Assembly (NCBI GenBank): GCA_017483575.1
Contig: JAFUWF010000017.1
Location: 62,001 to 126,000 of the forward strand
Direction of reading: 5' to 3'
Source of the DNA: Bacteroidales bacterium
GTDB taxonomy: Bacteria > Bacteroidota > Bacteroidia > Bacteroidales > P3
DNA length: 64,000 nucleotides
Positions 1 through 64,000 of this stretch are shown in pieces. The notes beneath the pieces were generated by a model. The model was given only the letters and a program-made list of their open reading frames with translations. It searched no databases and was not told the origin of the DNA. A program made the position numbers and the translations under genes. The first letter of the stretch is position 1. Each line of letters opens with the position of its first letter.

Positions 1-768
1 GTTGACGGCGATATTGAGCTTGGTGGCAATCTCCTTGCTGCTCAGGCCCTGGGCCACCAGCACGAGGACCTCCTGCTCGCGGTCGCTGAGGTCGTAGTCC
101 TCGGGGGGCATGAGCAGCAGTTCCTCGATCATGGCGTGCTTCTCCAGGTCGCGGCTGAGCTGCATGATGTCGAACACCAGCTCCATCATCTCCTCGTTGA
201 GGCGTTCGCCGGGGATGTACTTGTAGATGATCTGCGTGAGGTCGGAGAGCTTGTCCTTGATGTTGTCGTGGCTCTTCACGTAGTGGTCGGTAACGATTTT
301 GCTCAGGGGCTCGCCCTCGGAGAGGGAGTCCAGCATGGATACCAGGTTGCGCTCCTCGCGGCGCACGTGGTCGCGCACCTCGCGGCAGTAGTCGGAGAAG
401 TACTTCTTCAGCACGGCGGCGCTGTGGTCGCCAGCGCTTTCGGCCACATGGTCGAGGTGGTGCTGCATGTGGGGCAGACGGTCCTCGATGTAGTAGCGAT
501 GGCTGGCCTGCAGGTGCTCCACCACAAGGCGATGGTCGATGGCGGCCACCTCCTCGTCGTCGGGGCGGTAGTCGTCGAAGCTGTATATGTTGCACACCGT
601 CAGGAAGAAGTTCTCGTCCACACCGCGCTCGCGGCAGACCTCCTTGACGCTCTTCTCGCCGAAGCCCAGGGGGATGCCGAAACGCGGAAGCATGAGGATG
701 AGGTCGTAGTTCGAGGCTATCATGTCGGACATCTTCATGCGGCTGGTGAATATCGTTCTTTTGCTCAC
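1..768 (-). CDS. Hemerythrin-domain LuxR-family regulator (3' end beyond window)
   Basis: The reading frame is open from 768 to the window edge (256 codons). Residues 1-60 resemble the N-terminal part of ScdA/RIC di-iron proteins (LPRFGIPLGFGEKSV, then CRERGV). About residues 75-160 are His/Glu-rich with HHE-type spacing (DHRLVVEHL, HMQHHLDHV, REVRDHVRREE), as in non-haem di-iron hemerythrin domains. The C-terminal part has a LuxR/GerE helix-turn-helix (LSDREQEVLVLVAQGLSSKE), cut by the edge just after KLNIAVN. Start: GTG at 768 gives SKRTIFTSRMKMSD, which fits the known N-terminus of the family better than the ATG at 738. Inference: a transcription factor sensing oxygen, NO or redox state through a di-iron site. 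The di-iron role is from family knowledge; ligands were not modelled. Confidence 0.8.
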   Translation of the reverse strand, partial: MSKRTIFTSRMKMSDMIASNYDLILMLPRFGIPLGFGEKSVKEVCRERGVDENFFLTVCNIYSFDDYRPDDEEVAAIDHRLVVEHLQASHRYYIEDRLPHMQHHLDHVAESAGDHSAAVLKKYFSDYCREVRDHVRREERNLVSMLDSLSEGEPLSKIVTDHYVKSHDNIKDKLSDLTQIIYKYIPGERLNEEMMELVFDIMQLSRDLEKHAMIEELLLMPPEDYDLSDREQEVLVLVAQGLSSKEIATKLNIAVN

Positions 769-815
769 GTTCTTATATCTTTTTGCAAGGCACAAAAGGC
801 CCTGGATTGAAAGTG

Positions 816-823
816 CAAAAGTA
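816..823 (-). promoter_or_regulatory. Putative -7 element upstream of the hemerythrin/LuxR gene
   Basis: The minus strand reads TACTTTTG, a match to the Bacteroidota TAnnTTTG box, 48 nt before the GTG start at 768. No convincing TTTG -33 box is seen at the usual distance, so this is a half-site call. Confidence 0.35.
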
Positions 824-861
824 CAAAAAAAAATTGATACGATGCGAGTGTTTTATAAAAA

Positions 862-888
862 AGAGAGGAGGCACAGGTACCTGTGCCC
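862..888 (-). terminator. Intrinsic terminator of the T9SS cargo gene
   Basis: An 18-bp perfect palindrome, GGCACAGGTACCTGTGCC (870-887), is followed on the minus strand by TCCTCTCTTTTTT. It lies 36-60 nt past the stop of the 924-3884 gene, a normal position for Rho-independent termination. Confidence 0.8.
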
Positions 889-923
889 CCCTATTCGTTT
901 CTCTCTATGGTGGTTACAACAGC

Positions 924-3884
924 TCAGCGCTTGATAATTTTGCGTGCCGCCGTACCCTTGTCGGTGGTGATGCGGAGCAGATAGACGCCGCGTTCCAACG
1001 CCTCGGTGGGCAAAATAGTCACCTCGCCCTCGAGCTTCATGACGAGTCTGCCGGTGAGGTCCAGCATCTCCACGCGGCGGAGGCCGTCGACCTCAACCGT
1101 CAGGCGGTCGGATACGGGGTTGGGATAGACGCGGATGTTCATGTTCTCCACCTCAGAGATGGCCGTTGTGTCGATGGGTTCGACGGGTTCGGGGGTGGTG
1201 GTGTCGATGGCCACCGAGACATCGTCCACCAGCAGGCCCAGGCGGTTGTAGGCCCTGTGGCGCACGGCCACCCGGACGGTCTGGCCCCGATAGTTGTCCA
1301 GACTGACGCCGTAGGGTGCAAACCCCTCGCCCTCAGCCGTCCGCAGGGGCATCAGCACCTGGAAGTCGCTCAAGTTGATTCTGTCGTCGGGTTCCCGGGT
1401 GGTCACCAGCATCTCGAACTCGTCGAGCTGCTCGTCGGGGCTCTCCGCCAGGGTTCCCAGCAGGGTTACGGCGCTGGCCGCCTGCATCGAGAAGCGCCAG
1501 CTGCCGGTATCAGGAAGGGTGATGGCGGGCGAAAGCAGAAGATTGTCGGCGCTGAGGGGCTGCGTGGCGCCGGAGAGGATGTAGCTGAAGAGGTTGCCCA
1601 CGGGACGTGCCGACCACGAGACCACGCTGTTGCCGCTGCCGCCGTAGGCCAGCAGGGCGTCGAACATCATGTCCGTCGGGTCGCCGCGCAGGGCCATCTC
1701 CCACTCCTGGCCGTCACCGTCGAGGTCGTAGCTTGCCCAGCAGCCCATGTCGAGGTCGAAGGGTTCCACGAAGGGCAACGTCTCGCCACCGGAACATTCC
1801 ACGATGGTGATGGTGGCCGAATCGTGGAAGTCGCCGTAGAGAGGCGAGGTCACCGTCAGCCCGATGGTGTAGGTGCCCGCAGCCGGCCATTGTACCTCCA
1901 CCTGGCTGCCCGTGGCCGTGGCGGGGTTGGCGCCGGCGAGCGTCCAACTATAGGTCAGGTTCTCGCTACTCACCACGCGGGCGCCGAGCGACACAAAGTC
2001 GATATTCCTGGCCCTCGAGGGGGCAACAATCTCAATCTCAGGCTCGCCGACCGGCACAATCTGCACATCGGCCAGCCTCAGGGCATAGCCCATGGGCGAG
2101 TCGTGGTGGCGGAATTCCACCTGAAGGTCCTTGCCGGCATAGGCAGCCAGGCCGAAACGGTAGCCCTGCGGCGCCGAACCGCTGACCACTCCGGAGAAGA
2201 GGGTGTCCACGCCGTCGGCGGTACGGGCGATGACGTTGTAGAGGTCTATACCGTTATCAACGTTGAAGTTGCGGGTATCCATGGCACGATAGCGGAGCTC
2301 GTAGGTGCTGTCGGGGATGTAGATATAGGGCGTGGCGATACGGTTGTCGGCGGCAAGGTCGCGGCCCCACTCGTCGTGCGAGAAGCTGATGGCCGTCGGC
2401 AGAGCCACGCCATTCACCTCCACCGTATCCATGCCCGTCAGCCATCCTTCGCCCACGCGCCAGCAGTCCTCGTCCAGGCCGAAGACATGCACATACGGCA
2501 CGCTATCCACCTCGCAGACATGCAGATGTACCTGTGCCGAGTCCGTAGCCGTTCCTTCGTCGTTCGTTGCCTCGACCCACACCCAGTAGTCGCCCTCCTC
2601 AGTGCCAACGGGCCAGACGAAAGCGAAGGGGTCCATGGTGCTGAAGGTCAGTTCGCTGCCGAGGGTATCCATCTGCACACGCCACGTGATGTCCGTAATG
2701 GGTTCCACGCTGAAGGTGTCGAGGCGAAAGTGCACGCTATCGGCCACGATGGCGCGGGCCGGCGCATGCAGGCTCACCACGGGAGCCCCGGCGAAGTCCA
2801 CCTTCACCTCGTCCAGCAGGAGGCGCTCCTGGTCGTCGGTGGCATGATGGCGGAACGCCAGGCGGATGGTGTCGCCGCCAAAGTCCTCCAGCGAGGCAAA
2901 ACGTTGCTGCCAACCGTCTGTGGACAAGAGCGTTTCGCTGAAGAGGGGCACCATCTGCGTGGTGTCCACCTCCCCTGCCCCACGGAACACGTACACCGAG
3001 TAGTGCTCCCAGCTCTCGTCGCGCCATTCCGACTGCTCGGCCTGCACCTTCCACGAGACATAGTAATAACTGAATTCCAGAGCCATACGGGGCGAGACCA
3101 GCCAATGGTCGGCCTCCGGGACCATTCCGAAGAAGGTCACCGAGCTTGATGCCGCAAGGCCGTCCGCCATCTCCCAGGGGGTGCCGCCGTTGCCCATCGT
3201 GCGCCAGCAGGCAAGCGTGGTGCTCGAGTCGGCGAAATCCTCCACAAAAGGCACCCTATCAAGCACATCGCAATCCTCCTCCACTGGCGGCTGCAGAGGG
3301 TTGTCGCCGTTGCCAAACAGCACATAGTCCACCTGCATGGAGCCCCCGGTGCCGCCCCGGTGCACAAACGCCACCCTCACCCATTGGCCGGCATAGGGGG
3401 TCAGATCCACCGTCCTCTGGACATAGCCGGTGGAAGTCGCCGTATCGGCAAGCAGGAGGTCGGGGAAATCGGCGGTATCCACGGGGCCGTCCATGGCCAC
3501 ACCCACGCGCACCTCGTAGCGCTCGCCGGCGCCGTCCATGCGCTTCACCCACCACGACATCCGCAACGAGTCATCACTCGGCACCTCCACCACCGGACTC
3601 ACCGCCCAGTTGCAGGGGGTGAGGGTCGCGCTGTCGTTGGCCGACTCCGACCACAGCACCCGCATGCCCTCCTGGGCGAAGTAGCCCAGGAACGCATACG
3701 CCGAAGGCACCTGCGAGAAGTCCACCACCATCCACGTGCTCCCGTCGCCGTCGGCATCCACTACCGACCAGTCCCCCAGGCCGTTCTCGAAACTTTCCGC
3801 ATGCGGGAAAACATTTACATTCTGAGCGTTGGCACCCCACAGGGCACCTGCCGCAAACATCATTAATAGCGTAATTCGTTTCAT
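924..3884 (-). CDS. Large secreted T9SS cargo protein with adhesin-like and PKD modules
   Basis: 986 residues with an N-terminal signal peptide (MKRITLLMMFAAG..GANAQ). The body holds four modules each opening with a hydrophobic-Pro-Phe-Val-Glu-like start and a later CW (for example VPFVEDFADSSTTLACW, LPFVEPFDLDMGCW). This is the pattern of choice-of-anchor J / cleaved-adhesin beta-sandwich domains. A PKD-like domain lies near residues 640-700 (LTYSWTLAGANPATATGSQV). The last ~75 residues (IRVYPNPVSDRLTVEV ... GVYLLRITTDKGTAARKIIKR) are a type A T9SS sorting domain, so the protein should be exported by T9SS and attached to or released from the surface. Substrate unknown; adhesion or host/polymer binding is inferred from domain type. 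It forms its own unit with a terminator downstream. Confidence 0.85.
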   Translation of the reverse strand: MKRITLLMMFAAGALWGANAQNVNVFPHAESFENGLGDWSVVDADGDGSTWMVVDFSQVPSAYAFLGYFAQEGMRVLWSESANDSATLTPCNWAVSPVVEVPSDDSLRMSWWVKRMDGAGERYEVRVGVAMDGPVDTADFPDLLLADTATSTGYVQRTVDLTPYAGQWVRVAFVHRGGTGGSMQVDYVLFGNGDNPLQPPVEEDCDVLDRVPFVEDFADSSTTLACWRTMGNGGTPWEMADGLAASSSVTFFGMVPEADHWLVSPRMALEFSYYYVSWKVQAEQSEWRDESWEHYSVYVFRGAGEVDTTQMVPLFSETLLSTDGWQQRFASLEDFGGDTIRLAFRHHATDDQERLLLDEVKVDFAGAPVVSLHAPARAIVADSVHFRLDTFSVEPITDITWRVQMDTLGSELTFSTMDPFAFVWPVGTEEGDYWVWVEATNDEGTATDSAQVHLHVCEVDSVPYVHVFGLDEDCWRVGEGWLTGMDTVEVNGVALPTAISFSHDEWGRDLAADNRIATPYIYIPDSTYELRYRAMDTRNFNVDNGIDLYNVIARTADGVDTLFSGVVSGSAPQGYRFGLAAYAGKDLQVEFRHHDSPMGYALRLADVQIVPVGEPEIEIVAPSRARNIDFVSLGARVVSSENLTYSWTLAGANPATATGSQVEVQWPAAGTYTIGLTVTSPLYGDFHDSATITIVECSGGETLPFVEPFDLDMGCWASYDLDGDGQEWEMALRGDPTDMMFDALLAYGGSGNSVVSWSARPVGNLFSYILSGATQPLSADNLLLSPAITLPDTGSWRFSMQAASAVTLLGTLAESPDEQLDEFEMLVTTREPDDRINLSDFQVLMPLRTAEGEGFAPYGVSLDNYRGQTVRVAVRHRAYNRLGLLVDDVSVAIDTTTPEPVEPIDTTAISEVENMNIRVYPNPVSDRLTVEVDGLRRVEMLDLTGRLVMKLEGEVTILPTEALERGVYLLRITTDKGTAARKIIKR

Positions 3885-4107
3885 ATAACAATCGTTTATT
3901 TTTGGTTCTTTCTACCCATAATAACGTAAAAAAAAGCCCAAATGCTACAGAATGTCCAATTTTTTTTCATTACGTCCGCCAAGCACCCCTCCCACCTTGG
4001 GCCCAGAGTTGGGCATGGAGTAATACTTTTATGACTGATTTGTAGCCGCTTGCGGATAGGCAAAGAGGGGCGTTTCTGAAAGTTTTTTCCATTTTTGTTT
4101 TTTTTAC

Positions 4108-4115
4108 TATCTTTG
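4108..4115 (+). promoter_or_regulatory. -7 promoter element, GH3 gene
   Basis: TATCTTTG matches TAnnTTTG exactly, but only four bases separate it from the ATG at 4120, so a canonical transcript would be leaderless or nearly so. No TTTG sits at the expected -33 position (only a T-run), so the downstream half carries the call. Confidence 0.5.
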
Positions 4116-4119
4116 CATT

Positions 4120-6264
4120 ATGAAAAGGAAGACTTACGGCATAGGCCTGATGGCCGCAATAGCATTGATAATGACAGCGTTCCGCCCGGTGGCGGCGCAG
4201 ACTTTCCCATGGCAGGACACCACGCAGGGCCTCGACGCGAGGGTGGAATGGCTCGTGCGGAACCTGACTGTCGACGAGAAGCTGTCGCTCATGGTGCACC
4301 AGAACCCCGCCATCGAGCGCTTGGGACTGCCGGCCTACAGCTGGTGGAACGAGGCGCTGCACGGCGTGGCACGCGCCGGCGAGGCCACAGTCTACCCCAT
4401 GCCCATCGCCCTGGCGGCCACCTTTGACCCGCAGCTGGTGCAGAGCGTCTTCAGCGACGTGGCCGACGAGGCCCGGCAAAAATACCACATGGCGCAGGAC
4501 ACCGGCGGCACGGGCGACTACACGGGCCTCACCTTCTTCACGCCGAATATCAACATCTTCCGCGACCCGCGCTGGGGCCGCGGCATGGAGACCTACGGCG
4601 AAGACCCCTACCTCACGGCCATGATGGGCCTGGCCTGCGTCAACGGCCTGCAGCACGGCCACACCGAGGACTGGCAGGGCTCGCCCCTCCTCACCGCCGC
4701 CTGCCTCAAACACCTGGCCGTGCACAGCGGCCCCGAGGGCATCAGGCACGAGTTCAACAGCGTGGTCTCCCACCGCGACCTGCGCACCACCTACCTGCCC
4801 GCATTTGAATATATAATAAAGAATAGCGACGTGCAGCAGGTGATGTGCGGCTACAACCGCATCAACGGAGCGCCGTGCTGCACCAATCGAGAACTGTTTG
4901 ACATACTGCGCAATGAGTGGCACTACGACGGCCTGCTGGTTACCGACTGCTGGGCGCTGAATGATGCCTACGAGCAGGACACCGTCATCCCTCGCCACCG
5001 CACCCACGCCACCGCCGCCGCGGCCTATGGCGACGCCTTCGGGCGCGAGGTGGACCTCGAATGCGGCAGCGGCCTGCCCGCCCTGCGCGAGGCATGGAGC
5101 GCCGGCATCTTGCCGGCAGAGAAGATCGACGAGCACGTGCGGCGCATCCTCCGCACCCGCCTGCTGGTCACCAACGAACCCACTCCCTCCGAGGAGTTTG
5201 TGTGCCGCGACCCCTTCCCCTTCGCTCCCGCCACCAACAACATCGTACTGCTGAAGAACGACCATACATTGCCCATCGAACGCCACACGCGCATCTACCT
5301 CACCGGCCCCAACGCCGAGGACACCCTCATGCCGCTGGGCAACTACAACGGCACCCCACGCCACACCTACAGCATCCGCCGCGGACTGGAGCTCTTCTAC
5401 GACCTCGTCGCTACGCCGGACAGCGCCGACCTCATCGTCTACGCCGGCGGCCTCAGCCCCCAGCTCGAGGGCGAAGAGCTGCCCGTCGACACGCCAGGCT
5501 TCTACCGCGGCGACCGGACCCTCATCGAACTGCCTGCGGGCCAGGTCGCCGACCTCCACGCCTGGAGCGCCGGCGGGACGCCGGCAGATGGCCAGCCAGC
5601 GTCCCGCCGGCACATACCAGTAGTATTGGTCCTCTGCACCGGCAGCGCCATCGCCCTGGAGAACGTGGTGGACGACGTGGACGCCATCCTTGTGGCCTGG
5701 TACGGCGGCGAGGACATGGGCGGCGCCGTGGCCCTGCAGATGCTCCGCCAGGGGGCCCACATCTTCGGCCGCCTGCCCGTCACCTTCTACCGCAACACGC
5801 AGCAGCTGCCCGACTTCGAGGACTACGACATGCAGGGCCGCACCTACCGCTACATGACCGACGAGCCCCTCTACCCCTTCGGCTACGGCCTCACCTACGT
5901 CGGCCACCACATCGAGACCGCCGCCTTCGACGCCGACAGCCTCACCGTCACCGCCACCCTGCGCGGCGACTACTGCCTCGGCGGCATCCCCAGCACCATG
6001 GCCTGCGTGCAGGTCTACCTCAGCAATCCCGCCGACCCCGCGGCGCCGCGCAAGCAACTCGTAGGCCTCGGCAGCCGCTGGGTCGACGTCGGCGAGACCA
6101 CCACCGTCACCATCCATCTCGACCCCTTCTGGCTCCGCCAGTACAACCCCAAGACCGCCCGCATGGAAGAACCCGCCGACGGCACCCCCCTCACCCTCCG
6201 CATCGGCCTCTCCAGCGCCGACAGCGACCTCCTCGACCTCCCCGTCACCTACCGCCGGAAATAA
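4120..6264 (+). CDS. Glycoside hydrolase family 3 (beta-glucosidase/beta-xylosidase type), secreted
   Basis: 714 residues with a signal peptide ending near VAAQTFPWQD. The N-terminal TIM barrel carries GH3 signatures: LGLPAYSWWNEALHGVAR, FTPNINIFRDPRWGRGMETY, and the nucleophile motif LLVTDCWALND with Asp276 as the likely nucleophile. The second alpha/beta domain starts near residue 370 (NIVLLKNDHTLPIE), and a C-terminal fibronectin-like region ends the protein. The WWNEALHGVAR and DPRWGRG variants are typical of the xylosidase/arabinosidase branch of GH3, so xylo-oligosaccharides are plausible, but the substrate is not fixed by sequence. Role: periplasmic or surface removal of non-reducing-end sugars. 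A hairpin follows the stop. Confidence 0.92.
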   Translation: MKRKTYGIGLMAAIALIMTAFRPVAAQTFPWQDTTQGLDARVEWLVRNLTVDEKLSLMVHQNPAIERLGLPAYSWWNEALHGVARAGEATVYPMPIALAATFDPQLVQSVFSDVADEARQKYHMAQDTGGTGDYTGLTFFTPNINIFRDPRWGRGMETYGEDPYLTAMMGLACVNGLQHGHTEDWQGSPLLTAACLKHLAVHSGPEGIRHEFNSVVSHRDLRTTYLPAFEYIIKNSDVQQVMCGYNRINGAPCCTNRELFDILRNEWHYDGLLVTDCWALNDAYEQDTVIPRHRTHATAAAAYGDAFGREVDLECGSGLPALREAWSAGILPAEKIDEHVRRILRTRLLVTNEPTPSEEFVCRDPFPFAPATNNIVLLKNDHTLPIERHTRIYLTGPNAEDTLMPLGNYNGTPRHTYSIRRGLELFYDLVATPDSADLIVYAGGLSPQLEGEELPVDTPGFYRGDRTLIELPAGQVADLHAWSAGGTPADGQPASRRHIPVVLVLCTGSAIALENVVDDVDAILVAWYGGEDMGGAVALQMLRQGAHIFGRLPVTFYRNTQQLPDFEDYDMQGRTYRYMTDEPLYPFGYGLTYVGHHIETAAFDADSLTVTATLRGDYCLGGIPSTMACVQVYLSNPADPAAPRKQLVGLGSRWVDVGETTTVTIHLDPFWLRQYNPKTARMEEPADGTPLTLRIGLSSADSDLLDLPVTYRRK

Positions 6265-6266
6265 AC

Positions 6267-6297
6267 AAAGGGGTACCTGTCAAGACGATACCCCTTT
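6267..6297 (+). terminator. Stem-loop after GH3 gene
   Basis: AAAGGGGTA (6267-6275) pairs perfectly with TACCCCTTT (6289-6297) around a 13-nt loop, starting two bases after the stop codon. There is no long T-run, so termination strength is uncertain. Confidence 0.55.
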
Positions 6298-6392
6298 GCC
6301 ATACGTAGCAAACTAGTGTAATATGTGATGGCCGAAGGACTAGATCTAAGACAAACCAAGGGCACCCCTACTTTGGGCGATTAAAGCTTTTT

Positions 6393-7085
6393 CTAAAAAT
6401 CACCGTCCTCCCATTCGTCTTCATCCAAACTGATTTCCCTGTTTTTAATACGTACCTTTTTAGATTCAAAAGTCCCAAAATCCAAATATTCCATCCAGCC
6501 GCCTATATATACATACTCATTGTCTTCTACGGTAAAACAATCAGTTCCAACCATTACCAGCTCATTATTATATGTATAATCAATAATGTTTAGCAATTGG
6601 TCTCCTTCACCAATTTGGACTGCATTCCCAAGCATTTGGGGACCATCATTGTCCAAAGCTGATTTTTTTTTCAGATAGACAGTGTCGGTATCCCCGCCGC
6701 TAAAATCAAATGTGCTGTTAGTACAATAGATGACAACATTGTCGTTACCTTCTGATCCAATTACAACAGCTCCATTCAACACAATTTCCGTTCTTCCTTC
6801 GTATGTGTATATTTTAGCAGGGAATATTGATTTCCCGTATTTGACCACAGTTTGATCTGGATATCTGACGGTCATTCCATTGTAAACAATCACGTTCGTA
6901 TCGCCTTCCCTATGATACTTCAGAATCTTTTTCTTTTTATACTTTGCAAAAAATCCTTTCGTCTCTTGCAGATAAATGTCGGCACCACCAATATTGATTG
7001 GTTCTGTTTTTTTGTTTACTGGCTGCCCGTGTCCGGCGATGGCATAAAGCAAACCTAAAGCCAATAGTACAATATCTTTTCTCAT
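6393..7085 (-). CDS. Secreted protein of unknown function
   Basis: 230 residues with an N-terminal signal peptide (MRKDIVLLALGLLYAIAGHG, then QPVNKK). The mature part is rich in short beta-strand-like repeats such as VIVYNGMTVRYPDQTV, VVIGSEGNDNVVIYC and YVYIGGWMEYLDFG, and ends in an acidic tail (DEDEWEDGDF). I do not recognise the family. It is AT-rich relative to the GH3 gene and lies in the same orientation as two lipoproteins upstream of it (7114-8145), so the three may form one transcription unit or a transferred island. Confidence 0.7.
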   Translation of the reverse strand: MRKDIVLLALGLLYAIAGHGQPVNKKTEPINIGGADIYLQETKGFFAKYKKKKILKYHREGDTNVIVYNGMTVRYPDQTVVKYGKSIFPAKIYTYEGRTEIVLNGAVVIGSEGNDNVVIYCTNSTFDFSGGDTDTVYLKKKSALDNDGPQMLGNAVQIGEGDQLLNIIDYTYNNELVMVGTDCFTVEDNEYVYIGGWMEYLDFGTFESKKVRIKNREISLDEDEWEDGDF

Positions 7086-7113
7086 CTCTTAATTCCTGGC
7101 AATTGATGCAGAG

Positions 7114-7680
7114 TTATTGTGCACTTTTTAAACGAATGGGTTTTCCTGAAACAGTGGTAATATACGTAACGACAGTACCTCTTTTGTTTCCTTCCACAAC
7201 AGTAGATATGACAGGCTCAATAATACCATCGCCCCCTTGCCTCTTGACGATATCGATAAGACGATAGACAGCCACATGGAGAGCGAGGTCGCCAGGCTGA
7301 TCACGATCCAAATCACGATCCAAATAATATCCGTTCTGGGAACCCAGATAACCTGCATGAACGATGCCCGTGAGAGAGACTGACGAACTATCGTTCTTTG
7401 CATTCTTTGTAACTTTCAGTTCGAACATGCCTTCTGGATCTTTGGCTGTCCAAGAGTTGTTGTTTCCATACGTCACCTCGATACGGGCAGAGGCTTCTAC
7501 ACGGGCCAAAATATCATAGTCCTTGTTAGTTAGGTTCAACTCTTCAAAAGAAACAGTCTTGATCGAGCTCACAGCCTGAGTAATGACAGAATGGCTATAA
7601 CTACGACTGGTGGAGCAACACGATGTGACAGACATAAGTGCAATAGTAGCCATGCAGAAAAATATTATTCTTTTCGTCAT
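7114..7680 (-). CDS. Lipoprotein of unknown function
   Basis: 188 residues. The start MTKRIIFFCMATIALMSVTSC has a lipobox (VTSC), indicating a lipidated periplasmic or outer-membrane protein. The C-terminal part (GGDGIIEPVISTVVEGNKRG..VVTYITTVSGKPIRL) resembles small Bacteroidales lipoproteins whose conserved end reads Y.T.VSGKP.R, but no function can be assigned. It lies 28 bases upstream of the 6393-7085 gene, in the same AT-rich island. Confidence 0.7.
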   Translation of the reverse strand: MTKRIIFFCMATIALMSVTSCCSTSRSYSHSVITQAVSSIKTVSFEELNLTNKDYDILARVEASARIEVTYGNNNSWTAKDPEGMFELKVTKNAKNDSSSVSLTGIVHAGYLGSQNGYYLDRDLDRDQPGDLALHVAVYRLIDIVKRQGGDGIIEPVISTVVEGNKRGTVVTYITTVSGKPIRLKSAQ

Positions 7681-7689
7681 TATTGTTTT

Positions 7690-7716
7690 TGCCGGTTATA
7701 TACCATCGGCCCATCG
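7690..7716. repeat. 27-nt repeat, copy 1 (partner at 8261-8287)
   Basis: A 27-nt sequence (TGCCGGTTATATACCATCGG then CCCATCG) sits just upstream of the 7680 start and recurs at 8261-8287 with 24 of 27 positions identical. Both copies lie 5' of lipoprotein genes on the minus strand. Function unknown; a duplicated leader or remnant of gene duplication is possible. Confidence 0.6.
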
Positions 7717-7740
7717 ATTGCTAAATTATTATTAATAAAC

Positions 7741-8145
7741 TTATTGTATTTTTCTAAAATCGTAAGTCCAGTCCGCATGAAACAATGAAGAGTAACCCAG
7801 TGTCATGATGTTTTCATCTTCATTCATTCTCATGTCAAAATAGTGAGACTCATTGTCTTCATCGCAATCCGAATCGAACGTAATACGTGATATCTCCAAT
7901 GCTTTTTTTCCTGCAATATCCCAAATAGTGTAGTCCCACCGACCGTTCTTCATCGGGTATAAACTACTATTGGCATACTCAATGGTCACGTGTTCGCCCA
8001 TGAAACGCAATGTGGCCGGATGACTGGCAGCAGAACCATCGACAATCTCCCATGTGCCGTTTTCCAGATTGCCAAACCTCATTTTATCACATGAAAAGAA
8101 GACCAGGCAGACAACAGCGACAATAATCACTCTGAGATGTTTCAT
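7741..8145 (-). CDS. Small lipoprotein
   Basis: 134 residues from ATG at 8145 (an earlier in-frame ATG at 8175 would add ten residues before the signal peptide, which is unlikely). MKHLRVIIVAVVCLVFFSC gives a lipobox. The mature region (NGTWEIVDGSAASHPATLRF, GRWDYTIWD, IMTLGYSSLFHADWTYDFRK) looks like a small lipocalin-like beta-barrel, but that is a guess from strand pattern only. Same island and orientation as the 7114 and 6393 genes. Confidence 0.65.
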   Translation of the reverse strand: MKHLRVIIVAVVCLVFFSCDKMRFGNLENGTWEIVDGSAASHPATLRFMGEHVTIEYANSSLYPMKNGRWDYTIWDIAGKKALEISRITFDSDCDEDNESHYFDMRMNEDENIMTLGYSSLFHADWTYDFRKIQ

Positions 8146-8260
8146 ATATTTACCTTTTAGAACAATGATATCCACGGCGTCATTCTTTCAGTTCATTTCG
8201 ATTGAACCCAAAATTGCCACAAAAGGCAATACCACAAATATCATCTCCTTCATTTTTTGT

Positions 8261-8287
8261 TGCCAGTTCTATACCATCGGTCCATCG
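8261..8287. repeat. 27-nt repeat, copy 2
   Basis: Second copy of the repeat at 7690-7716 (24/27 identical). It covers the 3' end of the doubtful reading frame 8269-8475. The region 8146-8618 otherwise holds no gene I can support. Confidence 0.6.
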
Positions 8288-8475
8288 GTATTTTTGGAGC
8301 CACGGCTCGATGGCAAAATCACACAACGAGAGAAAGTGGAGCCATCCATTATGTCTCTATCTTCTCGTGTAAGGGTCTGGACTTCCCTGTAGGTTGAATA
8401 TAAAGGTGCTTTGAATCGCTCCACAAAGGACGTATCATAGGGTATACAATCCAACGGAGCATTTCGAAACTCCAT
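8269..8475 (-). CDS. Doubtful short reading frame (68 codons)
   Basis: An ATG-initiated frame in a gene-poor, AT-rich gap. It has no recognisable domain, signal peptide or partner. Its last residues (TDGPMV) come from the 27-nt repeat, whose other copy reads IDGPMV in the same frame relation, so it may be a decayed gene tail. Kept only because it is open and starts with ATG. Confidence 0.2.
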   Translation of the reverse strand: MEFRNAPLDCIPYDTSFVERFKAPLYSTYREVQTLTREDRDIMDGSTFSRCVILPSSRGSKNTDGPMV

Positions 8476-8618
8476 TATTCCAAAACCTACAGAAGTAGTG
8501 CAAATTGTCCAGATTTACACGATCGGAATAAGGCGAAAATGCGCTTTCTTTCGGCAAACCATAACTCTGCGGTTTGCGACTGCAAAATTACACATAATTT
8601 CCGATATGGCAAAATAAA

Positions 8619-8650
8619 TTTGTGAGGTTGAATTATTATTCCTATCTTTG
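8619..8650 (+). promoter_or_regulatory. Promoter for the small gene / DUF6169 / fucosidase run
   Basis: TTTG at 8619-8622, a 20-nt spacer, then TATCTTTG at 8643-8650: a full match to the Bacteroidota housekeeping promoter pattern, 26 bases before the ATG at 8677. Confidence 0.75.
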
Positions 8651-8676
8651 CATTGAGATAATTGCAGAGATTTTTT

Positions 8677-8835
8677 ATGGAAAATACTGACACAAAAAAG
8701 GTTAGACGTATCCCCATGATACAGAAATTGGCAGAGGATAAGGCTGCTATCTGCAAATGCATCAGAGAAGGAGGTGACCTTGGAAAACTTGCAAAAAAAC
8801 GAAACATCGTTTTTGCCCACCCCTTTACCGTATGA
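8677..8835 (+). CDS. 52-residue small protein upstream of DUF6169
   Basis: MENTDTKKVRRIPMIQKLAE, then a charged stretch with paired Cys (AICKCIREGG) ending in NIVFAHPFTV. It follows a strong promoter at a normal leader distance, and its 3' end overlaps the start of the DUF6169 gene by 62 bases in another frame. Basic N-terminus, no membrane segment. Function unknown. The tight overlap suggests translational coupling or a regulatory leader peptide for the next gene. Confidence 0.6.
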   Translation: MENTDTKKVRRIPMIQKLAEDKAAICKCIREGGDLGKLAKKRNIVFAHPFTV

Positions 8836-9253
8836 ATTAGAAGCAACTGCGGATGGATACCACTTTGTGACGGATTATGGCACAAAGTACGAGTTGACAT
8901 TCTACAAAATCCACCAATCCTACCCTATTTACTCCTTTGCAATTGAAAGGCAAAGCGACACCTACCACGCCGATACAAGAGTGCATGCTACCGTAATGTA
9001 TGCTCTCCGACGTTTTTTCGAAAACGACCTTAATGCAATGGTTTTCACATGCGAAATAACGGACGGCAGGCAATATGCCCGGTTCAGACTGTTCGACAAG
9101 TGGTACCAGCCTCATAAACGGGAATTCTATCGGGAGGTATACTGCAAAGACATATATTTTTCATCGGTCATTGCCAGACGAGACAATCCGCTTGCCAAGG
9201 AGATGGCGGAATGGTTCGTGGCACTTATGTCAGAAATGATAGACAACATATGA
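8774..9253 (+). CDS. DUF6169 family protein
   Basis: 159 residues, GTG start at 8774 with a GAAGGAG ribosome-binding sequence immediately upstream, lying inside the preceding small gene. PYELEATADGYHFVTDYGTK is the N-terminal signature of DUF6169, a family frequent in Bacteroidales; the C-terminal half has ISSV-like segments (DIYFSSVIARRDNPLA) and an amphipathic end (MAEWFVALMSEMIDNI). No signal peptide, so cytoplasmic. Role unknown. Its stop TGA overlaps the ATG (9250) of the fucosidase signal peptide as ATGA, so the three genes are probably co-transcribed. Confidence 0.7.
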   Translation: MTLENLQKNETSFLPTPLPYELEATADGYHFVTDYGTKYELTFYKIHQSYPIYSFAIERQSDTYHADTRVHATVMYALRRFFENDLNAMVFTCEITDGRQYARFRLFDKWYQPHKREFYREVYCKDIYFSSVIARRDNPLAKEMAEWFVALMSEMIDNI

Positions 9254-9279
9254 ACAAGACACTTTTGGCGGCAGCCGTA

Positions 9280-9303
9280 TTTTCAATTTTCAATTTTCAA
9301 TTT
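9280..9303 (+). repeat. Heptamer array TTTTCAA x3, fucosidase signal peptide
   Basis: Three exact tandem copies of TTTTCAA (9280-9300) plus TTT. The array encodes the hydrophobic core of a signal peptide beginning at 9250 (MNKTLLAAAVFSIFNFQ). With three copies the frame runs into a stop; a fourth copy would join it to the fucosidase frame. Confidence 0.9.
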
Positions 9304-9347
9304 GCCATGCGCAGCACGACAGCATTCCGGAAACGGAGCCGGCCATT

Positions 9348-10541
9348 GTGGAGCGCATCGGGGAGTGGCAGGACCTGAAGTTCGGATTCATGATGCACTG
9401 GGGGCTCTATGCGCAGTGGGGCTGCGTGGAGAGCTGGAGCATCTGCAACGAGGACTGGATTGTGCGCGAGCGCATCGGCCGCGACGGCAAGCCCGTGAAG
9501 GGCACCAAGGACGGGGACTATTACGAATACAAGAAAGCGTACCAGAACCTCAACACCACCTTCAACCCGCAGCACTTCGCCCCGGAGCAGTGGGCGGCAG
9601 CGGCCAAGGGCGCCGGCATGAAGTACGTGGTCTTCACCACCAAGCACCACGACGGATTCTGCATGTTCGACTCCCGATACACCGACTACACCAGCATGCA
9701 CAGCCCGGCGCACCGCGACTTCACGCGCGGCATCGTCGACGCCTTCCGCACGGAGGGCTTCTGGACGGGCCTCTATTTCAGCAAGCCCGACTGGCACTGC
9801 GACGACTACTGGGCCCACGAGTGGGCCACGCCGGACCGCAACGTGAACTACAGCATCGCCGCCCACCCCGACCGCTGGCGGCGCTACCAGGAGTTCACCT
9901 ACAACCAGATACGCGAACTGACGCACAACTACGGCACCGTGGACATCCTCTGGCTCGACGGCGGATGGGTGCGCCCGGCATGGAGCGTCAACGACGAGAC
10001 GCGCCCCTGGCTGGGATGCAGCGGTCAGGTGCAGGAGCTGGACATGCAGCGCCTGGCCTCCATCGCCCGCGAGAAGAACCCACGGATGATCATCGTGGAC
10101 CGCTCGGTAGGCGGCCGCTATGAGAACTACCGCACGCCGGAGAAGCAGGTGCCCGACACGCTCCTCCCCTACCCCTGGGAGACCTGCATGACCATGGGCG
10201 ACAGCTGGAGCTACTCGCCCACAGACCAGTACAAGAGCACTCGCGAGCTGATACACATGCTGTGCGACGTGGTGGCCAAGGGCGGCAACCTGCTGCTCAA
10301 CGTGGGCCCCGACGCCGACGGCAACCTGCCCGCCGAGGCCCTGCAGCGCATGGAAGAGATAGGCAAATGGCTGAAAAAGAACGGCCACGCCATCTACGGC
10401 ACGCGCCCCCTCTACCCCTACTGCGACGGCAACCGCCGCTACACGCAGAGCAAGGACGGCCGCCACCAGTACGAGATAACGCTCACGGACGAAGCCCCCT
10501 ACGCCACCGTCCGCGAACTGAAAGGAAAACAACGGAAATAA
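9348..10541 (+). CDS. GH29 alpha-L-fucosidase, signal peptide out of frame
   Basis: 397 residues from GTG 9348; in-frame codons continue upstream to about 9306 and read HAQHDSIPETEPAIVERIGE, the usual start of the mature enzyme. GH29 features: FGFMMHWGLYAQWG, VVFTTKHHDGFCMFDS, HNYGTVDILWLDGGW with Asp204 as probable nucleophile, and GNLLLNVGPDADG. It hydrolyses terminal alpha-L-fucose from glycans. The signal peptide starting at ATG 9250 is in another frame, broken within the TTTTCAA array: inserting one 7-base unit gives MNKTLLAAAVFSIFNFQFSI then CHAQHDSIPE in frame. As sequenced the gene yields either no exported protein or a cytoplasmic one from GTG. Explanations: phase variation, a real mutation, or a collapsed repeat in assembly. 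Confidence 0.88.
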   Translation: MERIGEWQDLKFGFMMHWGLYAQWGCVESWSICNEDWIVRERIGRDGKPVKGTKDGDYYEYKKAYQNLNTTFNPQHFAPEQWAAAAKGAGMKYVVFTTKHHDGFCMFDSRYTDYTSMHSPAHRDFTRGIVDAFRTEGFWTGLYFSKPDWHCDDYWAHEWATPDRNVNYSIAAHPDRWRRYQEFTYNQIRELTHNYGTVDILWLDGGWVRPAWSVNDETRPWLGCSGQVQELDMQRLASIAREKNPRMIIVDRSVGGRYENYRTPEKQVPDTLLPYPWETCMTMGDSWSYSPTDQYKSTRELIHMLCDVVAKGGNLLLNVGPDADGNLPAEALQRMEEIGKWLKKNGHAIYGTRPLYPYCDGNRRYTQSKDGRHQYEITLTDEAPYATVRELKGKQRK

Positions 10542-10545
10542 TCAA

Positions 10546-10607
10546 AACACGAATTACCACGAATTAGCCATATAATATTAATGAGTAATTATATGGGCAT
10601 TCGTGTT
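10546..10607. repeat. Dispersed palindromic element, copy 1
   Basis: AACACGAAT (10546-10554) and ATTCGTGTT (10599-10607) form a 9-bp perfect inverted repeat around an AT-rich centre with a second CACGAATTA and TTAATGAGTAAT. A very similar 61-nt element lies at 40054-40114. It fills the gap between the fucosidase stop and the methionine sulfoxide reductase start and may act as a hairpin terminator or REP-like element. Confidence 0.75.
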
Positions 10608-10619
10608 AAAACAAAGACT

Positions 10620-11156
10620 ATGTCGAAGGAAGAGAAATACAAGGCCCTGCTGCCGCAGGCGAAAGCCCTCTGCGAGGGCGAGACCGACATGATAGCCCAG
10701 ATGGCCAACCTCGCCGCCCTGCTGCACCACGAGTTCGGCTTCTGGTGGACAGGGTTCTATAGAGTTAAGAGGTCTGAGGTAGGAGGTCTGAGGCCTGATG
10801 TCCCGGATGCGGAAGCCACCTCCGACCTCCAACCTCCGACCTCCGACCTGATTCTGGGGCCTTTCCAGGGGCCGCTGGCGTGCATGCACATCGGCTACGG
10901 CAAGGGCGTCTGCGGAACGGCATGGAAGGAACGCCGCACTGTGGTGGTACCCGACGTGGAGGAGTTCCCCGGCCACATAGCATGCAGCAGCGAGAGCCGC
11001 AGCGAGATAGTGGTTCCGATCTTTGAGAAGGCGGAGGTAGGAGGTCAGAGGTCGGAGGTGATAGCGGTGTTGGACATCGACAGCCGCGAGCTCGCCACCT
11101 TCGACGACACCGACCGCCGCTATCTGGAACAGCTGGTTTCCTACATCAACCTGTGA
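10620..11156 (+). CDS. Free methionine-(R)-sulfoxide reductase (GAF domain) with heptamer insertions
   Basis: 178 residues from ATG 10620; the longer frame from 10581 reads through the palindromic element and is less likely. The GAF fold shows the fRMsr signature: FGFWWTGFYRV, LILGPFQGPLACMHIGYGKG, VCGTAWKE, HIACSSESRSEIVVPIF, AVLDIDSRELATFDDTDRRY. The three redox cysteines of the family (ACMH, VCGTA, IACSS) are present. It reduces free methionine-R-sulfoxide with thioredoxin as donor in the cytoplasm. Odd: two insertions encoded by heptamer repeats, about residues 51-76 (RSEVGGLRP ... LQPPTSD) and 139-145 (AEVGGQRSEV), at loops where relatives have short hairpins. All catalytic parts stay in frame. 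Confidence 0.9.
   Translation: MSKEEKYKALLPQAKALCEGETDMIAQMANLAALLHHEFGFWWTGFYRVKRSEVGGLRPDVPDAEATSDLQPPTSDLILGPFQGPLACMHIGYGKGVCGTAWKERRTVVVPDVEEFPGHIACSSESRSEIVVPIFEKAEVGGQRSEVIAVLDIDSRELATFDDTDRRYLEQLVSYINL
10769..10846 (+). repeat. Inverted pair of GC-type heptamer arrays inside the fRMsr gene
   Basis: Four units of GAGGTCT-type (10769-10796), a 22-nt centre, then four units of CCTCCGA-type (10819-10846). The second array is the reverse-complement class of the first. Total 78 bases = 26 codons, so the frame is kept. Confidence 0.9.
11034..11054 (+). repeat. GC-type heptamer array x3 inside the fRMsr gene
   Basis: GAGGTAG, GAGGTCA, GAGGTCG in tandem: 21 bases, exactly seven codons, reading EVGGQRS in the protein. 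Same class as 10769-10796. Confidence 0.85.
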
Positions 11157-11166
11157 AAAAACATGC

Positions 11167-11198
11167 CTCCGGAATCGTAACGAAGAGCGACTCCGGAG
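11167..11198 (+). terminator. Stem-loop after fRMsr gene
   Basis: CTCCGGA (11167-11173) pairs with TCCGGAG (11192-11198), starting ten bases past the stop codon. The trailing T-run is short (TTTAAAA). Confidence 0.5.
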
Positions 11199-11213
11199 TT
11201 TAAAATCCGCTCC

Positions 11214-11303
11214 CATCACCCTCCCAAATTCTTCCCCATAGATGGATGGTTGGAGGAGGGTAGCATTATTATAAGAGGATGGGAAGAGGATGATAGGTTA
11301 ACA
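11214..11303 (-). repeat. Dispersed intergenic repeat, copy 1 (reverse orientation)
   Basis: On the minus strand it reads TATCATCCTCTTCCCATCCT followed by pyrimidine-rich CTACC repeats and GGGGAAGAATTTG. The same blocks occur on the plus strand at 19788-19905, 41248-41370 and 61040-61250. It occupies the gap between two convergent genes. Confidence 0.7.
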
Positions 11304-11352
11304 TTGCTGGTTTTCAGCGAGTTAAAGACATGTGTATTTTTATTGTTTTACG

Positions 11353-12021
11353 CTAAAAACGACAACCTACGCCGAAAGTGATTTTGAAGGGGTAGACGTA
11401 GGTGCCGGGGGTGGTGAGGTTGAGGATGTCGGTGATGCCGAAGCGGCTCTCCACCTGTACCAGCCACCGCTGGGCGAATTCGTAGCCGAGGGTGAGGCCG
11501 AGGCCGGCATGGATGTCGCTCATGGCGAAGCGCGATTTGCCGGTGGAGGGGTCGGTGTAGATCTGCCGCCGATAGAGATTAATGCCCTCGGTGGCAGCAG
11601 AATAGAGCACAAAATGGAAGTAAGGGCCGAAACCTGCGAGCAGATGTCCGCCGCGCCAGGGGTGGCGATAGAAGACGGAGAGGCCGAGGTCGGAGCCGAA
11701 GGTGAGCATGTGGCTGTGGTGGTCGCTATAGCGCAGGGTGGATTGCTCGAGCGAGGCGGTGCCGTTGGCCTGGAGGTACCACTGGTTGGTGATGTGGTAG
11801 TCGAGGAAGAGCCCGAGGCTCAAGCCGGTGGCAGGCAGCGAGTTGAGGATGGTGTCGGAGATGAGGGTGTCGCGGAGCAGGGGGTCTACGCGCATGATGT
11901 AGGACGAGAGGTTGGGGCCTACGGTGAATCCCCAGCTGACGTACTGCCGTTGCTGCTGGGCATGCAGCAAATTGAAAATTGAAAATTGAAAAATGAAAAT
12001 TATCAGGGCTATTTTTTTCAT
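11353..12021 (-). CDS. Outer-membrane beta-barrel protein (PorT-like family)
   Basis: 222 residues. The signal peptide MKKIALIIFIFQFSIFNLLHAQ has its hydrophobic core encoded by a heptamer array. The mature part is a run of amphipathic strands (GFTVGPNLSSYIMRVD, GLFLDYHITNQWYLQANG, GLTLGYEFAQRWLVQVESRF) ending in an aromatic residue (FGVGCRF), typical of an eight-stranded outer-membrane barrel of the PorT/OmpA-like class. Function cannot be read from sequence. It is transcribed in the same direction as the DUF5686-type gene upstream (stop 12079), 57 bases away. Confidence 0.75.
   Translation of the reverse strand: MKKIALIIFIFQFSIFNLLHAQQQRQYVSWGFTVGPNLSSYIMRVDPLLRDTLISDTILNSLPATGLSLGLFLDYHITNQWYLQANGTASLEQSTLRYSDHHSHMLTFGSDLGLSVFYRHPWRGGHLLAGFGPYFHFVLYSAATEGINLYRRQIYTDPSTGKSRFAMSDIHAGLGLTLGYEFAQRWLVQVESRFGITDILNLTTPGTYVYPFKITFGVGCRF
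11971..11998 (-). repeat. AT-type heptamer array, barrel-protein signal peptide
   Basis: ATTGAAA x3 plus AATGAAA on the plus strand: the same unit as the fucosidase array, reversed. Here the copy number keeps the frame open and encodes the FIFQFSIFN core. Confidence 0.88.
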
Positions 12022-12078
12022 AATAATATACTTTCCTTTAAACCATTAGAACATCATCTTGTATTTCTTGTCTACGGC

Positions 12079-14727
12079 CTACAACTGGAACTTCAGGTCG
12101 AGGCGTACGAACCAGCGGTCCCAGCCCTCGAGGCCGTCGAGGTAGCTGAGGCGGCGCACAAAGTCGATGCGGAGGAACTTCAGGATGTTTTCCACACCGA
12201 TGCTGTATTCCATGTAAGGCGTTGTGCCAAAGGCCTGTGTGCCCTCAGGCATCTGGTAGAGGCCCGTGCGGTCGCCGTAGAGGTCGTTCTTGGTGCTGAG
12301 GCCGCCGTAGAGGAAGTTGAATCCCACCACCTCGCGCAGGCGCAGGCGGTTGATGAGGGGTATGCGGTTGAGAATCCAGCCCTTGAGGTGGTAGGTGGCG
12401 AAGAGGGCCACATACTGGTCCATGATGAACTCCATGGGTTTCATAGTGTTGAAGGCGTTGGTGGCCAGGAAGAGGTTGGCGTTGCCGGAGGGGATGTAGA
12501 GGCGCGTGTAGGGGGCGCGGTTCCAGATGACGCCGGAGATGACCTTGGCGTCGATGTGGCCGAAGGAGGAGAGCCAGAAGCGCTTGTCGGCCGAGAAAGA
12601 GGTGCTCTGGATGAGCGTCTCGCCATCGACGAGGTTCACGTTGTGCGACAGCGAGATGGTGGGGGCGTCGCGGCGGAGGTTGCTCTGGGTCTCGCGGCGG
12701 CGCGTGCCGGCGGCGAAGTTGGGCGTGAAGCTCAGGCCCACATGGAACTCGCCTTCGGTGAAGAAGTCCACGCGTTTCAGCGTGCCGTCGGCCTGATACT
12801 GCATGTATTCCAGCGAGCCGGCAGGCTCGTAGCGGCGTGCCGCCACCCAGGTGTCGAAGCGCAGATGGCTCTTCCATTCCTTGCGGAAACGCAGCAGGGC
12901 CTGTGCCACATACTGCACGTTCAGTTCCTTGTCCGAGGAGGAGAAGATGTTGTCGCGGTCGAAGTTGTCGTAGCTCTGGCCGGGGGTCTCCAGTTCGTAG
13001 GTGGCGTTGAGGCTCAGGCTGCTGTAGGGGGCCTCGTGGACGTGGCGGTCCTTGTCGTCGAAGGTGTAGGTGTAGGTGAGGTTGGTCTTGGGGCGTTGGT
13101 CGCGGAAGCCGTAGGCCACATAGCCTTCGAGGAAGTGGCGAGGGCTGAGGGTGGCCTTGCTCATGCCGCCGAGGCGCACGCGCCAGCCTTCCTGGTGGTT
13201 GTAGCTGAGGAAGTTGAACACCGGACCGAGGTCGAAGCGGCTCTCGCTGCGCTGGCGGTGGGTGGGGATGAAGCCGCTGGCGAGCACCTCGCCGGTGGCT
13301 TTGAGGATGCGGAACTCCGGCAGGCGGCGCAGCTCGACCCACATGCTGTCCAGCACCGTCTCCTTGGCGGTGAGCTTCACGGGGCGGCGTTCGTTGAACT
13401 CGCTCTTGTAGCGCAGCAGTTGTTTCCGCGGCAGCACCACCTCCTTCTCGAAAGCCGAGAAGAGGCTGTCGGCCAGCATGTCGGCGGTGTCGCTGAGGTC
13501 GTATTCGGTGTAGACGCGCATCTGGTGCACATAGAGTTCCTGTATGCGCTTGGAGATGTACATGCGGCCGTAGGTGTCGCATCGGTAGGGAATCCACTTT
13601 ACAGGTCGGAGGTCGGAAGTCGGAGGTCGGAGGGTTGAATCCTCCTCATACCTCATACCTCCTACTTCCAACCTCTTGAAAGTCTGCACGATGGAGAGGT
13701 CGCGTACGAAATTGAGGTTCACGTGGGGCGACACGGTCATGACGTATTTCGTCAGGGCGAAGGTGCTGTCAGGGTCCAGCGAGACGTACATGCGGCCGGT
13801 GAAGCCATAGCTCTGCTGGTTGGCAGGCACAAAGCTCAGTTCCACGCACTTCTGCCCGTCGACGAAGGTGGTGTCGGTGATGTAGTACTTGTAGAACGTT
13901 ACGGCCAGCACGGGCGAGAGCGGCGAGGTGAAGTGGTTCAGCATCAGCTCGATGTCGCCGTCGTAGATGTCCACGGGGGTGAACATGGCCTGGATGTTGG
14001 CGTCCATGCCCTCGTCCTCCATCACCTCGTCGAGGCCTTCCATGCGTTTGCCCTTCACCAGGCGGCGCTTCAGCGAGGGGCTCTTGCGGTAGCTCTCCTC
14101 GGCCAGGGCCTCGCGCATGGAGACGATGAGGATGGGCGTGGCGTCGAACTCGGTCTCGTCGATGTATTTCTCCAGGAAGTTCAGCTTGCGCCAGATGCGC
14201 TTGCCCTCGAAGTCGGGGTTGAAGTTGTCCAGCGACATGGAGAGGCGCTCGTAGACCTGGCGGTGGTACTGGTCCGTGTTCTCCAGACGGTTCTCTTCCT
14301 TGTGGGCAATGACCTTCTTCACCAGATCCACGGCGGGGTTGTTCTTGCGGCTGTACTTGTTGCCGCCCTTCTTGGCCGTGATTTCCACAGCCTGCAGGGT
14401 CTTGCCGCGGGGCACCATCTTCACGGTCACGCGCTTCTTCGTCTTGCCCTTCTCGGCCTTGAAGCTCTGCGCCTCGTAGCCCATCATGCGGAACTGCAGC
14501 TTGGTCAGCCCCTGCGTGTTGCTGATGCTGAACTTGCCGTCCATGTCGGTCTCGGTGCCGATGGTCGTCCCCTCGAACACAATCTGCACGAACGGAATCG
14601 GCTCGTTGGTCTCCGCATCGCGCACACGCCCCTGCACGGCAGTGGTCGTCGTCTGGGCCGCCGACACAATGGGTACCAGCAGCAAGAACATCAAAACAAT
14701 CTGTCTATATCTCAACAAAATACGCAT
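12079..14727 (-). CDS. Carboxypeptidase-regulatory-like / DUF5686 outer-membrane protein
   Basis: 882 residues from ATG 14727; a longer frame to 15564 would overlap the next gene and is rejected. Signal peptide MRILLRYRQIVLMFLLLVPI..SAAQ, then a carboxypeptidase-D regulatory-like beta-sandwich (residues ~27-115: VQGRVRDAETNEPIPFVQIV, GTETDMDGKFSIS), then the long DUF5686 region ending in beta-strands (WDRWFVRLDLKFQL), consistent with a C-terminal outer-membrane barrel. Family role unknown; the regulatory domain is shared with TonB-dependent transporters. Odd: residues ~350-375 (RLEVGGMRYEEDSTLRPPTS) are encoded by an inverted pair of heptamer arrays and closely resemble the insertion in the unrelated fRMsr gene. 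Confidence 0.85.
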   Translation of the reverse strand: MRILLRYRQIVLMFLLLVPIVSAAQTTTTAVQGRVRDAETNEPIPFVQIVFEGTTIGTETDMDGKFSISNTQGLTKLQFRMMGYEAQSFKAEKGKTKKRVTVKMVPRGKTLQAVEITAKKGGNKYSRKNNPAVDLVKKVIAHKEENRLENTDQYHRQVYERLSMSLDNFNPDFEGKRIWRKLNFLEKYIDETEFDATPILIVSMREALAEESYRKSPSLKRRLVKGKRMEGLDEVMEDEGMDANIQAMFTPVDIYDGDIELMLNHFTSPLSPVLAVTFYKYYITDTTFVDGQKCVELSFVPANQQSYGFTGRMYVSLDPDSTFALTKYVMTVSPHVNLNFVRDLSIVQTFKRLEVGGMRYEEDSTLRPPTSDLRPVKWIPYRCDTYGRMYISKRIQELYVHQMRVYTEYDLSDTADMLADSLFSAFEKEVVLPRKQLLRYKSEFNERRPVKLTAKETVLDSMWVELRRLPEFRILKATGEVLASGFIPTHRQRSESRFDLGPVFNFLSYNHQEGWRVRLGGMSKATLSPRHFLEGYVAYGFRDQRPKTNLTYTYTFDDKDRHVHEAPYSSLSLNATYELETPGQSYDNFDRDNIFSSSDKELNVQYVAQALLRFRKEWKSHLRFDTWVAARRYEPAGSLEYMQYQADGTLKRVDFFTEGEFHVGLSFTPNFAAGTRRRETQSNLRRDAPTISLSHNVNLVDGETLIQSTSFSADKRFWLSSFGHIDAKVISGVIWNRAPYTRLYIPSGNANLFLATNAFNTMKPMEFIMDQYVALFATYHLKGWILNRIPLINRLRLREVVGFNFLYGGLSTKNDLYGDRTGLYQMPEGTQAFGTTPYMEYSIGVENILKFLRIDFVRRLSYLDGLEGWDRWFVRLDLKFQL
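13603..13678 (-). repeat. Inverted pair of GC-type heptamer arrays inside the DUF5686 gene
   Basis: Plus strand: AGGTCGG x2, AAGTCGG, AGGTCGG (13603-13630); a 13-nt centre; then CCTCATA x2, CCTCCTA, CTTCCAA, CCTCTTG (13644-13678). Same class and same inverted design as 10769-10846. Confidence 0.9.
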
Positions 14728-14786
14728 ACTTGCATTACTTTTTAGGTAATGCAAATATACGTATTTTTTCCGAAACCGGAAGGTTT

Positions 14787-17700
14787 TTATTTGAAGGCGT
14801 TCTCGCTGAGGCCGTGGCCGGAGAGGGCGAGGTCCTTCATGTAGGAGGGGACGTCGTGGCCGAGGTACTTGTCGACGTAGAGCTTGGCGAGGTACTGGCC
14901 GAGCATGAAGCCGTGGCCGCGGAGGCCGGTGAGGAGGCCCACCTCGGGGTCGACGATGTAGCGCGGCTCGGTGTAGCGGCCGGCCCAGACGGCGAGGAAG
15001 CTCACCTCCTTCAGGCCGGGAATCCACTCGGCGAAGACTTCGGAGACAATCTCCAGGAACTCCTTGCTGTTGTACTTGATGTTCTGGCGCGTCTCGTAGG
15101 CGTCGGTGTCGGGGCTGGCGCAGCCGATGATCTGGCCCGTATGGGCGAACTGCTGGCCGTAGACGGCGCTGAAGCCTTTGTAGTGGCGACGGTCGATAAT
15201 CATGTCCAGCGCGTCGCCGCCAATGCCCATCAGCGGCAGACGGCGGGTGATGAAGGCCTGGTGCTTGACGGGATAGAGGCCGGTGTCGATGCCGAGCATG
15301 TCGGTGAAGCGCTCGGCGCCCCAGCCCATGCTGTTGACGAAGTGCTCGCAGTCGTATTCCACATATTTGCCTTCGTGCGTGCGCACCAGGGCCAGCGTGC
15401 GGCTGCCGTTGCGCTGCACATGGAGCAGCTCGCAGTCCTCGTAGACGCGGCCGCCGAGGTTCTTGCCGATGCCACGGATGTAGCCTATCACGCGGCCGGG
15501 GGTAGCCTGCCAGCAGTCGCGCGTCATGAGGGCGTGGCTGTAGGTGTCGCGCGTGTCGTCCCACAGGGGCGAAATCTCCTTCTTGAAGTCCTTGCGGTCC
15601 ACCATGTAGGCGTCGCTCCAGGCGCGGCTGGCGTCGAGGGCGCGGTAGGTGGCGTCGTCGTGGACGAGGTTGACGTAGCGCGTGGGCTTGTAGTTGATGT
15701 TGTAGACGGACTGTATCTGCTTGAATATCTCGTGGCTGTGCTGCGCGATGTCGGCGATGTCGGGATTGCTGAATGCCGGACGGCCGCCGCCGATGTTGCG
15801 CCAGGAGGCGCCGCGGCTCCAGTTGACCAGCACGGGCTTGAAGCCCGCCTCGCTGAAGTAGCGGAAGAGGCCGCTGCCCGCGATGCCGCCGCCGGCGATG
15901 AGCACGCGCACCTGCTCGCGCGTCACCTCGTTGCTCTTCGGGAAGACGAAGACTTCCTTGCGGCCCTCGGTGTAGAGGTCACCCAGCGAGACCTGGTTGC
16001 TCAGCGGCGCACGGGGAGTGGCGTCGCCGGTGAGTTCGATGCCGTGGGCACGCAGCAACTGCCGCGCACGGGCGATGCAGCGCTTGCCGCGGCAGGGACC
16101 CATACCCATGCGGGTGATGTGCTTCAGCTCGTCGACGGAGATGTATTTTCGGTCCTTGCCCACGGCTTCGAGTATCTGCTCGTCGGTGATGTCCTCGCAG
16201 TGGCAGACGTAGGTCAGGGAATTGAGAACTGAGAATTGAGAATTGAAAATTATTGGTTCGGGATATTTATCCTTGACGATAAAGCCCTTGACGTCCGTCA
16301 AATTCTCAATTCTCAATTCTCCATTTCCAATTACCTTCACGCGGGCCACATTGGTCTTGTTGTCTTTCTTCATCACCTTCTCCACGGTGCCCTCGCCTAT
16401 CTTCTGGCCGTTATTGTCCACCAGGTAGACCTCCGCGCCCTCCTCCACCTCGTATTCCACGGGCAGGAAACACCATTCCTTCTGCACATTGTAGCCGAAG
16501 ATGGCCAGGCCGGGGCAGTGGTTGACGCACTCCATGCAGCCGATGCACTTGTCGTAGTCCACCGTGGGCGTACTGCTGGTGGTGGGTTTGCTGATGGCCC
16601 CCTGGGGGCAGCTGAAGGTGCAGGGGTTGCAGGCGAAGCCGTAGAGGCAGTCGATCTGCACAAAGGGCCGCACGGCCATGCGCTCCGCCGTGGGCAGGTC
16701 AGGACGCTCCTTGAGCCTCACGGGGTGCTGCTGCGAGTCGATATACTGGCGCGAGACCTCCAGATAGTCGTCGTAGTTGAACCGGATGGCCATCTCCTGC
16801 GCAATCTCGTAGGCCACCTGCTTGCCGCGAAGCACGGCACTCGTACCCTCGCCGATGCGCACAGCGTCGCCCGCGCCGTAGACATGGTGCCCGAAGAGTT
16901 CCTTACCCTTGGTGAGCAGCTGATTGTCGGGCACAAGGCCGGTGCAGATGTTGATGATGTCGATGTCCTCTATTGTCTGTTCCGTGCCGGGGATGGGCTT
17001 GAAGTTCTCGCAGCGGGCGATGACGGCACCCTTGATGCCGGTGCGATCGTCGTTGGGGATGGCGCGCAGCAGGGTGTAGCCCGTCATGATGGGGATGCCC
17101 AGACGGCGCACACGGTTGGCCTGCACGGGGAAACCGCCCTCGCGCGGCATGGCCTCGATGATGGCCTTGATGGTTGCCCCCGCCTGCATACCTTGGTAGG
17201 AGGTCAGGTAGCCGATGTTGCCGGCACCGACGGTCAGCACCCGCTTGCCGAGCAGCGTATGCTCCTGGTTCATCATCTTTTGGAACACGGCGGCGGTGTA
17301 TACGCCCGGCACATCGTCGTTCTCGAACGGTGGCATATACGGCACCGCTCCGGCAGCCACCACCAGGTGCTGCGCGTCGATGTAGGCCATCTGTCCGTTG
17401 ACCACGTTCTTCACCGCAATCCGCGGCCCCTCCAGGATGTCCCACACCGTGGTGTTCAGCAGGATCCCATCCTTATTGCTTCCGGCCAAGGTCTTCGCTA
17501 TGTCGAAACCGCGCATGCCGCCGTATTTCTTCTCCTTCTCGAAGAAGAAGAACTGGTGCGTCTGCATGTTGAACTGTCCGCCGATGCGCGGATTGCTGTC
17601 GACAACCAGATTGTCGATGCCGAAGGCATTCAGCTGCTCGCGGCATGCCAGACCCGCGGGGCCGGCGCCGACGATGGCCACCTGCGTCTTGTACACCTGC

Positions 17701-18050
17701 ACCGTCTGCGCCGACTCCTCGGGACGCTGCGGCGGCTCGAAGGTCACCCCCGGCAGGTCCGCCTCGTGGGTGATGGTGCGCACCTCGCGCACGCCGTCCA
17801 CGGCCGTGATGCAGATTCGCCGCACGCGGCCGTCCACCAGCATCTCGCACGCTCCGCATTTGCCGATGCCGCACTCCAGCGAGCGGTTCCTGCCGTCCAG
17901 GCTGTGGCTGTGCACGGGGAAGCCGGCCTCGTGCAACGCCTTGGCTATCGTGTAGCCCTTTTCGGCCACCACCTTGTGGCCTTCGAACAAAAACTCGGTC
18001 TTCTCCCCTTGCGGGATGTCCAGAATAGGGTGTTTTTCGATTTTGTACAT
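14787..18050 (-). CDS. Multidomain FAD-dependent oxidoreductase with Fe-S centres
   Basis: 1087 residues, no signal peptide. In order: a ferredoxin-like [2Fe-2S] domain (~1-90; LECGIGKCGACEMLVDG, later ICIT); a two-dinucleotide-domain flavin domain (~120-440; VAIVGAGPAGLA, GAGDAVRIGEG); two 4Fe-4S motifs (~467-515; CLYGFACNPCTFSCPQG, CIGCMECVNHCPG); a BFD-like [2Fe-2S] domain (~613-675; YVCHCEDIT, GPCRGKRC); and a DAO-type FAD oxidoreductase (~713-1087; VLIAGGGIAGSG, TPGRVIGYIRGIG). This joins in one chain parts that in sarcosine oxidase, hydrogen-cyanide synthase and D-hydroxyproline dehydrogenase systems are separate subunits. Likely an amino-acid or imino-acid dehydrogenase; the substrate is not clear. 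Residues ~573-610 contain a linker made of inverted heptamer arrays. Confidence 0.85.
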   Translation of the reverse strand: MYKIEKHPILDIPQGEKTEFLFEGHKVVAEKGYTIAKALHEAGFPVHSHSLDGRNRSLECGIGKCGACEMLVDGRVRRICITAVDGVREVRTITHEADLPGVTFEPPQRPEESAQTVQVYKTQVAIVGAGPAGLACREQLNAFGIDNLVVDSNPRIGGQFNMQTHQFFFFEKEKKYGGMRGFDIAKTLAGSNKDGILLNTTVWDILEGPRIAVKNVVNGQMAYIDAQHLVVAAGAVPYMPPFENDDVPGVYTAAVFQKMMNQEHTLLGKRVLTVGAGNIGYLTSYQGMQAGATIKAIIEAMPREGGFPVQANRVRRLGIPIMTGYTLLRAIPNDDRTGIKGAVIARCENFKPIPGTEQTIEDIDIINICTGLVPDNQLLTKGKELFGHHVYGAGDAVRIGEGTSAVLRGKQVAYEIAQEMAIRFNYDDYLEVSRQYIDSQQHPVRLKERPDLPTAERMAVRPFVQIDCLYGFACNPCTFSCPQGAISKPTTSSTPTVDYDKCIGCMECVNHCPGLAIFGYNVQKEWCFLPVEYEVEEGAEVYLVDNNGQKIGEGTVEKVMKKDNKTNVARVKVIGNGELRIENLTDVKGFIVKDKYPEPIIFNSQFSVLNSLTYVCHCEDITDEQILEAVGKDRKYISVDELKHITRMGMGPCRGKRCIARARQLLRAHGIELTGDATPRAPLSNQVSLGDLYTEGRKEVFVFPKSNEVTREQVRVLIAGGGIAGSGLFRYFSEAGFKPVLVNWSRGASWRNIGGGRPAFSNPDIADIAQHSHEIFKQIQSVYNINYKPTRYVNLVHDDATYRALDASRAWSDAYMVDRKDFKKEISPLWDDTRDTYSHALMTRDCWQATPGRVIGYIRGIGKNLGGRVYEDCELLHVQRNGSRTLALVRTHEGKYVEYDCEHFVNSMGWGAERFTDMLGIDTGLYPVKHQAFITRRLPLMGIGGDALDMIIDRRHYKGFSAVYGQQFAHTGQIIGCASPDTDAYETRQNIKYNSKEFLEIVSEVFAEWIPGLKEVSFLAVWAGRYTEPRYIVDPEVGLLTGLRGHGFMLGQYLAKLYVDKYLGHDVPSYMKDLALSGHGLSENAFK
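16221..16330 (-). repeat. Inverted pair of AT-type heptamer arrays inside the FAD oxidoreductase gene
   Basis: Plus strand: ATTGAGA, ACTGAGA, ATTGAGA, ATTGAAA (16221-16248), then about 50 bases of ordinary coding sequence, then ATTCTCA x2, ATTCTCC, ATTTCCA (16302-16329). Translated as IIFNSQFSVLNSL and NGELRIENL, between the 4Fe-4S and BFD domains. Confidence 0.88.
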
Positions 18051-18109
18051 TTTTGTAAGTGTTTATGGATTAATATGATATTGTATTTTCATTCCAATAT
18101 ACAACACCA

Positions 18110-18140
18110 CAAAAATATACATTCTCCCATAAAAATGCAA
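18110..18140 (-). promoter_or_regulatory. Promoter of the FAD oxidoreductase gene
   Basis: On the minus strand TTG (18138-18140), 20 nt, TATTTTTG (18110-18117) fits TTG-N20-TAnnTTTG, 59 bases before the start at 18050. It overlaps the region just past the stop of the 18150 gene. Confidence 0.55.
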
Positions 18141-18149
18141 CTTTTTTTT

Positions 18150-19721
18150 CTAAAAAATCAGCAGGCGGTTGTCGTCGGGATGGAAGACTACGGTCAGGGG
18201 GCCGCGGCGGTAGTGCAGCTCGCTGCCTTTGCGGCGGGGCTTGCCACAGAAGGCTTCGAGGCGGGAGACCATCACGTCGCTCAGCCACTTGCTGTAGCGG
18301 CGGTTCTCCTCATAGCTCTGGCGGAGGTAGAGGTCGGGCTTGGGACCGTAGTAGCTCACGGGGAATTCCACACCCACATATACAGCCATCACACGCTGGT
18401 CGCTGCCGCGCACCCAGGCCTCCGTCTTGAGCAGATAGAGCGTGTCGACCCGCTGGTAGTACCAGTCGACGGAATCGCCTTCGCCAAATCCCCGCTGGCG
18501 GAAGTAGCCGTTGCGTTCCTTGCCCTCGCGACCGAGGAACGAGGCGCCGAGCGCGCGCTCCACGCCACGCACCCCGCCCGCATCGGCACGGTCGTGGTTC
18601 GCCTCCAGGTATTCCAGCAGCCGCTCCAGCCCATCCTCCTGCAGCACCGGCAGCGAGTCGATGTCGTGGTGCATCTCCATCACTTCGACGCGCTTGTCGG
18701 CGCCGACCGAGAGCAGCCCACAGCGTCCGCGCTGGCCCACGAACGGCAGCAGGCGGCGGCCGCCCATCGACATGCCGCGCATGGCATAGTCCCAGCGGAG
18801 GACCGGATAGTACTCGCCGAGGCCCCGCTCCGTCACCAGGCGGTTGCTGTCCCCCACCCTCATCAGGGCCGTTTCCTGCGGCGTCTGCACCAGCAGCAAC
18901 AAACCCTCCGAATCCACCAGCGAGGCCTCGATAACGGTGTCGTAGCGTATTCCAAGCCAATCGGCATAAGGGTCATAGCGGGGGTCGCGATAGAGCGTGT
19001 CGGCCTGCACCAGACGCGACGGGCGGGTGCTGTAGCTGCCGCCGACAATGCTGCTGTCGGTGGCACGACGCGTCTCGTCGGCTGGTTCCGAAGCGGCCAG
19101 CTGGTCGAGCGTCAGCGTGCGCACCAGCGTCCTGTCGACCATATAATATGTATCGCGCGCACGCATGACATCGCCCACACCCCACAGCGCATACTCGCGG
19201 CCCGTCGACCGGTGCTCGAACCAGGTCCACTGCCCGAACTCGCCGTGGTCCATCGTGTACACGTGGTAGTCCTCGTCCTCCCACACCATGTCGTCCACCC
19301 GCGGGCAGGGCTTCCACTGCCTCGCCACAGTGTCGAAGAAAAAGTCATCCCGCTCCCACAACGCCTCGCGGTGGTAGAACAGCGTGTCGTGGCGCACAAA
19401 GAGGTCGTCGTAGGTGATATAATCCACCGGCATGGGCATCTCGTCGACCACATTTCCCTCCCGGTCGACGACATACATCAGCACGCCCCTGTCCACCGGG
19501 AAGAATCCATTATACTCGAACAGACAATAGTAGCGGCCGTGATACTCCGCCGCTCTCTGGAGCATCACGTAGGTGTGGTCCTTCAGCCGGTCTCGCATCG
19601 GCAGGAGGCACTCGCTCCGCGTGAGCGACCAGTCGCGCTCCTCCGCCAGCCCCTGCCGGCAACCCAAAAGCCACGCAACGGCCAAAACGGCCACCAATAC
19701 CATGAACAGTCTGTTTTTCAT
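18150..19721 (-). CDS. Large lipoprotein of unknown function
   Basis: 523 residues from ATG 19721 (MKNRLFMVLVAVLAVAWLLG then CRQG, a lipobox); the longer frame to 19781 has no signal peptide logic. The body is rich in Trp, Tyr and acidic residues and repeats short strands (YCLFEYNGFFPVDRGVLMYV, YHVYTMDHGEFGQWTWFEH), suggesting a beta-propeller or other all-beta fold anchored in the outer membrane. I do not recognise the family. It is followed on the same strand by the FAD oxidoreductase, but a separate promoter lies between them. Confidence 0.75.
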   Translation of the reverse strand: MKNRLFMVLVAVLAVAWLLGCRQGLAEERDWSLTRSECLLPMRDRLKDHTYVMLQRAAEYHGRYYCLFEYNGFFPVDRGVLMYVVDREGNVVDEMPMPVDYITYDDLFVRHDTLFYHREALWERDDFFFDTVARQWKPCPRVDDMVWEDEDYHVYTMDHGEFGQWTWFEHRSTGREYALWGVGDVMRARDTYYMVDRTLVRTLTLDQLAASEPADETRRATDSSIVGGSYSTRPSRLVQADTLYRDPRYDPYADWLGIRYDTVIEASLVDSEGLLLLVQTPQETALMRVGDSNRLVTERGLGEYYPVLRWDYAMRGMSMGGRRLLPFVGQRGRCGLLSVGADKRVEVMEMHHDIDSLPVLQEDGLERLLEYLEANHDRADAGGVRGVERALGASFLGREGKERNGYFRQRGFGEGDSVDWYYQRVDTLYLLKTEAWVRGSDQRVMAVYVGVEFPVSYYGPKPDLYLRQSYEENRRYSKWLSDVMVSRLEAFCGKPRRKGSELHYRRGPLTVVFHPDDNRLLIF

Positions 19722-19787
19722 ATCGTTGCATCGTTTTAAACCATACCTATATATAACGCGAAAAAAGCAAAAAAATTGCATTTTACA

Positions 19788-19905
19788 ACCACCTGATAAT
19801 CAACACTAAAGACCCACCATCCTCTTCCCATCCTCTACCCATCTTCCTACCATCCTCGCACCACCCCTTTCCGCAGAAAAACATGGTAGGTTGGTGGAGA
19901 GTAAA
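19788..19905 (+). repeat. Dispersed intergenic repeat, copy 2
   Basis: Contains ACCACCTGATAATCAACACT, CATCCTCTTCCCATCCTCTA and a string of CCATCCTC/CTACC units, then GTAGGTTGGTGGAG. Shares blocks with copies at 41248 and 61040 and in reverse at 11214. It lies 5' of the zinc peptidase gene between divergent starts. Confidence 0.7.
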
Positions 19906-19972
19906 AAAAAGGTCGGTGGGGCAATAAAAATATCTTTTCGGCGTTAGAAAGTCAAACATAAAACAACACATC

Positions 19973-20830
19973 ATGAACCTAAACGGAAGAAGACAAAGCA
20001 CAAATGTAGACGACCGCCGCGGCAAAGGCGGTAAAATCGCTATCGGCGGCGGCATCGGCGCCGTCATCATCGCAGCCGTCATGGCACTGCTCAACGGCGG
20101 CAACGTGGGCGATGTGGCCCAGCAGGTCATCAGCACCGCCACCTCGGGCCAGACCGAGAGCTACACGCCCTCGGCGCAGGAGGAGGAGTTTGCCGTATTC
20201 GCCAAGCAGATTCTGGCCTCGACGGAGGATGTGTGGACCGCGGAGTTCAAGAAGATGGGCCGCACCTACAAGGCCCCGACCATGGTGCTCTTCCACGGCT
20301 CGGTGCAGAGCGGCTGTGGCAACGCCACGTCGGCCGTAGGCCCCTTCTACTGCTCGGCCGACGAGTGTCTGTACCTGGACCTCGACTTCTTCAACGAGAT
20401 GCCCAAGAGCCTCGGCGCCGGCGGCGACTTCGCCTACGCCTACGTCATCGCCCACGAGGTGGGTCACCACGTGGAGCACCTGCTCGGTGTCCTCGACGAG
20501 GCGCACGCCCAGATGGCCAAGCAAAACGAGACCAATCGCAACAAGACGAGCGTGCGCATCGAGCTGCTGGCAGACTACTACGCCGGCGTGTGGGGATACC
20601 ACGAGAACCAGATGTTCGGCTCGCTGGAGGAAGGCGACCTGCAGGAGGCCATCGACGCCGCCCAGAAGATCGGCGACGACTACCTGCAGAAGCGCGCCCG
20701 CGGCCAGGTGTACCCCGAGAGCTTCACCCACGGCACCTCGGCCCAGCGCATGCGTTGGCTCAAGAAAGGCCTGCAGACCGGCGACCTCCGCGGCGGCGAC
20801 ACCTTCAGCCCGCGCTACGAGAGCCTGTAA
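19973..20830 (+). CDS. Neutral zinc metallopeptidase (YpfJ / KPN_02809 family)
   Basis: 285 residues. The N-terminus is hydrophilic (NGRRQSTNVDDRRGKGGK) followed by one membrane segment (IAIGGGIGAVIIAAVMALL); the rest is outside the membrane. The zinc-binding site is HEVGHHVEHLLG, with GPFYCSADECLYLDLDFF and RIELLADYYAGVWGY as further family signatures (Asp in ADYYAG is the likely third ligand region). Length and layout match the putative neutral zinc metallopeptidase family PF04228, whose physiological substrate is not known. It is a single-gene unit downstream of the dispersed repeat. Confidence 0.92.
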   Translation: MNLNGRRQSTNVDDRRGKGGKIAIGGGIGAVIIAAVMALLNGGNVGDVAQQVISTATSGQTESYTPSAQEEEFAVFAKQILASTEDVWTAEFKKMGRTYKAPTMVLFHGSVQSGCGNATSAVGPFYCSADECLYLDLDFFNEMPKSLGAGGDFAYAYVIAHEVGHHVEHLLGVLDEAHAQMAKQNETNRNKTSVRIELLADYYAGVWGYHENQMFGSLEEGDLQEAIDAAQKIGDDYLQKRARGQVYPESFTHGTSAQRMRWLKKGLQTGDLRGGDTFSPRYESL

Positions 20831-20838
20831 AAAAAAGA

Positions 20839-21002
20839 GCCCCGCCAGGGGCAACAGTCCTTAGCCGTGGGCGTAAGCCCACGGTGGAGGCAAGCCCAAA
20901 AGCAAAAAGCCCCGAAGGGGCGACACAACGACAATCGTCCATGTGCCGCCCCTTCGGGGTTTATAAATCTTTTCTGTCCTGATTCCGTGGGCTCACGCCC
21001 AC
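20839..21002. repeat. Cluster of four GC-rich hairpins (REP-like)
   Basis: The gap 20831-21025 holds four perfect stem-loops: GCCCC/GGGGC (20839-20852), CCGTGGGC-GTAA-GCCCACGG (20865-20884), GCCCCGAAGGGGC (20909-20921) with its mirror GCCCCTTCGGGG (20948-20959), and GTGGGC-TCAC-GCCCAC (20987-21002). The outer and inner pairs are themselves inverted copies. It probably terminates transcription from both convergent genes and looks like a repetitive palindromic element. Confidence 0.8.
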
Positions 21003-21025
21003 AGCTTAGGGCTGATACTCTTTCT

Positions 21026-22258
21026 TCAGTCGGCACAGCTGCCGCCGGGGCTCCAATGGGCGGGGAGGCGGTAGCGCGTGGTGTTGTGGCCGAAGTTGTA
21101 GATGTAGCCTACGGTGATGGACGGCAGGCCCACCCAGAGGATGTCGTAGCTGAGGATGCCGGGCAGGGGGCCCGCCTCACCGGTGCCGCCGGCGACGCGC
21201 GGAGTGACCATGGTGTACTTGAAGTCGGCATAGAGGTCGCTGCGACGGCCGATGTAGTAGCGCAGCATGACGCCGAAGTCGGCGGCCATGTCGAACTGGG
21301 CGTTGTCGTAGCGCCAAGCCAGACCGGCGCCAAGATAGGGCAACACGTTGAGTTTCTTGCCGCGGGTGAACTTCAGGGCATGGGTGAGGTTGACCATGAC
21401 GTCGGTGTGGAAAGTGGAGAAGGTGTAGCCATCGCCTGGCTCGTCGTTGATGGTGTCGTAGCGTTCGTGGGCCGTGAGGCCGGCAAGTTCGAAGCGGATG
21501 GTCCAGAAGTTGCTGTAGTTGCGTCCGAACATGATTTCGGGGGCAGCGCCGTACATGCCGAGTTTGTCCACGTGTTCGAAGGTGAAGGAGGAGAAGTTGG
21601 GGCCGATGCCGGCGCCGAAGAACCAGTCTTCCATCACACCGCGGGACTCTCCGGACGTGCGACGGCGGAAGGGGCCTTCGGTGAACTGGTGCGAGAAGCC
21701 CAGGAGCAAGGAGTGGAGGTAGACGTCGCCGCCGCTGCCGTCGAAGGCCTCGGGGAAGAAGTTGCACTTATATTCGAGGAAAGCGTCCCAGCGGGGGTTG
21801 ATGACATAGTTGACCTGAGCGCCCAGCATGGCCTGGAACTCGTGGTCGGTAGAGTGGCCGTTGTCGCCACCTTCGAACACCACACCGAGGCCTATCATGG
21901 GGTAGGCCTTCAGGCGCCAGTTGCGGATGCGGAAGAAAGTGGAGGTGAAGTCCCAGAGGAACTCGGCACTTCCGAGGGCGAAGTTGGCGGTGTAGGGTTT
22001 GACGGTCGAGGCGTTGGGGATGGTCATGAAGTCGAAGCTCACGCGGAAGGCCAGGGGGCTGACAATCCACTTGCCCACGGAGATGCCGCCGGAGAAGCCC
22101 GTGGGGCACTCGTTGAGGCGGTTGCTGTACACGCCCATGCCTCCCTTGAGGGAGAGGAACATGTTGTCGCCGAAGCGCTCGCCGGGCTGGGCCCAGGAAG
22201 TTGAGTATTGAAAATTGAAAATTGAAAAAAACGCAGCTAGAAGGAGAAATTTTTTCAT
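21026..22258 (-). CDS. Outer-membrane beta-barrel protein, paralogue 2 of tandem pair
   Basis: 410 residues, signal peptide MKKFLLLAAFFSIFNFQYST..WAQ with a heptamer-encoded core. The body is alternating aromatic beta-strands and turns. It aligns along its whole length with the 22271-23563 gene: YKCNFFPEAFDGSGGD versus the neighbour's YKCFFLPQSFDGSFGE, HQFTEGPFRRRTSGESR versus HRMTDDPYHRRTAHESR, GYIYNFGHNTTRYRLP versus GYIHNFGHSTTRYRMP. The two arose by tandem duplication. Role unknown; a large barrel or scaffold in the outer membrane is inferred. Confidence 0.78.
   Translation of the reverse strand: MKKFLLLAAFFSIFNFQYSTSWAQPGERFGDNMFLSLKGGMGVYSNRLNECPTGFSGGISVGKWIVSPLAFRVSFDFMTIPNASTVKPYTANFALGSAEFLWDFTSTFFRIRNWRLKAYPMIGLGVVFEGGDNGHSTDHEFQAMLGAQVNYVINPRWDAFLEYKCNFFPEAFDGSGGDVYLHSLLLGFSHQFTEGPFRRRTSGESRGVMEDWFFGAGIGPNFSSFTFEHVDKLGMYGAAPEIMFGRNYSNFWTIRFELAGLTAHERYDTINDEPGDGYTFSTFHTDVMVNLTHALKFTRGKKLNVLPYLGAGLAWRYDNAQFDMAADFGVMLRYYIGRRSDLYADFKYTMVTPRVAGGTGEAGPLPGILSYDILWVGLPSITVGYIYNFGHNTTRYRLPAHWSPGGSCAD
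22207..22227 (-). repeat. AT-type heptamer array x3, barrel signal peptide
   Basis: ATTGAAA three times on the plus strand, encoding the FSIFNFQ core of the 21026-22258 signal peptide. Confidence 0.88.
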
Positions 22259-22270
22259 AATTTCTAATTT

Positions 22271-23563
22271 TTAATTGACAGAACTGTTGACCGGCATGCG
22301 GTAGCGGGTGGTGGAGTGGCCGAAGTTGTGGATGTAGCCGAGGGTGAGCATGGGGTAGCCGACACCGAAGATGCTGCCGCTGGGACCTGCTTCGCCAGCC
22401 ACGCGGGGCGGCACAATGATGTATTTGAGGTCGACGTAGAAGTCGCCCATGTTGTCGATGTAGCGACGGGCCATGATGCCGGCGTCGGCAGCGACGGTGA
22501 AGACAGGCTTGGCCCGGTAGCGCCAAACGGGACCGGCGCCGAGGTAGGGCAGGAAATTCCACTTCACTCCACGGCGGAAGTTGGTCAGGTGGGTGAGGTT
22601 GACCATGAAGTCGGTGTGCAGGATGTTGTAGGTGTACCAGGGACCTGGATGCAGTACGTCGACCATGGCGGTGCCCTCCTCGTTGGGTTCGGGCACCATG
22701 TGGGCACGTTCGCGTGCGAAGAAGCCCGAAAGCTCGAAGCGGATGGTCCACACGTCGCTGTAGTTGCGGCCGAGCATGATCTCGGGGCTGAAGTTGTAGA
22801 GGCGGGCATCGAAGTTGTCCACAAATTCGAACTCGAAGGAGGAGAAGCTGACGCCGGCGCCGAAGCCTACGAACCAGTCCTCAGCGGTGTTGCGCGACTC
22901 GTGGGCCGTGCGTCGGTGGTAGGGGTCGTCGGTCATGCGGTGGGTGAGGCCGAGGGTGATGTTGTGCATGAAGTTTTCTCCAAAGCTGCCGTCGAAGCTC
23001 TGCGGCAGGAAGAAGCATTTATACTCCAAGAAAAGATCCCACTTGGGGCCAAGGCGATAAGGAAAGTTGAAACCGAGCATGGCCTGGAAGTCGTTGTCGG
23101 CTCCGTGGGTCACGCCGTCGACTTCGAACTCGGGCCGATAGACCAAACCGAGGCCGATGAGGGGATAGAAAGGAAAGGGACAGAGGAAGTTCTTGTTGTA
23201 GACATGGAAGAACGTGGCGTTGAGGTCCCACATGAATTCGGCGCTGCCGAAGAGGAAGAGCGAATTGGTGGAGCCATCGGTCTGGAGGTGGCTGGGGGCC
23301 ATGTTGGCATCAACAGCCAGGCGGAAAGCCAGGGGCTTCATGAGCCAGCGGCCGAAATAGAGGCCGCCGGAGGGGAGCCCGAGCTGGCTTTCGCCGGAAT
23401 GCTGATAGAAGGTGGCACCTGCATTCACCGACCAGAAAAAGGTATTGTCTGCTGCCGGCTGGGCCATGGCAGTATTGAAAAAGGAAAAAGGAAAAAGGAG
23501 AAACAGGCTGGCGCAAAACAGCTTTTTCAGGCTTATCTTCCTTGTGGGTCTTGTTGTTGTCAT
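22271..23563 (-). CDS. Outer-membrane beta-barrel protein, paralogue 1 of tandem pair
   Basis: 430 residues from ATG 23563 (MTTTRPTRKISLKKLFCASL); the earlier ATG at 23578 lies inside a heptamer array and is less likely. The signal peptide core FLLFPFSFFNTAMAQ is encoded by GAAAAAG repeats (reverse strand). Full-length paralogue of the 21026 gene, 12 bases upstream of it on the same strand, so probably one operon. No catalytic motif is seen. Confidence 0.76.
   Translation of the reverse strand: MTTTRPTRKISLKKLFCASLFLLFPFSFFNTAMAQPAADNTFFWSVNAGATFYQHSGESQLGLPSGGLYFGRWLMKPLAFRLAVDANMAPSHLQTDGSTNSLFLFGSAEFMWDLNATFFHVYNKNFLCPFPFYPLIGLGLVYRPEFEVDGVTHGADNDFQAMLGFNFPYRLGPKWDLFLEYKCFFLPQSFDGSFGENFMHNITLGLTHRMTDDPYHRRTAHESRNTAEDWFVGFGAGVSFSSFEFEFVDNFDARLYNFSPEIMLGRNYSDVWTIRFELSGFFARERAHMVPEPNEEGTAMVDVLHPGPWYTYNILHTDFMVNLTHLTNFRRGVKWNFLPYLGAGPVWRYRAKPVFTVAADAGIMARRYIDNMGDFYVDLKYIIVPPRVAGEAGPSGSIFGVGYPMLTLGYIHNFGHSTTRYRMPVNSSVN
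23477..23497 (-). repeat. GAAAAAG x3 heptamer array in signal peptide
   Basis: Three exact copies, followed by a diverged GAGAAAC. It encodes the FPFSFF part of the 22271 signal peptide: a different unit sequence but the same period and position as the neighbouring gene's array. Confidence 0.85.
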
Positions 23564-23566
23564 AAT

Positions 23567-23594
23567 CTCATTTCTCATTTCTCATTTTTCATTT
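23567..23594. repeat. CTCATTT x3 + TTCATTT heptamer array, intergenic
   Basis: Four tandem seven-base units in the gap between the trigger factor stop (23611) and the barrel gene start (23563). Confidence 0.85.
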
Positions 23595-23610
23595 CTCAGT
23601 TTTTACTCAG

Positions 23611-24966
23611 TTATTCTTTGGCGCGCTCGGCGAACTCCTTGGCGGAGACTTTCTCCACTTCGGGCTTGACCTGGTCTTTGAAGAGTTTGCTGAGGTTGTC
23701 GGCATAGAGGCGGTCGATGACCTGGCCGATGTTCTGGCGGTCGGCGGCGATGCTGCGGGCAGCCTGTTCGAGGCGTTCCTCGGACTTTTCCTTGGTCTCG
23801 CCTTCGATGGGGCGGTCGTTGCGACGAAGGAGGTCCTTGATGTAGTCGACGATCTGGTTGTTGGTGGGCTCGACGGGGCTGATTTCCTCAAGCTTGGACT
23901 CGATGAGTTCCCACTTCAGCGAGGGGACGTACTTGTCGTTCCAGTCGGCCTCGATTTTCTCCGGGGTCATCTCCTTGTCGCCGCGGGAAGCGAACCAGCG
24001 TTTGAGGAAGTTCTCGGGCAGGGGGGCGGTGAACTGGTCGAGGAGGGCTTTGCGGACCTGGTTGACGAAGAGGTAGTCGCTCTGCTCGGCGTTGGCTTTC
24101 TCAATTTCCTTCTGAAGGAGCTTGCGGAAAGCGGCCTCGTCCTTCACGGCCTGGCCGGGGAAGACCATCTGGAAGAGCTCGTCGTTGATCTCGTGGGGGA
24201 TGATGCGGGAGATGCCGGAGAGGGTGAGCTCGACGTCGGCCTTGAACTTCTTGGCGGCGGCGGTGTCGATGTGGAGGGCGCGCTCGATGTCGGCGGTGGG
24301 GAAAGCCTTGGCGAGGTTGAAGACGATCTTTTCCTCAGCCTTCTTGCCCTCGAAGAGGGGCATGAGCTCGGCATCCTTGAGGTTGAGCAGGTTGAGGGAG
24401 ACGAAGGTCTCGATGCCACCTTCCTTGGGAGCACCGCCCTTGTCGAGCTCGACGAGCTTGCCATACATGATATCGCCAGCGGCGACGGTTTCGGGGGTCT
24501 CGAATTTGCCATAGCGGTTGACGACGTTGTTCAGTTCGTTGTCGACATCCTTGGCAGTGACTTTCAGCTGATTGTATTTAACGGAGACCTTGTCCCACTC
24601 GATGTTGAACTCGGGGGCAACGGCGACGTCGAAATAGAACGAGAAGGAGGTACCCTTGGCGAAGTCGACCTCACCGGTCTTCTCGTCGTTGGACATGGGC
24701 ATGCCGAGAATGTGGAGTTTCTCGTCGTCGATATACTTGAAGAGGGAGGTGTTGAGCGTGTTCTGCACGGCGTCGCCGACGATGGCGGGCTTGTACATGC
24801 GCTCGATGAGTCCCTTGGGGGCCATACCCTTGCGGAAGCCGGGGATGGTAGCTTTGTGCTGATACTCTTTCAGCTGCTTGGTGACGTTTTCAATGTAGTC
24901 GTTTTCCTCGATATCAACCTTGATACAGAGTTCCAAATCACTTAATTTCTCTCTTGTGATGTTCAT
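23611..24966 (-). CDS. tig: Trigger factor
   Basis: 451 residues from ATG 24966 (MNITREKLSDLELCIKVDIE); the frame extends to 25032 but the added residues are not family-like. The ribosome-binding signature GFRKGMAPKGLIERMY is near residues 44-59, followed by the FKBP-like prolyl isomerase domain (about 150-240, VAAGDIMYGKLVELDKGG) and the helical C-terminal chaperone arms. It binds ribosomal protein L23 at the exit tunnel and protects nascent chains. Length is normal for Bacteroidales. The usual clpP/clpX neighbours are not here; instead it is followed by the two barrel genes. Confidence 0.93.
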   Translation of the reverse strand: MNITREKLSDLELCIKVDIEENDYIENVTKQLKEYQHKATIPGFRKGMAPKGLIERMYKPAIVGDAVQNTLNTSLFKYIDDEKLHILGMPMSNDEKTGEVDFAKGTSFSFYFDVAVAPEFNIEWDKVSVKYNQLKVTAKDVDNELNNVVNRYGKFETPETVAAGDIMYGKLVELDKGGAPKEGGIETFVSLNLLNLKDAELMPLFEGKKAEEKIVFNLAKAFPTADIERALHIDTAAAKKFKADVELTLSGISRIIPHEINDELFQMVFPGQAVKDEAAFRKLLQKEIEKANAEQSDYLFVNQVRKALLDQFTAPLPENFLKRWFASRGDKEMTPEKIEADWNDKYVPSLKWELIESKLEEISPVEPTNNQIVDYIKDLLRRNDRPIEGETKEKSEERLEQAARSIAADRQNIGQVIDRLYADNLSKLFKDQVKPEVEKVSAKEFAERAKE

Positions 24967-25105
24967 CTGATTGTTTATTTTATTGATTTTTAGTCTTTTT
25001 GTTATTTCCGGTAAAAATGCAAAATTACACAAAATAATTGAATCTGAGAATATAATTTTGCATTATGGTTTATTTTTTATACTTACGCGCGGCGTAAAGC
25101 ATTTA

Positions 25106-26119
25106 TTAATAGAATCCTAGGTTGAGTTGGACAAGAAAATAGAGCAGACCGCGGTTGGGGGTCATGTCGGCATTGGCAGGCATGCGTTTGAAGAGATGGG
25201 TGCGGCGAGCGGCGAAGACCCCTACCCCACCCTTGATGTTGTTGTAGACCTCGGTGCTCTGGGCGATGTCGCCGGTATTGGAGACGGTATTCAGGTAGGC
25301 GTTGAGGTCCTCGGAGCAGCAGGTGAGATACATGTCGACACGGGGGACGAAGAGCTTGCGGGTGGTATCGCCGGCGAAATAATTCCTGATTTGGTCGAGG
25401 AAAAGGTCGCGCGAGTAGTAGACCTCCGAGTATTTGGACGACACCTTGGGGCACATGAAGTCGGCATGGTAAAGGACGCTGTCGCTCCTTTTGTAGTAGA
25501 AACGCACAAAGGGCTGGTAGAGACGTGCATTCTCGAGGTGGTTCCATTTGATCTGGCAGCCCAGCATGTTGTTGCCCATGGGGTCGTAGAAGTCCAGTCC
25601 CCCGGATAGGGTGTCGCCGTTATACACGGTGACGGTGGGCTTGGTGATGAGATTGGCGTTGGTTTGCTTGATGAGGGAGATGGGGTCGGTGGTAGCCAGG
25701 ATGGCGTTGTCGGCAGCGTTGCGGATGGTGAGGACATAGGTGTAGTTCTCCTTCAGGCGGTTCTTGGTGCGGAAGAAATAGAGCGGCTGGGCAGTGCTGG
25801 CGAAGTTGCCGGTGTCGCGGTCGCGAGTGGTGTATTCGAAGGCCATGGAGTCCTTCTGCGTGCCGTTCTCGTAGGCCAGTAGGGAGACAGTGATGGCCCC
25901 ATGGGGATAGTTGATGGAGTCGGAGTTCTGGCCGTAGTTGTAGATGTTATCCTCGGCGAGATAGCAACGTTGGACACGCACCCAGGTGGTGTCGTCGTCC
26001 TGGTCGAGGAGGCAATAGACCACGGGGACATTCTTCCAGCTGGCATTGGGCGAGAACTCAACCTCGCAAGCCGTAAACAGCAACACTACAACAGGTATAA
26101 GATACAATAATTTACGCAT
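25106..26119 (-). CDS. DUF4249-like outer-membrane lipoprotein
   Basis: 337 residues, signal MRKLLYLIPVVVLLFTAC (lipobox FTAC) followed by EVEFSPNASWKNVPVVYCLL, the start pattern of the DUF4249 family. Later strands include VQRCYLAEDNIYNYGQ and YYSRDLFLDQIRNYFAG, and the end LLYFLVQLNLGFY fits a beta-sandwich. Many DUF4249 genes sit beside TonB-dependent receptors, but here the partner upstream is a GH2-fold protein one base away (26121), indicating translational coupling and a shared surface role. Family assignment is from sequence resemblance, not a search. Confidence 0.65.
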   Translation of the reverse strand: MRKLLYLIPVVVLLFTACEVEFSPNASWKNVPVVYCLLDQDDDTTWVRVQRCYLAEDNIYNYGQNSDSINYPHGAITVSLLAYENGTQKDSMAFEYTTRDRDTGNFASTAQPLYFFRTKNRLKENYTYVLTIRNAADNAILATTDPISLIKQTNANLITKPTVTVYNGDTLSGGLDFYDPMGNNMLGCQIKWNHLENARLYQPFVRFYYKRSDSVLYHADFMCPKVSSKYSEVYYSRDLFLDQIRNYFAGDTTRKLFVPRVDMYLTCCSEDLNAYLNTVSNTGDIAQSTEVYNNIKGGVGVFAARRTHLFKRMPANADMTPNRGLLYFLVQLNLGFY

Positions 26120-26120
26120 A

Positions 26121-29100
26121 TCAATGGTTGTTAGATTCGTTTGAATAGGTAGCTTCGCCGACCTCTATTTCGTCCATCATGAGCCACGGCTTGAGGCCTT
26201 TGGCGCGGTGCCAGGCGGGGATGGCACCTATGGACTGGGCGTCGACTTTCAGCATGCTGATGCCGTTCTTGCCCACAGGCACACGCAGCTCCACCACCTG
26301 AGGGGTGTTGGCTTCGGAGGAAGCGGGGTTGATGGGAATGGGCACCTCGACGGTGTCGGCGAATGTGGTGCCGTCGGACGAGAGGGTCAGCGTGACCTGC
26401 TTCGGGGCGAAGGCCCACATGTCGGGCGAATGGGCGAAACGGAGGGTGATAAAATCGATGTCGATAGGTTTGGCCAGGCGCACGGTGGCCACGATACCGT
26501 CGCCGGAGAAGCCAAGCCAGCCCTGCGAGAGGTCGTCGACGGTGCCTTTCTCACCGTCGAAAAGGATGGTATCGATGCCGACATTGAACGGGGTGTTGGG
26601 CTTGCGGGAGAAGGTGGTGGCAACGATATAGTCGTAGTTGAACTTGCGCGTGGCGGTGAACGAGGGCGGCACTCCTTTACCGAAGACACGGGCTTTAACG
26701 ACGGTGGTAGTGGTCAGCGTTACGGGCGATTTGTACAGCGGTGATTCCTCGCTGGGTTCGCTGCCATCAAGGGTGTAGTGGATGTCGCCCTTGGAGGGGC
26801 TGGTGATGGTCACCGTCAGCGGGGCTGAGAAACGGGTTTCGGAGGCGGTGATGACCGGCGGCTCCAGCATGCCTGTGGAGACTCGGAGATAGGTCGTTCC
26901 GATGAAATCCTCCGGATGCTCGCCTCCCTTGGTCTGTTTTTCGAATTGTTCTTCGTTGATATAAAGGGAGGAAATGTTGAATCGCTTAGGAGAAAACCCT
27001 CTCAGGTGCAGGCGGAACGAGGGTTTGGCGGGATGGGCGATAGCAGGAGCAATGCGCAACACACGGTTGTTCGCTTGGAAAGAGAACAGCGTGTTGGGCA
27101 CGTCGACGAAGAGCCCCTTGTAGGCGCTGTCGTTGATAGCACACCAACGGTTGTCGTCGCGCGCCATAGCATGAAGTGTCTCGCGGTAGGTGCCGGGGAC
27201 AGCGCCGCGACGCAGCCCGTAAGGAGTCTCCCTGTCGAGTCCAAACCAGGAAAGGGTATCGTTTTCGCCGAAGGAATGCACCAACTCGACTCGCGGCACA
27301 AGAACTTCATGCATCTGGTCGGAAGGGGCAACAGTATAGTCCACCACCACGTCGCCGGTGGCGAAGACCGTGTAGGTCTGCCGCACATCGCACGCAAGGG
27401 CACCCGTTTGGGTATGATAGCGGAGCATGGCGTCAACGACATAGGTTTCCGGCGTAGGCTGCGTATGACTGAGAGCCACCAGCGAGCGCTTCCAGCCGCG
27501 ATTGTTTTCAAAGAAGAGCGTCAGCGAATCAACAGGGGGCTCGCCGAAGCCCGAGGTGAGCCATTCCATTGTGCCGTCTCCAAGATTGAACGCCACCTCC
27601 GTCAGGTCGGTATGCACACGGCAACGCTCACGCCCGTCAAGGGTTTCGAAAGTTGCCAAGACCTGCCGTCCCTCCACATCGAGCATCTTCTTTTTCGCCG
27701 GCTTGTCTGAGAGTGGGAACACGACAGTGCCCAGGTTGTTGCTTTCCGACGACTGGCGGGCTCCCGCCTTCTGGCGGCGCAGCAAATCGAAACGGACAAA
27801 CAGTTCTTCGCCTGCCTGCAGGTCTACGGGCGGGATACGCAGCTTCACGGACTCCACCCCACCCCCGGCAATGGCCACCGGCAGGTCGCCGGCGGTGATG
27901 TTGGGACGCAGATTAGTAAATATAGTATACTCTAATATATAGTTGCTAAAATCGGAGAAGTCATTGCGGTTATACACCAGGAACTCGGCATCGTCGATGG
28001 TGGTCTTGCTGAGCTGCACGTCAAAAGAGCTGAAGAGGTTTTTCAGGTCTGTCCGCATGGTTCCTGCCAGAGGCCACGCGTCGACAAAACCGCCCTGCAG
28101 GTTGCGGCGATTCTCCACCAGGGACCACAATCCCTCGAGGTCGGCGAAATTGTCGCTTCCCACAGCCGCCAGCATCAGGAAGGGACGGTCGCCAGCCTTC
28201 TCCAGCGACTGGCGCAGCGCCTTCTCCGTAGGCATCATCAGGGCAATGACATCGGTATTCTCCGAGAAATCGGCACCGGCGAAGATAACCGGACGCGATT
28301 TGTCAAGATACTTCAAACGCTTGTATGCCGCCGACATACAGATGCCGTTGTCGCGGCTCTCACCCAACGACCATGCGATAATCGACGGGTGGTTTTTGAA
28401 CTTTCCGTAGAGGTTTTCCACGCGGCGCTCGAAAAGGGGCAGGAAATCCTTGTCGGTGGCCACGGCATGCTGCTGCGTGGACGACGGCAGGAGGTTGGCA
28501 TCGCAGACCACATAGAGGCCCAACTCGTCGCAAAGTTGGTAGAAATAGGGGTCCATCGGCGAATACTTAGCCGTGCGCACCGCATTGATGTTCATTTGCT
28601 TCATGGAAAGAAGGTCCTGCTTCATGCGTTCGCGGGCAGCGAGACCTTCTGTGTGTTTGGTTCCGTAGGTAACGCCCCTGATGGTAAGGGGCTTGCCGTT
28701 CATTTGCAGCAGTCCGTCCTTTACCTCCACATGGCGGAACCCAAAGCGAGCGCCCACCAGCTCTTCTTCTTCCATGTCCTCGTTGCGCAGACGCACAACG
28801 ACGGTATAAAGCTTGGGCGACTCCGCCGACCAGGGCTCCACGTTGCTCCATGTGCGGCTGAGGTCGACGGTGGCCGTGGTGCTCTTGTCGAAGACCACCC
28901 AGCGGCCCATGCGGTCGAAGGTGTGTCCCTTGGGGTCCCACACCTCGACCTCCAGATAGTATTTTCCTTTTTTCTTGCTGTTGAAGACATTGACGTCGAG
29001 CGACAGCGTGCCCGACTGCAAGAGAGCATCGTAGTCGGCCGTCACCGACAAGTCGTCAACATTCGGGTCGCCCTTGAACAGCAGATAAGGCTCCCCGTTG

Positions 29101-29558
29101 AGACCCTCCATCTGGTCCTCGCTCTCAAGCAATGCCTCACGCGAGTGAGTCAGGGCCTCGATGGCAAGCACATTCTTCTTGCCATACTTGAGGAAGTCAT
29201 TGAGAGCAAACTCATTCCAGTGGCGCGAGTCGCCACCGTAGCCTACGGTTTTGCCGTTGAGCGACACGCGGCAGGCGCGGCCGCATCGCACATTGAGCGA
29301 TACACGATAATCTTTCCAGAACTTGTCCACCTCCACTTCGCGCGAGTAGACCACCGAGCTGTCCGTCTTCTTCTGGTTCCATCGACCCGTAAGTTCCATG
29401 AAATAGGGCGAGTCGCGGTAGGCCGACTTGATGATGCCGGCCTCGTCGTCATAGGCTTCCACATTGGACCGCGCCTCCATGCGCGCTCCTTCCTGCTGTG
29501 CCCACAGCGGGACACACAGGGTCATAGCCATCGCCAGAAGAAGGGCAGTCTTTCTCAT
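26121..29558 (-). CDS. GH2-fold protein lacking catalytic residues, with CHB_HEX_C-type and F5/8-type domains
   Basis: 1145 residues from ATG 29558; signal peptide MRKTALLLAMAMTLCVPLWA. The fold order of LacZ-type GH2 enzymes is clear: jelly-roll (~40-190; LNDFLKYGKKNVLAIEALTH), Ig domain (~190-290), TIM barrel (GKPLTIRGVTYGTKHTEG, HPSIIAWSLGESRDNG, RRNLQGGFVDAW). But LacZ GNES (acid/base Glu) is GESR here, ILCEYAHAMGN (nucleophile Glu) is LMLAAVGSDN, and the active-site SHYP and DEANIETHG motifs read AKYS and CDANLLPSS. It cannot be an ordinary retaining glycosidase. Residues ~895-970 resemble a chitobiase C-terminal domain (GDIHYTLDGSEPSEESPLYK) and the last ~150 a discoidin-like sandwich. 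Probably a carbohydrate-binding or structural surface protein working with the adjacent DUF4249-like lipoprotein. Confidence 0.8.
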   Translation of the reverse strand: MRKTALLLAMAMTLCVPLWAQQEGARMEARSNVEAYDDEAGIIKSAYRDSPYFMELTGRWNQKKTDSSVVYSREVEVDKFWKDYRVSLNVRCGRACRVSLNGKTVGYGGDSRHWNEFALNDFLKYGKKNVLAIEALTHSREALLESEDQMEGLNGEPYLLFKGDPNVDDLSVTADYDALLQSGTLSLDVNVFNSKKKGKYYLEVEVWDPKGHTFDRMGRWVVFDKSTTATVDLSRTWSNVEPWSAESPKLYTVVVRLRNEDMEEEELVGARFGFRHVEVKDGLLQMNGKPLTIRGVTYGTKHTEGLAARERMKQDLLSMKQMNINAVRTAKYSPMDPYFYQLCDELGLYVVCDANLLPSSTQQHAVATDKDFLPLFERRVENLYGKFKNHPSIIAWSLGESRDNGICMSAAYKRLKYLDKSRPVIFAGADFSENTDVIALMMPTEKALRQSLEKAGDRPFLMLAAVGSDNFADLEGLWSLVENRRNLQGGFVDAWPLAGTMRTDLKNLFSSFDVQLSKTTIDDAEFLVYNRNDFSDFSNYILEYTIFTNLRPNITAGDLPVAIAGGGVESVKLRIPPVDLQAGEELFVRFDLLRRQKAGARQSSESNNLGTVVFPLSDKPAKKKMLDVEGRQVLATFETLDGRERCRVHTDLTEVAFNLGDGTMEWLTSGFGEPPVDSLTLFFENNRGWKRSLVALSHTQPTPETYVVDAMLRYHTQTGALACDVRQTYTVFATGDVVVDYTVAPSDQMHEVLVPRVELVHSFGENDTLSWFGLDRETPYGLRRGAVPGTYRETLHAMARDDNRWCAINDSAYKGLFVDVPNTLFSFQANNRVLRIAPAIAHPAKPSFRLHLRGFSPKRFNISSLYINEEQFEKQTKGGEHPEDFIGTTYLRVSTGMLEPPVITASETRFSAPLTVTITSPSKGDIHYTLDGSEPSEESPLYKSPVTLTTTTVVKARVFGKGVPPSFTATRKFNYDYIVATTFSRKPNTPFNVGIDTILFDGEKGTVDDLSQGWLGFSGDGIVATVRLAKPIDIDFITLRFAHSPDMWAFAPKQVTLTLSSDGTTFADTVEVPIPINPASSEANTPQVVELRVPVGKNGISMLKVDAQSIGAIPAWHRAKGLKPWLMMDEIEVGEATYSNESNNH

Positions 29559-29571
29559 CGCAGGTCTTCTT

Positions 29572-30171
29572 TTAGTTGCCAAAATACACCGACAGACCGC
29601 CGCCGAACATGTGCAACACCACCGTCTCGGTGAGGCTGGGGTCGTTGAGCATGTCGTAACGAATCACCTGGTTCGACTGCAACAGACGGTAGCTGGCGTG
29701 CATGCCCAAGGCAAAGGAACGGTTGATGGCAAAACGTGCGCCAGCCTCGATGCCGAGGTACAACCCGCCTTCGTCAATCTTCGTAATCGGAGGTTCCGAC
29801 GAGGCACCCACGGGCAGCGAATAGCCCGCCTGCAGCACGGCATAGGGCGTCAGACGGTCGCGCGTGAAGTGGCTGCGCAGCTCGACGAAAAGGGGCAGCT
29901 GGGAGAAAGCGCCCGTGGGATCGGCCAGATAGGCGAAGCCCAGACCCACGGCAGCCTCCTTGCGGAACTGGAAGCCTCCGGAGAACGACGGCATGAAGCC
30001 CGACACCGTATCGGCAAGCCCACTCTCGTTGGGCGAGCGGTTGAGGTTGAAAACATAAGAACCGTCGCCGACAAAATAGATGCCGCGCCAACGGAACTCG
30101 ATATGGTGCTGAGCCGCTGCTGTGCCACCAAGGCACAGCAGCGTTACAGCAGCAATGAAAAACTTTTTCAT
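29572..30171 (-). CDS. Small outer-membrane beta-barrel protein
   Basis: 199 residues, signal MKKFFIAAVTLLCLGGTAAAQ. Mature strands such as IEFRWRGIYFVGDGSYVFN, GGFQFRKEAAVGLGFAYL and AGARFAINRSFALGMHASY, and a final VYFGN, fit an OmpA/PorT-like barrel. Function unknown. It lies 13 bases before the GH2-fold gene and 20 bases after the CoA-transferase gene, all on the minus strand, so it could be read from the kam promoter, although its role is plainly different. Confidence 0.72.
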   Translation of the reverse strand: MKKFFIAAVTLLCLGGTAAAQHHIEFRWRGIYFVGDGSYVFNLNRSPNESGLADTVSGFMPSFSGGFQFRKEAAVGLGFAYLADPTGAFSQLPLFVELRSHFTRDRLTPYAVLQAGYSLPVGASSEPPITKIDEGGLYLGIEAGARFAINRSFALGMHASYRLLQSNQVIRYDMLNDPSLTETVVLHMFGGGLSVYFGN

Positions 30172-30191
30172 CTTGTTATTTTTAATGGATA

Positions 30192-30848
<657 letters not shown>

Positions 30849-30850
30849 TA

Positions 30851-30878
30851 TTTTTGATTTTTAATTTTTAATTTCTCA
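30851..30878. repeat. T-rich heptamer array between kamE and CoA-transferase
   Basis: TTTTTGA, TTTTTAA x2, TTTCTCA on the plus strand (30851-30878). It spans the intergenic gap and includes the kamE stop codon at 30876-30878. Confidence 0.7.
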
Positions 30879-31664
30879 TTTCCAGCCGCGCTTCACCATC
30901 TCCTGCGCGATGTACGAAGCTTCGTCGTCGGCGTAGGTGTTGGGGCCGAAACCAGCGTCGTAGCCCAGCTCCTTGGCCAGCTCGTGGCTGATACGCGGGC
31001 CACCGCAGATGAGGATGACCTTGTCGCGCAGCCCCTCTGCCTCAAGCATCTCGACGAGCTCGGTGAGGTTCTTGATGTGCACATCCTTCTGCGTCACCGT
31101 CTGGCTGACGATGAGGGCGTCGGCATGCAGCTCGATGCCCTTGGCGATGAACTCCTCGTTGGGCACCTGCGAACCCAGGTTGTAGGCGTCGATCATGTCG
31201 TAGCGCTCCAGTCCGTAGTGGCCGGCATAGCCCTTCATGTTCATGATGGCGTCAATGCCCACCGTGTGGGCGTCCGTGCCCGTCGAGGCACCGACAATGA
31301 CAATCTTGCGGCCGATATGCTCACGTATATACTCGTCGCACTCGTGCATGTCCATCGTCGTCGACTCCACCTTGGGCACATGGATGCTCGTGTAGTCCAC
31401 CGTGTGGGTCAGGCTTCCGTAGCAGTTCATGAAGCAGAAGCCCTCGGTCAGCTCCTTCTGGTACACCACCAGGGGGTTCTCGAAGCCCATCTTTTTGAGG
31501 AGCTGCTTGGCGGCCTCTTCGGCCTCGGCACCGGCGGGCACGGGCAGCGTGAAGCTCAGCTGCACCTTGCCGTCGTTCATCGTGTCGCCGTATGGTTTTA
31601 TCTTGGTGAGGTCAAGGGTTTTGTCGTAATCCTTTGCCTCCATCGAATACAATCCTTCGCTCAT
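30876..31664 (-). CDS. kamE: Lysine 5,6-aminomutase, beta (B12-binding) subunit
   Basis: 262 residues. The cobalamin-binding Rossmann domain carries GTDAHTVGIDAI (the DxHxxG motif that supplies the lower-axial His) and LICGGPRISHELAKELGYD. The N-terminal part (KIKPYGDTMNDGKVQLSFTL, FENPLVVYQKELTEGFCFMN) dimerises with KamD. With KamD, adenosylcobalamin and PLP it shifts the terminal amino group of lysine or beta-lysine to C5. ATG 31664 overlaps the kamD stop by one base (TAATG), so translation is coupled. Confidence 0.95.
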   Translation of the reverse strand: MSEGLYSMEAKDYDKTLDLTKIKPYGDTMNDGKVQLSFTLPVPAGAEAEEAAKQLLKKMGFENPLVVYQKELTEGFCFMNCYGSLTHTVDYTSIHVPKVESTTMDMHECDEYIREHIGRKIVIVGASTGTDAHTVGIDAIMNMKGYAGHYGLERYDMIDAYNLGSQVPNEEFIAKGIELHADALIVSQTVTQKDVHIKNLTELVEMLEAEGLRDKVILICGGPRISHELAKELGYDAGFGPNTYADDEASYIAQEMVKRGWK

Positions 31665-33220
31665 TATTTCTTTCCTTTCATTAATTCAACAAACGGGTTA
31701 AAATAGTGCTCGCCCTTCAGGGTGACGCCGTCGAGGCCCTTGCCGCCGGTCTTCGGACGCTTCACGTTGGCGAAGATGCCCTTCTCCAAGGCGGTGAAGA
31801 GACCTTCGCTCTCCATGGTCTCCAGCAGGTGCGTGGCGTTGTGCAGCACTTCCTGGGCGCGGCTCTTGATGATGCCGCCCTCCTTGAACTCCACCTCCTC
31901 GCCGATGTCCTTCATGTTGTTGAAGATATACTTGGCGTTCTCGATGGAGAGGTAGCGGTCGCTCATGAAGGGCGTGTGGATAGCCTCGGTGGGCATACCC
32001 AGCAGCTGCAGGCCCTGGTGCGTCCACTGGCCGATGATGTTGAACAGGGCGTCCTGGATGTGGCCACGGAAGATGTTGCCCGTCATGAACTTCGTCGGGG
32101 GCATGTATTTCAGCGGGGCCTTGGGGAAGATCTCGCGGATCATCTGTGCCTGTGCCAGCTCGTAGAGGAAGCCGTTCTCCAGCATGGGGTCCATCTCGAA
32201 GGCGTGGCCCAGACCCTGCTGCTCCTCGGGCAGGCCGGCCATCAGGGCCAGCTGCTCGTTGATGAGGTCCGAAGCCAGCACCGTGTGCGCCTCCTCGTAG
32301 GCGTCGGCGGTGGTCAGGTAGTTGTCCTCGCCGGTATTGATGATGACGCCGGCGAAGCCGTTGATGATGCGGCTGAAGTATTGGTCAATCAGCGTACGCT
32401 GCATGTTGATGTCGCGGAAGAGGATGCCGTAGAGGGCATCGTTGAGCATCACGTCGAGACCTTCCAATGCGCCCATGGCGGCAATCTCCGGCATGCAGAG
32501 ACCCGAGCAGTAGTTGCAGAGGCGGATGTAGCGGCCCACCTCTTCGCCCACCTCGTCCAAGGCCTTGCGCATGATGCGGAAGTTCTCCTGGGTGGCGAAG
32601 GTGCCGCCGAAGCCTTCGGTCGTGGCGCCGTAAGGCACATAGTCCAGCAGGCTCTGACCCGTGGTGCGGATCACGGCGATGATGTCGGCACCCTGACGGG
32701 CACCGGCCTGGGCCTGCACCACATCCTCGTAGATGTTACCCGTGGCGACGATGATGTACAGATAGGGTTTCGTACCCTCGCCGATGGTCTCGATGTACTT
32801 CTCGCGACGCAAGCGGTTGCCGCGCACCTTGTCGATGGTCTGCTTGATGACAGGCTCCAGGGCCTTGTCGATGTCGGCCTTGGTGTGCACGGGCAGCTTG
32901 GTGATATCCAGCGTGCCGTCGGCGATGGCCTCGGCGATGGCCTGCGGGTCCTTGCCCGTCTCCACCATGGCGTTGCCCACATAAAACATCACACCCTCAC
33001 CCAGCACACCGTTGCTCTTCAGGTGCTCCACCACCACGTTGGGCATGGGCACGTCGTTCGCGTCGACACCGTCGATGCCCAAGAAGCGGCACAAAGTGCG
33101 CTCCACGGCCACCGTCGTGTAATCTTCCACGAAATCCTGCACCTGTCCCGCAATCTTGCGGGCCACATCGCGTGCGTGCTCAACCTCAACAAAATCAAGT
33201 CCTACTTTACTTTTCTGCAT
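31664..33220 (-). CDS. kamD: Lysine 5,6-aminomutase, alpha (TIM-barrel) subunit
   Basis: 518 residues, cytoplasmic. Family segments: HTKADIDKALEPVIKQTIDK, QAQAGARQGADIIAVIRTTG, YVPYGATTEGFGGTFATQEN, YCSGLCMPEIAAMGALEGLD and GNIFRGHIQDALFNIIGQW. It houses the TIM barrel and PLP/AdoCbl interface of the aminomutase. First gene of the kamD-kamE-CoA-transferase run, behind a strong promoter. The leader is only about 50 bases, so no cobalamin riboswitch fits. No kamA, kdd or kce in the window. Confidence 0.95.
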   Translation of the reverse strand: MQKSKVGLDFVEVEHARDVARKIAGQVQDFVEDYTTVAVERTLCRFLGIDGVDANDVPMPNVVVEHLKSNGVLGEGVMFYVGNAMVETGKDPQAIAEAIADGTLDITKLPVHTKADIDKALEPVIKQTIDKVRGNRLRREKYIETIGEGTKPYLYIIVATGNIYEDVVQAQAGARQGADIIAVIRTTGQSLLDYVPYGATTEGFGGTFATQENFRIMRKALDEVGEEVGRYIRLCNYCSGLCMPEIAAMGALEGLDVMLNDALYGILFRDINMQRTLIDQYFSRIINGFAGVIINTGEDNYLTTADAYEEAHTVLASDLINEQLALMAGLPEEQQGLGHAFEMDPMLENGFLYELAQAQMIREIFPKAPLKYMPPTKFMTGNIFRGHIQDALFNIIGQWTHQGLQLLGMPTEAIHTPFMSDRYLSIENAKYIFNNMKDIGEEVEFKEGGIIKSRAQEVLHNATHLLETMESEGLFTALEKGIFANVKRPKTGGKGLDGVTLKGEHYFNPFVELMKGKK

Positions 33221-33269
33221 TGTTGTTGTATTGTTTGTTTATTGTTTTATTACACTATAATTTGAACTG

Positions 33270-33300
33270 CAAAGATACGAAATAAATCCGAACTGACAAA
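33270..33300 (-). promoter_or_regulatory. Promoter of the kam operon
   Basis: Minus strand TTTG (33297-33300), 19-nt spacer, TATCTTTG (33270-33277): full consensus for the Bacteroidota primary sigma factor, about 50 bases before kamD. Confidence 0.8.
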
Positions 33301-33313
33301 AAAATAATCATTC

Positions 33314-34390
33314 TTACCCTTTCACCACGCGCCAGTGGCCGCCCTTGTTGCCCCCCTCGCGCACCAGCAGTCCCGCTTCGCGGAGCTGACGGATATAATT
33401 GCGAACCATTCGGTCAGACAAACCAAGGATTGTCCCAATTTCCACAGCGGAAACCCCAGCGTCATTAATGATACAACTCAACACATCCCACACAGTCTGT
33501 GCGAATTCCGGATGCTTGTTTTGAATCCTTTTCGGCACCTTATTAGGAACTTTATTAGGAAACTTATCAGGAAATATTCCAGGAATTTTATCAGGAACAT
33601 TTCCCTCTTCGACATCAAGTCTTTTCCCTTGATGGTTCTTCAAGGTTTTCAGAATTTCTTCCAGCATGAAATCTATGAATGGGCCACTGTCGTTCTGTCG
33701 CGTACTCTTATTAATGGCCTCATAATATTGCATCTGATTGGCATGCACCATGTTTTCCACAGGCAGATGCTCGAAAACAGGGCTCATCTTTCCAAGTATA
33801 AGCGACTGCCACAGCCTGCCCATACGACCATTGCCATCGGCAAAAGGATGAATATACTCAAATTCAAAGTGGAATACGCAGCTGCGGATAAGCAGGTGGT
33901 CCTGTGCATGTTTGAACCAATCGAACAATTCACCGATCAAAGCCGGAACCCGCAAGGCAGGCGGCCCCATGTGCACACATCGTTCACCATCGAACACTCC
34001 CACATCGCCACTACGGAAACGGCCTGCACTGTCCACCAATGCCTGCATCATTACCCCATGAGCCTTCAACAAATCCTTAACACTGAAAGGGTTGAGCGAT
34101 GGGTACAACTCATACGTTTTGATGGCATTCCTCACTTCTTGCAACTCCCTCAGAGGTGCCACAACATTCTTACCGTCAAGAATATCGCGGACAACTTCCT
34201 CTCCTAGGGTGTTGCCTTCGATGGCTAGCGAGCTGTAGATGGTCTTGACGCGATTGGCCTTGCGGAGCATCAACCCGTCAGCCTGTTCCATCCTGATGGC
34301 AAAACGCTCTATTTGTGCAGATATTTCGGCGATGAGGCTTATTGCCTTGGCGCTGACTGTAAACGGCGGTATATATCCCTCGTGGTCCAT
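33314..34390 (-). CDS. Fic family protein (AMPylase type) with C-terminal winged helix
   Basis: 358 residues. The active motif HPFADGNGRMGR (about residues 181-192) matches HxFx(D/E)GNGRxxR. Near residues 53-60 SSLAIEGN is the (S/T)xxxEG inhibitory helix of class II Fic proteins. The C-terminal ~70 residues form a winged helix (GLSDRMVRNYIRQLREAGLL). Between Fic and winged-helix parts is a repetitive linker (PDKFPNKVPNKVPK). Fic enzymes usually transfer AMP to Ser/Thr/Tyr hydroxyls of a target protein; the target is unknown here. AT-rich relative to neighbours, so possibly acquired. Its stop is 3' of the kam promoter region. Confidence 0.9.
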   Translation of the reverse strand: MDHEGYIPPFTVSAKAISLIAEISAQIERFAIRMEQADGLMLRKANRVKTIYSSLAIEGNTLGEEVVRDILDGKNVVAPLRELQEVRNAIKTYELYPSLNPFSVKDLLKAHGVMMQALVDSAGRFRSGDVGVFDGERCVHMGPPALRVPALIGELFDWFKHAQDHLLIRSCVFHFEFEYIHPFADGNGRMGRLWQSLILGKMSPVFEHLPVENMVHANQMQYYEAINKSTRQNDSGPFIDFMLEEILKTLKNHQGKRLDVEEGNVPDKIPGIFPDKFPNKVPNKVPKRIQNKHPEFAQTVWDVLSCIINDAGVSAVEIGTILGLSDRMVRNYIRQLREAGLLVREGGNKGGHWRVVKG

Positions 34391-34393
34391 GGA

Positions 34394-35149
34394 TTATTTT
34401 TTTTCGGTGCTGTCGGGGGCGGATGGGGGCGTAGCGGCGGTGCCTGTCGATGGGGTGGTTGGGGTAGACGGGGCTGGCGGGGTGGTCGACGGCTTCTTTT
34501 TCTTGGGCATCTTGATGTCGCTCAGGGAGTGGTTGCGGTTGAACTTGCTAATGTCCACACAGCCCTTGATGCCGCTGAGGTGCCCCGTCTCGGTGTACTG
34601 CCACAGCGTGTAGCGCACCGTCGGCGCACGGCGGTAGTTGGCGATGAAGATATGGTATTTGCGGTATTTCTTGCCGCTGAGGTGCTCCTTGTAGAGCTTC
34701 TCGGAGGTGTAGATCATGGGCTTCACACCGTACTCGTTCTCCATGAGCTCCAGCAACTTGTCCACACGGGCCATGTAGAGGCGTCCCACATGGTGGCCTT
34801 CGATGTCGAGCACGGGAATGAGGTCCTGCTCGCTCTTCTTGACCACCTTCTTGAAATTGGCAAACTGCTGAAAAGCTGTGGTCTTGCTGCTGTATAGGTG
34901 GTAGCTGCCCACCAGCAGGCCGGCTTTCTTGGCCTTGGTGAGGTTGGTCTTGTAGTAGGGGTCCTGGATGGAGGTGCCCTCCGTGGCCTTGATGTAGACG
35001 AACTTCACCGAGGAGTCCTTGGCCACCTTGGTCCAGTTGATGGTACCCTGGAACTTGGAGACATCGATGCCGCGGGTGTGCTGCTGTGCCTGCACACCTA
35101 TAGGGCACAGGCACAGCAAAAGCATCCATATTTTACATCGCAATTTCAT
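34394..35149 (-). CDS. GH25 lysozyme-like muramidase with low-complexity tail
   Basis: 251 residues from ATG 35149 (in-frame ATGs at 35155 and 35161 add two or four residues); signal peptide MKLRCKIWMLLLCLCPIGVQ. GH25 signatures: HTRGIDVSKFQGTINWTKV, FVYIKATEGTSIQDPYYKTN, IPVLDIEGHH (the catalytic Asp-x-Glu) and YTLWQYTETGHLSGIKGCVD. It cleaves the MurNAc-GlcNAc bond of peptidoglycan. The final ~45 residues (PKKKKPSTTPPAPSTPTTPS) are Pro/Thr/Lys-rich and may be a surface linker or wall-interacting tail. Overlaps the 3' end of the RNase gene by a few codons, so probably one operon. Confidence 0.9.
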   Translation of the reverse strand: MKLRCKIWMLLLCLCPIGVQAQQHTRGIDVSKFQGTINWTKVAKDSSVKFVYIKATEGTSIQDPYYKTNLTKAKKAGLLVGSYHLYSSKTTAFQQFANFKKVVKKSEQDLIPVLDIEGHHVGRLYMARVDKLLELMENEYGVKPMIYTSEKLYKEHLSGKKYRKYHIFIANYRRAPTVRYTLWQYTETGHLSGIKGCVDISKFNRNHSLSDIKMPKKKKPSTTPPAPSTPTTPSTGTAATPPSAPDSTEKK

Positions 35150-36686
35150 CTCCATTGGCATGGAAGAACTTGAAGTCCAACAGACCGTATTTCTCCGAGG
35201 GCGTGGCCGTAAGTTTCACATGGTATTTCCTGCGCCACTGGCGGAGCAGGCTCCGCAGCCAGCCCTGGGTGATGTAGGCGTGAACATAGGGGTGCGTGAC
35301 GAGGGTGAGGTGACGCTCGTTGGACGAAGTGAGGACATACTTCAGGCTGGCCTCTATCTCGTCCACCACCACGAGGCTGCTCTTGATGGTGCCGGTGCCG
35401 TCGCAGAAGGGGCATTTCTCCTGCACATCGACTTCCATGGCGGGGCGTACACGCTGACGTGTAATCTGCATCAGTCCGAACTTGCTCAGCGGCAGGATGG
35501 TGTGGCGTGCCTTGTCGCGCTTCATCTCCTCGGTCATCACGTCGAAGAGTTTCTTGCGGTTCTCGGGCTTGTTCATATCCACAAAGTCCACAATGACGAT
35601 GCCGCCCATATCACGCAGGCGCAGCTGGCGTGCAATCTCCTTGGCGCTCTCGATGTTCACCTGCAGGGCCGTGTCCTCCTGGCCGGTGCCGGCCTTGATA
35701 TGGTTGCCGCTGTTGACGTCGATGACATGCATGGCCTCGGTGTGCTCGATGTAGAGGTAGACGCCGGACCGGATAGTGACAATCTTGCCGAAAGCACGAC
35801 GGATGTCGCGCGAGATGCCGAACTGCTCGAAGATGGGGGTCTCCAGCTTGTAGTGTTTGACGATGTCCTCCTTGCCGGGGTCGATAGTCTTTACGAACTG
35901 CTTCACCTCGGTGCAGAGGTTGGCGTTGTCGACATAGATGGTGTTGAAGTCGTCCGTGAGCACGTCGCGCAGCAGGGCCGTAGTAGTGCTGAGCTCGGCA
36001 TGGACCTTGGTGGGGGCGTTGACACGTTTGAGCTTGGTGGTCATCTGGGCCCAGGCATCCATGAGGTGACGAAGGTCGGCATCGAGTTCGGCAACGGTAC
36101 GGCCTTCGGCAACGGTGCGGACAATGACGCCGAAGTTCTGGGGACGAATGCTCTGCAGCAGACGGCGCAGGCGGTTGCGCTCCTCGCCGCCCTTGATTTT
36201 CTGGGAGATGGATATCTTGTTGCAGAAGGGGGTGAGCACCAGGTAGCGGCCGGCAATGGAGATGTCGCCCGTCAGTTTGGGGCCCTTGGTAGAGATCGGC
36301 TCTTTGGTGACCTGCACCAGCACAGGCTGCCCCACCTTCAGCACATTGCCCAGATTGCCTACCTTCTCGAGGATGGGTTCTATCTTGAAGTTGGCGAGCG
36401 TGGCCGCCGAAGCGTCGCCGTTCATGGACAGACGCAGGTACTTGTCGACGGAGTTGTAGTCGGGACCCAGGTCAAGATAATGCATGAAGCCCTCCTTGTC
36501 GCCGCCCAATTCCACAAAGGCGGCATTGAGGCCCTGCATGATTTTCTTCACCTTGCCGAAGAAAATGTCGCCCACGGCATACTGCCCGGAGGGCATCTCC
36601 TTGTGGAGTTCTACGAGGCGTTTGTCCTCCATGAGGGCTATCTGCACGCCTTCGTCAGATGATGAAATGACTAATTCTTTATCCAA
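35133..36686 (-). CDS. Ribonuclease E/G family endoribonuclease
   Basis: 517 residues: the single-domain RNase G length, without the long RNase E scaffold. N-terminal S1 region (VGDIFFGKVKKIMQGLNAAF), catalytic DNase I-like part (MHVIDVNSGNH and GGIVIVDFVDM, with the two Mg-binding Asp), and the Zn-link CPFCDGTG near residue 430. It initiates mRNA decay and matures rRNA in the cytoplasm. It starts 172 bases downstream of the 29-residue protein's stop and follows a large hairpin, so it may be read separately from the HU pair. Confidence 0.93.
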   Translation of the reverse strand: MDKELVISSSDEGVQIALMEDKRLVELHKEMPSGQYAVGDIFFGKVKKIMQGLNAAFVELGGDKEGFMHYLDLGPDYNSVDKYLRLSMNGDASAATLANFKIEPILEKVGNLGNVLKVGQPVLVQVTKEPISTKGPKLTGDISIAGRYLVLTPFCNKISISQKIKGGEERNRLRRLLQSIRPQNFGVIVRTVAEGRTVAELDADLRHLMDAWAQMTTKLKRVNAPTKVHAELSTTTALLRDVLTDDFNTIYVDNANLCTEVKQFVKTIDPGKEDIVKHYKLETPIFEQFGISRDIRRAFGKIVTIRSGVYLYIEHTEAMHVIDVNSGNHIKAGTGQEDTALQVNIESAKEIARQLRLRDMGGIVIVDFVDMNKPENRKKLFDVMTEEMKRDKARHTILPLSKFGLMQITRQRVRPAMEVDVQEKCPFCDGTGTIKSSLVVVDEIEASLKYVLTSSNERHLTLVTHPYVHAYITQGWLRSLLRQWRRKYHVKLTATPSEKYGLLDFKFFHANGDEIAM

Positions 36687-36749
36687 AACAATATTTTTCT
36701 TCCAATATATAATAGCAGACTCTAGGCCAGCGTGTCGAATACAAAAAGC

Positions 36750-36799
36750 AAAACAAATTACATACCAACAGCATGGTGTGTCGGTGTGTAATTTGTTTT
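36750..36799 (-). terminator. Long stem-loop between RNase gene and small basic protein
   Basis: AAAACAAATTACA (36750-36762) pairs perfectly with TGTAATTTGTTTT (36787-36799). On the minus strand the stem ends in a T-run-like TTTT. A second 7-bp hairpin GCCACGC-TGT-GCGTGGC sits at 36834-36850, just after the 29-residue gene. Together they likely end the HU transcript. Confidence 0.7.
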
Positions 36800-36858
36800 A
36801 GTCTTTTAAATCCAGAAGAAAACTGGACCTGCAGCCACGCTGTGCGTGGCAACAGTCC

Positions 36859-36948
36859 TTATTTCTTCTTATGTCTGTTCTTGCGCAGGCGTTTTTTACG
36901 CTTGTGCGTAGACATTTTGTGTCTTTTGTGTTTTTTTCCGTTAGGCAT
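36859..36948 (-). CDS. 29-residue very basic protein (ribosome-associated type)
   Basis: MPNGKKHKRHKMSTHKRKKR followed by LRKNRHKKK: 29 residues, over half Lys/Arg/His. The same short protein is a constant but poorly named feature of Bacteroidota genomes. Its size and charge are those of small ribosomal proteins, so a role in ribosomes or rRNA binding is inferred. It lies 18 bases downstream of HU and is probably co-transcribed with it. Too short for many gene finders. Confidence 0.75.
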   Translation of the reverse strand: MPNGKKHKRHKMSTHKRKKRLRKNRHKKK

Positions 36949-36966
36949 AGTTCTTATTGTTTGATG

Positions 36967-37251
36967 TTATTTAACATTCTTTTTTACATCCTGCATAAAA
37001 GTCTTGGCGGGCTTGAAAGCGGGAATGTTGTGTGCAGGAATGATGATGGTGGTGTTCTTGCTGATGTTGCGGCCGGTCTTCTCAGCGCGCTTCTTCACGA
37101 TGAAGCTGCCAAAGCCACGCAGATACACATTTTCGCCCTCGGAGAGGCTCTCTTTGATAACGGTCATGAATTCCTCGACAGTAGCCTGGATGGCGACTTT
37201 CTCGATACCGGTTTTCTGAGCTATTTCAGCTACGATTTCTGCCTTTGTCAT
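36967..37251 (-). CDS. HU family DNA-binding protein
   Basis: 94 residues, the normal HU length. MTKAEIVAEIAQKTGIEKVA, VYLRGFGSFIVKKRAEKTGRN and the beta-arm with Pro (IIIPAHNIPAFKPAKTFMQ) match HU/IHF. It bends DNA and compacts the chromosome. A strong promoter lies 60-90 bases upstream. Confidence 0.94.
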   Translation of the reverse strand: MTKAEIVAEIAQKTGIEKVAIQATVEEFMTVIKESLSEGENVYLRGFGSFIVKKRAEKTGRNISKNTTIIIPAHNIPAFKPAKTFMQDVKKNVK

Positions 37252-37311
37252 TTTGTTTGTTATTTATTTTGTTAATCTTTATTTGTCTGTTTTTCAACCT
37301 GAATTGGAGTG

Positions 37312-37341
37312 CAAAGATACTACTTTTTTTTCAATTACAAA
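37312..37341 (-). promoter_or_regulatory. Promoter of the HU gene
   Basis: Minus strand TTTG (37338-37341), 18-nt spacer, TATCTTTG (37312-37319). The remaining gap to 37505 is AT-rich with T-runs and no gene. Confidence 0.75.
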
Positions 37342-37505
37342 TTAATTTTTTCAAAAAAAAGTTTTTTCAACCCCACTTTTTCAACATAACAAGCTATTTT
37401 ATAAGGCTTTTCATTAATTCTATTTTTTTTTGCAACACCCACTAAAAACCTTTTTTTTCATTCGCTCCGAACGGTATTATCAACTAATTTCAAAACAATT
37501 AAGTC

Positions 37506-38594
37506 CTACTTCAGGATGAGTTTCTTGTTTGTGACGCCCACAGCTGTAGTAATACGCAGGACATAGGCTCCACGACTCCAGGATGAGACATCGATAGCCG
37601 TTTTATAGCCACCGCCGCTGCTTCGATAAATACACTGACCCTTTTCATTATAAGCCTCAATGTTCAACAATCCGAAACTGGAGGCCACCTGAACTTTTTC
37701 TGTCGCCGGATTGGGCGAAACCGTTGTGTAGCGTGACACTATATCGGGCTCATGTATTCCCGCAACGGTGGTGTCATTATGGACTGGGACTATGACATTT
37801 GAATCCGGAGGAGTAATTATGGGGAAAAACAAGGGGTGAGTCCTGGGAATATCGAATGACCAGGAAGCGCTCCACTGATCCACTTCCTTGCCTGTCATCG
37901 GGTTAATATAATTCCAATGCGTCCGCTGGAAAAGCCTTGCAGTGTCATGATTGTAAGGTGCTTCCAAATCTGACATTACTCGGAGAAAAAAGAGGTCTGC
38001 GTTATCATTAATCGGATGGTCTCGCTGGACATAGTATCCCAAATAAAAAGAGTCCGTCACAGAGACAGGCGCCGGAAAATATCGCTCATAAAGCGGTACA
38101 ACCAAAGAATCCTGCATTATCACATCCCATGTAATATTGACATAGTGCTCTGGCATTTGCCACGCGTGTACATAGGTGTAAGAGGTGTCGACAAGCGGGC
38201 GCAACGTATCAGACTCACCTGCAAAAATCATCAGCCATGTATAAGCATATCGGCTCGACGTATCCATTCCGGGATATGGTCCGCCATTCACTTCGAGCAA
38301 TACACTTCCTGGGCACATGATAGACGCAAGGCCATACACTTCAAGGGTATCTTCTGTCAGCACCCTGAAGCCACTCAGAAGTTCCTGTTGATGGTTTTGT
38401 CCCAAGAACTGTACCTGACCCACATGCTTGTCAAGCTCTCTATAATATGTAAAATCATCGGGATAATGTGGCCATACCGATGGAATATAGCATTTATCCA
38501 ACACCCTCACATCTCCCAAAGAGATTGTATCTTGCGCGCCGACGCTAAAGACCATCGACACTAAAAAAGCAAAAACAAAAACCTTTTTTTTCAT
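37506..38594 (-). CDS. T9SS-sorted surface protein of cassette A
   Basis: 362 residues, signal MKKKVFVFAFLVSMVFSVGA. The middle is a beta-rich domain of unknown type (VYGLASIMCPGSVLLEVNGG, YFPAPVSVTDSFYLGYYVQR). The C-terminus SPNPATEKVQVASSFGLLNI to YVLRITTAVGVTNKKLILK is a T9SS type A sorting domain. Its middle aligns with the 50794-52002 protein (YFDTPVEVDGDFYLGFSEIY) and it has the same upstream partner type, so it is the second gene of a duplicated two-gene cassette. AT-rich and unlike the nearby operons. Confidence 0.78.
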   Translation of the reverse strand: MKKKVFVFAFLVSMVFSVGAQDTISLGDVRVLDKCYIPSVWPHYPDDFTYYRELDKHVGQVQFLGQNHQQELLSGFRVLTEDTLEVYGLASIMCPGSVLLEVNGGPYPGMDTSSRYAYTWLMIFAGESDTLRPLVDTSYTYVHAWQMPEHYVNITWDVIMQDSLVVPLYERYFPAPVSVTDSFYLGYYVQRDHPINDNADLFFLRVMSDLEAPYNHDTARLFQRTHWNYINPMTGKEVDQWSASWSFDIPRTHPLFFPIITPPDSNVIVPVHNDTTVAGIHEPDIVSRYTTVSPNPATEKVQVASSFGLLNIEAYNEKGQCIYRSSGGGYKTAIDVSSWSRGAYVLRITTAVGVTNKKLILK

Positions 38595-38598
38595 ATCT

Positions 38599-39954
38599 TT
38601 ATTTTTTAATCATTTCCGTTGAATCCTTAGATTGTACATTGCAGTCAACAACCACACGCATTATTTTTACACCATAACTCTTAATGTAAGGCTCTACATA
38701 ACTGACTGCTCGATCGTAATTATAGTGTTTAAGCTGCTGCGAAACTGAGTTCTTATACATGACATTATTCACTGTCGACATGCAGCCTACACCAAAAAGA
38801 CCTTTTTCATACTTAAAAATACTCGGAGTACCATTCAAATATCCATATCCAGACATGACAAAATGCTGGGCATCACTTTTCTCACGAATCGAAGTGATGT
38901 AAACATCATTATAAGTGTGACTTGAAACATTCACGGAACTTGAAATTCCACCAATTGGCAACTCATAAACAAGACTACGGAAAGAACCATAGGTATATCT
39001 CGTATTAATTAGCAAGTGAACACAGGGAACATATGGATTATCCGTTTCAAAAACAAAATCTCTTAACTTGGAAAACATGACATTATTTTCTGTCAGAACA
39101 TGTAGCTGGGAAAAGCCAAGACCCCCATATTTCATTATACAATAATTCTTTGTTCCTCCCAAAAACACACCTGGGGTATACACCGTTGCGAACTGATCAT
39201 TTGACGATGACCTGACATAATATTCTTCCGAAACATTTGAACCAATATTATAATATTGCGTAGTGCCGACCTGTAATAACGATGCATTGCCGACTGTTGG
39301 CTTGGGGAAATACCACAACAACCCCTCCCTCATTATCAGTCCACCTTTCGTGGATGTTACAACCACATAAGAATCTGTAATAGCCAAATCATGAAGGGCC
39401 AAAGAATCATTTAACAACTCCGTCGTATTTATATTCCAATAAGAACCAGATTTCATTAAATCTGCAATATAAGGTTCGTTAGACAGGCCTTTCCCGACAA
39501 TAACCACATGTTTCCGTCTTGCAAAATTGCCTACTTCGAGTGCACGCACCTCCTTCATCCAAGGAATGTCAAGATATTCAACTTGCACATAGTCCGCATT
39601 CATGAATCCCGTCAGGTCAAAATATCCAATTCGAGCCACATTACTATCTCCAAATACCATTTTTCCACAGAAATACACAACATCATCAAAAATTTCAAAA
39701 TCAGTAATCTCATACATATCCCCAATAAAAATACCATTAGCATAAGCATTACCTTCTTCATACATGGAAAAAGAATTATTATTAGGAGCCCTTTCGCAAA
39801 CGACATCACAGTTTGTACCGTATTGTCGAATAATGGAACCTTCAACGGCTCCTCTGTCTTGATTATGCCTGATTAATTCATCCGCATAACATTTTCCAGA
39901 CATAGAAAAACATGTTAACAGAACGCAAAAAATTAATTTACAATACCTTATCAT
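38599..39954 (-). CDS. 451-residue secreted protein of cassette A
   Basis: Signal MIRYCKLIFCVLLTCFSMSG. The mature part has strand repeats of the form (I)FDDVVYFCGKM..ARIGYFDLTGFM and HDLAITDSYVVVTSTKG, suggesting a beta-propeller. It has no T9SS domain of its own. It is exactly as long as the 49448-50803 protein and shares motifs with it (ILDDTVFFCGN..ICGYFDINDVFF; DVAITKQYGVIAAATT), though the two are highly diverged. It lies four bases before the T9SS gene of the cassette. No known function; a surface receptor or binding pair is inferred. Confidence 0.72.
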   Translation of the reverse strand: MIRYCKLIFCVLLTCFSMSGKCYADELIRHNQDRGAVEGSIIRQYGTNCDVVCERAPNNNSFSMYEEGNAYANGIFIGDMYEITDFEIFDDVVYFCGKMVFGDSNVARIGYFDLTGFMNADYVQVEYLDIPWMKEVRALEVGNFARRKHVVIVGKGLSNEPYIADLMKSGSYWNINTTELLNDSLALHDLAITDSYVVVTSTKGGLIMREGLLWYFPKPTVGNASLLQVGTTQYYNIGSNVSEEYYVRSSSNDQFATVYTPGVFLGGTKNYCIMKYGGLGFSQLHVLTENNVMFSKLRDFVFETDNPYVPCVHLLINTRYTYGSFRSLVYELPIGGISSSVNVSSHTYNDVYITSIREKSDAQHFVMSGYGYLNGTPSIFKYEKGLFGVGCMSTVNNVMYKNSVSQQLKHYNYDRAVSYVEPYIKSYGVKIMRVVVDCNVQSKDSTEMIKK

Positions 39955-40053
39955 AGCTTTACATTTTTTTTATTATGAAAATTTTATGCAAATTTACATA
40001 AAATATTTGGTTTAAAAATAGACACACATAAAAAAAATTAAAAAAAATGTTAA

Positions 40054-40114
40054 AACACGAATTATCATGAATTTACCATTATTATTTAATGAGTAATCCG
40101 TGGACATTCGCGTT
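40054..40114. repeat. Dispersed palindromic element, copy 2
   Basis: AACACGAAT (40054-40062) and ATTCGCGTT (40106-40114), one G-U mismatch in the stem, with TTAATGAGTAAT in the middle. Closely similar to 10546-10607 and nearly the same length (61 versus 62). It occupies the gap between cassette A and the CPBP protease gene. Confidence 0.75.
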
Positions 40115-40147
40115 TTTTTCAGAGGATATATACATTTTTACTTAAAA

Positions 40148-40987
40148 TCAAGTTCTATTTTTTTTCAGCCTTTTACCGAAGGTTACGACGAAGAGAAAAA
40201 CGGCAGCAACGGAGCATGCCAGCGTAACCTCCCAGCCGATGGTCAAAGGGGCTGCCGGATCGAAGTCCAGGCCCTGCGAGGATGCCAGCCTGTAGGCCAC
40301 AACGACGATGGCGTTGTTGACGAAATGGGCCACAGCGTTGACCACCAGCGAACCACCGCCCACATAGAGGTAGCCCAGCAGGCCCCCCAGCAGGAAGCGC
40401 GGCAGGAAGGCGAAGACCTCGAAGTGTGCCAGGCTGAACACCGCCGCCGTCACCCACACCGCAGCATGCACATTGCCAAACCATTTCTGCAACAGATTCT
40501 GCATTCCGGCGCGGAAGAACAGCTCCTCGCACACCGCCGGCACCAGGGCCACGAAGAAGAGGCTCGCCCAGGGGTCGACCTCGCGCATCATCCCCTCCAG
40601 CGTGCCCTGCGACACCTCGCCGGCATGGCGCAGCGACTCCTCGACCGGCGCCAAGGCCTGCGGCAGGTGGAAGGCGTCGTTCCAGGTTGTCAGCCAGTCG
40701 GTCAGCGGCACCAACAGCAGCATCGCCACCACCCCGGCCAAAGCCAGCAGCCAGCGGCGGCCACAGAAGTCGAGCCGCAGAAACTGCCGCTGCTCGTCCC
40801 TGTAATACATCCACGCCACTACAAGCGACGGCACAGCGAACATCAGCACCTGCGACAGCGCCTGCCACGAGAGCCACGGCCACCACGAGCCGCCGCCCTT
40901 GGGGGTGGACACATCGACGAAGGCGCTGACCACTACCGCCGCCACCATCATCAGCAGCGACAATAGAAAAAGCACCAAAAGGTGCAT
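40148..40987 (-). CDS. CPBP family intramembrane metalloprotease
   Basis: 279 residues from ATG 40987; the longer frame to 41107 reads through the tRNA gene and is rejected. Seven or eight membrane segments begin with MHLLVLFLLSLLMMVAAVVV. The three active-site motifs are VCEELFFRAG (EExxxR), VFSLAHFEVFAFLPRF (FxxxH) and VAHFVNN (HxxxN-like). CAAX/bacteriocin-processing-type proteases cleave within membranes; the substrate here is unknown. It follows the tRNA gene by 25 bases on the same strand and may be read through from the tRNA promoter. Confidence 0.88.
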   Translation of the reverse strand: MHLLVLFLLSLLMMVAAVVVSAFVDVSTPKGGGSWWPWLSWQALSQVLMFAVPSLVVAWMYYRDEQRQFLRLDFCGRRWLLALAGVVAMLLLVPLTDWLTTWNDAFHLPQALAPVEESLRHAGEVSQGTLEGMMREVDPWASLFFVALVPAVCEELFFRAGMQNLLQKWFGNVHAAVWVTAAVFSLAHFEVFAFLPRFLLGGLLGYLYVGGGSLVVNAVAHFVNNAIVVVAYRLASSQGLDFDPAAPLTIGWEVTLACSVAAVFLFVVTFGKRLKKNRT

Positions 40988-41012
40988 AAAGGGATGGGAG
41001 AATCTTTTCACT

Positions 41013-41089
41013 TGGTGACCCCGGCGGGATTCAAACCCACGACTTTCGGAACCGGAATCCGACGTTCTATTCAGCTGAACTACGGGGCC
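41013..41089 (-). tRNA. tRNA-Arg (anticodon CCG)
   Basis: 77 nt including an encoded CCA. Acceptor GGCCCCG/CGGGGTC, D-stem GTTC/GAAC, anticodon stem TCGGA/TCCGA with loop TTCCGGT (anticodon CCG, reads CGG), T-stem GTGGG/CCCGC with loop TTTGAAT. All stems pair, with G-U pairs at 2-71 and 50-64. Confidence 0.95.
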
Positions 41090-41247
41090 TGCTTTGCATA
41101 CAAGCACAACAATAACTCAGAAAAAAAAATATTATTGTGTCACACATAAAAAAAAATTTTTTCCCACACCCTGCCCCACCCCTCTCCGCTCCCTCTCCGA
41201 GACTCAAAATCTACATCGTAGAACGATAAATTTAACACTTTCACAAC

Positions 41248-41370
41248 TACTTAATAATCAGTATACTTAACATATCATACTCTTCCCATCCTCCTACCAC
41301 ACTCATACCCTCCTCGTACCCCCATCCGGTGGGGAAGAATTTGTCAGGTCGGTGGAGCGAACGAGGGAGG
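41248..41370 (+). repeat. Dispersed intergenic repeat, copy 3
   Basis: TTAATAATCAGTATACTTAA, then ATCATACTCTTCCCATCCTC, a row of CTACCAC/CATACCC/CGTACCC units, GGTGGGGAAGAATTTG and GGTCGGTGGAG. It shares the first and second blocks almost exactly with 61145-61200. Most of the 361-base gap before porU (41090-41449) is this element; no gene is seen in it. Confidence 0.75.
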
Positions 41371-41449
41371 AAAAAAACATTAATTATATAAATTGATACA
41401 ATAAATAAAATAAAACGGCGTTAATAGATACCCAAAAGAAAGAAGAAAA

Positions 41450-44400
41450 GTGGACAAAAGAAAAAAACATATTCTGACAATACTATTGCTGCTCTGCGGA
41501 GCCACCGGTGCGCAGGGGCAGTCGGTGCTCGCCACGGGCCGTTGGTGGAAAGTAACCGTCGGCGAGGAAGGCGTTTACAGCCTCAGCACACGCGACATCG
41601 CCGCACTTCAGGGTGTCGACATCGACAGCCTGGCGGTCTACGGCCGCGGCGGCGCCATGCTCTCCCTCGACAACACCCTCACCCCCACCGCCGACATGCA
41701 GCCCGTAGGCATCGACATCCGCGACCACAACGGCAACCACCGCCTCGACGCCGACGACGAAATCCTCTTCTACGGCCAGAGTGCCGGCGGTTGGCGCTAC
41801 GAGAGCGCCCAGCAGCGCTGGATTTTCGAACGTCACGCCTACGCCAACGAAAACCATTACTTCGTCACCATCAACGCCCCCCGGCAGCAACGCATCGCCA
41901 CAGCCGAGAGCCCGGTCCCCGACACGGTGATGAACAGCCACACCGTGGTGGCCCACCACGACAACGACCTGCTGAATGCCTACGGCACAGGCCAGGTGTG
42001 GGTGGGCGAGAAGTTCTCCTCCGCGCAGCCGCAACGCACCTTCGAGGTGCGCCTGCCCGGCACAGGCATCAGCGACGTGCGCCTGCGCTACGCCGCCGCC
42101 AGTTCGGGCACCACGCGGTCCACCTTCAGGCTGACGTCCACCGGCGTCAGCAGCCAGCTCTCCACCACGGAGAACAACCCCTACCGCACCGTCGATGACG
42201 AAGTCGCCATCGGCCAGCAGTCCTATTCCTTCACGATGAACTTCTCCCCCGCCGACAACGCCGGCCTGGGCTACCTGGACTTCATCGAGCTCAACGCCCA
42301 TGCCACCCTGTCCTACAGCGGCGGCCAGACCCTTGTGCGCAACGACCGCCACCTGGGCTCCACGGCTCGCTTCGAGATGGCGGGCCTGGGGGTGGCACGT
42401 GTGTGGGACGTCAGCGACGGCCACAACGTGCGCGAGATGGCCGTCAGCGCCAATGCCTGGACCGACAACACCGACGGCGCCAAGACCTACGTGGTCTTCG
42501 ACCAATACTCCTACCTTACGCCCACCGCCGTGCAAGAAATCACGAACCAGAACCTCCACGGCGCCCCCGCGGCCGAACTGGTAATAGTGACCCTCGAAGC
42601 CTACCGTCCCCAGGCCGAACGGCTGGCCGGGCTGCACGAGCTCTTCGACGGCATGCAGACCCTGGTGGTCAGCGACCAGGAGGTCTTCAACGAGTACTCC
42701 TCCGGCATGCGCGACCCGATGGCCATCCGCTCGCTGCTCCGCAACCTCAAGGAGCGCTTCCCCTCGCAGCCTCCGCGCTATCTGATCCTCTTCGGCAAGG
42801 GCACCTACGACAACCGCAATCTGCTCGGCAGCAGCGTGCCCACCCTCGTGACCTACGAGACACCCTACTCCTTCGACAACGAAGGCAGCTCCTATGCCAG
42901 CGACGACATCATGGGCTACCTCTCCCCCTTCGGCTACGGCTCCTCCTCCGAGGTCCTCGAGATAAGCACAGGCCGCCTGCCCGCCAAGAACATCGACGAA
43001 GCTACCCTGCTGGTGGACAAGATCGAACGCTACATGACCCGCAAGGACCTCGACGACGAAACCAACCGCGGCGACTGGCGCAACTACGTGGCCCTGCTGG
43101 CCGACGACGCCGACCCCAGCCGCCCCAGCGACACGGCCTTCGCACACTCCTCCGAGACCATCGCCTCGGCCCTCAAGACCTCCCTGCCGCAAATCAACAT
43201 CGACCGCCTCTACGCCGACGCCTACCATCAGGAGTCCGGCTCCATCGGCTCCTACTACCCCGACCTGAACAACGCCCTGCGCCAGCGCATCAACTACGGA
43301 TGCCTGCTGCTGAACTACATCGGCCACGGCTCGGCCGAATACATAGGCACCGAACGCTACATCGAGCCTGCCCACATCGCCGCCTACAGCAACGGCGACC
43401 GCATGCCCTTCTTCGTCACCAGCACCTGCTCCTACGGCCGCTTCGACCGCGTGGACGAAATGTGCGGCGCCGAGCTGTGTGTGCTGGCCCCCTCGGCCAT
43501 GATCGGCGTCATCAGCGCCACACGCCCCATCAGCCACGTCGAACGCTTCAACCGCGACGTGGTGCTCTTCGCCCTCAACCCCGCCAACACCGTGGGCGAC
43601 GCCCTCCGCATGGCCAAGAACCGCACGCCCGTGTCCATGTGCATCAGCCTGCTGGGCGACCCGGCCCTGCGGCTGAGCCAACCCGCCAACCGCGTCAAGG
43701 TGACGCACATCAACGCCGTACCCGTCGACGACACCGAGGACATACAGGCCGAAGCCCTGTCGCGCGTCACCGTCACCGGCGAGATCCAGGACAGCAACGG
43801 CGTGCTCCTGCAGGACTTCGACGGCACCGTCTACCCCATCGTCTTCGACCGCGAGATGCGTTCCACCACCCTGGCCAACGACAACCCCGGCACCGAGGTG
43901 CCCTTCTGGCAGCAGAAGACCGTCCTCTACCGCGGCAGCCACGAGGTGCGCGGCGGACGCTTCGAATACTCCTTCCTGGTGCCGCGCGACGTCTCCTACC
44001 AGTATGCCTACGCCAAAATAAGCCACTACGCCAAGTCGGCCTACGAGCACGCCACCGGCAGCTTCTCCCACCTGATGCTCGGAGGCCTGAGCGACACCGA
44101 CATCGACACCTCCTTGGCCCCCGCCATCCGCCTCTTCATGGGCGACACCAACTTCCGCGCCGGCGGCATGACAGGCCCCTCCCCCACCCTGGTGGCCCTG
44201 CTGGCCGACTCGGCAGGCATCAACATCGGCACCGGCCTCGGACACGACATCACCGCCGTCCTCGACGGCAACCCCAACAGCCTCATCGTCCTCAACGACC
44301 TCTACCAACCCGACATCCTCGACAGCCGCCGCGGCAGCGTGGCCTACACCCTGCAGGACCTCGCTCCCGGACGCCACAGCATCACCGTCAAGGCATGGAA

Positions 44401-44749
44401 CATCTTCGGCATCTCCGGCAGCGCCACCATCCCCTTCGTGGTGCACAGCACGGACACCCTCTGCTTCTCCAGCCTCAGCGTCAGCCCCAACCCCTCCTCC
44501 ACCCGCATGGTGCTCTCGCTGCGCGTCAACAGCCCCGACGCCGTAGCCTCGGCCGAACTGCAGATCTACAACAGCCGCGGCCAACTGGCCTACCGCTGCA
44601 CCCCCGCGGTCTCCGCCGAAGGCTTCATCGTGGGACCCTCCGTGTGGGACGTCAGCGCGGTGCCGCCGGGACTCTACCTGGCACGCATGGTGCTGACCGA
44701 CACCGACGGCGAGACCCACCAGGCAACGACAAAATGTATCGTCCGCTGA
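41450..44749 (+). CDS. porU: Type IX secretion sortase PorU (C25 cysteine peptidase)
   Basis: 1099 residues, GTG start at 41450 after AAGAAAGAAGAAAA; signal peptide (HILTILLLLCGATGAQGQ). The N-terminal beta-rich part (~30-330) is followed by a gingipain-like C25 domain (~350-720) with catalytic His626 (LLNYIGHGSAEYIG) and Cys660 (FVTSTCSYGRFD). A T9SS-type C-terminal domain (SSLSVSPNPSSTRMVLSL) ends the protein, as in known PorU. It removes the sorting domain from cargo on the outer-membrane surface and links the mature protein to A-LPS. It is followed by porV, the same order as in Porphyromonas. Confidence 0.93.
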   Translation: MDKRKKHILTILLLLCGATGAQGQSVLATGRWWKVTVGEEGVYSLSTRDIAALQGVDIDSLAVYGRGGAMLSLDNTLTPTADMQPVGIDIRDHNGNHRLDADDEILFYGQSAGGWRYESAQQRWIFERHAYANENHYFVTINAPRQQRIATAESPVPDTVMNSHTVVAHHDNDLLNAYGTGQVWVGEKFSSAQPQRTFEVRLPGTGISDVRLRYAAASSGTTRSTFRLTSTGVSSQLSTTENNPYRTVDDEVAIGQQSYSFTMNFSPADNAGLGYLDFIELNAHATLSYSGGQTLVRNDRHLGSTARFEMAGLGVARVWDVSDGHNVREMAVSANAWTDNTDGAKTYVVFDQYSYLTPTAVQEITNQNLHGAPAAELVIVTLEAYRPQAERLAGLHELFDGMQTLVVSDQEVFNEYSSGMRDPMAIRSLLRNLKERFPSQPPRYLILFGKGTYDNRNLLGSSVPTLVTYETPYSFDNEGSSYASDDIMGYLSPFGYGSSSEVLEISTGRLPAKNIDEATLLVDKIERYMTRKDLDDETNRGDWRNYVALLADDADPSRPSDTAFAHSSETIASALKTSLPQINIDRLYADAYHQESGSIGSYYPDLNNALRQRINYGCLLLNYIGHGSAEYIGTERYIEPAHIAAYSNGDRMPFFVTSTCSYGRFDRVDEMCGAELCVLAPSAMIGVISATRPISHVERFNRDVVLFALNPANTVGDALRMAKNRTPVSMCISLLGDPALRLSQPANRVKVTHINAVPVDDTEDIQAEALSRVTVTGEIQDSNGVLLQDFDGTVYPIVFDREMRSTTLANDNPGTEVPFWQQKTVLYRGSHEVRGGRFEYSFLVPRDVSYQYAYAKISHYAKSAYEHATGSFSHLMLGGLSDTDIDTSLAPAIRLFMGDTNFRAGGMTGPSPTLVALLADSAGINIGTGLGHDITAVLDGNPNSLIVLNDLYQPDILDSRRGSVAYTLQDLAPGRHSITVKAWNIFGISGSATIPFVVHSTDTLCFSSLSVSPNPSSTRMVLSLRVNSPDAVASAELQIYNSRGQLAYRCTPAVSAEGFIVGPSVWDVSAVPPGLYLARMVLTDTDGETHQATTKCIVR

Positions 44750-44818
44750 CACAATAAAAGCAAAACAACCGCGTTACTTATAGCAAAACATCGAATCGAA
44801 ACGAACAATTAAAGAAGA

Positions 44819-45973
44819 ATGAAGAAACTAACCTTCCTGACATTGCTTGTGGCCCTGGGCGGCACGCTCAGCGCACAGTATTCCGAACTCGGTCAAGAAA
44901 AGAATTTCATATCGACCGGCTTGCCCATCATCCTCATCGCCCCCGACGCCATCTCCAGCGGTATGGGCGACGTAGGTGCCGCCACCACCCCCGACGCCTA
45001 CTCGGCCCACTGGAACAACGCCAAGCTGGCCTTCATCGACGGCACCGCCGGCGCCTACACCACCTACACCCCCTGGCTGCGCAAACTCAAGGTGGGCGAC
45101 ATGAACCTCTTCTACCTCGCCGGCTACTACCGCATCAACGACCGTAGCACCGCCGCCGCCAGCCTCACCTACTTCACCCTCGGCGACATCGACAACACCG
45201 ACATCGAGGGCAACAAAATCACCACCCTCCACCCCAACGAGTTCACCATCGACGCCTCCTACGCCCTGAAGCTCAACGACAACCTCTCCCTCGGCGCCAC
45301 AGGCCGCTTCCTGCGCTCCGACCTCACCAACGGACAGACCATCAGCGACGGCAGCTCCAACACCGCCACCCAGGCCGCCAACTCCCTGGCCGCCGACATC
45401 GGACTCTACTACCAGCAGGCCATCGACAAGACACAGGAGTTCGCCCTCGGCGCCTTCATCTCCAACCTCGGCGCCAAGCTCTCCTACTCCAACGACGACA
45501 ACGACAAGGAGTTCCTGCCCACCAACCTCCGCCTCGGTGGACGCTACACCAACCGCATCGACGAGTACAACAAAATCTCCGTCATGCTCGACCTCAACAA
45601 GCTCCTCGTCCCCACACCCCCGCTGCGCAACGACACCGCAGGCTGGGCCGACTACAACAACATCGGTGTCATCGAGGGCGCCCTGCGCTCCTTTGGCGAC
45701 GCCCCCGGCGGACTGCAGGAAGAGCTGCAGGAAATCCAAATATCGGCCGGTGCCGAATACTGGTACTCCGAAACCTTCGCCGTGCGCGCAGGCTACTTCT
45801 TCGAGCATGCCAACAAGGGCGGCCGCCAGTACGCCACCGTCGGCGTGGGCATCCGCTACAGCTACTTCACCGGCGACTTCTCCTACCTCATCCCCACCAC
45901 CACCATCTCCACCAACTCCCTGGCCAACACCATCCGCATCAGCATCGGCCTGGACATGAAACCTACCAAGTAG
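44819..45973 (+). CDS. porV: Type IX secretion outer-membrane protein PorV
   Basis: 384 residues, signal MKKLTFLTLLVALGGTLSAQ. The start STGLPIILIAPDAISSGMGD, GAATTPDAYSAHWNNAKLAF and the last strand RISIGLDMKPTK are characteristic of PorV, a 14-stranded FadL-like barrel. It shuttles cargo from the Sov translocon to PorU. Directly downstream of porU (69-base gap), so probably one operon. Confidence 0.95.
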   Translation: MKKLTFLTLLVALGGTLSAQYSELGQEKNFISTGLPIILIAPDAISSGMGDVGAATTPDAYSAHWNNAKLAFIDGTAGAYTTYTPWLRKLKVGDMNLFYLAGYYRINDRSTAAASLTYFTLGDIDNTDIEGNKITTLHPNEFTIDASYALKLNDNLSLGATGRFLRSDLTNGQTISDGSSNTATQAANSLAADIGLYYQQAIDKTQEFALGAFISNLGAKLSYSNDDNDKEFLPTNLRLGGRYTNRIDEYNKISVMLDLNKLLVPTPPLRNDTAGWADYNNIGVIEGALRSFGDAPGGLQEELQEIQISAGAEYWYSETFAVRAGYFFEHANKGGRQYATVGVGIRYSYFTGDFSYLIPTTTISTNSLANTIRISIGLDMKPTK

Positions 45974-46006
45974 TCAGTGGGCAGTAGTCAGTAATCAGTA
46001 GTCAGT
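45972..46006 (+). repeat. AGTCAGT-type heptamer array, ispF leader
   Basis: AGTCAGT, GGGCAGT, AGTCAGT, AATCAGT, AGTCAGT: five seven-base units spanning the whole porV-ispF gap and ending four bases before the ispF ATG. No Shine-Dalgarno sequence remains. Confidence 0.88.
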
Positions 46007-46010
46007 AATT

Positions 46011-46478
46011 ATGAGAATAGGAACCGGATACGACGTGCACCAACTGCAGGAAGGCCTGCCGCTCTGGATTGGCGGCGAGCGCATAGAGCACACCCACGGC
46101 CTGCTGGGCCACAGCGACGCCGACGTGCTGCTCCACGCCATCTGCGACGCCCTCCTCGGCGCCGCAGCCCTGGGCGACATCGGCAAGCACTTCCCCGACA
46201 CCGACCCGCAGTACAAAGGCATCAGCAGCCTCAAACTCCTCGCCCACGTCGGCAACCTCCTCAGCCAACACGGCTACCACATCGTCAACATCGACTCCAC
46301 CGTCGTGGCCCAACGGCCCAAACTGGCACCCCACATCGAACAGATGCGCCGCAACATCGCCACCACCCTCGGTCTCGACCTCGACCAGGTATCCGTCAAA
46401 GCCACCACCACCGAACACCTCGGCTTCGAGGGCCGCCAGGAAGGCATCTCCTCGCAAGCCGTGGCACTGATAGACTAA
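46011..46478 (+). CDS. ispF: 2-C-methyl-D-erythritol 2,4-cyclodiphosphate synthase
   Basis: 155 residues. [11 protein letters not shown] (metal-binding Asp and His), [20 protein letters not shown], and [20 protein letters not shown] are IspF signatures. It cyclises CDP-ME-2-phosphate to MEcPP in the non-mevalonate isoprenoid pathway. It lies directly after porV with a heptamer array as leader; clpS follows nine bases later. Confidence 0.96.
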
Positions 46479-46487
46479 AAGAACATT

Positions 46488-46778
46488 ATGGAAGAGAACA
46501 AACCCTACGTAAGCCCCCAAGCGGAAGACGAAGCCGCCGTACTGGAAGACAACGGATGCTCCCTGGTGCTGTGGAACGACGACGTGCACACCTTCGACTA
46601 TGTCATCAAAGCCCTCGTCGACATCTGCCGCCACACCACCGAACAGGCCGAACAGTGCGCCATCCTCGTCCACTGCCATGGCAAATGCACCGTCAAACAC
46701 GGCGCCTACTCCGACCTCCTCCCCATGCACACCGCCCTCCTCAACAAACAACTCACCTCCGAAATCGTAGAAAACTAA
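46488..46778 (+). CDS. ClpS-like protease adaptor
   Basis: 96 residues. LVLWNDDVHTFDYVIKALVD is the ClpS core (NDxxHTF..V), followed by TTEQAEQCAILVHCHGKCTV and a short C-terminus. ClpS hands N-degron substrates to ClpAP/ClpCP. Here the N-terminal extension is acidic (SPQAEDEAAVLEDNG), as in Bacteroidota versions. Confidence 0.92.
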   Translation: MEENKPYVSPQAEDEAAVLEDNGCSLVLWNDDVHTFDYVIKALVDICRHTTEQAEQCAILVHCHGKCTVKHGAYSDLLPMHTALLNKQLTSEIVEN

Positions 46779-46784
46779 CCCCCC

Positions 46785-46819
46785 TATAACCAATAACCAA
46801 TAACCAATAACCCAAAACC
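46785..46819 (+). repeat. ATAACCA-type heptamer array before the NfeD gene
   Basis: TATAACC, AATAACC x3, CAAAACC on the plus strand, in the gap between clpS and the NfeD gene. Confidence 0.85.
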
Positions 46820-46837
46820 CCTTAACCCATCACACCC

Positions 46838-47332
46838 ATGAACACCACCCTCTTAATCATCGTCCTACTGGTAGGCGTCCTCCTGTTGGCCCTCGAAGTG
46901 CTCATCCTCCCCGGTGGCGTGGCCGGCACCATCGGCGTGGCCGCCATAGCCTTCGGTGTGTGGCAAAGCTACGTGCTCTTCGGCACCCAGGTGGGCACCA
47001 TCATCCTCCTCTGCGCCTTCGCGCTCTGCCTGCTGACGTTCCTCTGGATCTTCAAAACCAAGACCTGGAACCGCTTCAGCCTCAAAGAGGAGAGCGACAG
47101 CAAGGTCAACCAGCTCGAACCCCAGGTCAAGGCCGGCACCCGCGGCGTCACCATCTCGCGCCTCGCGCCCACCGGCAAAGCCCTCATCGACGGACAGACC
47201 ATGGAGGTCCATGCAGTCAACAAATTCATCGACCCCGACCGCGACATCGAGGTCGTAGCCACCGAAGGCTACCGCATCGACGTCCGCGAGGCCGGCGACA
47301 ACCGTTTCGAAGAAACCCTTAAAAACAAATAA
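46838..47332 (+). CDS. NfeD family membrane protein
   Basis: 164 residues. Two or three hydrophobic segments (LIIVLLVGVLLLALEVLIL, VAGTIGVAAIAFGVWQSYV, IILLCAFALCLLTFLWIF) precede a soluble OB-fold (GTRGVTISRLAPTGKALIDG, NKFIDPDRDIEVVATEGYRI) that defines NfeD. It usually works with the flotillin-like protein encoded next; here floA starts three bases after its stop. Confidence 0.9.
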   Translation: MNTTLLIIVLLVGVLLLALEVLILPGGVAGTIGVAAIAFGVWQSYVLFGTQVGTIILLCAFALCLLTFLWIFKTKTWNRFSLKEESDSKVNQLEPQVKAGTRGVTISRLAPTGKALIDGQTMEVHAVNKFIDPDRDIEVVATEGYRIDVREAGDNRFEETLKNK

Positions 47333-47335
47333 AAC

Positions 47336-48328
47336 ATGACAGTAGGTACAATGATTCTCATCGGAGTGATAATCATCGCGGTTATCATCCTCCTCTATCT
47401 GGTGCCCGTAGGCATCTGGTTCCAAGCCATCATCTCCGGCGTGCACGTCAATCTGGTACAGCTCATCTTCATGCGCTTCCGCAAAGTGCCCCCCACGGTG
47501 ATCGTCAACAACATGATCTCCGCCACCAAGGCGGGCCTCACCATCAAGCAGAACGACCTCGAGGCCCACTACCTGGCCGGCGGCCATGTGGCCTCCGTCG
47601 TCAACGCCCTCATCAGTGCCGACAAAGCCAACATGAACCTCGACTTCAAGACCGCCACGGCCATCGACCTCGCCGGCCGCGACGTGCTGAAGGCCGTGCA
47701 GACCTCCGTCAACCCCAAGGTCATCGACACGCCCCCCGTGGCCGCCGTGGCCAAGGACGGCATCCAGCTCATCGCCAAAGCCCGTGTCACCGTGCGCACC
47801 AACATCAAGCAGCTCGTCGGCGGCGCCGGCGAGGAGACCATCCTCGCCCGCGTAGGCGAAGGCATCGTCACCTCCATCGGCAGCGCCACCAGCCACAAGC
47901 AGGTGCTCGAGAACCCCGACAGCATCTCCAAACTCGTCCTCACCAAGGGCCTCGACAGCGGCACAGCCTTCGAAATCCTCTCCATCGACATCGCCGACAT
48001 CGACGTCGGAAAGAACATCGGCGCCCAGCTCCAGATGGACCAGGCCAACGCCGACAAGAACATCGCCCAGGCCAAGGCCGAGGAACGCCGCGCCATGGCC
48101 GTCGCCAGCGAGCAGGAGATGAAAGCCAAAGCCCAGGAAGCCCGCGCCAAGGTCATCATGGCCGAAGCCGAAGTGCCCCTGGCCATGGCCGAAGCCTTCC
48201 GCAACGGCAACCTAGGCATCATGGACTACTACCGCATGAAGAACATCCAGGCCGACACCGACATGCGCGCCTCCCTCGCCACCCCCGCCGCCGCTCCCAA
48301 GCCCGCACCCAAGAAAACCGAGAACTAG
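47336..48328 (+). CDS. floA: Flotillin-like protein FloA (UPF0365)
   Basis: 330 residues. An N-terminal membrane segment ([20 protein letters not shown]), the SPFH/band-7 domain ([20 protein letters not shown]), and an Ala/Glu-rich coiled coil ([20 protein letters not shown]) with [16 protein letters not shown]. It assembles in membrane microdomains and helps set membrane order; the NfeD gene just upstream encodes its usual partner. Confidence 0.94.
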
Positions 48329-48371
48329 CACATTGGAATCCATCCAGCAACACAACCCAAACAACCGCACA

Positions 48372-48956
48372 ATGTTCAAAAACGCCAAAATAACACACAT
48401 CGTCCTCGGCATACTCTTCTGCACCCTCGGCCTGCTCTGTTTCTGCTCGCCGCTAGGCACCATAGAGACCTTCGCCCGCATCGCCGGCATCGTCATCGTC
48501 ATCTCGGGCGTGGTGTTCTTCTGCCTGCAATACAAAGCAGCCATGCGCAGCCTCGACACCCTGCAACTCTCCGTCTCGGTGCTCGTGGTCGCCCTGGGCG
48601 TGCTGATAGTGTTCAAGCCCTCCGTCGTGGCCACCCTCCTGGGCATCGTCATCCTCTTCGAAGGCATCGACTTCGCGCTCACATCCATCAAGTACCGCCG
48701 TGCCGGGTCGAAAGGCTGGTGGCTGATGCTGCTGATGGGCCTGCTGGCCATCGTGCTGGGAGGCTGGAGCATCTTCTCGCCCCAGCTGGTCGAAACCACA
48801 CTGAGCATCCTCTTCGGCATCGGCTTTATCGGCATCGGCATCGCCAGCTTCGTGGCCTTGGCAGGCATCAACCTCGTCGAGGACTACATCGACTCCGTCC
48901 ACAAAGCCCTCATCGAAAAAGACAACGACTACGTCGAAGCCGAAGTGGTGAAATAA
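48372..48956 (+). CDS. HdeD/DUF308-like membrane protein
   Basis: 194 residues from ATG 48372; an earlier TTG at 48333 is less likely. Six short hydrophobic segments in three pairs (ITHIVLGILFCTLGLLCF, ARIAGIVIVISGVVFFCL, LSVSVLVVALGVLIV and repeats) match the HdeD/DUF308 topology. Its role is unclear; in other bacteria such proteins are acid- or stress-linked. Last gene of the porU-to-floA run. Confidence 0.75.
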   Translation: MFKNAKITHIVLGILFCTLGLLCFCSPLGTIETFARIAGIVIVISGVVFFCLQYKAAMRSLDTLQLSVSVLVVALGVLIVFKPSVVATLLGIVILFEGIDFALTSIKYRRAGSKGWWLMLLMGLLAIVLGGWSIFSPQLVETTLSILFGIGFIGIGIASFVALAGINLVEDYIDSVHKALIEKDNDYVEAEVVK

Positions 48957-49113
48957 AGCGCACACCCTTTCCCATCATCCCCGCCCACTGCCACCTGGCA
49001 GCAGGCGCACAACCCCAAGTCCGGAAAGCCGACAGCCCTCCGGACTTCTGTTTTTTCCCCATCAACGCCACCGCTTCCAACCCCTACCTGACAGCCCCCA
49101 AATTCGACCCAAG

Positions 49114-49201
49114 TCATATAGTATTCATATACTTCTCATATAGTATTCATATACTGTATATAAATACTATATGAGAAGTATATGTATACTATATGTATAC
49201 T
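49114..49201. repeat. AT-rich direct and inverted repeat array
   Basis: A 20-nt sequence (TCATATAGTATTCATATACT) is repeated at 49114-49133 and 49136-49155. CATATACTTCTCATATAGTA-TT (49126-49147) has a perfect 22-bp inverted partner at 49163-49184, with a 15-nt spacer, followed by two 11-mer TATACTATATG units. It marks the boundary from GC-rich to AT-rich DNA at cassette B. The rest of the 491-base gap (48957-49447) holds no gene I can see. Confidence 0.85.
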
Positions 49202-49367
49202 ATATAAGAACAGTCGAATAAAATACCTATTTGACCGGTATCGGATAGTAAAATAAAATATCGATGAACAATAATATTAATGCGGTAGGATGACGCCATT
49301 TGCCTCATTCTTGGAAACTATTCCGATGCAAAATGCTCTTTTATTTTTTCTATATTCAAAAATTTTA

Positions 49368-49375
49368 TATATTTG
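49368..49375 (+). promoter_or_regulatory. -7 promoter element of cassette B
   Basis: TATATTTG (TAnnTTTG) lies 72 bases before the ATG at 49448; no -33 TTTG is clear. Confidence 0.4.
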
Positions 49376-49447
49376 CAAAATGAGAATGCTCTCCATTTTA
49401 TTATAAACACATTATAATCAATTAAATAATATATAAAAAAAATAAAA

Positions 49448-50803
49448 ATGAAAAACAAAAATGTTTTTTTTAAGGCATATATCGTAACAATCATGTTATT
49501 TTTTTCGATGCCTGCATTCTCACAGAGTATTGTTTATGAAAGCAATCAACTTTCAGAATTTTCAATTATTCGCAATTACAAACCTGGCATTGACATCACA
49601 TTTAGCGATTTTTATGGTACTGAAGTATTTTTTAGCTACGTCAATCGCAGTACAATGACGACACTAAGTGTAGACGTATCACGACAGTTTCATGTTGAGG
49701 ATTTTGTAATACTAGATGACACTGTTTTTTTTTGTGGAAATATAAACCAAACGGCAATTTGTGGCTATTTTGATATTAACGATGTTTTTTTTGGTTCTGG
49801 AACAATCACCTACTTTAACCTATACGTTCCAACCAATACCGGCGAAAGTTTATTGTCTATGTTATCAAAAATCGACGTTGTACGCACTAGCGCAGGGATA
49901 GTACACATGTTGATGATAGGTTGTTACTACACATATGATCTAATTCATTTAGTTCCCTATTTCCCTTCAGCCATCGTTGATTTTTGGAGGGATCCTTCTG
50001 TGGGACACAAAATCACATTTACAATTGATATGCCCTATAATTATAGATATGAAGATGTCGCTATAACGAAACAGTATGGGGTTATCGCTGCAGCAACGAC
50101 ATCTAATATGGGAGCTCATTCCCACAATATTTTATACTATAAAATACCAGTGGCTCCAGGAGAAAGTTTTCTGGATACCTGGGCTGCGGGCGGAACCTCC
50201 TACACACCGATATGGACTACCGATCCCACTATTCTGGACGTAGATTTGTACAATCTTCGTATAACAAAAATGGAAGAGGACGCTTTTGCCACAGCATGCA
50301 TCAACAGTCATAGTGGTAGACTTGCAGTTTCAGTATTCAACAGCCCAACCATTCCTCCATATACACGATTCGAAATAGCTCCCGAAAATAGTTCCTTCTA
50401 CTTACAAGATCTCACATACAACCCTATGAACAAAACACTTTATTTCCTTGAGAACAACAATGACAATACCTTCACCTTATTCAACACCACTATTCCATTC
50501 AATATTTACAGAAAAGAGAGAAGCAATCTTTATCGATGGTTGTCCATAGACAATGCTGATTCAAATAATTTCGAAATCATTTCAGGATTCGATATGGGTA
50601 ATAGCTACAGAATAAGGTTCTGGCTTCATGACCCCAACATAAAAAATGAAAATTGCTTTAGCTACAACACAAAGGAACCGAAGAATCTAGAAATTGCTGA
50701 GGAGCAAACTGTCCTTGAACAAATTCTGGACAATCGGTATTATTCTTCACAATCAATAGCAACAAAAGATAAGAAATATATAATATGGAAGGAATGTCAT
50801 TAA
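49448..50803 (+). CDS. 451-residue secreted protein of cassette B
   Basis: Signal MKNKNVFFKAYIVTIMLFFS then MPAFSQ. The mature part repeats strand motifs (VILDDTVFFCGN, ICGYFDINDVFF, YEDVAITKQYGVIAAATT) and is rich in Asn, Tyr and Phe, as expected of a beta-propeller. Exactly 451 residues, like the cassette A protein 38599-39954, with which it shares the FCG..YFD and D.AIT segments though overall identity is low. No T9SS domain. It overlaps the next gene by 10 bases, so the two are translated together. Function unknown. Confidence 0.74.
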   Translation: MKNKNVFFKAYIVTIMLFFSMPAFSQSIVYESNQLSEFSIIRNYKPGIDITFSDFYGTEVFFSYVNRSTMTTLSVDVSRQFHVEDFVILDDTVFFCGNINQTAICGYFDINDVFFGSGTITYFNLYVPTNTGESLLSMLSKIDVVRTSAGIVHMLMIGCYYTYDLIHLVPYFPSAIVDFWRDPSVGHKITFTIDMPYNYRYEDVAITKQYGVIAAATTSNMGAHSHNILYYKIPVAPGESFLDTWAAGGTSYTPIWTTDPTILDVDLYNLRITKMEEDAFATACINSHSGRLAVSVFNSPTIPPYTRFEIAPENSSFYLQDLTYNPMNKTLYFLENNNDNTFTLFNTTIPFNIYRKERSNLYRWLSIDNADSNNFEIISGFDMGNSYRIRFWLHDPNIKNENCFSYNTKEPKNLEIAEEQTVLEQILDNRYYSSQSIATKDKKYIIWKECH

Positions 50804-52002
50804 AAAAGAAAGCATTATTAATCGTTGTATTCCTCGTTTGTTGCTGCTCCATGCAAGCGCAATATTCCACATTGCAAGACTATCCGTTCTTATACAAATA
50901 CAGGTGGGATTCTGTCGGTGCTGCTTACAATGGGGACACTTGTATAGTAGAGGATTTCATTAAAGGTTTTCGAACCGATTTACCAAAAGAGATCGCCTTT
51001 TACCAACACACCGACACACCTCTTAGAGCCGTCGGAATAGCATGGGGATATTTGCCGTCCACACCTGAATACTCATATTGCCTATCATTATATGAGCCCG
51101 ATTTAAAAACGAAACTTGGTGAAATTCATAGCGGCTATTTTAGCGATTATTTTTTTGAATGGACTTCCGATACCAACTATCATCTATTTGTTTTGCCAGG
51201 GAAAAATACGTGTCATACAAATTTCATTCTAATACCAGTCACGCAAATGGTTCTCAAATATGCTTACTTTGATACGCCTGTTGAGGTGGATGGCGATTTC
51301 TATCTTGGATTCTCCGAGATTTACAACTCGAATAATCTTGTGGGTAATTTTTCATTTGTACACGAATTACACGAAGTTCCTTACCATATTGGGAACTATC
51401 CGTACAAACTGAGGACGGACACCAGATGGGAGGACGATACGCTTGACCGTGAACTGCCCGAGATTTTTCTCATCATCGAGCCGGAATGCAGGGCTGTGGA
51501 GAGCGTGAGGGTGACAACAGATTCCACCGGATGTATCCGTGCAGCGTGGGACAGTCTACCCTGGCAGGACCTCTGGGTAGCACGTCTTGCAGGACCCTCA
51601 GGCGAACGATACGACACCCTTGACACAACCGTCCACACCTACTGCGGCCTCAACCCCAATGAACACTACGAGATCAGCATACAGGCACGCTGCTATCGTC
51701 CCGGAGGACGCAACTGGTCGGAGTGGAGTCCCTCAGTGTCCCTCGGCAGAGCCGGTATTCCCTTAGTGAATGAAGTCAAAGCACATTTAGCAGTGTTTCC
51801 CAATCCCGCCACGGGGATGCTCCAGGTGGAGGGCGATGAGGGGCAACTGCAGTTGTTGGACCTCCATGGACGTGAGGTGATGGCCTGCGGCCTACAAAGC
51901 TCCCACACCAGGATGGATGTCTCCACCCTGCCCCGCGGCGTATACCTGCTGCGGCTGGTTACTGATACGGGGACAGCGACACGTCGCGTGGTGATTTTGT
52001 AA
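50794..52002 (+). CDS. T9SS-sorted surface protein of cassette B
   Basis: 402 residues from ATG 50794 (an ATG at 50785 is in the same frame). Signal MSLKKKALLIVVFLVCCCSM. The N-terminal part parallels the 37506 protein (YFDTPVEVDGDFYLGFSEIY). A fibronectin III-like domain, absent from the cassette A protein, lies about residues 235-320 (ECRAVESVRVTTDSTGCIRA, GLNPNEHYEISIQARCYRPG). The end FPNPATGMLQVEGDEGQLQL to YLLRLVTDTGTATRRVVIL is a type A sorting domain. Base composition shifts from AT-rich to GC-rich within the gene near 51400, as if an AT-rich 5' module had been joined to a local T9SS tail. Confidence 0.8.
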   Translation: MSLKKKALLIVVFLVCCCSMQAQYSTLQDYPFLYKYRWDSVGAAYNGDTCIVEDFIKGFRTDLPKEIAFYQHTDTPLRAVGIAWGYLPSTPEYSYCLSLYEPDLKTKLGEIHSGYFSDYFFEWTSDTNYHLFVLPGKNTCHTNFILIPVTQMVLKYAYFDTPVEVDGDFYLGFSEIYNSNNLVGNFSFVHELHEVPYHIGNYPYKLRTDTRWEDDTLDRELPEIFLIIEPECRAVESVRVTTDSTGCIRAAWDSLPWQDLWVARLAGPSGERYDTLDTTVHTYCGLNPNEHYEISIQARCYRPGGRNWSEWSPSVSLGRAGIPLVNEVKAHLAVFPNPATGMLQVEGDEGQLQLLDLHGREVMACGLQSSHTRMDVSTLPRGVYLLRLVTDTGTATRRVVIL

Positions 52003-52008
52003 ACCGAA

Positions 52009-52036
52009 GGCCAGCGTTGCTGCTGGCCTTTGTTTT
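52009..52036 (+). terminator. Intrinsic terminator after cassette B
   Basis: GGCCAGC (52009-52015) / GCTGGCC (52022-52028), loop GTTGCT, then TTTGTTTTTTT. It lies between two convergent genes. Confidence 0.88.
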
Positions 52037-52038
52037 TT

Positions 52039-52857
52039 TCAGTACTGTTCTTTTTCGTTGGGGAAGTCACCGCTTTTGACGTCGGCCACGTAGTGGCGGA
52101 TGGCGTTGGAGATGTCCTCGCCGAAGGTGCCGTAGGTGCGCAGGTAGCGGGGCTTGAACTGCTGGGTGATGGCCAGCATGTCCTGAAGTACGAGGACCTG
52201 TCCGTCGGTGTGCATGCCGGCGCCGATGCCGATGGTGGGTATTTTCAGTTCGCCTGTGACTTCGGCGGCGAGCTTGGCGGGAATCTTCTCGAGCACGAGG
52301 GCGAAGCAGCCGGCTTCCTGGAGGATGAGGGCGTCTTTCTTCACGCGGTCGGCCTCATCCTTCTCGGTGGCGCGGACGGCGTAGGTGCCGAACTTGTTGA
52401 TGCTCTGCGGCGTGAGGCCGAGGTGTCCCATGATGGGGATGCCGGCAGAGAGGATGCGCTGCACGCTTTCGAGGATTTCCTCGCCGCCTTCCATCTTGAT
52501 GGCGTCGGCACCGGTCTCCTTCATGATGCGTATGGCGGAGGCCAGGGCCTGCTTGGAGTTGCCCTGGTAGGTGCCGAAGGGCATGTCGACGACCACGAGG
52601 GCGCGCTTGACGGCGCGGACCACGGAGGTGGCGTAGACAATCATTTCGTCGAGGGTGATGGGGAGGGTGGTTTTGTGGCCCTGCATGACATTGGCGGCGG
52701 AGTCGCCGACGAGGACCACGTCGATCTTGGTGCTCTCGACGAGCGAGGCCATGGAGTAGTCGTAGGCCGTAATCATAGCTATTTTTTCGCCGTGGAGCTT
52801 CATGTTCTGAAGCACACGCGTTGTAACCTTAGTCACATCTGTCTGTAAATAAGCCAT
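52039..52857 (-). CDS. panB: 3-methyl-2-oxobutanoate hydroxymethyltransferase
   Basis: 272 residues. [39 protein letters not shown] (metal-binding Asp), [29 protein letters not shown] and [20 protein letters not shown] are PanB signatures. It transfers a methylene group from 5,10-methylene-THF to ketoisovalerate in pantothenate synthesis, in the cytoplasm. Upstream (52858-52907) a weak seven-base periodicity of AAAATGA/AATTAAG units is seen. Confidence 0.95.
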
Positions 52858-52907
52858 TTTTAAAAATGAAGATTAAAAATGAAAATTAAGATTTAAGTAA
52901 CAATTGT

Positions 52908-54175
52908 TCAGTCGATGATTTCGTCGGGGTTGATGTTCTTGCGCTTCTCCTCGCGGGGCTGGGAGTCCTCCTCCTGCTCGGGGACGATGCGGAAGAGGTC
53001 GCGGAGGGCCTTGCGGAGCTCGTAGCCGCCGCGCTTGTCGACGCGATAGGCCACAAAGAAGCGGCGCCCCACGGCGAAGGAGGCCGCCTCGGTGGGCGAG
53101 TCGACCTCGAAGAAGTAGTCCTTCAGTTCCTTCTCGGAGATGCGCTTGCCGAGGTAGATGGTGTCGAACTGGGCCACGTTGATGGGGGCCTGGAGCATGA
53201 GCTCGCCCTTGCCGGGCATCTTGCGGGTGGGCAGGGCTTTGTATTCGATGCCGCGCGAGGTTTTCACCTTGGCGAAGAACTTCAGCTTGGAGGCCACCTG
53301 TTCGGGGGTGGCGGGGATGCGTATGTAGATGGAGTCCTTCTGGGGCTCCTCGCACTCGTCAAGGCGGCGGCCGTAGTTGCTGCTGACGACGACGTAGCCG
53401 GCCTGGACAAGGATTTGTTTCGGATGGGGAATGAGGCTGTAGCGTTCCACGGTGGTGCGGTAGTCGAGGTGGTCGTCCACCTTGATCTGGATGTCGCTAG
53501 GGCAGGTGTCCTTGGTGCCGCTGACGGAGTAGACGGAGCCTTTGGCAAGGAAGAGGCTGGCGTAGTAGCCGCGCACGAGGCTGTCGGCAGCCGGGACGAA
53601 GCATCCGCGGGCCGCGCCGATGCACTCGTCGGGGTCATTGCGGAAGGTGACGAGGATGGAATTGGTGAGGTCGACGCTCTTGTTGAGTTTCAGACGTTCG
53701 CCGGGGAGGGTGGCGCAGTCGTAGACGGCCGTTGCCGTAGGCACCTCGAAGCGGAGCGTCTCGACGGAGTCGCCGTGGCAGGAGCAATGGATGGGGTTTT
53801 GCGCATAGCGTATGGGGAAGGGGGCGCGGCAACGCATGGAGAAGTAGCGCAGGACGGACTCGACACGCTTGTTGCCCAGCACCTCGTCGGCGCCGGCATA
53901 GCTTTCCACCACCATGGTGTAGAGCATGGGGTTCTGCTCGGAGAAGGCGATGCGATAGGCGGAATCCAGGAGGTCGAGGTGGTTGACGCTGTAGGTGGAG
54001 TCGTTGCCCTGACAGGTGAGCAGGAGGTAGAAGACCTGGGGGTTGGTGAGGGCCTTCCGCATGTCCTTGACGGGCTTGTCTGCAGGCACATAGAGGCCGG
54101 ACTGCGCCCTCAGGGCGAACGGCGTGAGGTGAAAGGCGAAAACTGAAATTATGGCCGCGGCCATCAATATCTTTT

Positions 54176-54179
<4 letters not shown>
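52908..54179 (-). CDS. Secreted protein of unknown function at the end of the chaperone operon
   Basis: 423 residues, signal MKKILMAAAIISVFAFHLTP..ALRAQ with a heptamer-encoded core. No domain is recognised with confidence; features are a Cys-containing segment (MRCRAPFPIRYAQNPIHCSC) and a charged tail (VPEQEEDSQPREEKRKNINP). Its ATG overlaps the MoxR stop as ATGA (54176-54179), so it is translated with MoxR and the SurA genes. Confidence 0.7.
54121..54148 (-). repeat. Heptamer-type array in the 52908 signal peptide
   Basis: GGCGTGA, GGTGAAA, GGCGAAA, ACTGAAA on the plus strand: four diverged seven-base units (28 bases) in the hydrophobic core. Confidence 0.7.
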
Positions 54180-55126
<947 letters not shown>

Positions 55127-55131
55127 AGCTT

Positions 55132-56508
55132 TTACTGGATATTGATTTGCAGGTTGGGGAAAGAGCAGTCCTTGTATTCGTCGGCCAGACGGATATAGGT
55201 GCGTTTGGCCTGTTTGCGGGCCCATTCGAGCATCCGTTTCTGCTTGGCGGCGGCGAGGGCGGCATTGTAGATGTTGTCGTAGTCGTCGGTGAGGTTGGCC
55301 TTGTGGGCGGGGTACTTGCGGTTGAGGCGCACAATGCGGTAGGCGTCGCGGCTGTCCTCGGTCTTGAAGGCGGTGGCATTGGAGATGTCGCCTACATCCA
55401 TACCCTGCACGCCGATGGCATAATAGCTCTCCTTGAGGGCCTCGGCGTCGAAGCGGTTGCTGCCGTCGGTGCTGTTGGTCACCGTGCCGCCCTGCTTGGC
55501 GCTGTTGGCGGTGCTGTACTGCTTGGCGGCATCCTCGAAGGAGAGGTGGCCGGCGCGGATTTCGGAGGCGATGCTGTCGAGCTTCATGCGGGTGCGCAGC
55601 AGGTCCTCGGAGGAGACCTTGGGGATGATGAGGATATGGCGGGCGTTGATGGTGTTGCCACGGCGCTCGATAAGCTGGATGATGTGGAAGCCGAACTGGG
55701 TCTCGATGATGGGCGACACCTCGCCAGGCTTCAGGGCAAAGGCTGCCGACTCGAACTCGGCGACCATGCGGCCACGGGGGAAGAATCCGAGTTCACCGCC
55801 CTTACGTGCGGAACCGGGGTCCTGCGAATAGAGGGCGGCGAGCATAGAGAAGCTCTCGCCCTTGATGATACGCTCGCGGAGCTCGGCGAGCTCGGCACGT
55901 ACACGGTCGCGTTCGGTTTCGGGGATGGTGGGCTGGATGACGATTTCGGAGATTTCGTAGCGTTCGGGCATCATGGGGAGGCTGTCGGCGGGGAGCGAGT
56001 TGAAGAACTCCGTCACCTCGGCAGGCGTCACCTTGACGTTCTCGGTGATGTTGTACTCGACGCTGCGGCTGAGGAGGTTGGTGCGGATCATGCGGTCGTA
56101 CTGTTCCTTCAGCTCGTCGTAGGCAAAGCCTGTGGCTTCGCGGATGGCCTCCTTGGAGCCGTAGCGCTCCAGGTCGCTCTGGAGGAAGCTTTCGAGGTAC
56201 TGGTTCACCTCCTCGTCGCTCACCTCGACACTGTCCACCTCGCCCTTGTGGACCATGAGCTGGGTGAGGATGAGGTTCTCGAGGATGGCGCAGCGGTTGG
56301 TCTGGGCATCGGTCATGCCGGAGCGCAGGCGCATCTGGGCAAAGGAACGCTCGATGTCGGAATACTTCACAATGTTCTTTCCCACCACGGCGGCCACGCC
56401 GTCCACAAGGGTGCCGGCAGGCTTCTGCGGCTGCGCAAAGGCAGGCGTTGCCACAAGGTGAAGGAGAAGAATCAAGGCCGCAAGGGCCGGATATGTGGTC
56501 TTTTTCAT
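55132..56508 (-). CDS. SurA-like periplasmic peptidyl-prolyl isomerase
   Basis: 458 residues, signal [25 protein letters not shown] SurA N-terminal region ([20 protein letters not shown]) is followed by two parvulin domains ([54 protein letters not shown]; and [20 protein letters not shown]..). It chaperones outer-membrane proteins through the periplasm, fitting the many barrels and T9SS proteins nearby. Eight bases separate it from the next gene upstream. Confidence 0.9.
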
Positions 56509-56516
56509 CGGAATGC

Positions 56517-57386
56517 TTATAGTTTACGTTTCACATAGCCTCCTTTCTCGGCCTCGGCGAGGAGGTCGGAACGGAGTTTGTTGAGAATGTCTATCTTTCT
56601 GTGGTTGACGATGATGGCACGGATGTTGTCGCGCTGGATCTCGATGGGCGAGGTCTCGTCGGTGACCTTGTAGTCGAGGATGCGGGCGGCGTAGAAGAGA
56701 GAATCGTCGGAGAGGGTGATGGTGCGGTGCTGACGCAGGAAGAGCTGCTCGTTGTAGGCGGTGACGGGGATGACAGTTTGCAGGGAGACGAACGGCATCC
56801 ATGCCGAGGCATCGTAATAGCCGCTGAAACCGTTGCGCGAAGCGGTCTCTTCGAGTTCGAGGACATCGCCGTCGCCGAAGGTGCCGCGAAGCACTATCTT
56901 CTTGATTTTGGCCACGGCGGGGCTCTTCACCGGAGCAGTGACGTAGACAGCCTTCACGATGCTGCTCTTCAGGAGGAACTCGCTCTTGTGGGCGTTGTAG
57001 TATTCTTCTATCTGGCTGTCGGTGACGGTGGTGTCTATCAGCTGGTCGACAATCTGGCGCTCGTAGGCGTAGACCAGGAGGTTGTTCTTGTACTCCTGAA
57101 GCTCGCGCGAGAAATCGTTCTCCACGTTCTTGCGGGCCTTGGTCAGGATGACGGCCTGACGGATCCACTGGTCGACATAGTTCTGGACAACGGTCATGCT
57201 GTCCTCGGAGGCGAGGCCGGCCGGCACCAGTCCTTCGATGTCGCTGCGGTGGAGCTCAAGGTCGTACACCTTGGCCACCACGGGCGAGCCGTCGCCCGAC
57301 GATGACGAACAGGACGCCATCAGCAGGGCCACGGCCACCAGCACGATGGTTGCCAAACGGTTAGAACTTGATTGCGCCAACGACAT
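56517..57386 (-). CDS. SurA-N-like lipoprotein
   Basis: 289 residues; lipobox MASC ([18 protein letters not shown]). The mature protein is helical and PpiC/SurA-N-like in pattern ([40 protein letters not shown]) but I see no full parvulin active site. Probably a membrane-anchored chaperone subunit working with its two neighbours. Its 5' end overlaps the 3' end of the 57361 gene by 26 bases. Confidence 0.78.
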
Positions 57387-59454
57387 TCTTGTGGATTTTC
57401 ACTCTGTATTTGCTGCGGAGGTCCTTGTTGAGGTTCTCCTCCACTTCGTTCTGCCAGGCGTTGAGGTAGTAGCCGCGAGCTTCGAACTGCCCCTTGAGGC
57501 AGGGCGCTATGACGTCCTGCACCACGAGCAGACGATAGCCCTTGCCGGAGTGCACGGCGTAGACACCGAGCTTCCACTGGTCGTCGCCGAGCAGGTCCTG
57601 ACGGGTCTGTTCCACCACCTCGACGCTGTTCTTGATGGGCTCAGCCACTTCGCACTTCTTCTTGTCGACCTTCTTCATGAGTGCATCCTGCATGTCGGAC
57701 ATGGAGAGGTTCTTACTGAGGGACTTGCGGAGAATCTTCACAGCCTTGTCGGAATCGAGGCAACGGCTGTCCTCGACGTCAAAGACAACCACACGCGCAC
57801 GTGTACGCCAAAAATATATGGAATCGCCGGGCACGGAGAGGCTCTTCTTGGCGCTCTCGCGGCCGTAGAAGTCGGCAAATCCGGCGCTGTCCTTGATGGC
57901 CTTGGTCCAGATCATCTTCTCGTTATAGTTGAAAATCAACAGGCCGCGGCGATACTCATTCACGAGCTCGGCAAAATCGGGATGTTCCTTCTCCAGCTGG
58001 CTGTCGGCATAGGCGATGGTGATGCTGTCGAGGAAGTCCTCATAGCGCTGTCGGGCATAGAAGGAGAGCTCCGTGCGAGGGGTGCGTTTCTGCGAGCGAC
58101 GGACAAAGTCGACCACATCGAGCAGACGGTATTCCTTGCCGGGGACACGTGCCAACACGGGGTTCACGGTGAAGACCGAATCGGGCTCCGACCACTTGCC
58201 GGTGAAGACCTTGTCGTTGAGATGGGCCGTCAGACTGTCGAGGCTGGCCTGCATCACAACGGGTTGTTTCTTCGCTTTCTTCTTGCCTTTCTGAGGCACG
58301 GGGGTGGTGGTCAGGTCGACCACACCGTATTTCTTCATGGCTGCGGAGGCAAATGCCTTGCGGGAGGCGCTGCCACGCGGGTCGCGCACCATGCGCTGAC
58401 GGTAGTAGGGCTCCAGTTTCTCGAACTCGGGGCGTTCCTCACGCTTGACCAGCTTCACCAGGTGCCATCCGTACTGCGTATAGAAGGGGTGCGACACCTC
58501 GCCCTCCTGCAGCTTGCTGATGATGGTGATGTACTCGGAAGGCAACTGGCGCATCTCCACATTCTCCAGCAGACCGCCGCTATTGGCCGTGGAATAGTCG
58601 TCGCTCTGGCGTGCCACAATCTCGAAGGGAGTGCCGGACTGCAGACGGTCGTAGATGGAGGTCATTTCGGCACGCGAATTGTGATTGCGGTTCCAGTAGT
58701 GCTGGATGGTGACCTTGCCGTAGTGCTTCACCTTCTCTATGACCTTGATGATATGGTATCCGAAACGGGTACGCACAGGCATGCTCAGTTCGCCCGGTTC
58801 CAGGCTGTAGGCCGCATTCTCGAAGGGATACACCATATCGAAAGCGGTGAAGTAGCCGAGGTCGCCCTCGTTGGGCTGCACCTTGGCTTGGGGGTCCACG
58901 CGACGGGCCTCCTCGATGGCCACATCGTGGAAGTTCTCGCCGTCCAACACACGCTTGCGCAGCTCGAGGGCGCGGTTGTACGCCGCCAGGGTGTCCTCAG
59001 GGTCGGCATCCGGGCCCACCTTCACCAGGATGTGCATGGCATGCACGGCATACTGGTTGCGGTCGTAGGCCTCGCGGAGAATGCGCGTCAGCATGGCGGA
59101 GTCGATGAGGTAGGGAGCCGCAAGCTCGGCGCGGTACTTGCCCAACTCGTCGCGCAAAGCGGCGGTGGTGTCAAGCCCCTGAACGTGGGCATCGCGCAGT
59201 TTGGCCTGGAAGTTGGCGTAGAGTTCCACGTATTCGTCCAGGGCGGCGCGCTTCTCGGCCTCGCTGGCCCCTTTGGCCACAAGGTTGTCGCCGACGGACT
59301 GCATGAAGTCCTTCATAAACTCCTGCTGGCGGATCTGCCGACCTCCAACCTCAACCACAACGGGATTGTCCTGGGCCTGGACGGTCGCATACTGAAAACC
59401 GAAAACCGAAAAGACGGCCGCAGCCAACAATATCTTCTTTTTCATCTGTTGCAA
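57361..59454 (-). CDS. Large PpiC/parvulin-domain periplasmic protein
   Basis: 697 residues, signal MKKKILLAAAVFSVFGFQYA..VQAQ with a heptamer-encoded core. Parvulin signatures occur twice: YAVHAMHILVKVGPDADPED with FGYHIIKVIEKVKH, and a diverged one near HYWNRNHNSRAEM with YGWHLVKLVKREE. A long C-terminal region is helical. It is the first of three adjacent SurA-like genes downstream of guaB. Confidence 0.88.
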   Translation of the reverse strand: MQQMKKKILLAAAVFSVFGFQYATVQAQDNPVVVEVGGRQIRQQEFMKDFMQSVGDNLVAKGASEAEKRAALDEYVELYANFQAKLRDAHVQGLDTTAALRDELGKYRAELAAPYLIDSAMLTRILREAYDRNQYAVHAMHILVKVGPDADPEDTLAAYNRALELRKRVLDGENFHDVAIEEARRVDPQAKVQPNEGDLGYFTAFDMVYPFENAAYSLEPGELSMPVRTRFGYHIIKVIEKVKHYGKVTIQHYWNRNHNSRAEMTSIYDRLQSGTPFEIVARQSDDYSTANSGGLLENVEMRQLPSEYITIISKLQEGEVSHPFYTQYGWHLVKLVKREERPEFEKLEPYYRQRMVRDPRGSASRKAFASAAMKKYGVVDLTTTPVPQKGKKKAKKQPVVMQASLDSLTAHLNDKVFTGKWSEPDSVFTVNPVLARVPGKEYRLLDVVDFVRRSQKRTPRTELSFYARQRYEDFLDSITIAYADSQLEKEHPDFAELVNEYRRGLLIFNYNEKMIWTKAIKDSAGFADFYGRESAKKSLSVPGDSIYFWRTRARVVVFDVEDSRCLDSDKAVKILRKSLSKNLSMSDMQDALMKKVDKKKCEVAEPIKNSVEVVEQTRQDLLGDDQWKLGVYAVHSGKGYRLLVVQDVIAPCLKGQFEARGYYLNAWQNEVEENLNKDLRSKYRVKIHKNVVGAIKF
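59391..59411 (-). repeat. ACTGAAA/ACCGAAA heptamer array in PpiC signal peptide
   Basis: ACTGAAA, ACCGAAA, ACCGAAA on the plus strand, encoding FSVFGFQ, the same position and period as in the barrel genes. Confidence 0.85.
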
Positions 59455-59481
59455 TAACTTAACTACTGTCTACTTAACAAC

Positions 59482-60954
59482 TTATCTGGAATAGTTCGGT
59501 GCCTCGCGGGTGATGGCGATGTCGTGCGGATGGCTCTCGGTGCGTCCGGCATCGGTGATGCGGATGAACTTGGCCTGCTGCAGGTCGCCGATGGTACGGC
59601 TGCCGGTGTAGCCCATGCCGGCCTTCAGGCCGCCCACCATCTGGTAGAGTATCTCGCCGAGGGTGCCTTTGTAGGGCACACGGCCCACGACGCCTTCGGG
59701 GACGAGCTTCTTGACGTCGGTCTCCTTGTCCTGGAAGTAGCGGTCCTTGGAGCCGCTCTGCATGGCCTCGAGGCTGCCCATGCCGCGGTAGCTCTTGAAC
59801 TTGCGGCCTTCGTAGATAATGGTCTCGCCGGGAGCCTCGTCGGTGCCGGCCACCAGGCTGCCCACCATGACGCTGCTGGCGCCGGCGGCCAGGGCCTTGA
59901 CGATGTCGCCGCTGTAGCGGATGCCGCCGTCGGCGATGACGGGCACGTCGTAGCCTTTCTGCTTCAGGGCGCCGCAGACCTCGCAGACGGCCGTCAACTG
60001 CGGCACGCCGATGCCGGCCACGATGCGCGTCGAGCAGATGCTTCCGGGTCCGATGCCCACCTTGATGGCGTCGGCGCCGGCCTCGGCCAGCATCAGGGCG
60101 GCCTCGCCGGTGGCGATGTTGCCCACGACGACGTCGATGTCCTTGTACTTGGCTTTCACGCTCTTCAGGGCTTCCACCACGCGGATGGAGTGGCCATGGG
60201 CGGTGTCAATGACGATGGCGTCGGCGCCGGCCTTCACCAGGGCGTCAACACGGTCCATCATGTCGGGCGTGATGCCCACGCCGGCGGCCACGCGCAGACG
60301 GCCGTTGCTGTCCTTGCAGGCGTTGGGACGCTCCTTGGTCTTCATGATGTCGCGATAGGTGATGAGGCCCATGAACTGGCCCTCGTCGTTCACCACGGGC
60401 AGCTTCTCGATCTTGTGCTGCTGCAGGATGTCGGTGGCCTCGGCAAAGGTGGTGCCGACATGGGTCGTGATGAGCTTGGTAATCATGATTTCGCTCAGCG
60501 GACGCTCCATGTCGCGCTCGAAGCGCAGGTCGCGGTTGGTCACCATGCCGATGAGCATCCGGTTCTCGTCGACGATGGGAATGCCGCCGATGCCGTACTC
60601 TTCCATCAGCTTCAAGGCATCCTTCACCTTGGCCTCTTTCGAGAGGGTGATGGGGTCGATGATCATGCCGTTCTCCGCACGCTTCACCTTGCGCACCTCG
60701 TTGGCCTGGCGCTCGATGCTCATGTTCTTGTGCAGCACGCCGATGCCGCCTTCCTGGGCCATGCCGATGGCCATGGCCGCCTCGGTCACGGTGTCCATGG
60801 CGGCGCTGACCAGCGGGGTGTTCAGCGTGATGTTTTTGGAAAAACGGGAAGCAACCGATACCTCGCGCGGGAGGATTTCGGAGTAAGCAGGGACGAGCAG
60901 CACGTCGTCGTAAGTGAGGCCTTCGCCTATGAATTTAGAAGTGTCTGTATACAT
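59482..60954 (-). CDS. guaB: IMP dehydrogenase
   Basis: 490 residues. [20 protein letters not shown], two CBS domains (about residues 95-210), and the active loop [20 protein letters not shown] with catalytic Cys are diagnostic; [18 protein letters not shown] follows. It oxidises IMP to XMP, the committed step to GMP. Upstream is a TATCTTTG box (60990-60997, minus strand). Confidence 0.97.
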
Positions 60955-60989
60955 GATTTATAAATTTTATTCTTAAAAATATTAATTTG

Positions 60990-60997
60990 CAAAGATA
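60990..60997 (-). promoter_or_regulatory. -7 promoter element of guaB
   Basis: Minus strand TATCTTTG, 35 bases before the ATG; only a weak CTTTC lies at the -33 distance. Confidence 0.55.
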
Positions 60998-61039
60998 CAA
61001 CTTTTTTTCGACATGGAAAGAAAAAATTATCACCATCAC

Positions 61040-61250
61040 CCTAAAAACCAACCTTACCACCTGATTATCAACCCTTAAACACCCAAAAAACTTTTTTCTG
61101 CACTTTTATCGGATTCCGATAAAAATCGCCACCAGACTAAATCGCAGATAATCAGCATCTTTGCCCTATCATACTCTTCCCATCCCCCTACCACTTTCTT
61201 ACCACTTTCCTACCACCCTTCACCGGAGAAAAAGATGGCCGGTTGTTGAT
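61040..61250 (+). repeat. Dispersed intergenic repeat, copy 4, with internal palindrome
   Basis: Blocks in order: ACCACCTGATTATCAACCCT (61051-61070, as copy 2), a 21-nt palindrome TTTTATCGG-ATT-CCGATAAAA (61104-61124) not seen in other copies, GATAATCAGCATC (as copy 3), ATCATACTCTTCCCATCCCC, CTACCAC/CTTACCAC units, and CCGGAGAAAAAGATGGCCGG. It fills the gap between guaB and the thioredoxin-like gene; no gene is seen here. Confidence 0.75.
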
Positions 61251-61272
61251 TAAAAATTTTTTTGTATCTTTG
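61243..61272 (+). promoter_or_regulatory. Promoter of the thioredoxin-like gene
   Basis: TTG (61243-61245), 19-nt spacer, TATCTTTG (61265-61272): consensus, 25 bases before ATG 61298. The -33 box lies at the edge of the dispersed repeat. Confidence 0.75.
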
Positions 61273-61297
61273 CACCCGTTAATTAATATTGAACAAA

Positions 61298-62422
61298 ATG
61301 AAAAAATCGATGCAAATGCTTTTTGCAGCGGCAGTTATGCTTGTGCTGGCCAGCTGCGGAGGGAAGAACAATTATGTTATCAACGGTGAGTTGCCCAGCG
61401 AGGAATTGAACGGGAAAACACTCTACCTGATAAATGCTAACAATGCACAGGGGCCCGTCGATAGCACTACTATCAACGGCAACCACTTCACCTTCAACGG
61501 CACGGTGGACGAGCCGTGGATAGCCGCCATTGTTGGAGAAGGCGTTGCCTTCCAATGCTTTGTCGAACCCGGAAAGATTGGTGTCACGATGGACAGCATC
61601 TGGGGCACCGTCCTGAACGACCGCTTCTTCCGGTTCACCAAGGAGATGGACTTCAGCGACCTGGAGAACGAGTTGCAACAATGGGAGATGATTATGAGTG
61701 TTGCAGAAGGTGACGAGCGCGACGAGGCCGAACGCAAGATGGACAGCATCAGCGAGATTGGCAGCCAGCGTATGCAGGAGAATGCGAAGAACCTCTACCT
61801 CGAGAACAAAGACAACATTCTGGGGGCCATGGCTTTTGAGCTTATGGTCGGAATCGACGAAAAAATAACCGCCAAACAACTGGAGGAGATGCTGAAGGAT
61901 GCGTCGCCCGTGGTGGCGAACTACAAACCCGTGCAGGAGCGTCTGGAGCAGCTGCGCAAGAGCGAAGCCACCTCCGTCGGAAAGCACTATACCGATATCA
62001 GCGGCCAGTGGTGGAGAGCCGACGGCAACTGGCAGGACGGCAAGCTCAGCGACCTGGCCGAGGGCCGGGTGACGCTGGTGGACTTCTTCGCCTCGTGGTG
62101 CTCGCCCTGCCGCCAGGAAATCAAGAACAACCTCATCGGCATCTACGACAAGTACAAAGGCAAAGGCCTTGTAGTGGTGGGACTTAACGTGTGGGAGCGT
62201 GGCAACGCCGGCAAGCGTGCCGCCGACCTGCAGAAGACCCTCGACGACCTCGGCATCGGCTATCCCGTCCTCGTGGACAGCACCCACACCGCCACCGACA
62301 CCTACGGCGTGCTGGGTATCCCGCAGATCATGCTCATCGGCAAGGACGGCACCATCCTCGCCCGCGACCTCCGCGGCAAGGACATCGAGGAGGCCGTCAA
62401 AAACGCCCTTTCACAACAATAA
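61298..62422 (+). CDS. Thioredoxin-like lipoprotein (TlpA/ResA type) with DUF4369 domain
   Basis: 374 residues from ATG 61298 (a TTG at 61289 would add three). Lipobox LASC (MLFAAAVMLVLASCGGKN). A beta-sandwich DUF4369-like N-terminal domain (YVINGELPSEELNGKTLYLI, GVAFQCFVEPGKIGVTMDS), a helical middle, then the thioredoxin fold with FASWCSPCRQE (CxxC), IGIYDKYKGKGLVVVGLNVW and GVLGIPQIMLIG (cis-Pro). Probably reduces periplasmic disulfides or supports cytochrome c assembly. Confidence 0.92.
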   Translation: MKKSMQMLFAAAVMLVLASCGGKNNYVINGELPSEELNGKTLYLINANNAQGPVDSTTINGNHFTFNGTVDEPWIAAIVGEGVAFQCFVEPGKIGVTMDSIWGTVLNDRFFRFTKEMDFSDLENELQQWEMIMSVAEGDERDEAERKMDSISEIGSQRMQENAKNLYLENKDNILGAMAFELMVGIDEKITAKQLEEMLKDASPVVANYKPVQERLEQLRKSEATSVGKHYTDISGQWWRADGNWQDGKLSDLAEGRVTLVDFFASWCSPCRQEIKNNLIGIYDKYKGKGLVVVGLNVWERGNAGKRAADLQKTLDDLGIGYPVLVDSTHTATDTYGVLGIPQIMLIGKDGTILARDLRGKDIEEAVKNALSQQ

Positions 62423-62443
62423 GTTCTTTTTCAAACGACAACA

Positions 62444-63655
62444 ATGACAACACAAACAACATTGCTATCTCAGGTCCGCAAACCGCATGTGGCGGTTTGC
62501 CGGTTGTCTCTGTTGTCATTGTTGTCGTTATTTTTCATGACCCTGTCGTCGCCGGCATGGTCCCAGGACACCAACACCGTCTTCCTCCACATCGACGGCA
62601 CCCACTTCTTCATCGACAACGAGTACTTCGGCGACCGCGTCAGCGGCTACACCCTGCCGGGCTTCGTGCTGAGGCCCAAGGTGGAATGGCGGCTGCACGA
62701 GAGCGTGACGTTGACGGGCGGCGTGCATTGGCTGCACATGTGGGGCGCCAAGGGGTTCCCCTCGGTGATGACCTACGGCGCCTATCCCGACTACAGCGAC
62801 ACCGCCAGCAGCCTGCACCTCCTGCCCTGGATGCAGGCCACGGTGAAGTTCTCGCCGCAGCTGAAGCTGGTGATGGGCAATCTGGAGGCCGGCCACGGCC
62901 TGCCCGAGCCGCTCTACAACTTCGAGCAGGGCCTGGCGGGCGACCCCGAGGCGGGCATCCAGCTGACGAGCTGGGGACGATGGCACGAAGTGGACATTTG
63001 GGCCGACTGGCGCGAATACATCTGGAACCTCAGCCCTCGCCCCGAGCGTTTTACGGGCGGTTTGAGCGGCGAGCTGCGTATGTACTGGATAGATTGGAAA
63101 ATCTACCTGCCGGTGCATTTCGTAGGGCAGCATGAGGGTGGCCAGCGTCTTGCGTTCAGCCACCGCATCAAGAACAACTTCAACGCCGCCGCAGGCCTGG
63201 GCGTGAGCAAGCCATGGGGCGAGGCCAGCTACTGGGACCTCAGCTGCCGCCTGATGTGGTACCATCAGCGGGGCAACGACTCCATCCCCTTCACCACCGG
63301 CTGGGGCATCTACCCGGAGCTGAAAATGACGCTGAACTACCATTGGCTGCTGAGCCTCAGCTATTGGCATGGCGAGAACTTCGTCCCCCTGATGGGCAGC
63401 TGGCATTTCAGCAACCTCTCAGCCAACACGGCGGGCCTCACCTTCGACCGCACGCGGGTGGCCACGCTGCATGCCGGATGGTACTGGGACCCCGGCTGGC
63501 GCGCCAAGGCAAGCCTCTACCTCTTCGGCACACTCTATCACTACCTGCCCTCCACTGGCACCTTCAGCAACGGCACCTCCCGCGAATACGGCCACCGCAA
63601 CCAGATAGCCTTCGGCGCGGTGCTCTCTTTCCATCCCACCATACGACTGTACTGA
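62444..63655 (+). CDS. Outer-membrane beta-barrel protein of unknown function
   Basis: 403 residues, N-terminus MTTQTTLLSQVRKPHVAVCR then a hydrophobic core LSLLSLLSLFFMTLSSPAWS (nine-base GTTGTCNNT repeats). The mature part is rich in Trp/Tyr strands (GGLSGELRMYWIDWKIYLPV, SLSYWHGENFVPLMGSWHFS) ending in FHPTIRLY, typical of a barrel. Function unknown. Its stop overlaps the ribF ATG (TGATG), so the two are co-translated. Confidence 0.75.
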   Translation: MTTQTTLLSQVRKPHVAVCRLSLLSLLSLFFMTLSSPAWSQDTNTVFLHIDGTHFFIDNEYFGDRVSGYTLPGFVLRPKVEWRLHESVTLTGGVHWLHMWGAKGFPSVMTYGAYPDYSDTASSLHLLPWMQATVKFSPQLKLVMGNLEAGHGLPEPLYNFEQGLAGDPEAGIQLTSWGRWHEVDIWADWREYIWNLSPRPERFTGGLSGELRMYWIDWKIYLPVHFVGQHEGGQRLAFSHRIKNNFNAAAGLGVSKPWGEASYWDLSCRLMWYHQRGNDSIPFTTGWGIYPELKMTLNYHWLLSLSYWHGENFVPLMGSWHFSNLSANTAGLTFDRTRVATLHAGWYWDPGWRAKASLYLFGTLYHYLPSTGTFSNGTSREYGHRNQIAFGAVLSFHPTIRLY

Positions 63656-64000
63656 TGTTCAAGCTCTACGACATACACGGCCCCCTCTCCGCCATCCCCG
63701 AACCCACCGCCGTCACCGTCGGCGTCTTCGATGGCGTGCACCGTGGCCACCAAGACCTCATCAAACAACTCTCCGCTCTCCGCTCTCCACTCTCCACTTT
63801 AGTCGTCACCTTGACCGCCCACCCCTCCTTCGTCCTCGGTCGCCGCGACAGCGAGTACTGGCTCGACGACCGCGAGGAGCACCTGCGGCTGCTCTTCGAG
63901 GCGGGCGCCAAATATGTCGCCGTGCTGCCCTTCACGCGCGAGGTGGCACAGCTCAGCGCCTGCGCGATGGCCCGTCTGCTCTACGACAAACTGAACATGC
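63655..64000 (+). CDS. ribF: Bifunctional riboflavin kinase/FAD synthetase, 5' part
   Basis: 115 codons are in the window; the gene runs off the edge. VTVGVFDGVHRGHQDLIKQL is the nucleotidyltransferase (FAD synthetase) signature, and VVTLTAHPSFVLG and REEHLRLLFEAGAKYVAVLP are further RibF N-terminal features. It makes FMN and FAD. Odd: residues 38-47 (LSALRSPLST) are encoded by a heptamer array and sit where relatives have a charged helix end (between the GHQ.LI helix and the VVTF strand). Confidence 0.93.
   Translation, partial: MFKLYDIHGPLSAIPEPTAVTVGVFDGVHRGHQDLIKQLSALRSPLSTLVVTLTAHPSFVLGRRDSEYWLDDREEHLRLLFEAGAKYVAVLPFTREVAQLSACAMARLLYDKLNM
63768..63795 (+). repeat. CTCTCC-type heptamer array inside ribF
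   Basis: ACTCTCC, GCTCTCC, GCTCTCC, ACTCTCC in tandem within the coding sequence; the ribF frame stays open on both sides. Confidence 0.88.

What the first reader, a model, noticed from the sequence alone, without database searches (positions are those of the whole stretch)
9280..63795. A family of heptanucleotide tandem arrays spread through genes and gaps
At least 14 places have 3-5 tandem seven-base units. Unit sequences fall into classes: TTTTCAA/ATTGAAA (9280, 11971, 16221, 16302, 22207), GAGGTCG/CCTCCGA (10769, 10819, 11034, 13603, 13644), CTCATTT (23567), GAAAAAG (23477), TTTTTAA (30851), AGTCAGT (45972), ATAACCA (46785), GGTGAAA (54121), ACCGAAA (59391), CTCTCCG (63768). The shared period despite different sequences points to one process (slippage, or spread of a seven-base element) rather than chance. 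Heptamer arrays called STRR are known in cyanobacteria; I do not know of a described Bacteroidales counterpart. A stop-free heptamer array also encodes the same seven-residue cycle in all three frames, so indels change the frame but not the peptide composition.
Basis: partly seen in the sequence, partly recalled or inferred. Interest (0 to 1): 0.85.

Follow-up and report, generated by a model that had tools for sequence, protein, structure and literature searches.

The report
Heptamer-armed palindromes inserted in genes
Many of the seven-base repeats are arms of short, dispersed DNA palindromes found between genes, in signal peptides and, in frame, inside ordinary genes of a Bacteroidales genus, where one subfamily would add the same short peptide to unrelated proteins.

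Summary
The arrays are real and far above chance: in 858 kb of this genome period 7 gives 126 arrays, periods 4-6 two, period 8 seven, simulation none at 7. They are not plain microsatellites. About a third (44 of 126, control 0) have an inverted partner within 120 bp. Of 75 period-7 spacers, 47 hold a core GCTN{1,3}CGC such as GCTGACGC (random mean 4.9, maximum 11). In one ~82-bp subfamily five copies are 85-95% identical, though arms of one class inflate that. Of 9 exact arm-plus-core hits in the own genome, 8 lie in the same strand and frame inside long ORFs, coding IENSKLKIENSADASNNSQFSILNSQF-like peptide; hosts include MnmA, a CobW-type GTPase, ThiF and a GH94 protein. The peptide matches 33 of 120 genus genomes. 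At 27 orthologous sites (~87% identity) 6 keep the class, 8 carry another repeat, 13 none. Closest analogue: Rickettsia palindromic elements. How they move is unknown: a reverse transcriptase, Y1 transposases and SbcD loss were tested and do not explain the distribution. Translation is untested.

The parts
10769..10849 (+). Paired heptamer element inside the GAF-domain gene 10581-11156: GAGGTCT-type arm, 24-nt spacer with a core match GCTTCCGC on the minus strand (10809-10816), inverted ACCTCCG arm. Adds RSEVGGLRPDVPDAEATSDLQPPTSDL in frame; here the gene reads against the core direction.
   Evidence: orthologues carry other inserts or none at the same codons
11032..11059 (+). Single GGAGGTC array at a second loop of the same GAF gene (adds EVGGQRSEV)
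13603..13675 (-). Paired element, no core match, in frame in the DUF5686 / carboxypeptidase-regulatory-like gene (about 12079-14760, minus): peptide FKRLEVGGMRYEEDSTLRPPTSDLRPVKW; no array at the orthologous place in G007 and G009
16219..16251 (-). GAATTGAG-type arm in the oxidoreductase-like gene 14787-18050
16301..16325 (-). Inverted AATTCTC arm of the same pair; the 49 nt between the arms resemble the gene's own sequence in G007 and G009, not an element core
9279..9303 (+). ATTTTCA array in a signal-peptide-like start MNKTLLAAAVFSIFNFQFAM (judged by eye), out of register with the alpha-L-fucosidase frame that follows (9348-10541) in this assembly
11969..12001 (-). Array in the signal-peptide-like start MKKIALIIFIFQFSIFNLLHAQ of an outer-membrane beta-barrel gene (11353-12021)
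22207..22276 (-). Array in the signal-peptide-like start MKKFLLLAAFFSIFNFQYSTSWAQ (gene 21026-22258), and a weak TTTCTAA row in the leader (22253-22276)
23477..23503 (-). GAAAAAG array in the signal-peptide-like start of gene 22271-23578 (...LKKLFCASLFLLFPFSFFNTAMAQ)
23507..23514 (+). Core GCTGGCGC next to the GAAAAAG arm
23566..23598 (-). Inverted partner array TCTCATT at the 5' end of gene 22271-23578
30850..30882 (.). ATTTTTA array at the junction of two minus-strand ORFs
45969..46007 (.). AGTAGTC array between two plus-strand genes; relative G007 has an AAGTTTA-type array there, G009 none
46786..46820 (.). ATAACCA array between two plus-strand genes; G007 has an AACACTG-type array there, G009 none
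54121..54148 (-). Degenerate heptamer stretch in the signal-peptide-like start MKKILMAAAIISVFAFHLTPFALRAQ (gene 52908-54179); weak
59394..59412 (-). Short GAAAACC array in the signal-peptide-like start MKKKILLAAAVFSVFGFQYATVQAQ of a PPIC-type isomerase gene
63768..63798 (.). ACTCTCC array near the window end

Best explanation
Many of the arrays are arms, or single-arm relics, of a family of short dispersed palindromic elements. A complete element is about 80-90 bp: roughly five heptamers, a few nucleotides, a core GCT(G)ACGC, a short loop, and roughly five heptamers in inverse order; as single strand it can fold into a hairpin. Shown: inverted pairing and a shared core far above chance; similar copies at unlinked sites; unit classes that differ between genomes; sites filled in one species and without any repeat in another; and, for the AAAATTG subfamily, copies in frame in unrelated conserved genes that would code the same ~27-residue peptide. 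Other arrays lie in signal-peptide-like starts. Inferred: (1) copies land at many places and are kept mainly between genes, in signal peptides and in tolerant protein positions in the frame free of stops, so the element behaves as selfish, protein-tolerated DNA as Rickettsia palindromic elements do; (2) arms stay heptameric and matched because slippage homogenises units and template switching across the hairpin copies one arm to the other, so new unit classes arise and then spread; (3) copying goes through a single-stranded or repair intermediate, served by an enzyme not identified here. That the peptides are made is inferred from the open frames only.
For: Period-7 excess. Inverted partner within 120 bp: 44/126 in G000 (control 0), 37/145 in G002 (control 1), 8/25 in G015 (0), 2/18 in G001 (0). 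Core GCTN{1,3}CGC in 47/75 period-7 spacers; random mean 4.9, maximum 11 of 200 draws; shuffled mean 2.6, maximum 7; 65 of 71 core occurrences in period 7-9 spacers start 0-7 nt from an arm. DNA folding z -4.0, -8.9, -4.4 for three chosen elements. Another copy spanning the spacer at >=78%: 15 of 31 paired elements in G000, 6/30 in G002, 3/6 in G015, 4/13 in G007, 0/1 in G001 and 0/1 in G009. Spacer similarity alone: 45 of 435 pairs in G000 (random segments mean 10.1, maximum 19), 19 of 231 in G002 (4.3, 9), 7 of 66 in G007 (1.4, 4). Genome-specific classes: 1083 same-class pairs within genomes, permuted mean 822, 0 of 2000 as high; G000 against G007 alone 10 of 2000. In-frame peptide: 8 of 9 whole-genome hits, same strand and frame; matches in 33 of 120 genus genomes; host families. 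In-gene sites without a repeat in relatives. GAF loop: GAGGTC-type, AATTGAA-type and GAATGAT-type inserts in different species, none in 12 of 20 copies.
Against: Two thirds of arrays have no detected inverted partner; 28 of 75 period-7 spacers lack the core; over all arrays only 73 of 747 array ends (both strands) have the core within 23 nt, against 35 with the reverse motif and 15 and 7 with scrambled motifs. The copy identities are inflated because arms of one class resemble each other anyway; spacer similarity is above chance in three genomes but partly the core itself, and in G015 no pair reaches the cut-off (0 of 15). Among 36 in-gene pairs, 12 read with the core direction, 6 against, 6 have it both ways and 12 have none, so one fixed orientation holds for the AAAATTG subfamily, not for all classes. 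Filled and unfilled sites differ by replacement of host sequence rather than by a clean insertion with target duplication, and several single arrays replace loop sequence with no length change. The pair at 16219/16301 encloses apparently native gene sequence. No mobilising enzyme was found. Occupied sites carry another repeat in relatives only moderately more often than unoccupied intergenic sites (8 of 21 against 10 of 45 for G007). In-frame copies are partly survivor bias, and the search favours open frames. Gene calls are from a home-made caller.
Confidence: 0.66

Rival explanations
1. Ordinary heptanucleotide microsatellites: polymerase slippage with a 7-nt preference (the idea that MacGregor 2015 attributes to Mrazek 2007) grows arrays from local seed sequence, with no mobile element.
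For: Heptamer excess is widespread in bacteria (PMC4692102 introduction; PMC4679880 introduction). Two thirds of arrays here are unpaired, and copies of one class would look alike in the arms without descent.
Against: Does not explain inverted pairs, the shared core, spacer similarity above chance in three of four genomes, genome-specific classes, or the same peptide in the same frame in unrelated genes.
Confidence: 0.18
2. Break-healing or telomere-like addition: both 3' ends of a break are extended with the same heptamer by a templated polymerase and then joined through a filler, giving inverted arms.
For: Units read toward the spacer on both strands; the core lies at the inner end of arms; host sequence is replaced at filled sites; genome-specific classes would follow from a shared template.
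Against: No RVT_1 protein in array-rich G000, G001, G002, G004, G006, G007 and G015 (G012, with 14 pattern hits, does have one). In most oriented AAAATTG copies the arm before the core is A-type and the arm after it G-type, which suggests copying of a preformed element.
Confidence: 0.08
3. Loss of the hairpin nuclease subunit SbcD lets palindromes accumulate, and this sets which species have them.
For: Looked promising in the first 25 genus genomes (one search read).
Against: Over 120 genus genomes, pattern present in 31/63 SbcD-negative and 25/57 SbcD-positive, Fisher p = 0.59; in those >=85% complete p = 0.06; in those >=90% complete 20/34 against 10/32, p = 0.03, uncorrected for kinship or repeated testing. 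G061, G006, G344 and G351 have SbcD and 31-58 pattern hits.
Confidence: 0.04

Closest known systems
Rickettsia palindromic elements (RPE)
   Same: Short dispersed palindromes, several families, inserted in frame in unrelated protein-coding genes with a conserved peptide (PMC10969869, passages read)
   Different: About 82 bp rather than ~150 bp; arms are heptamer arrays whose unit class changes between species; Bacteroidales; no sequence comparison with RPE was made
Heptanucleotide long simple sequence repeats (STRR of cyanobacteria; TAACTGA of Beggiatoaceae and Bacteroidetes; GGGNATC of Xanthomonas and Nostoc)
   Same: Tandem 7-nt units in few copies, scattered over the genome, Bacteroidetes included
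   Different: In what I read (PMC4679880, PMC4692102, parts) one or few unit sequences, mainly intergenic, discussed as regulatory sites or G4 formers; here many classes, inverted pairs with a core, in-frame coding copies
Geobacter metallireducens multicopy elements (four heptanucleotide repeats in 49 places; class 3 sites of five MTYCTGA heptamers)
   Same: Heptamer arrays within and between genes; the regulator-site classes are said to be mostly in pairs and are drawn across both strands in the legend (PMC2700814, passages read)
   Different: Interpreted there as regulator-binding or RNA elements; no in-frame peptide in the passages read
REP/BIME elements with RAYT (Y1) transposases
   Same: Dispersed hairpins with a conserved part
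   Different: Y1_Tnp genes do not follow array abundance; arms here are tandem heptamers and copies lie in coding DNA too

Membership tests
Rickettsia palindromic elements | Palindromic, hairpin-forming, several dispersed copies | tested here: met
   copy identity partly due to the arms
Rickettsia palindromic elements | In-frame position in unrelated genes with a conserved peptide | tested here: met
   for the AAAATTG subfamily; other classes give looser peptides in mixed orientation
Rickettsia palindromic elements | Length near 150 bp | tested here: not met
   about 82 bp for the AAAATTG subfamily
Rickettsia palindromic elements | Sequence homology with described RPE families | not tested
   no RPE sequence was fetched or compared
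Heptanucleotide microsatellite (LSSR/STRR) | Tandem 7-nt units above chance and above neighbouring periods | tested here: met
Heptanucleotide microsatellite (LSSR/STRR) | Stand-alone array without element structure | tested here: inconclusive
   not met for the paired part (44 of 126 in G000); the unpaired remainder could be plain microsatellites
REP / RAYT system | Presence of a Y1 transposase follows presence of the repeats | tested here: not met
   G006 and G008 have the repeat pattern but no Y1 hit (72% and 88% complete); G003, G005, G018 and G020 have Y1 but no pattern hit
MITE | Target-site duplication at insertion | tested here: inconclusive
   filled/unfilled comparisons in coding DNA show replacement of host bases; flank divergence hides short duplications
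MITE | Parent transposon with the same ends | not tested
   no search for an autonomous element was made beyond RVT_1 and Y1_Tnp
Phase-variable contingency locus | Unit-number variation between cells switching a frame | not testable with these tools
   needs reads or several strains; window 9279 is out of register with the enzyme frame in this assembly

The most novel reading that the evidence does not exclude
Bacteroidales carry a large system of selfish, coding palindromes: hairpin elements with heptamer arms that invade housekeeping genes in frame, are translated as tolerated loops and signal-peptide cores, and renew their arm sequence so fast that sister species rarely share a class at the same site. 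The unexplained excess of heptamer repeats in many bacterial genomes would then be, in part, the relics of such elements. A period prime to three would be favoured because it gives the same peptide composition in every frame, which makes array growth and truncation survivable inside genes.
Probability: 0.33. Interest if true: 0.88.

Novelty: new variant of a known kind. Interest (0 to 1): 0.75.

Why it matters
In-frame palindromes in protein genes are known to me mainly from Rickettsiales (recalled, and PMC10969869 passages). A second such system in a Bacteroidales genus, with copies inside the domain matches of conserved enzymes such as MnmA and a CobW-type GTPase, offers a natural experiment on how proteins gain loops and signal peptides from selfish DNA. 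It also gives the old observation that seven is a favoured repeat length a concrete hypothesis to test. For annotation, it accounts for recurrent odd peptides (FSIFNFQ, RSEVGG, NSQFSILNSQF, SPLSTLHSPLS) in predicted proteins of this genus.

Tried and rejected
Reverse-transcriptase source: RVT_1 matches in 16 of 41 genomes, none in array-rich G000, G001, G002, G004, G006, G007 or G015, one in G012, which has 14 pattern hits. Rejected as a shared, Pfam-detectable source; G000, G006 and G007 are only 72-79% complete.

Y1 (REP/RAYT) transposase: 31 of 41 genomes match, no clean correlation.

SbcD loss: suggestive in 25 genus genomes, not supported in 120.

Site memory (class replaced at a kept site): sites without the same class carry another repeat in 8/21 (G007), 7/31 (G015), 16/35 (G002), and 13/39 with G002 as query; unoccupied intergenic sites in 10/45, 6/47, 19/59 and 9/47. 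A moderate excess in each; independent insertion at permissive sites is enough.

Strict class-plus-core pattern in the order: 1 of 247 genomes, the own one (this draw held no other member of the genus). Core in Bacteroidota loci brought in by the ATTTTCA pattern: 5 of 17 spacers against random mean 0.7, maximum 3; other phyla 1 of 20 against 1.0. Inverted pairs do occur in those loci (72 of 254 arrays; no random control was run there).

Spacer check made at the end: above chance in G000, G002 and G007, not in G015.

Viral contigs: class plus core 0; ATTTTCA x3 30 stretches; not followed up.

Structure prediction of the GAF protein was tried three times; the machine was busy.

Literature: 10 searches; in their listings I saw no description of palindromic heptamer-armed coding elements in Bacteroidales. 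Only six papers were opened, in part; the library lacks most subscription journals. A term search in PMC4060949 found nothing on heptamers. Cyanobacterial small dispersed repeats nested in heptamers (Elhai 2008) are recalled only.
Full report
WHAT WAS CLAIMED AND WHETHER IT IS THERE. Seventeen have a period-7 row in Tandem Repeats Finder; 54121 is only a degenerate run. With exact lag-k runs of at least 12 matches the window has 9 at period 7 and none at periods 2-6 or 8-10. The window is G000:C26:62001-126000 of a 1.96-Mb, 78% complete, 30-contig assembly. In 858,100 bases of that genome (44%) I find 126 arrays of period 7 at score 13 or more, 7 of period 8, 23 of period 9, 51 of period 11, and none at 7 in one Markov-3 simulation.

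NOT ONE SEQUENCE, AND NOT EVERY SPECIES. The commonest classes in the own sample are AAAATTG 23, AATTCTC 16, ACTCTCC 11, ACCTCCG 8 and ACCTCAG 6 of 126. Other members of the genus favour others (ACTCATC 20 of 145 in G002; AAACCTT 8 of 57 in G007), and same-class pairs cluster within genomes (1083 against 822 permuted, 0 of 2000 as high; G000 against G007 alone is weaker, 10 of 2000). Density ranges from 0 in 220 kb of G016 to 362 per Mb in G002. ATTTTCA x3 is present in 56 of 120 genus genomes, 0 to 58 copies, and in none of 24 genomes drawn from other families of the order. So the habit is wide while abundance is lineage-specific.

OFTEN ARMS OF A PALINDROME. In the own sample 44 of 126 arrays have an inverted partner within 120 bp (random control 0); G002 37 of 145 (control 1), G015 8 of 25, G001 2 of 18, controls 0. 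I listed 82 merged pairs over the seven sampled genomes, none in G016. Of 75 period-7 spacers of 6-70 nt, 47 contain GCTN{1,3}CGC on either strand; 200 random draws give mean 4.9, maximum 11; shuffled spacers mean 2.6, maximum 7. In spacers of periods 7-9 the forms are GCTGACGC 21, GCTACGC 14, GCTGGCGC 9, GCTTGCGC 8 and rarer ones; 65 of 71 occurrences start 0-7 nt from an arm. Period-8 pairs share the core (5 of 10, random 0.7); period-9 pairs only doubtfully (4 of 11, random mean 1.0, maximum 4); period-10 and period-11 pairs do not (0 of 9, 0 of 15). Three chosen elements fold as DNA hairpins with z-scores of -4.0, -8.9 and -4.4. Two thirds of arrays have no detected partner, and over all arrays only 73 of 747 array ends on both strands have the core close by, against 35 for the reverse motif and 15 and 7 for scrambled motifs. 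So the element structure covers a part of the arrays; the rest are decayed, single-armed or plain microsatellites.

SIMILAR COPIES AT UNLINKED SITES. Fifteen of 31 paired elements in G000 match another place at 78% identity or more across the spacer; 6 of 30 in G002 (one of them a local duplication), 3 of 6 in G015, 4 of 13 in G007, 0 of 1 in G001 and 0 of 1 in G009. Arms of one class resemble each other anyway, so I compared spacers alone: pairs scoring 10 or more are 45 of 435 in G000 (random segments mean 10.1, maximum 19), 19 of 231 in G002 (4.3, 9), 7 of 66 in G007 (1.4, 4) and 0 of 15 in G015 (0.1, 1); part of that is the core itself. The best-defined subfamily is about 82 bp: (GAAAATT)n, CGGCTGACGCAAGCAAT or similar, (AATTCTC)n. 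Five copies (L052:17891, L054:9321, L054:9967, L220:17250, L219:13094) are 85-95% identical; L218:10509, with another spacer, and L222:976 are 78-84%. In most oriented copies the arm before the core is A-type and the arm after it G-type; L222:976 and some others do not follow this.

IT CODES, IN ONE FRAME. In a whole-genome DNA search free of frame bias, GAAAATTNGGCTGRCGC has 9 hits in G000. Eight lie in long open frames, all on the same strand and in the same frame relative to the element, giving KIENSKLKIENSAGASNNSQFSILNSQF and variants; two of the eight are in one gene. The ninth is read on the other strand in a signal-peptide-like start. If placement were random and only one of six frames survived in genes, I would expect roughly 0.4 of survivors in genes (my estimate from the coding fraction 0.81). 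The TGA that a perfect AAAATTG array must contain is avoided by a unit variant in 9 of the 10 copies aligned; L222, not inside a gene, keeps it. A search with the 28-residue peptide finds matches in 33 of 120 genus genomes, some of them with stops; of the 30 fetched loci 26 lie in an open frame of at least 100 codons in the peptide's direction. That search favours open frames. Of 16 host frames located I scanned 10: ThiF-type, Fn3-associated, glycosyltransferase, CobW-type GTPase, GH94, DUF2229 and MnmA from the own genome, and an M3 oligopeptidase, a metallo-hydrolase and a sugar transferase from relatives. In MnmA (residues 134-161 of a domain match 10-224), CobW (117-144 of 10-222) and the M3 peptidase (500-527 of 167-631) the insert is inside the domain match. 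Of the 82 pairs 36 lie in genes by my caller; with the core direction 12, against it 6, both 6, no core 12. Other classes give peptides of similar build, for example VENGKRKVENNATQDSVSPLSTFHFPLFTL, MRNEELASASNDSSFNIQHSSL and RSEVGGLRPDVPDAEATSDLQPPTSDL.

IN THE WINDOW. The GAF-domain gene 10581-11156 holds a paired element and a single array at two loops. Among 20 aligned copies the first loop holds a GAGGTC-type insert in G000, G036 (one arm) and G001 (a frame-disrupted copy), AATTGAA-type in G015, GAATGAT-type in G002, GC-rich inserts in G004 and G007, a non-repeat insert in G005, and nothing in the other 12; the second loop holds short repeats in G000, G002, G080, G065 and G019. The DUF5686 gene holds FKRLEVGGMRYEEDSTLRPPTSDLRPVKW in frame. 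Six arrays (9279, 11969, 22207, 23477, 54121, 59394) lie in signal-peptide-like starts, judged by eye. The pair 16219/16301 encloses sequence that resembles the gene's own in G007 and G009, so it is not a single hairpin insertion.

TURNOVER. Of 27 sites of G000 arrays with both flanks found in G007 (mean flank identity 87%), 6 keep the class, 8 carry another repeat of period 7-11 and 13 carry none; 88 further sites had no orthologue in the 238 kb of G007 fetched. In 52 comparisons of array-bearing coding sites with relatives in which no array was detected there, 45 length differences are multiples of three (sites recur between relatives). Most paired elements give +48 to +75, but +6, +18 and +39 also occur; several single arrays give zero. 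Usually 10-50 nt of host sequence are replaced rather than simply split, in one case 95; loop divergence between species may exaggerate this.

WHAT MAKES THEM MOVE. Not found. RVT_1 is absent from seven array-rich genomes though present in G012, Y1_Tnp does not follow abundance, and SbcD loss, attractive at first, fails over 120 genomes. I think copying of a preformed hairpin with slippage and arm-to-arm template switching most likely; that step is inference.

WHAT IS KNOWN. Heptamer excess in bacteria is known (Mrazek 2007 as described in PMC4679880 section 3 and PMC4692102 section 3). TAACTGA arrays in Bacteroidetes are known (PMC4679880 section 12). Geobacter metallireducens has heptamer arrays in and between genes, with site classes mostly in pairs (PMC2700814, passages). 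RPEs insert in frame with conserved peptides (PMC10969869, passages), and PARCELs are palindromic coding repeats (PMC2996958, abstract). None of the listings of ten searches showed a palindromic heptamer-armed coding element in Bacteroidales. I therefore call it a new variant of a known kind: it works like an RPE, but membership was not tested by sequence and the length differs.

Noticed in passing
window 49114-49205; L049:5149, L049:14942, L227:12854, L229:17511: A second dispersed family with period-11 units (TCATATAGTAT / TATATGAATAC) also in inverted pairs, without the GCTGACGC core. Period 11/22 is enriched in this genome; G016, which has no period-7 array in 220 kb, has 6 period-11 arrays of other sequence.
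   Followed up: partly
L048:4007, L052:10581, L052:12822, L218:17760: Period-10 inverted pairs built on GACAAGAAAG, AT-rich, several copies.
   Followed up: no
L046:2286, L046:11690, L046:13748: Three long similar copies with period-9 arms (AAATCTTGT) and cores GCTGACGC, GCTTCGC or GCTTGCGC; perhaps an intermediate between the heptamer elements and other palindromes.
   Followed up: no
L294 (G007), around 9835-11407: Palindromic repeats of the form GTAGAGACGCAGCRYGCTGCGTCTC in intergenic DNA, GTAG-tagged like REPs of RAYT transposases (the likeness is recalled).
   Followed up: no
window 9250-9360: The signal-peptide-like start before the alpha-L-fucosidase is out of register with the enzyme frame across the ATTTTCA array in this assembly; a switched-off state, a decayed gene or an assembly miscount.
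   Followed up: partly
G002 samples (L232-L251): G002 also has an excess of period-8 arrays (37 in 400 kb), with some inverted pairs sharing the same core, so the unit length is not strictly 7.
   Followed up: partly
L018 (GAF orthologue in G004): The same GAF loop holds a different GC-rich palindrome (CCTCACCCCCAGCCCCTCTCC... type), so the loop accepts unrelated palindromic inserts.
   Followed up: no
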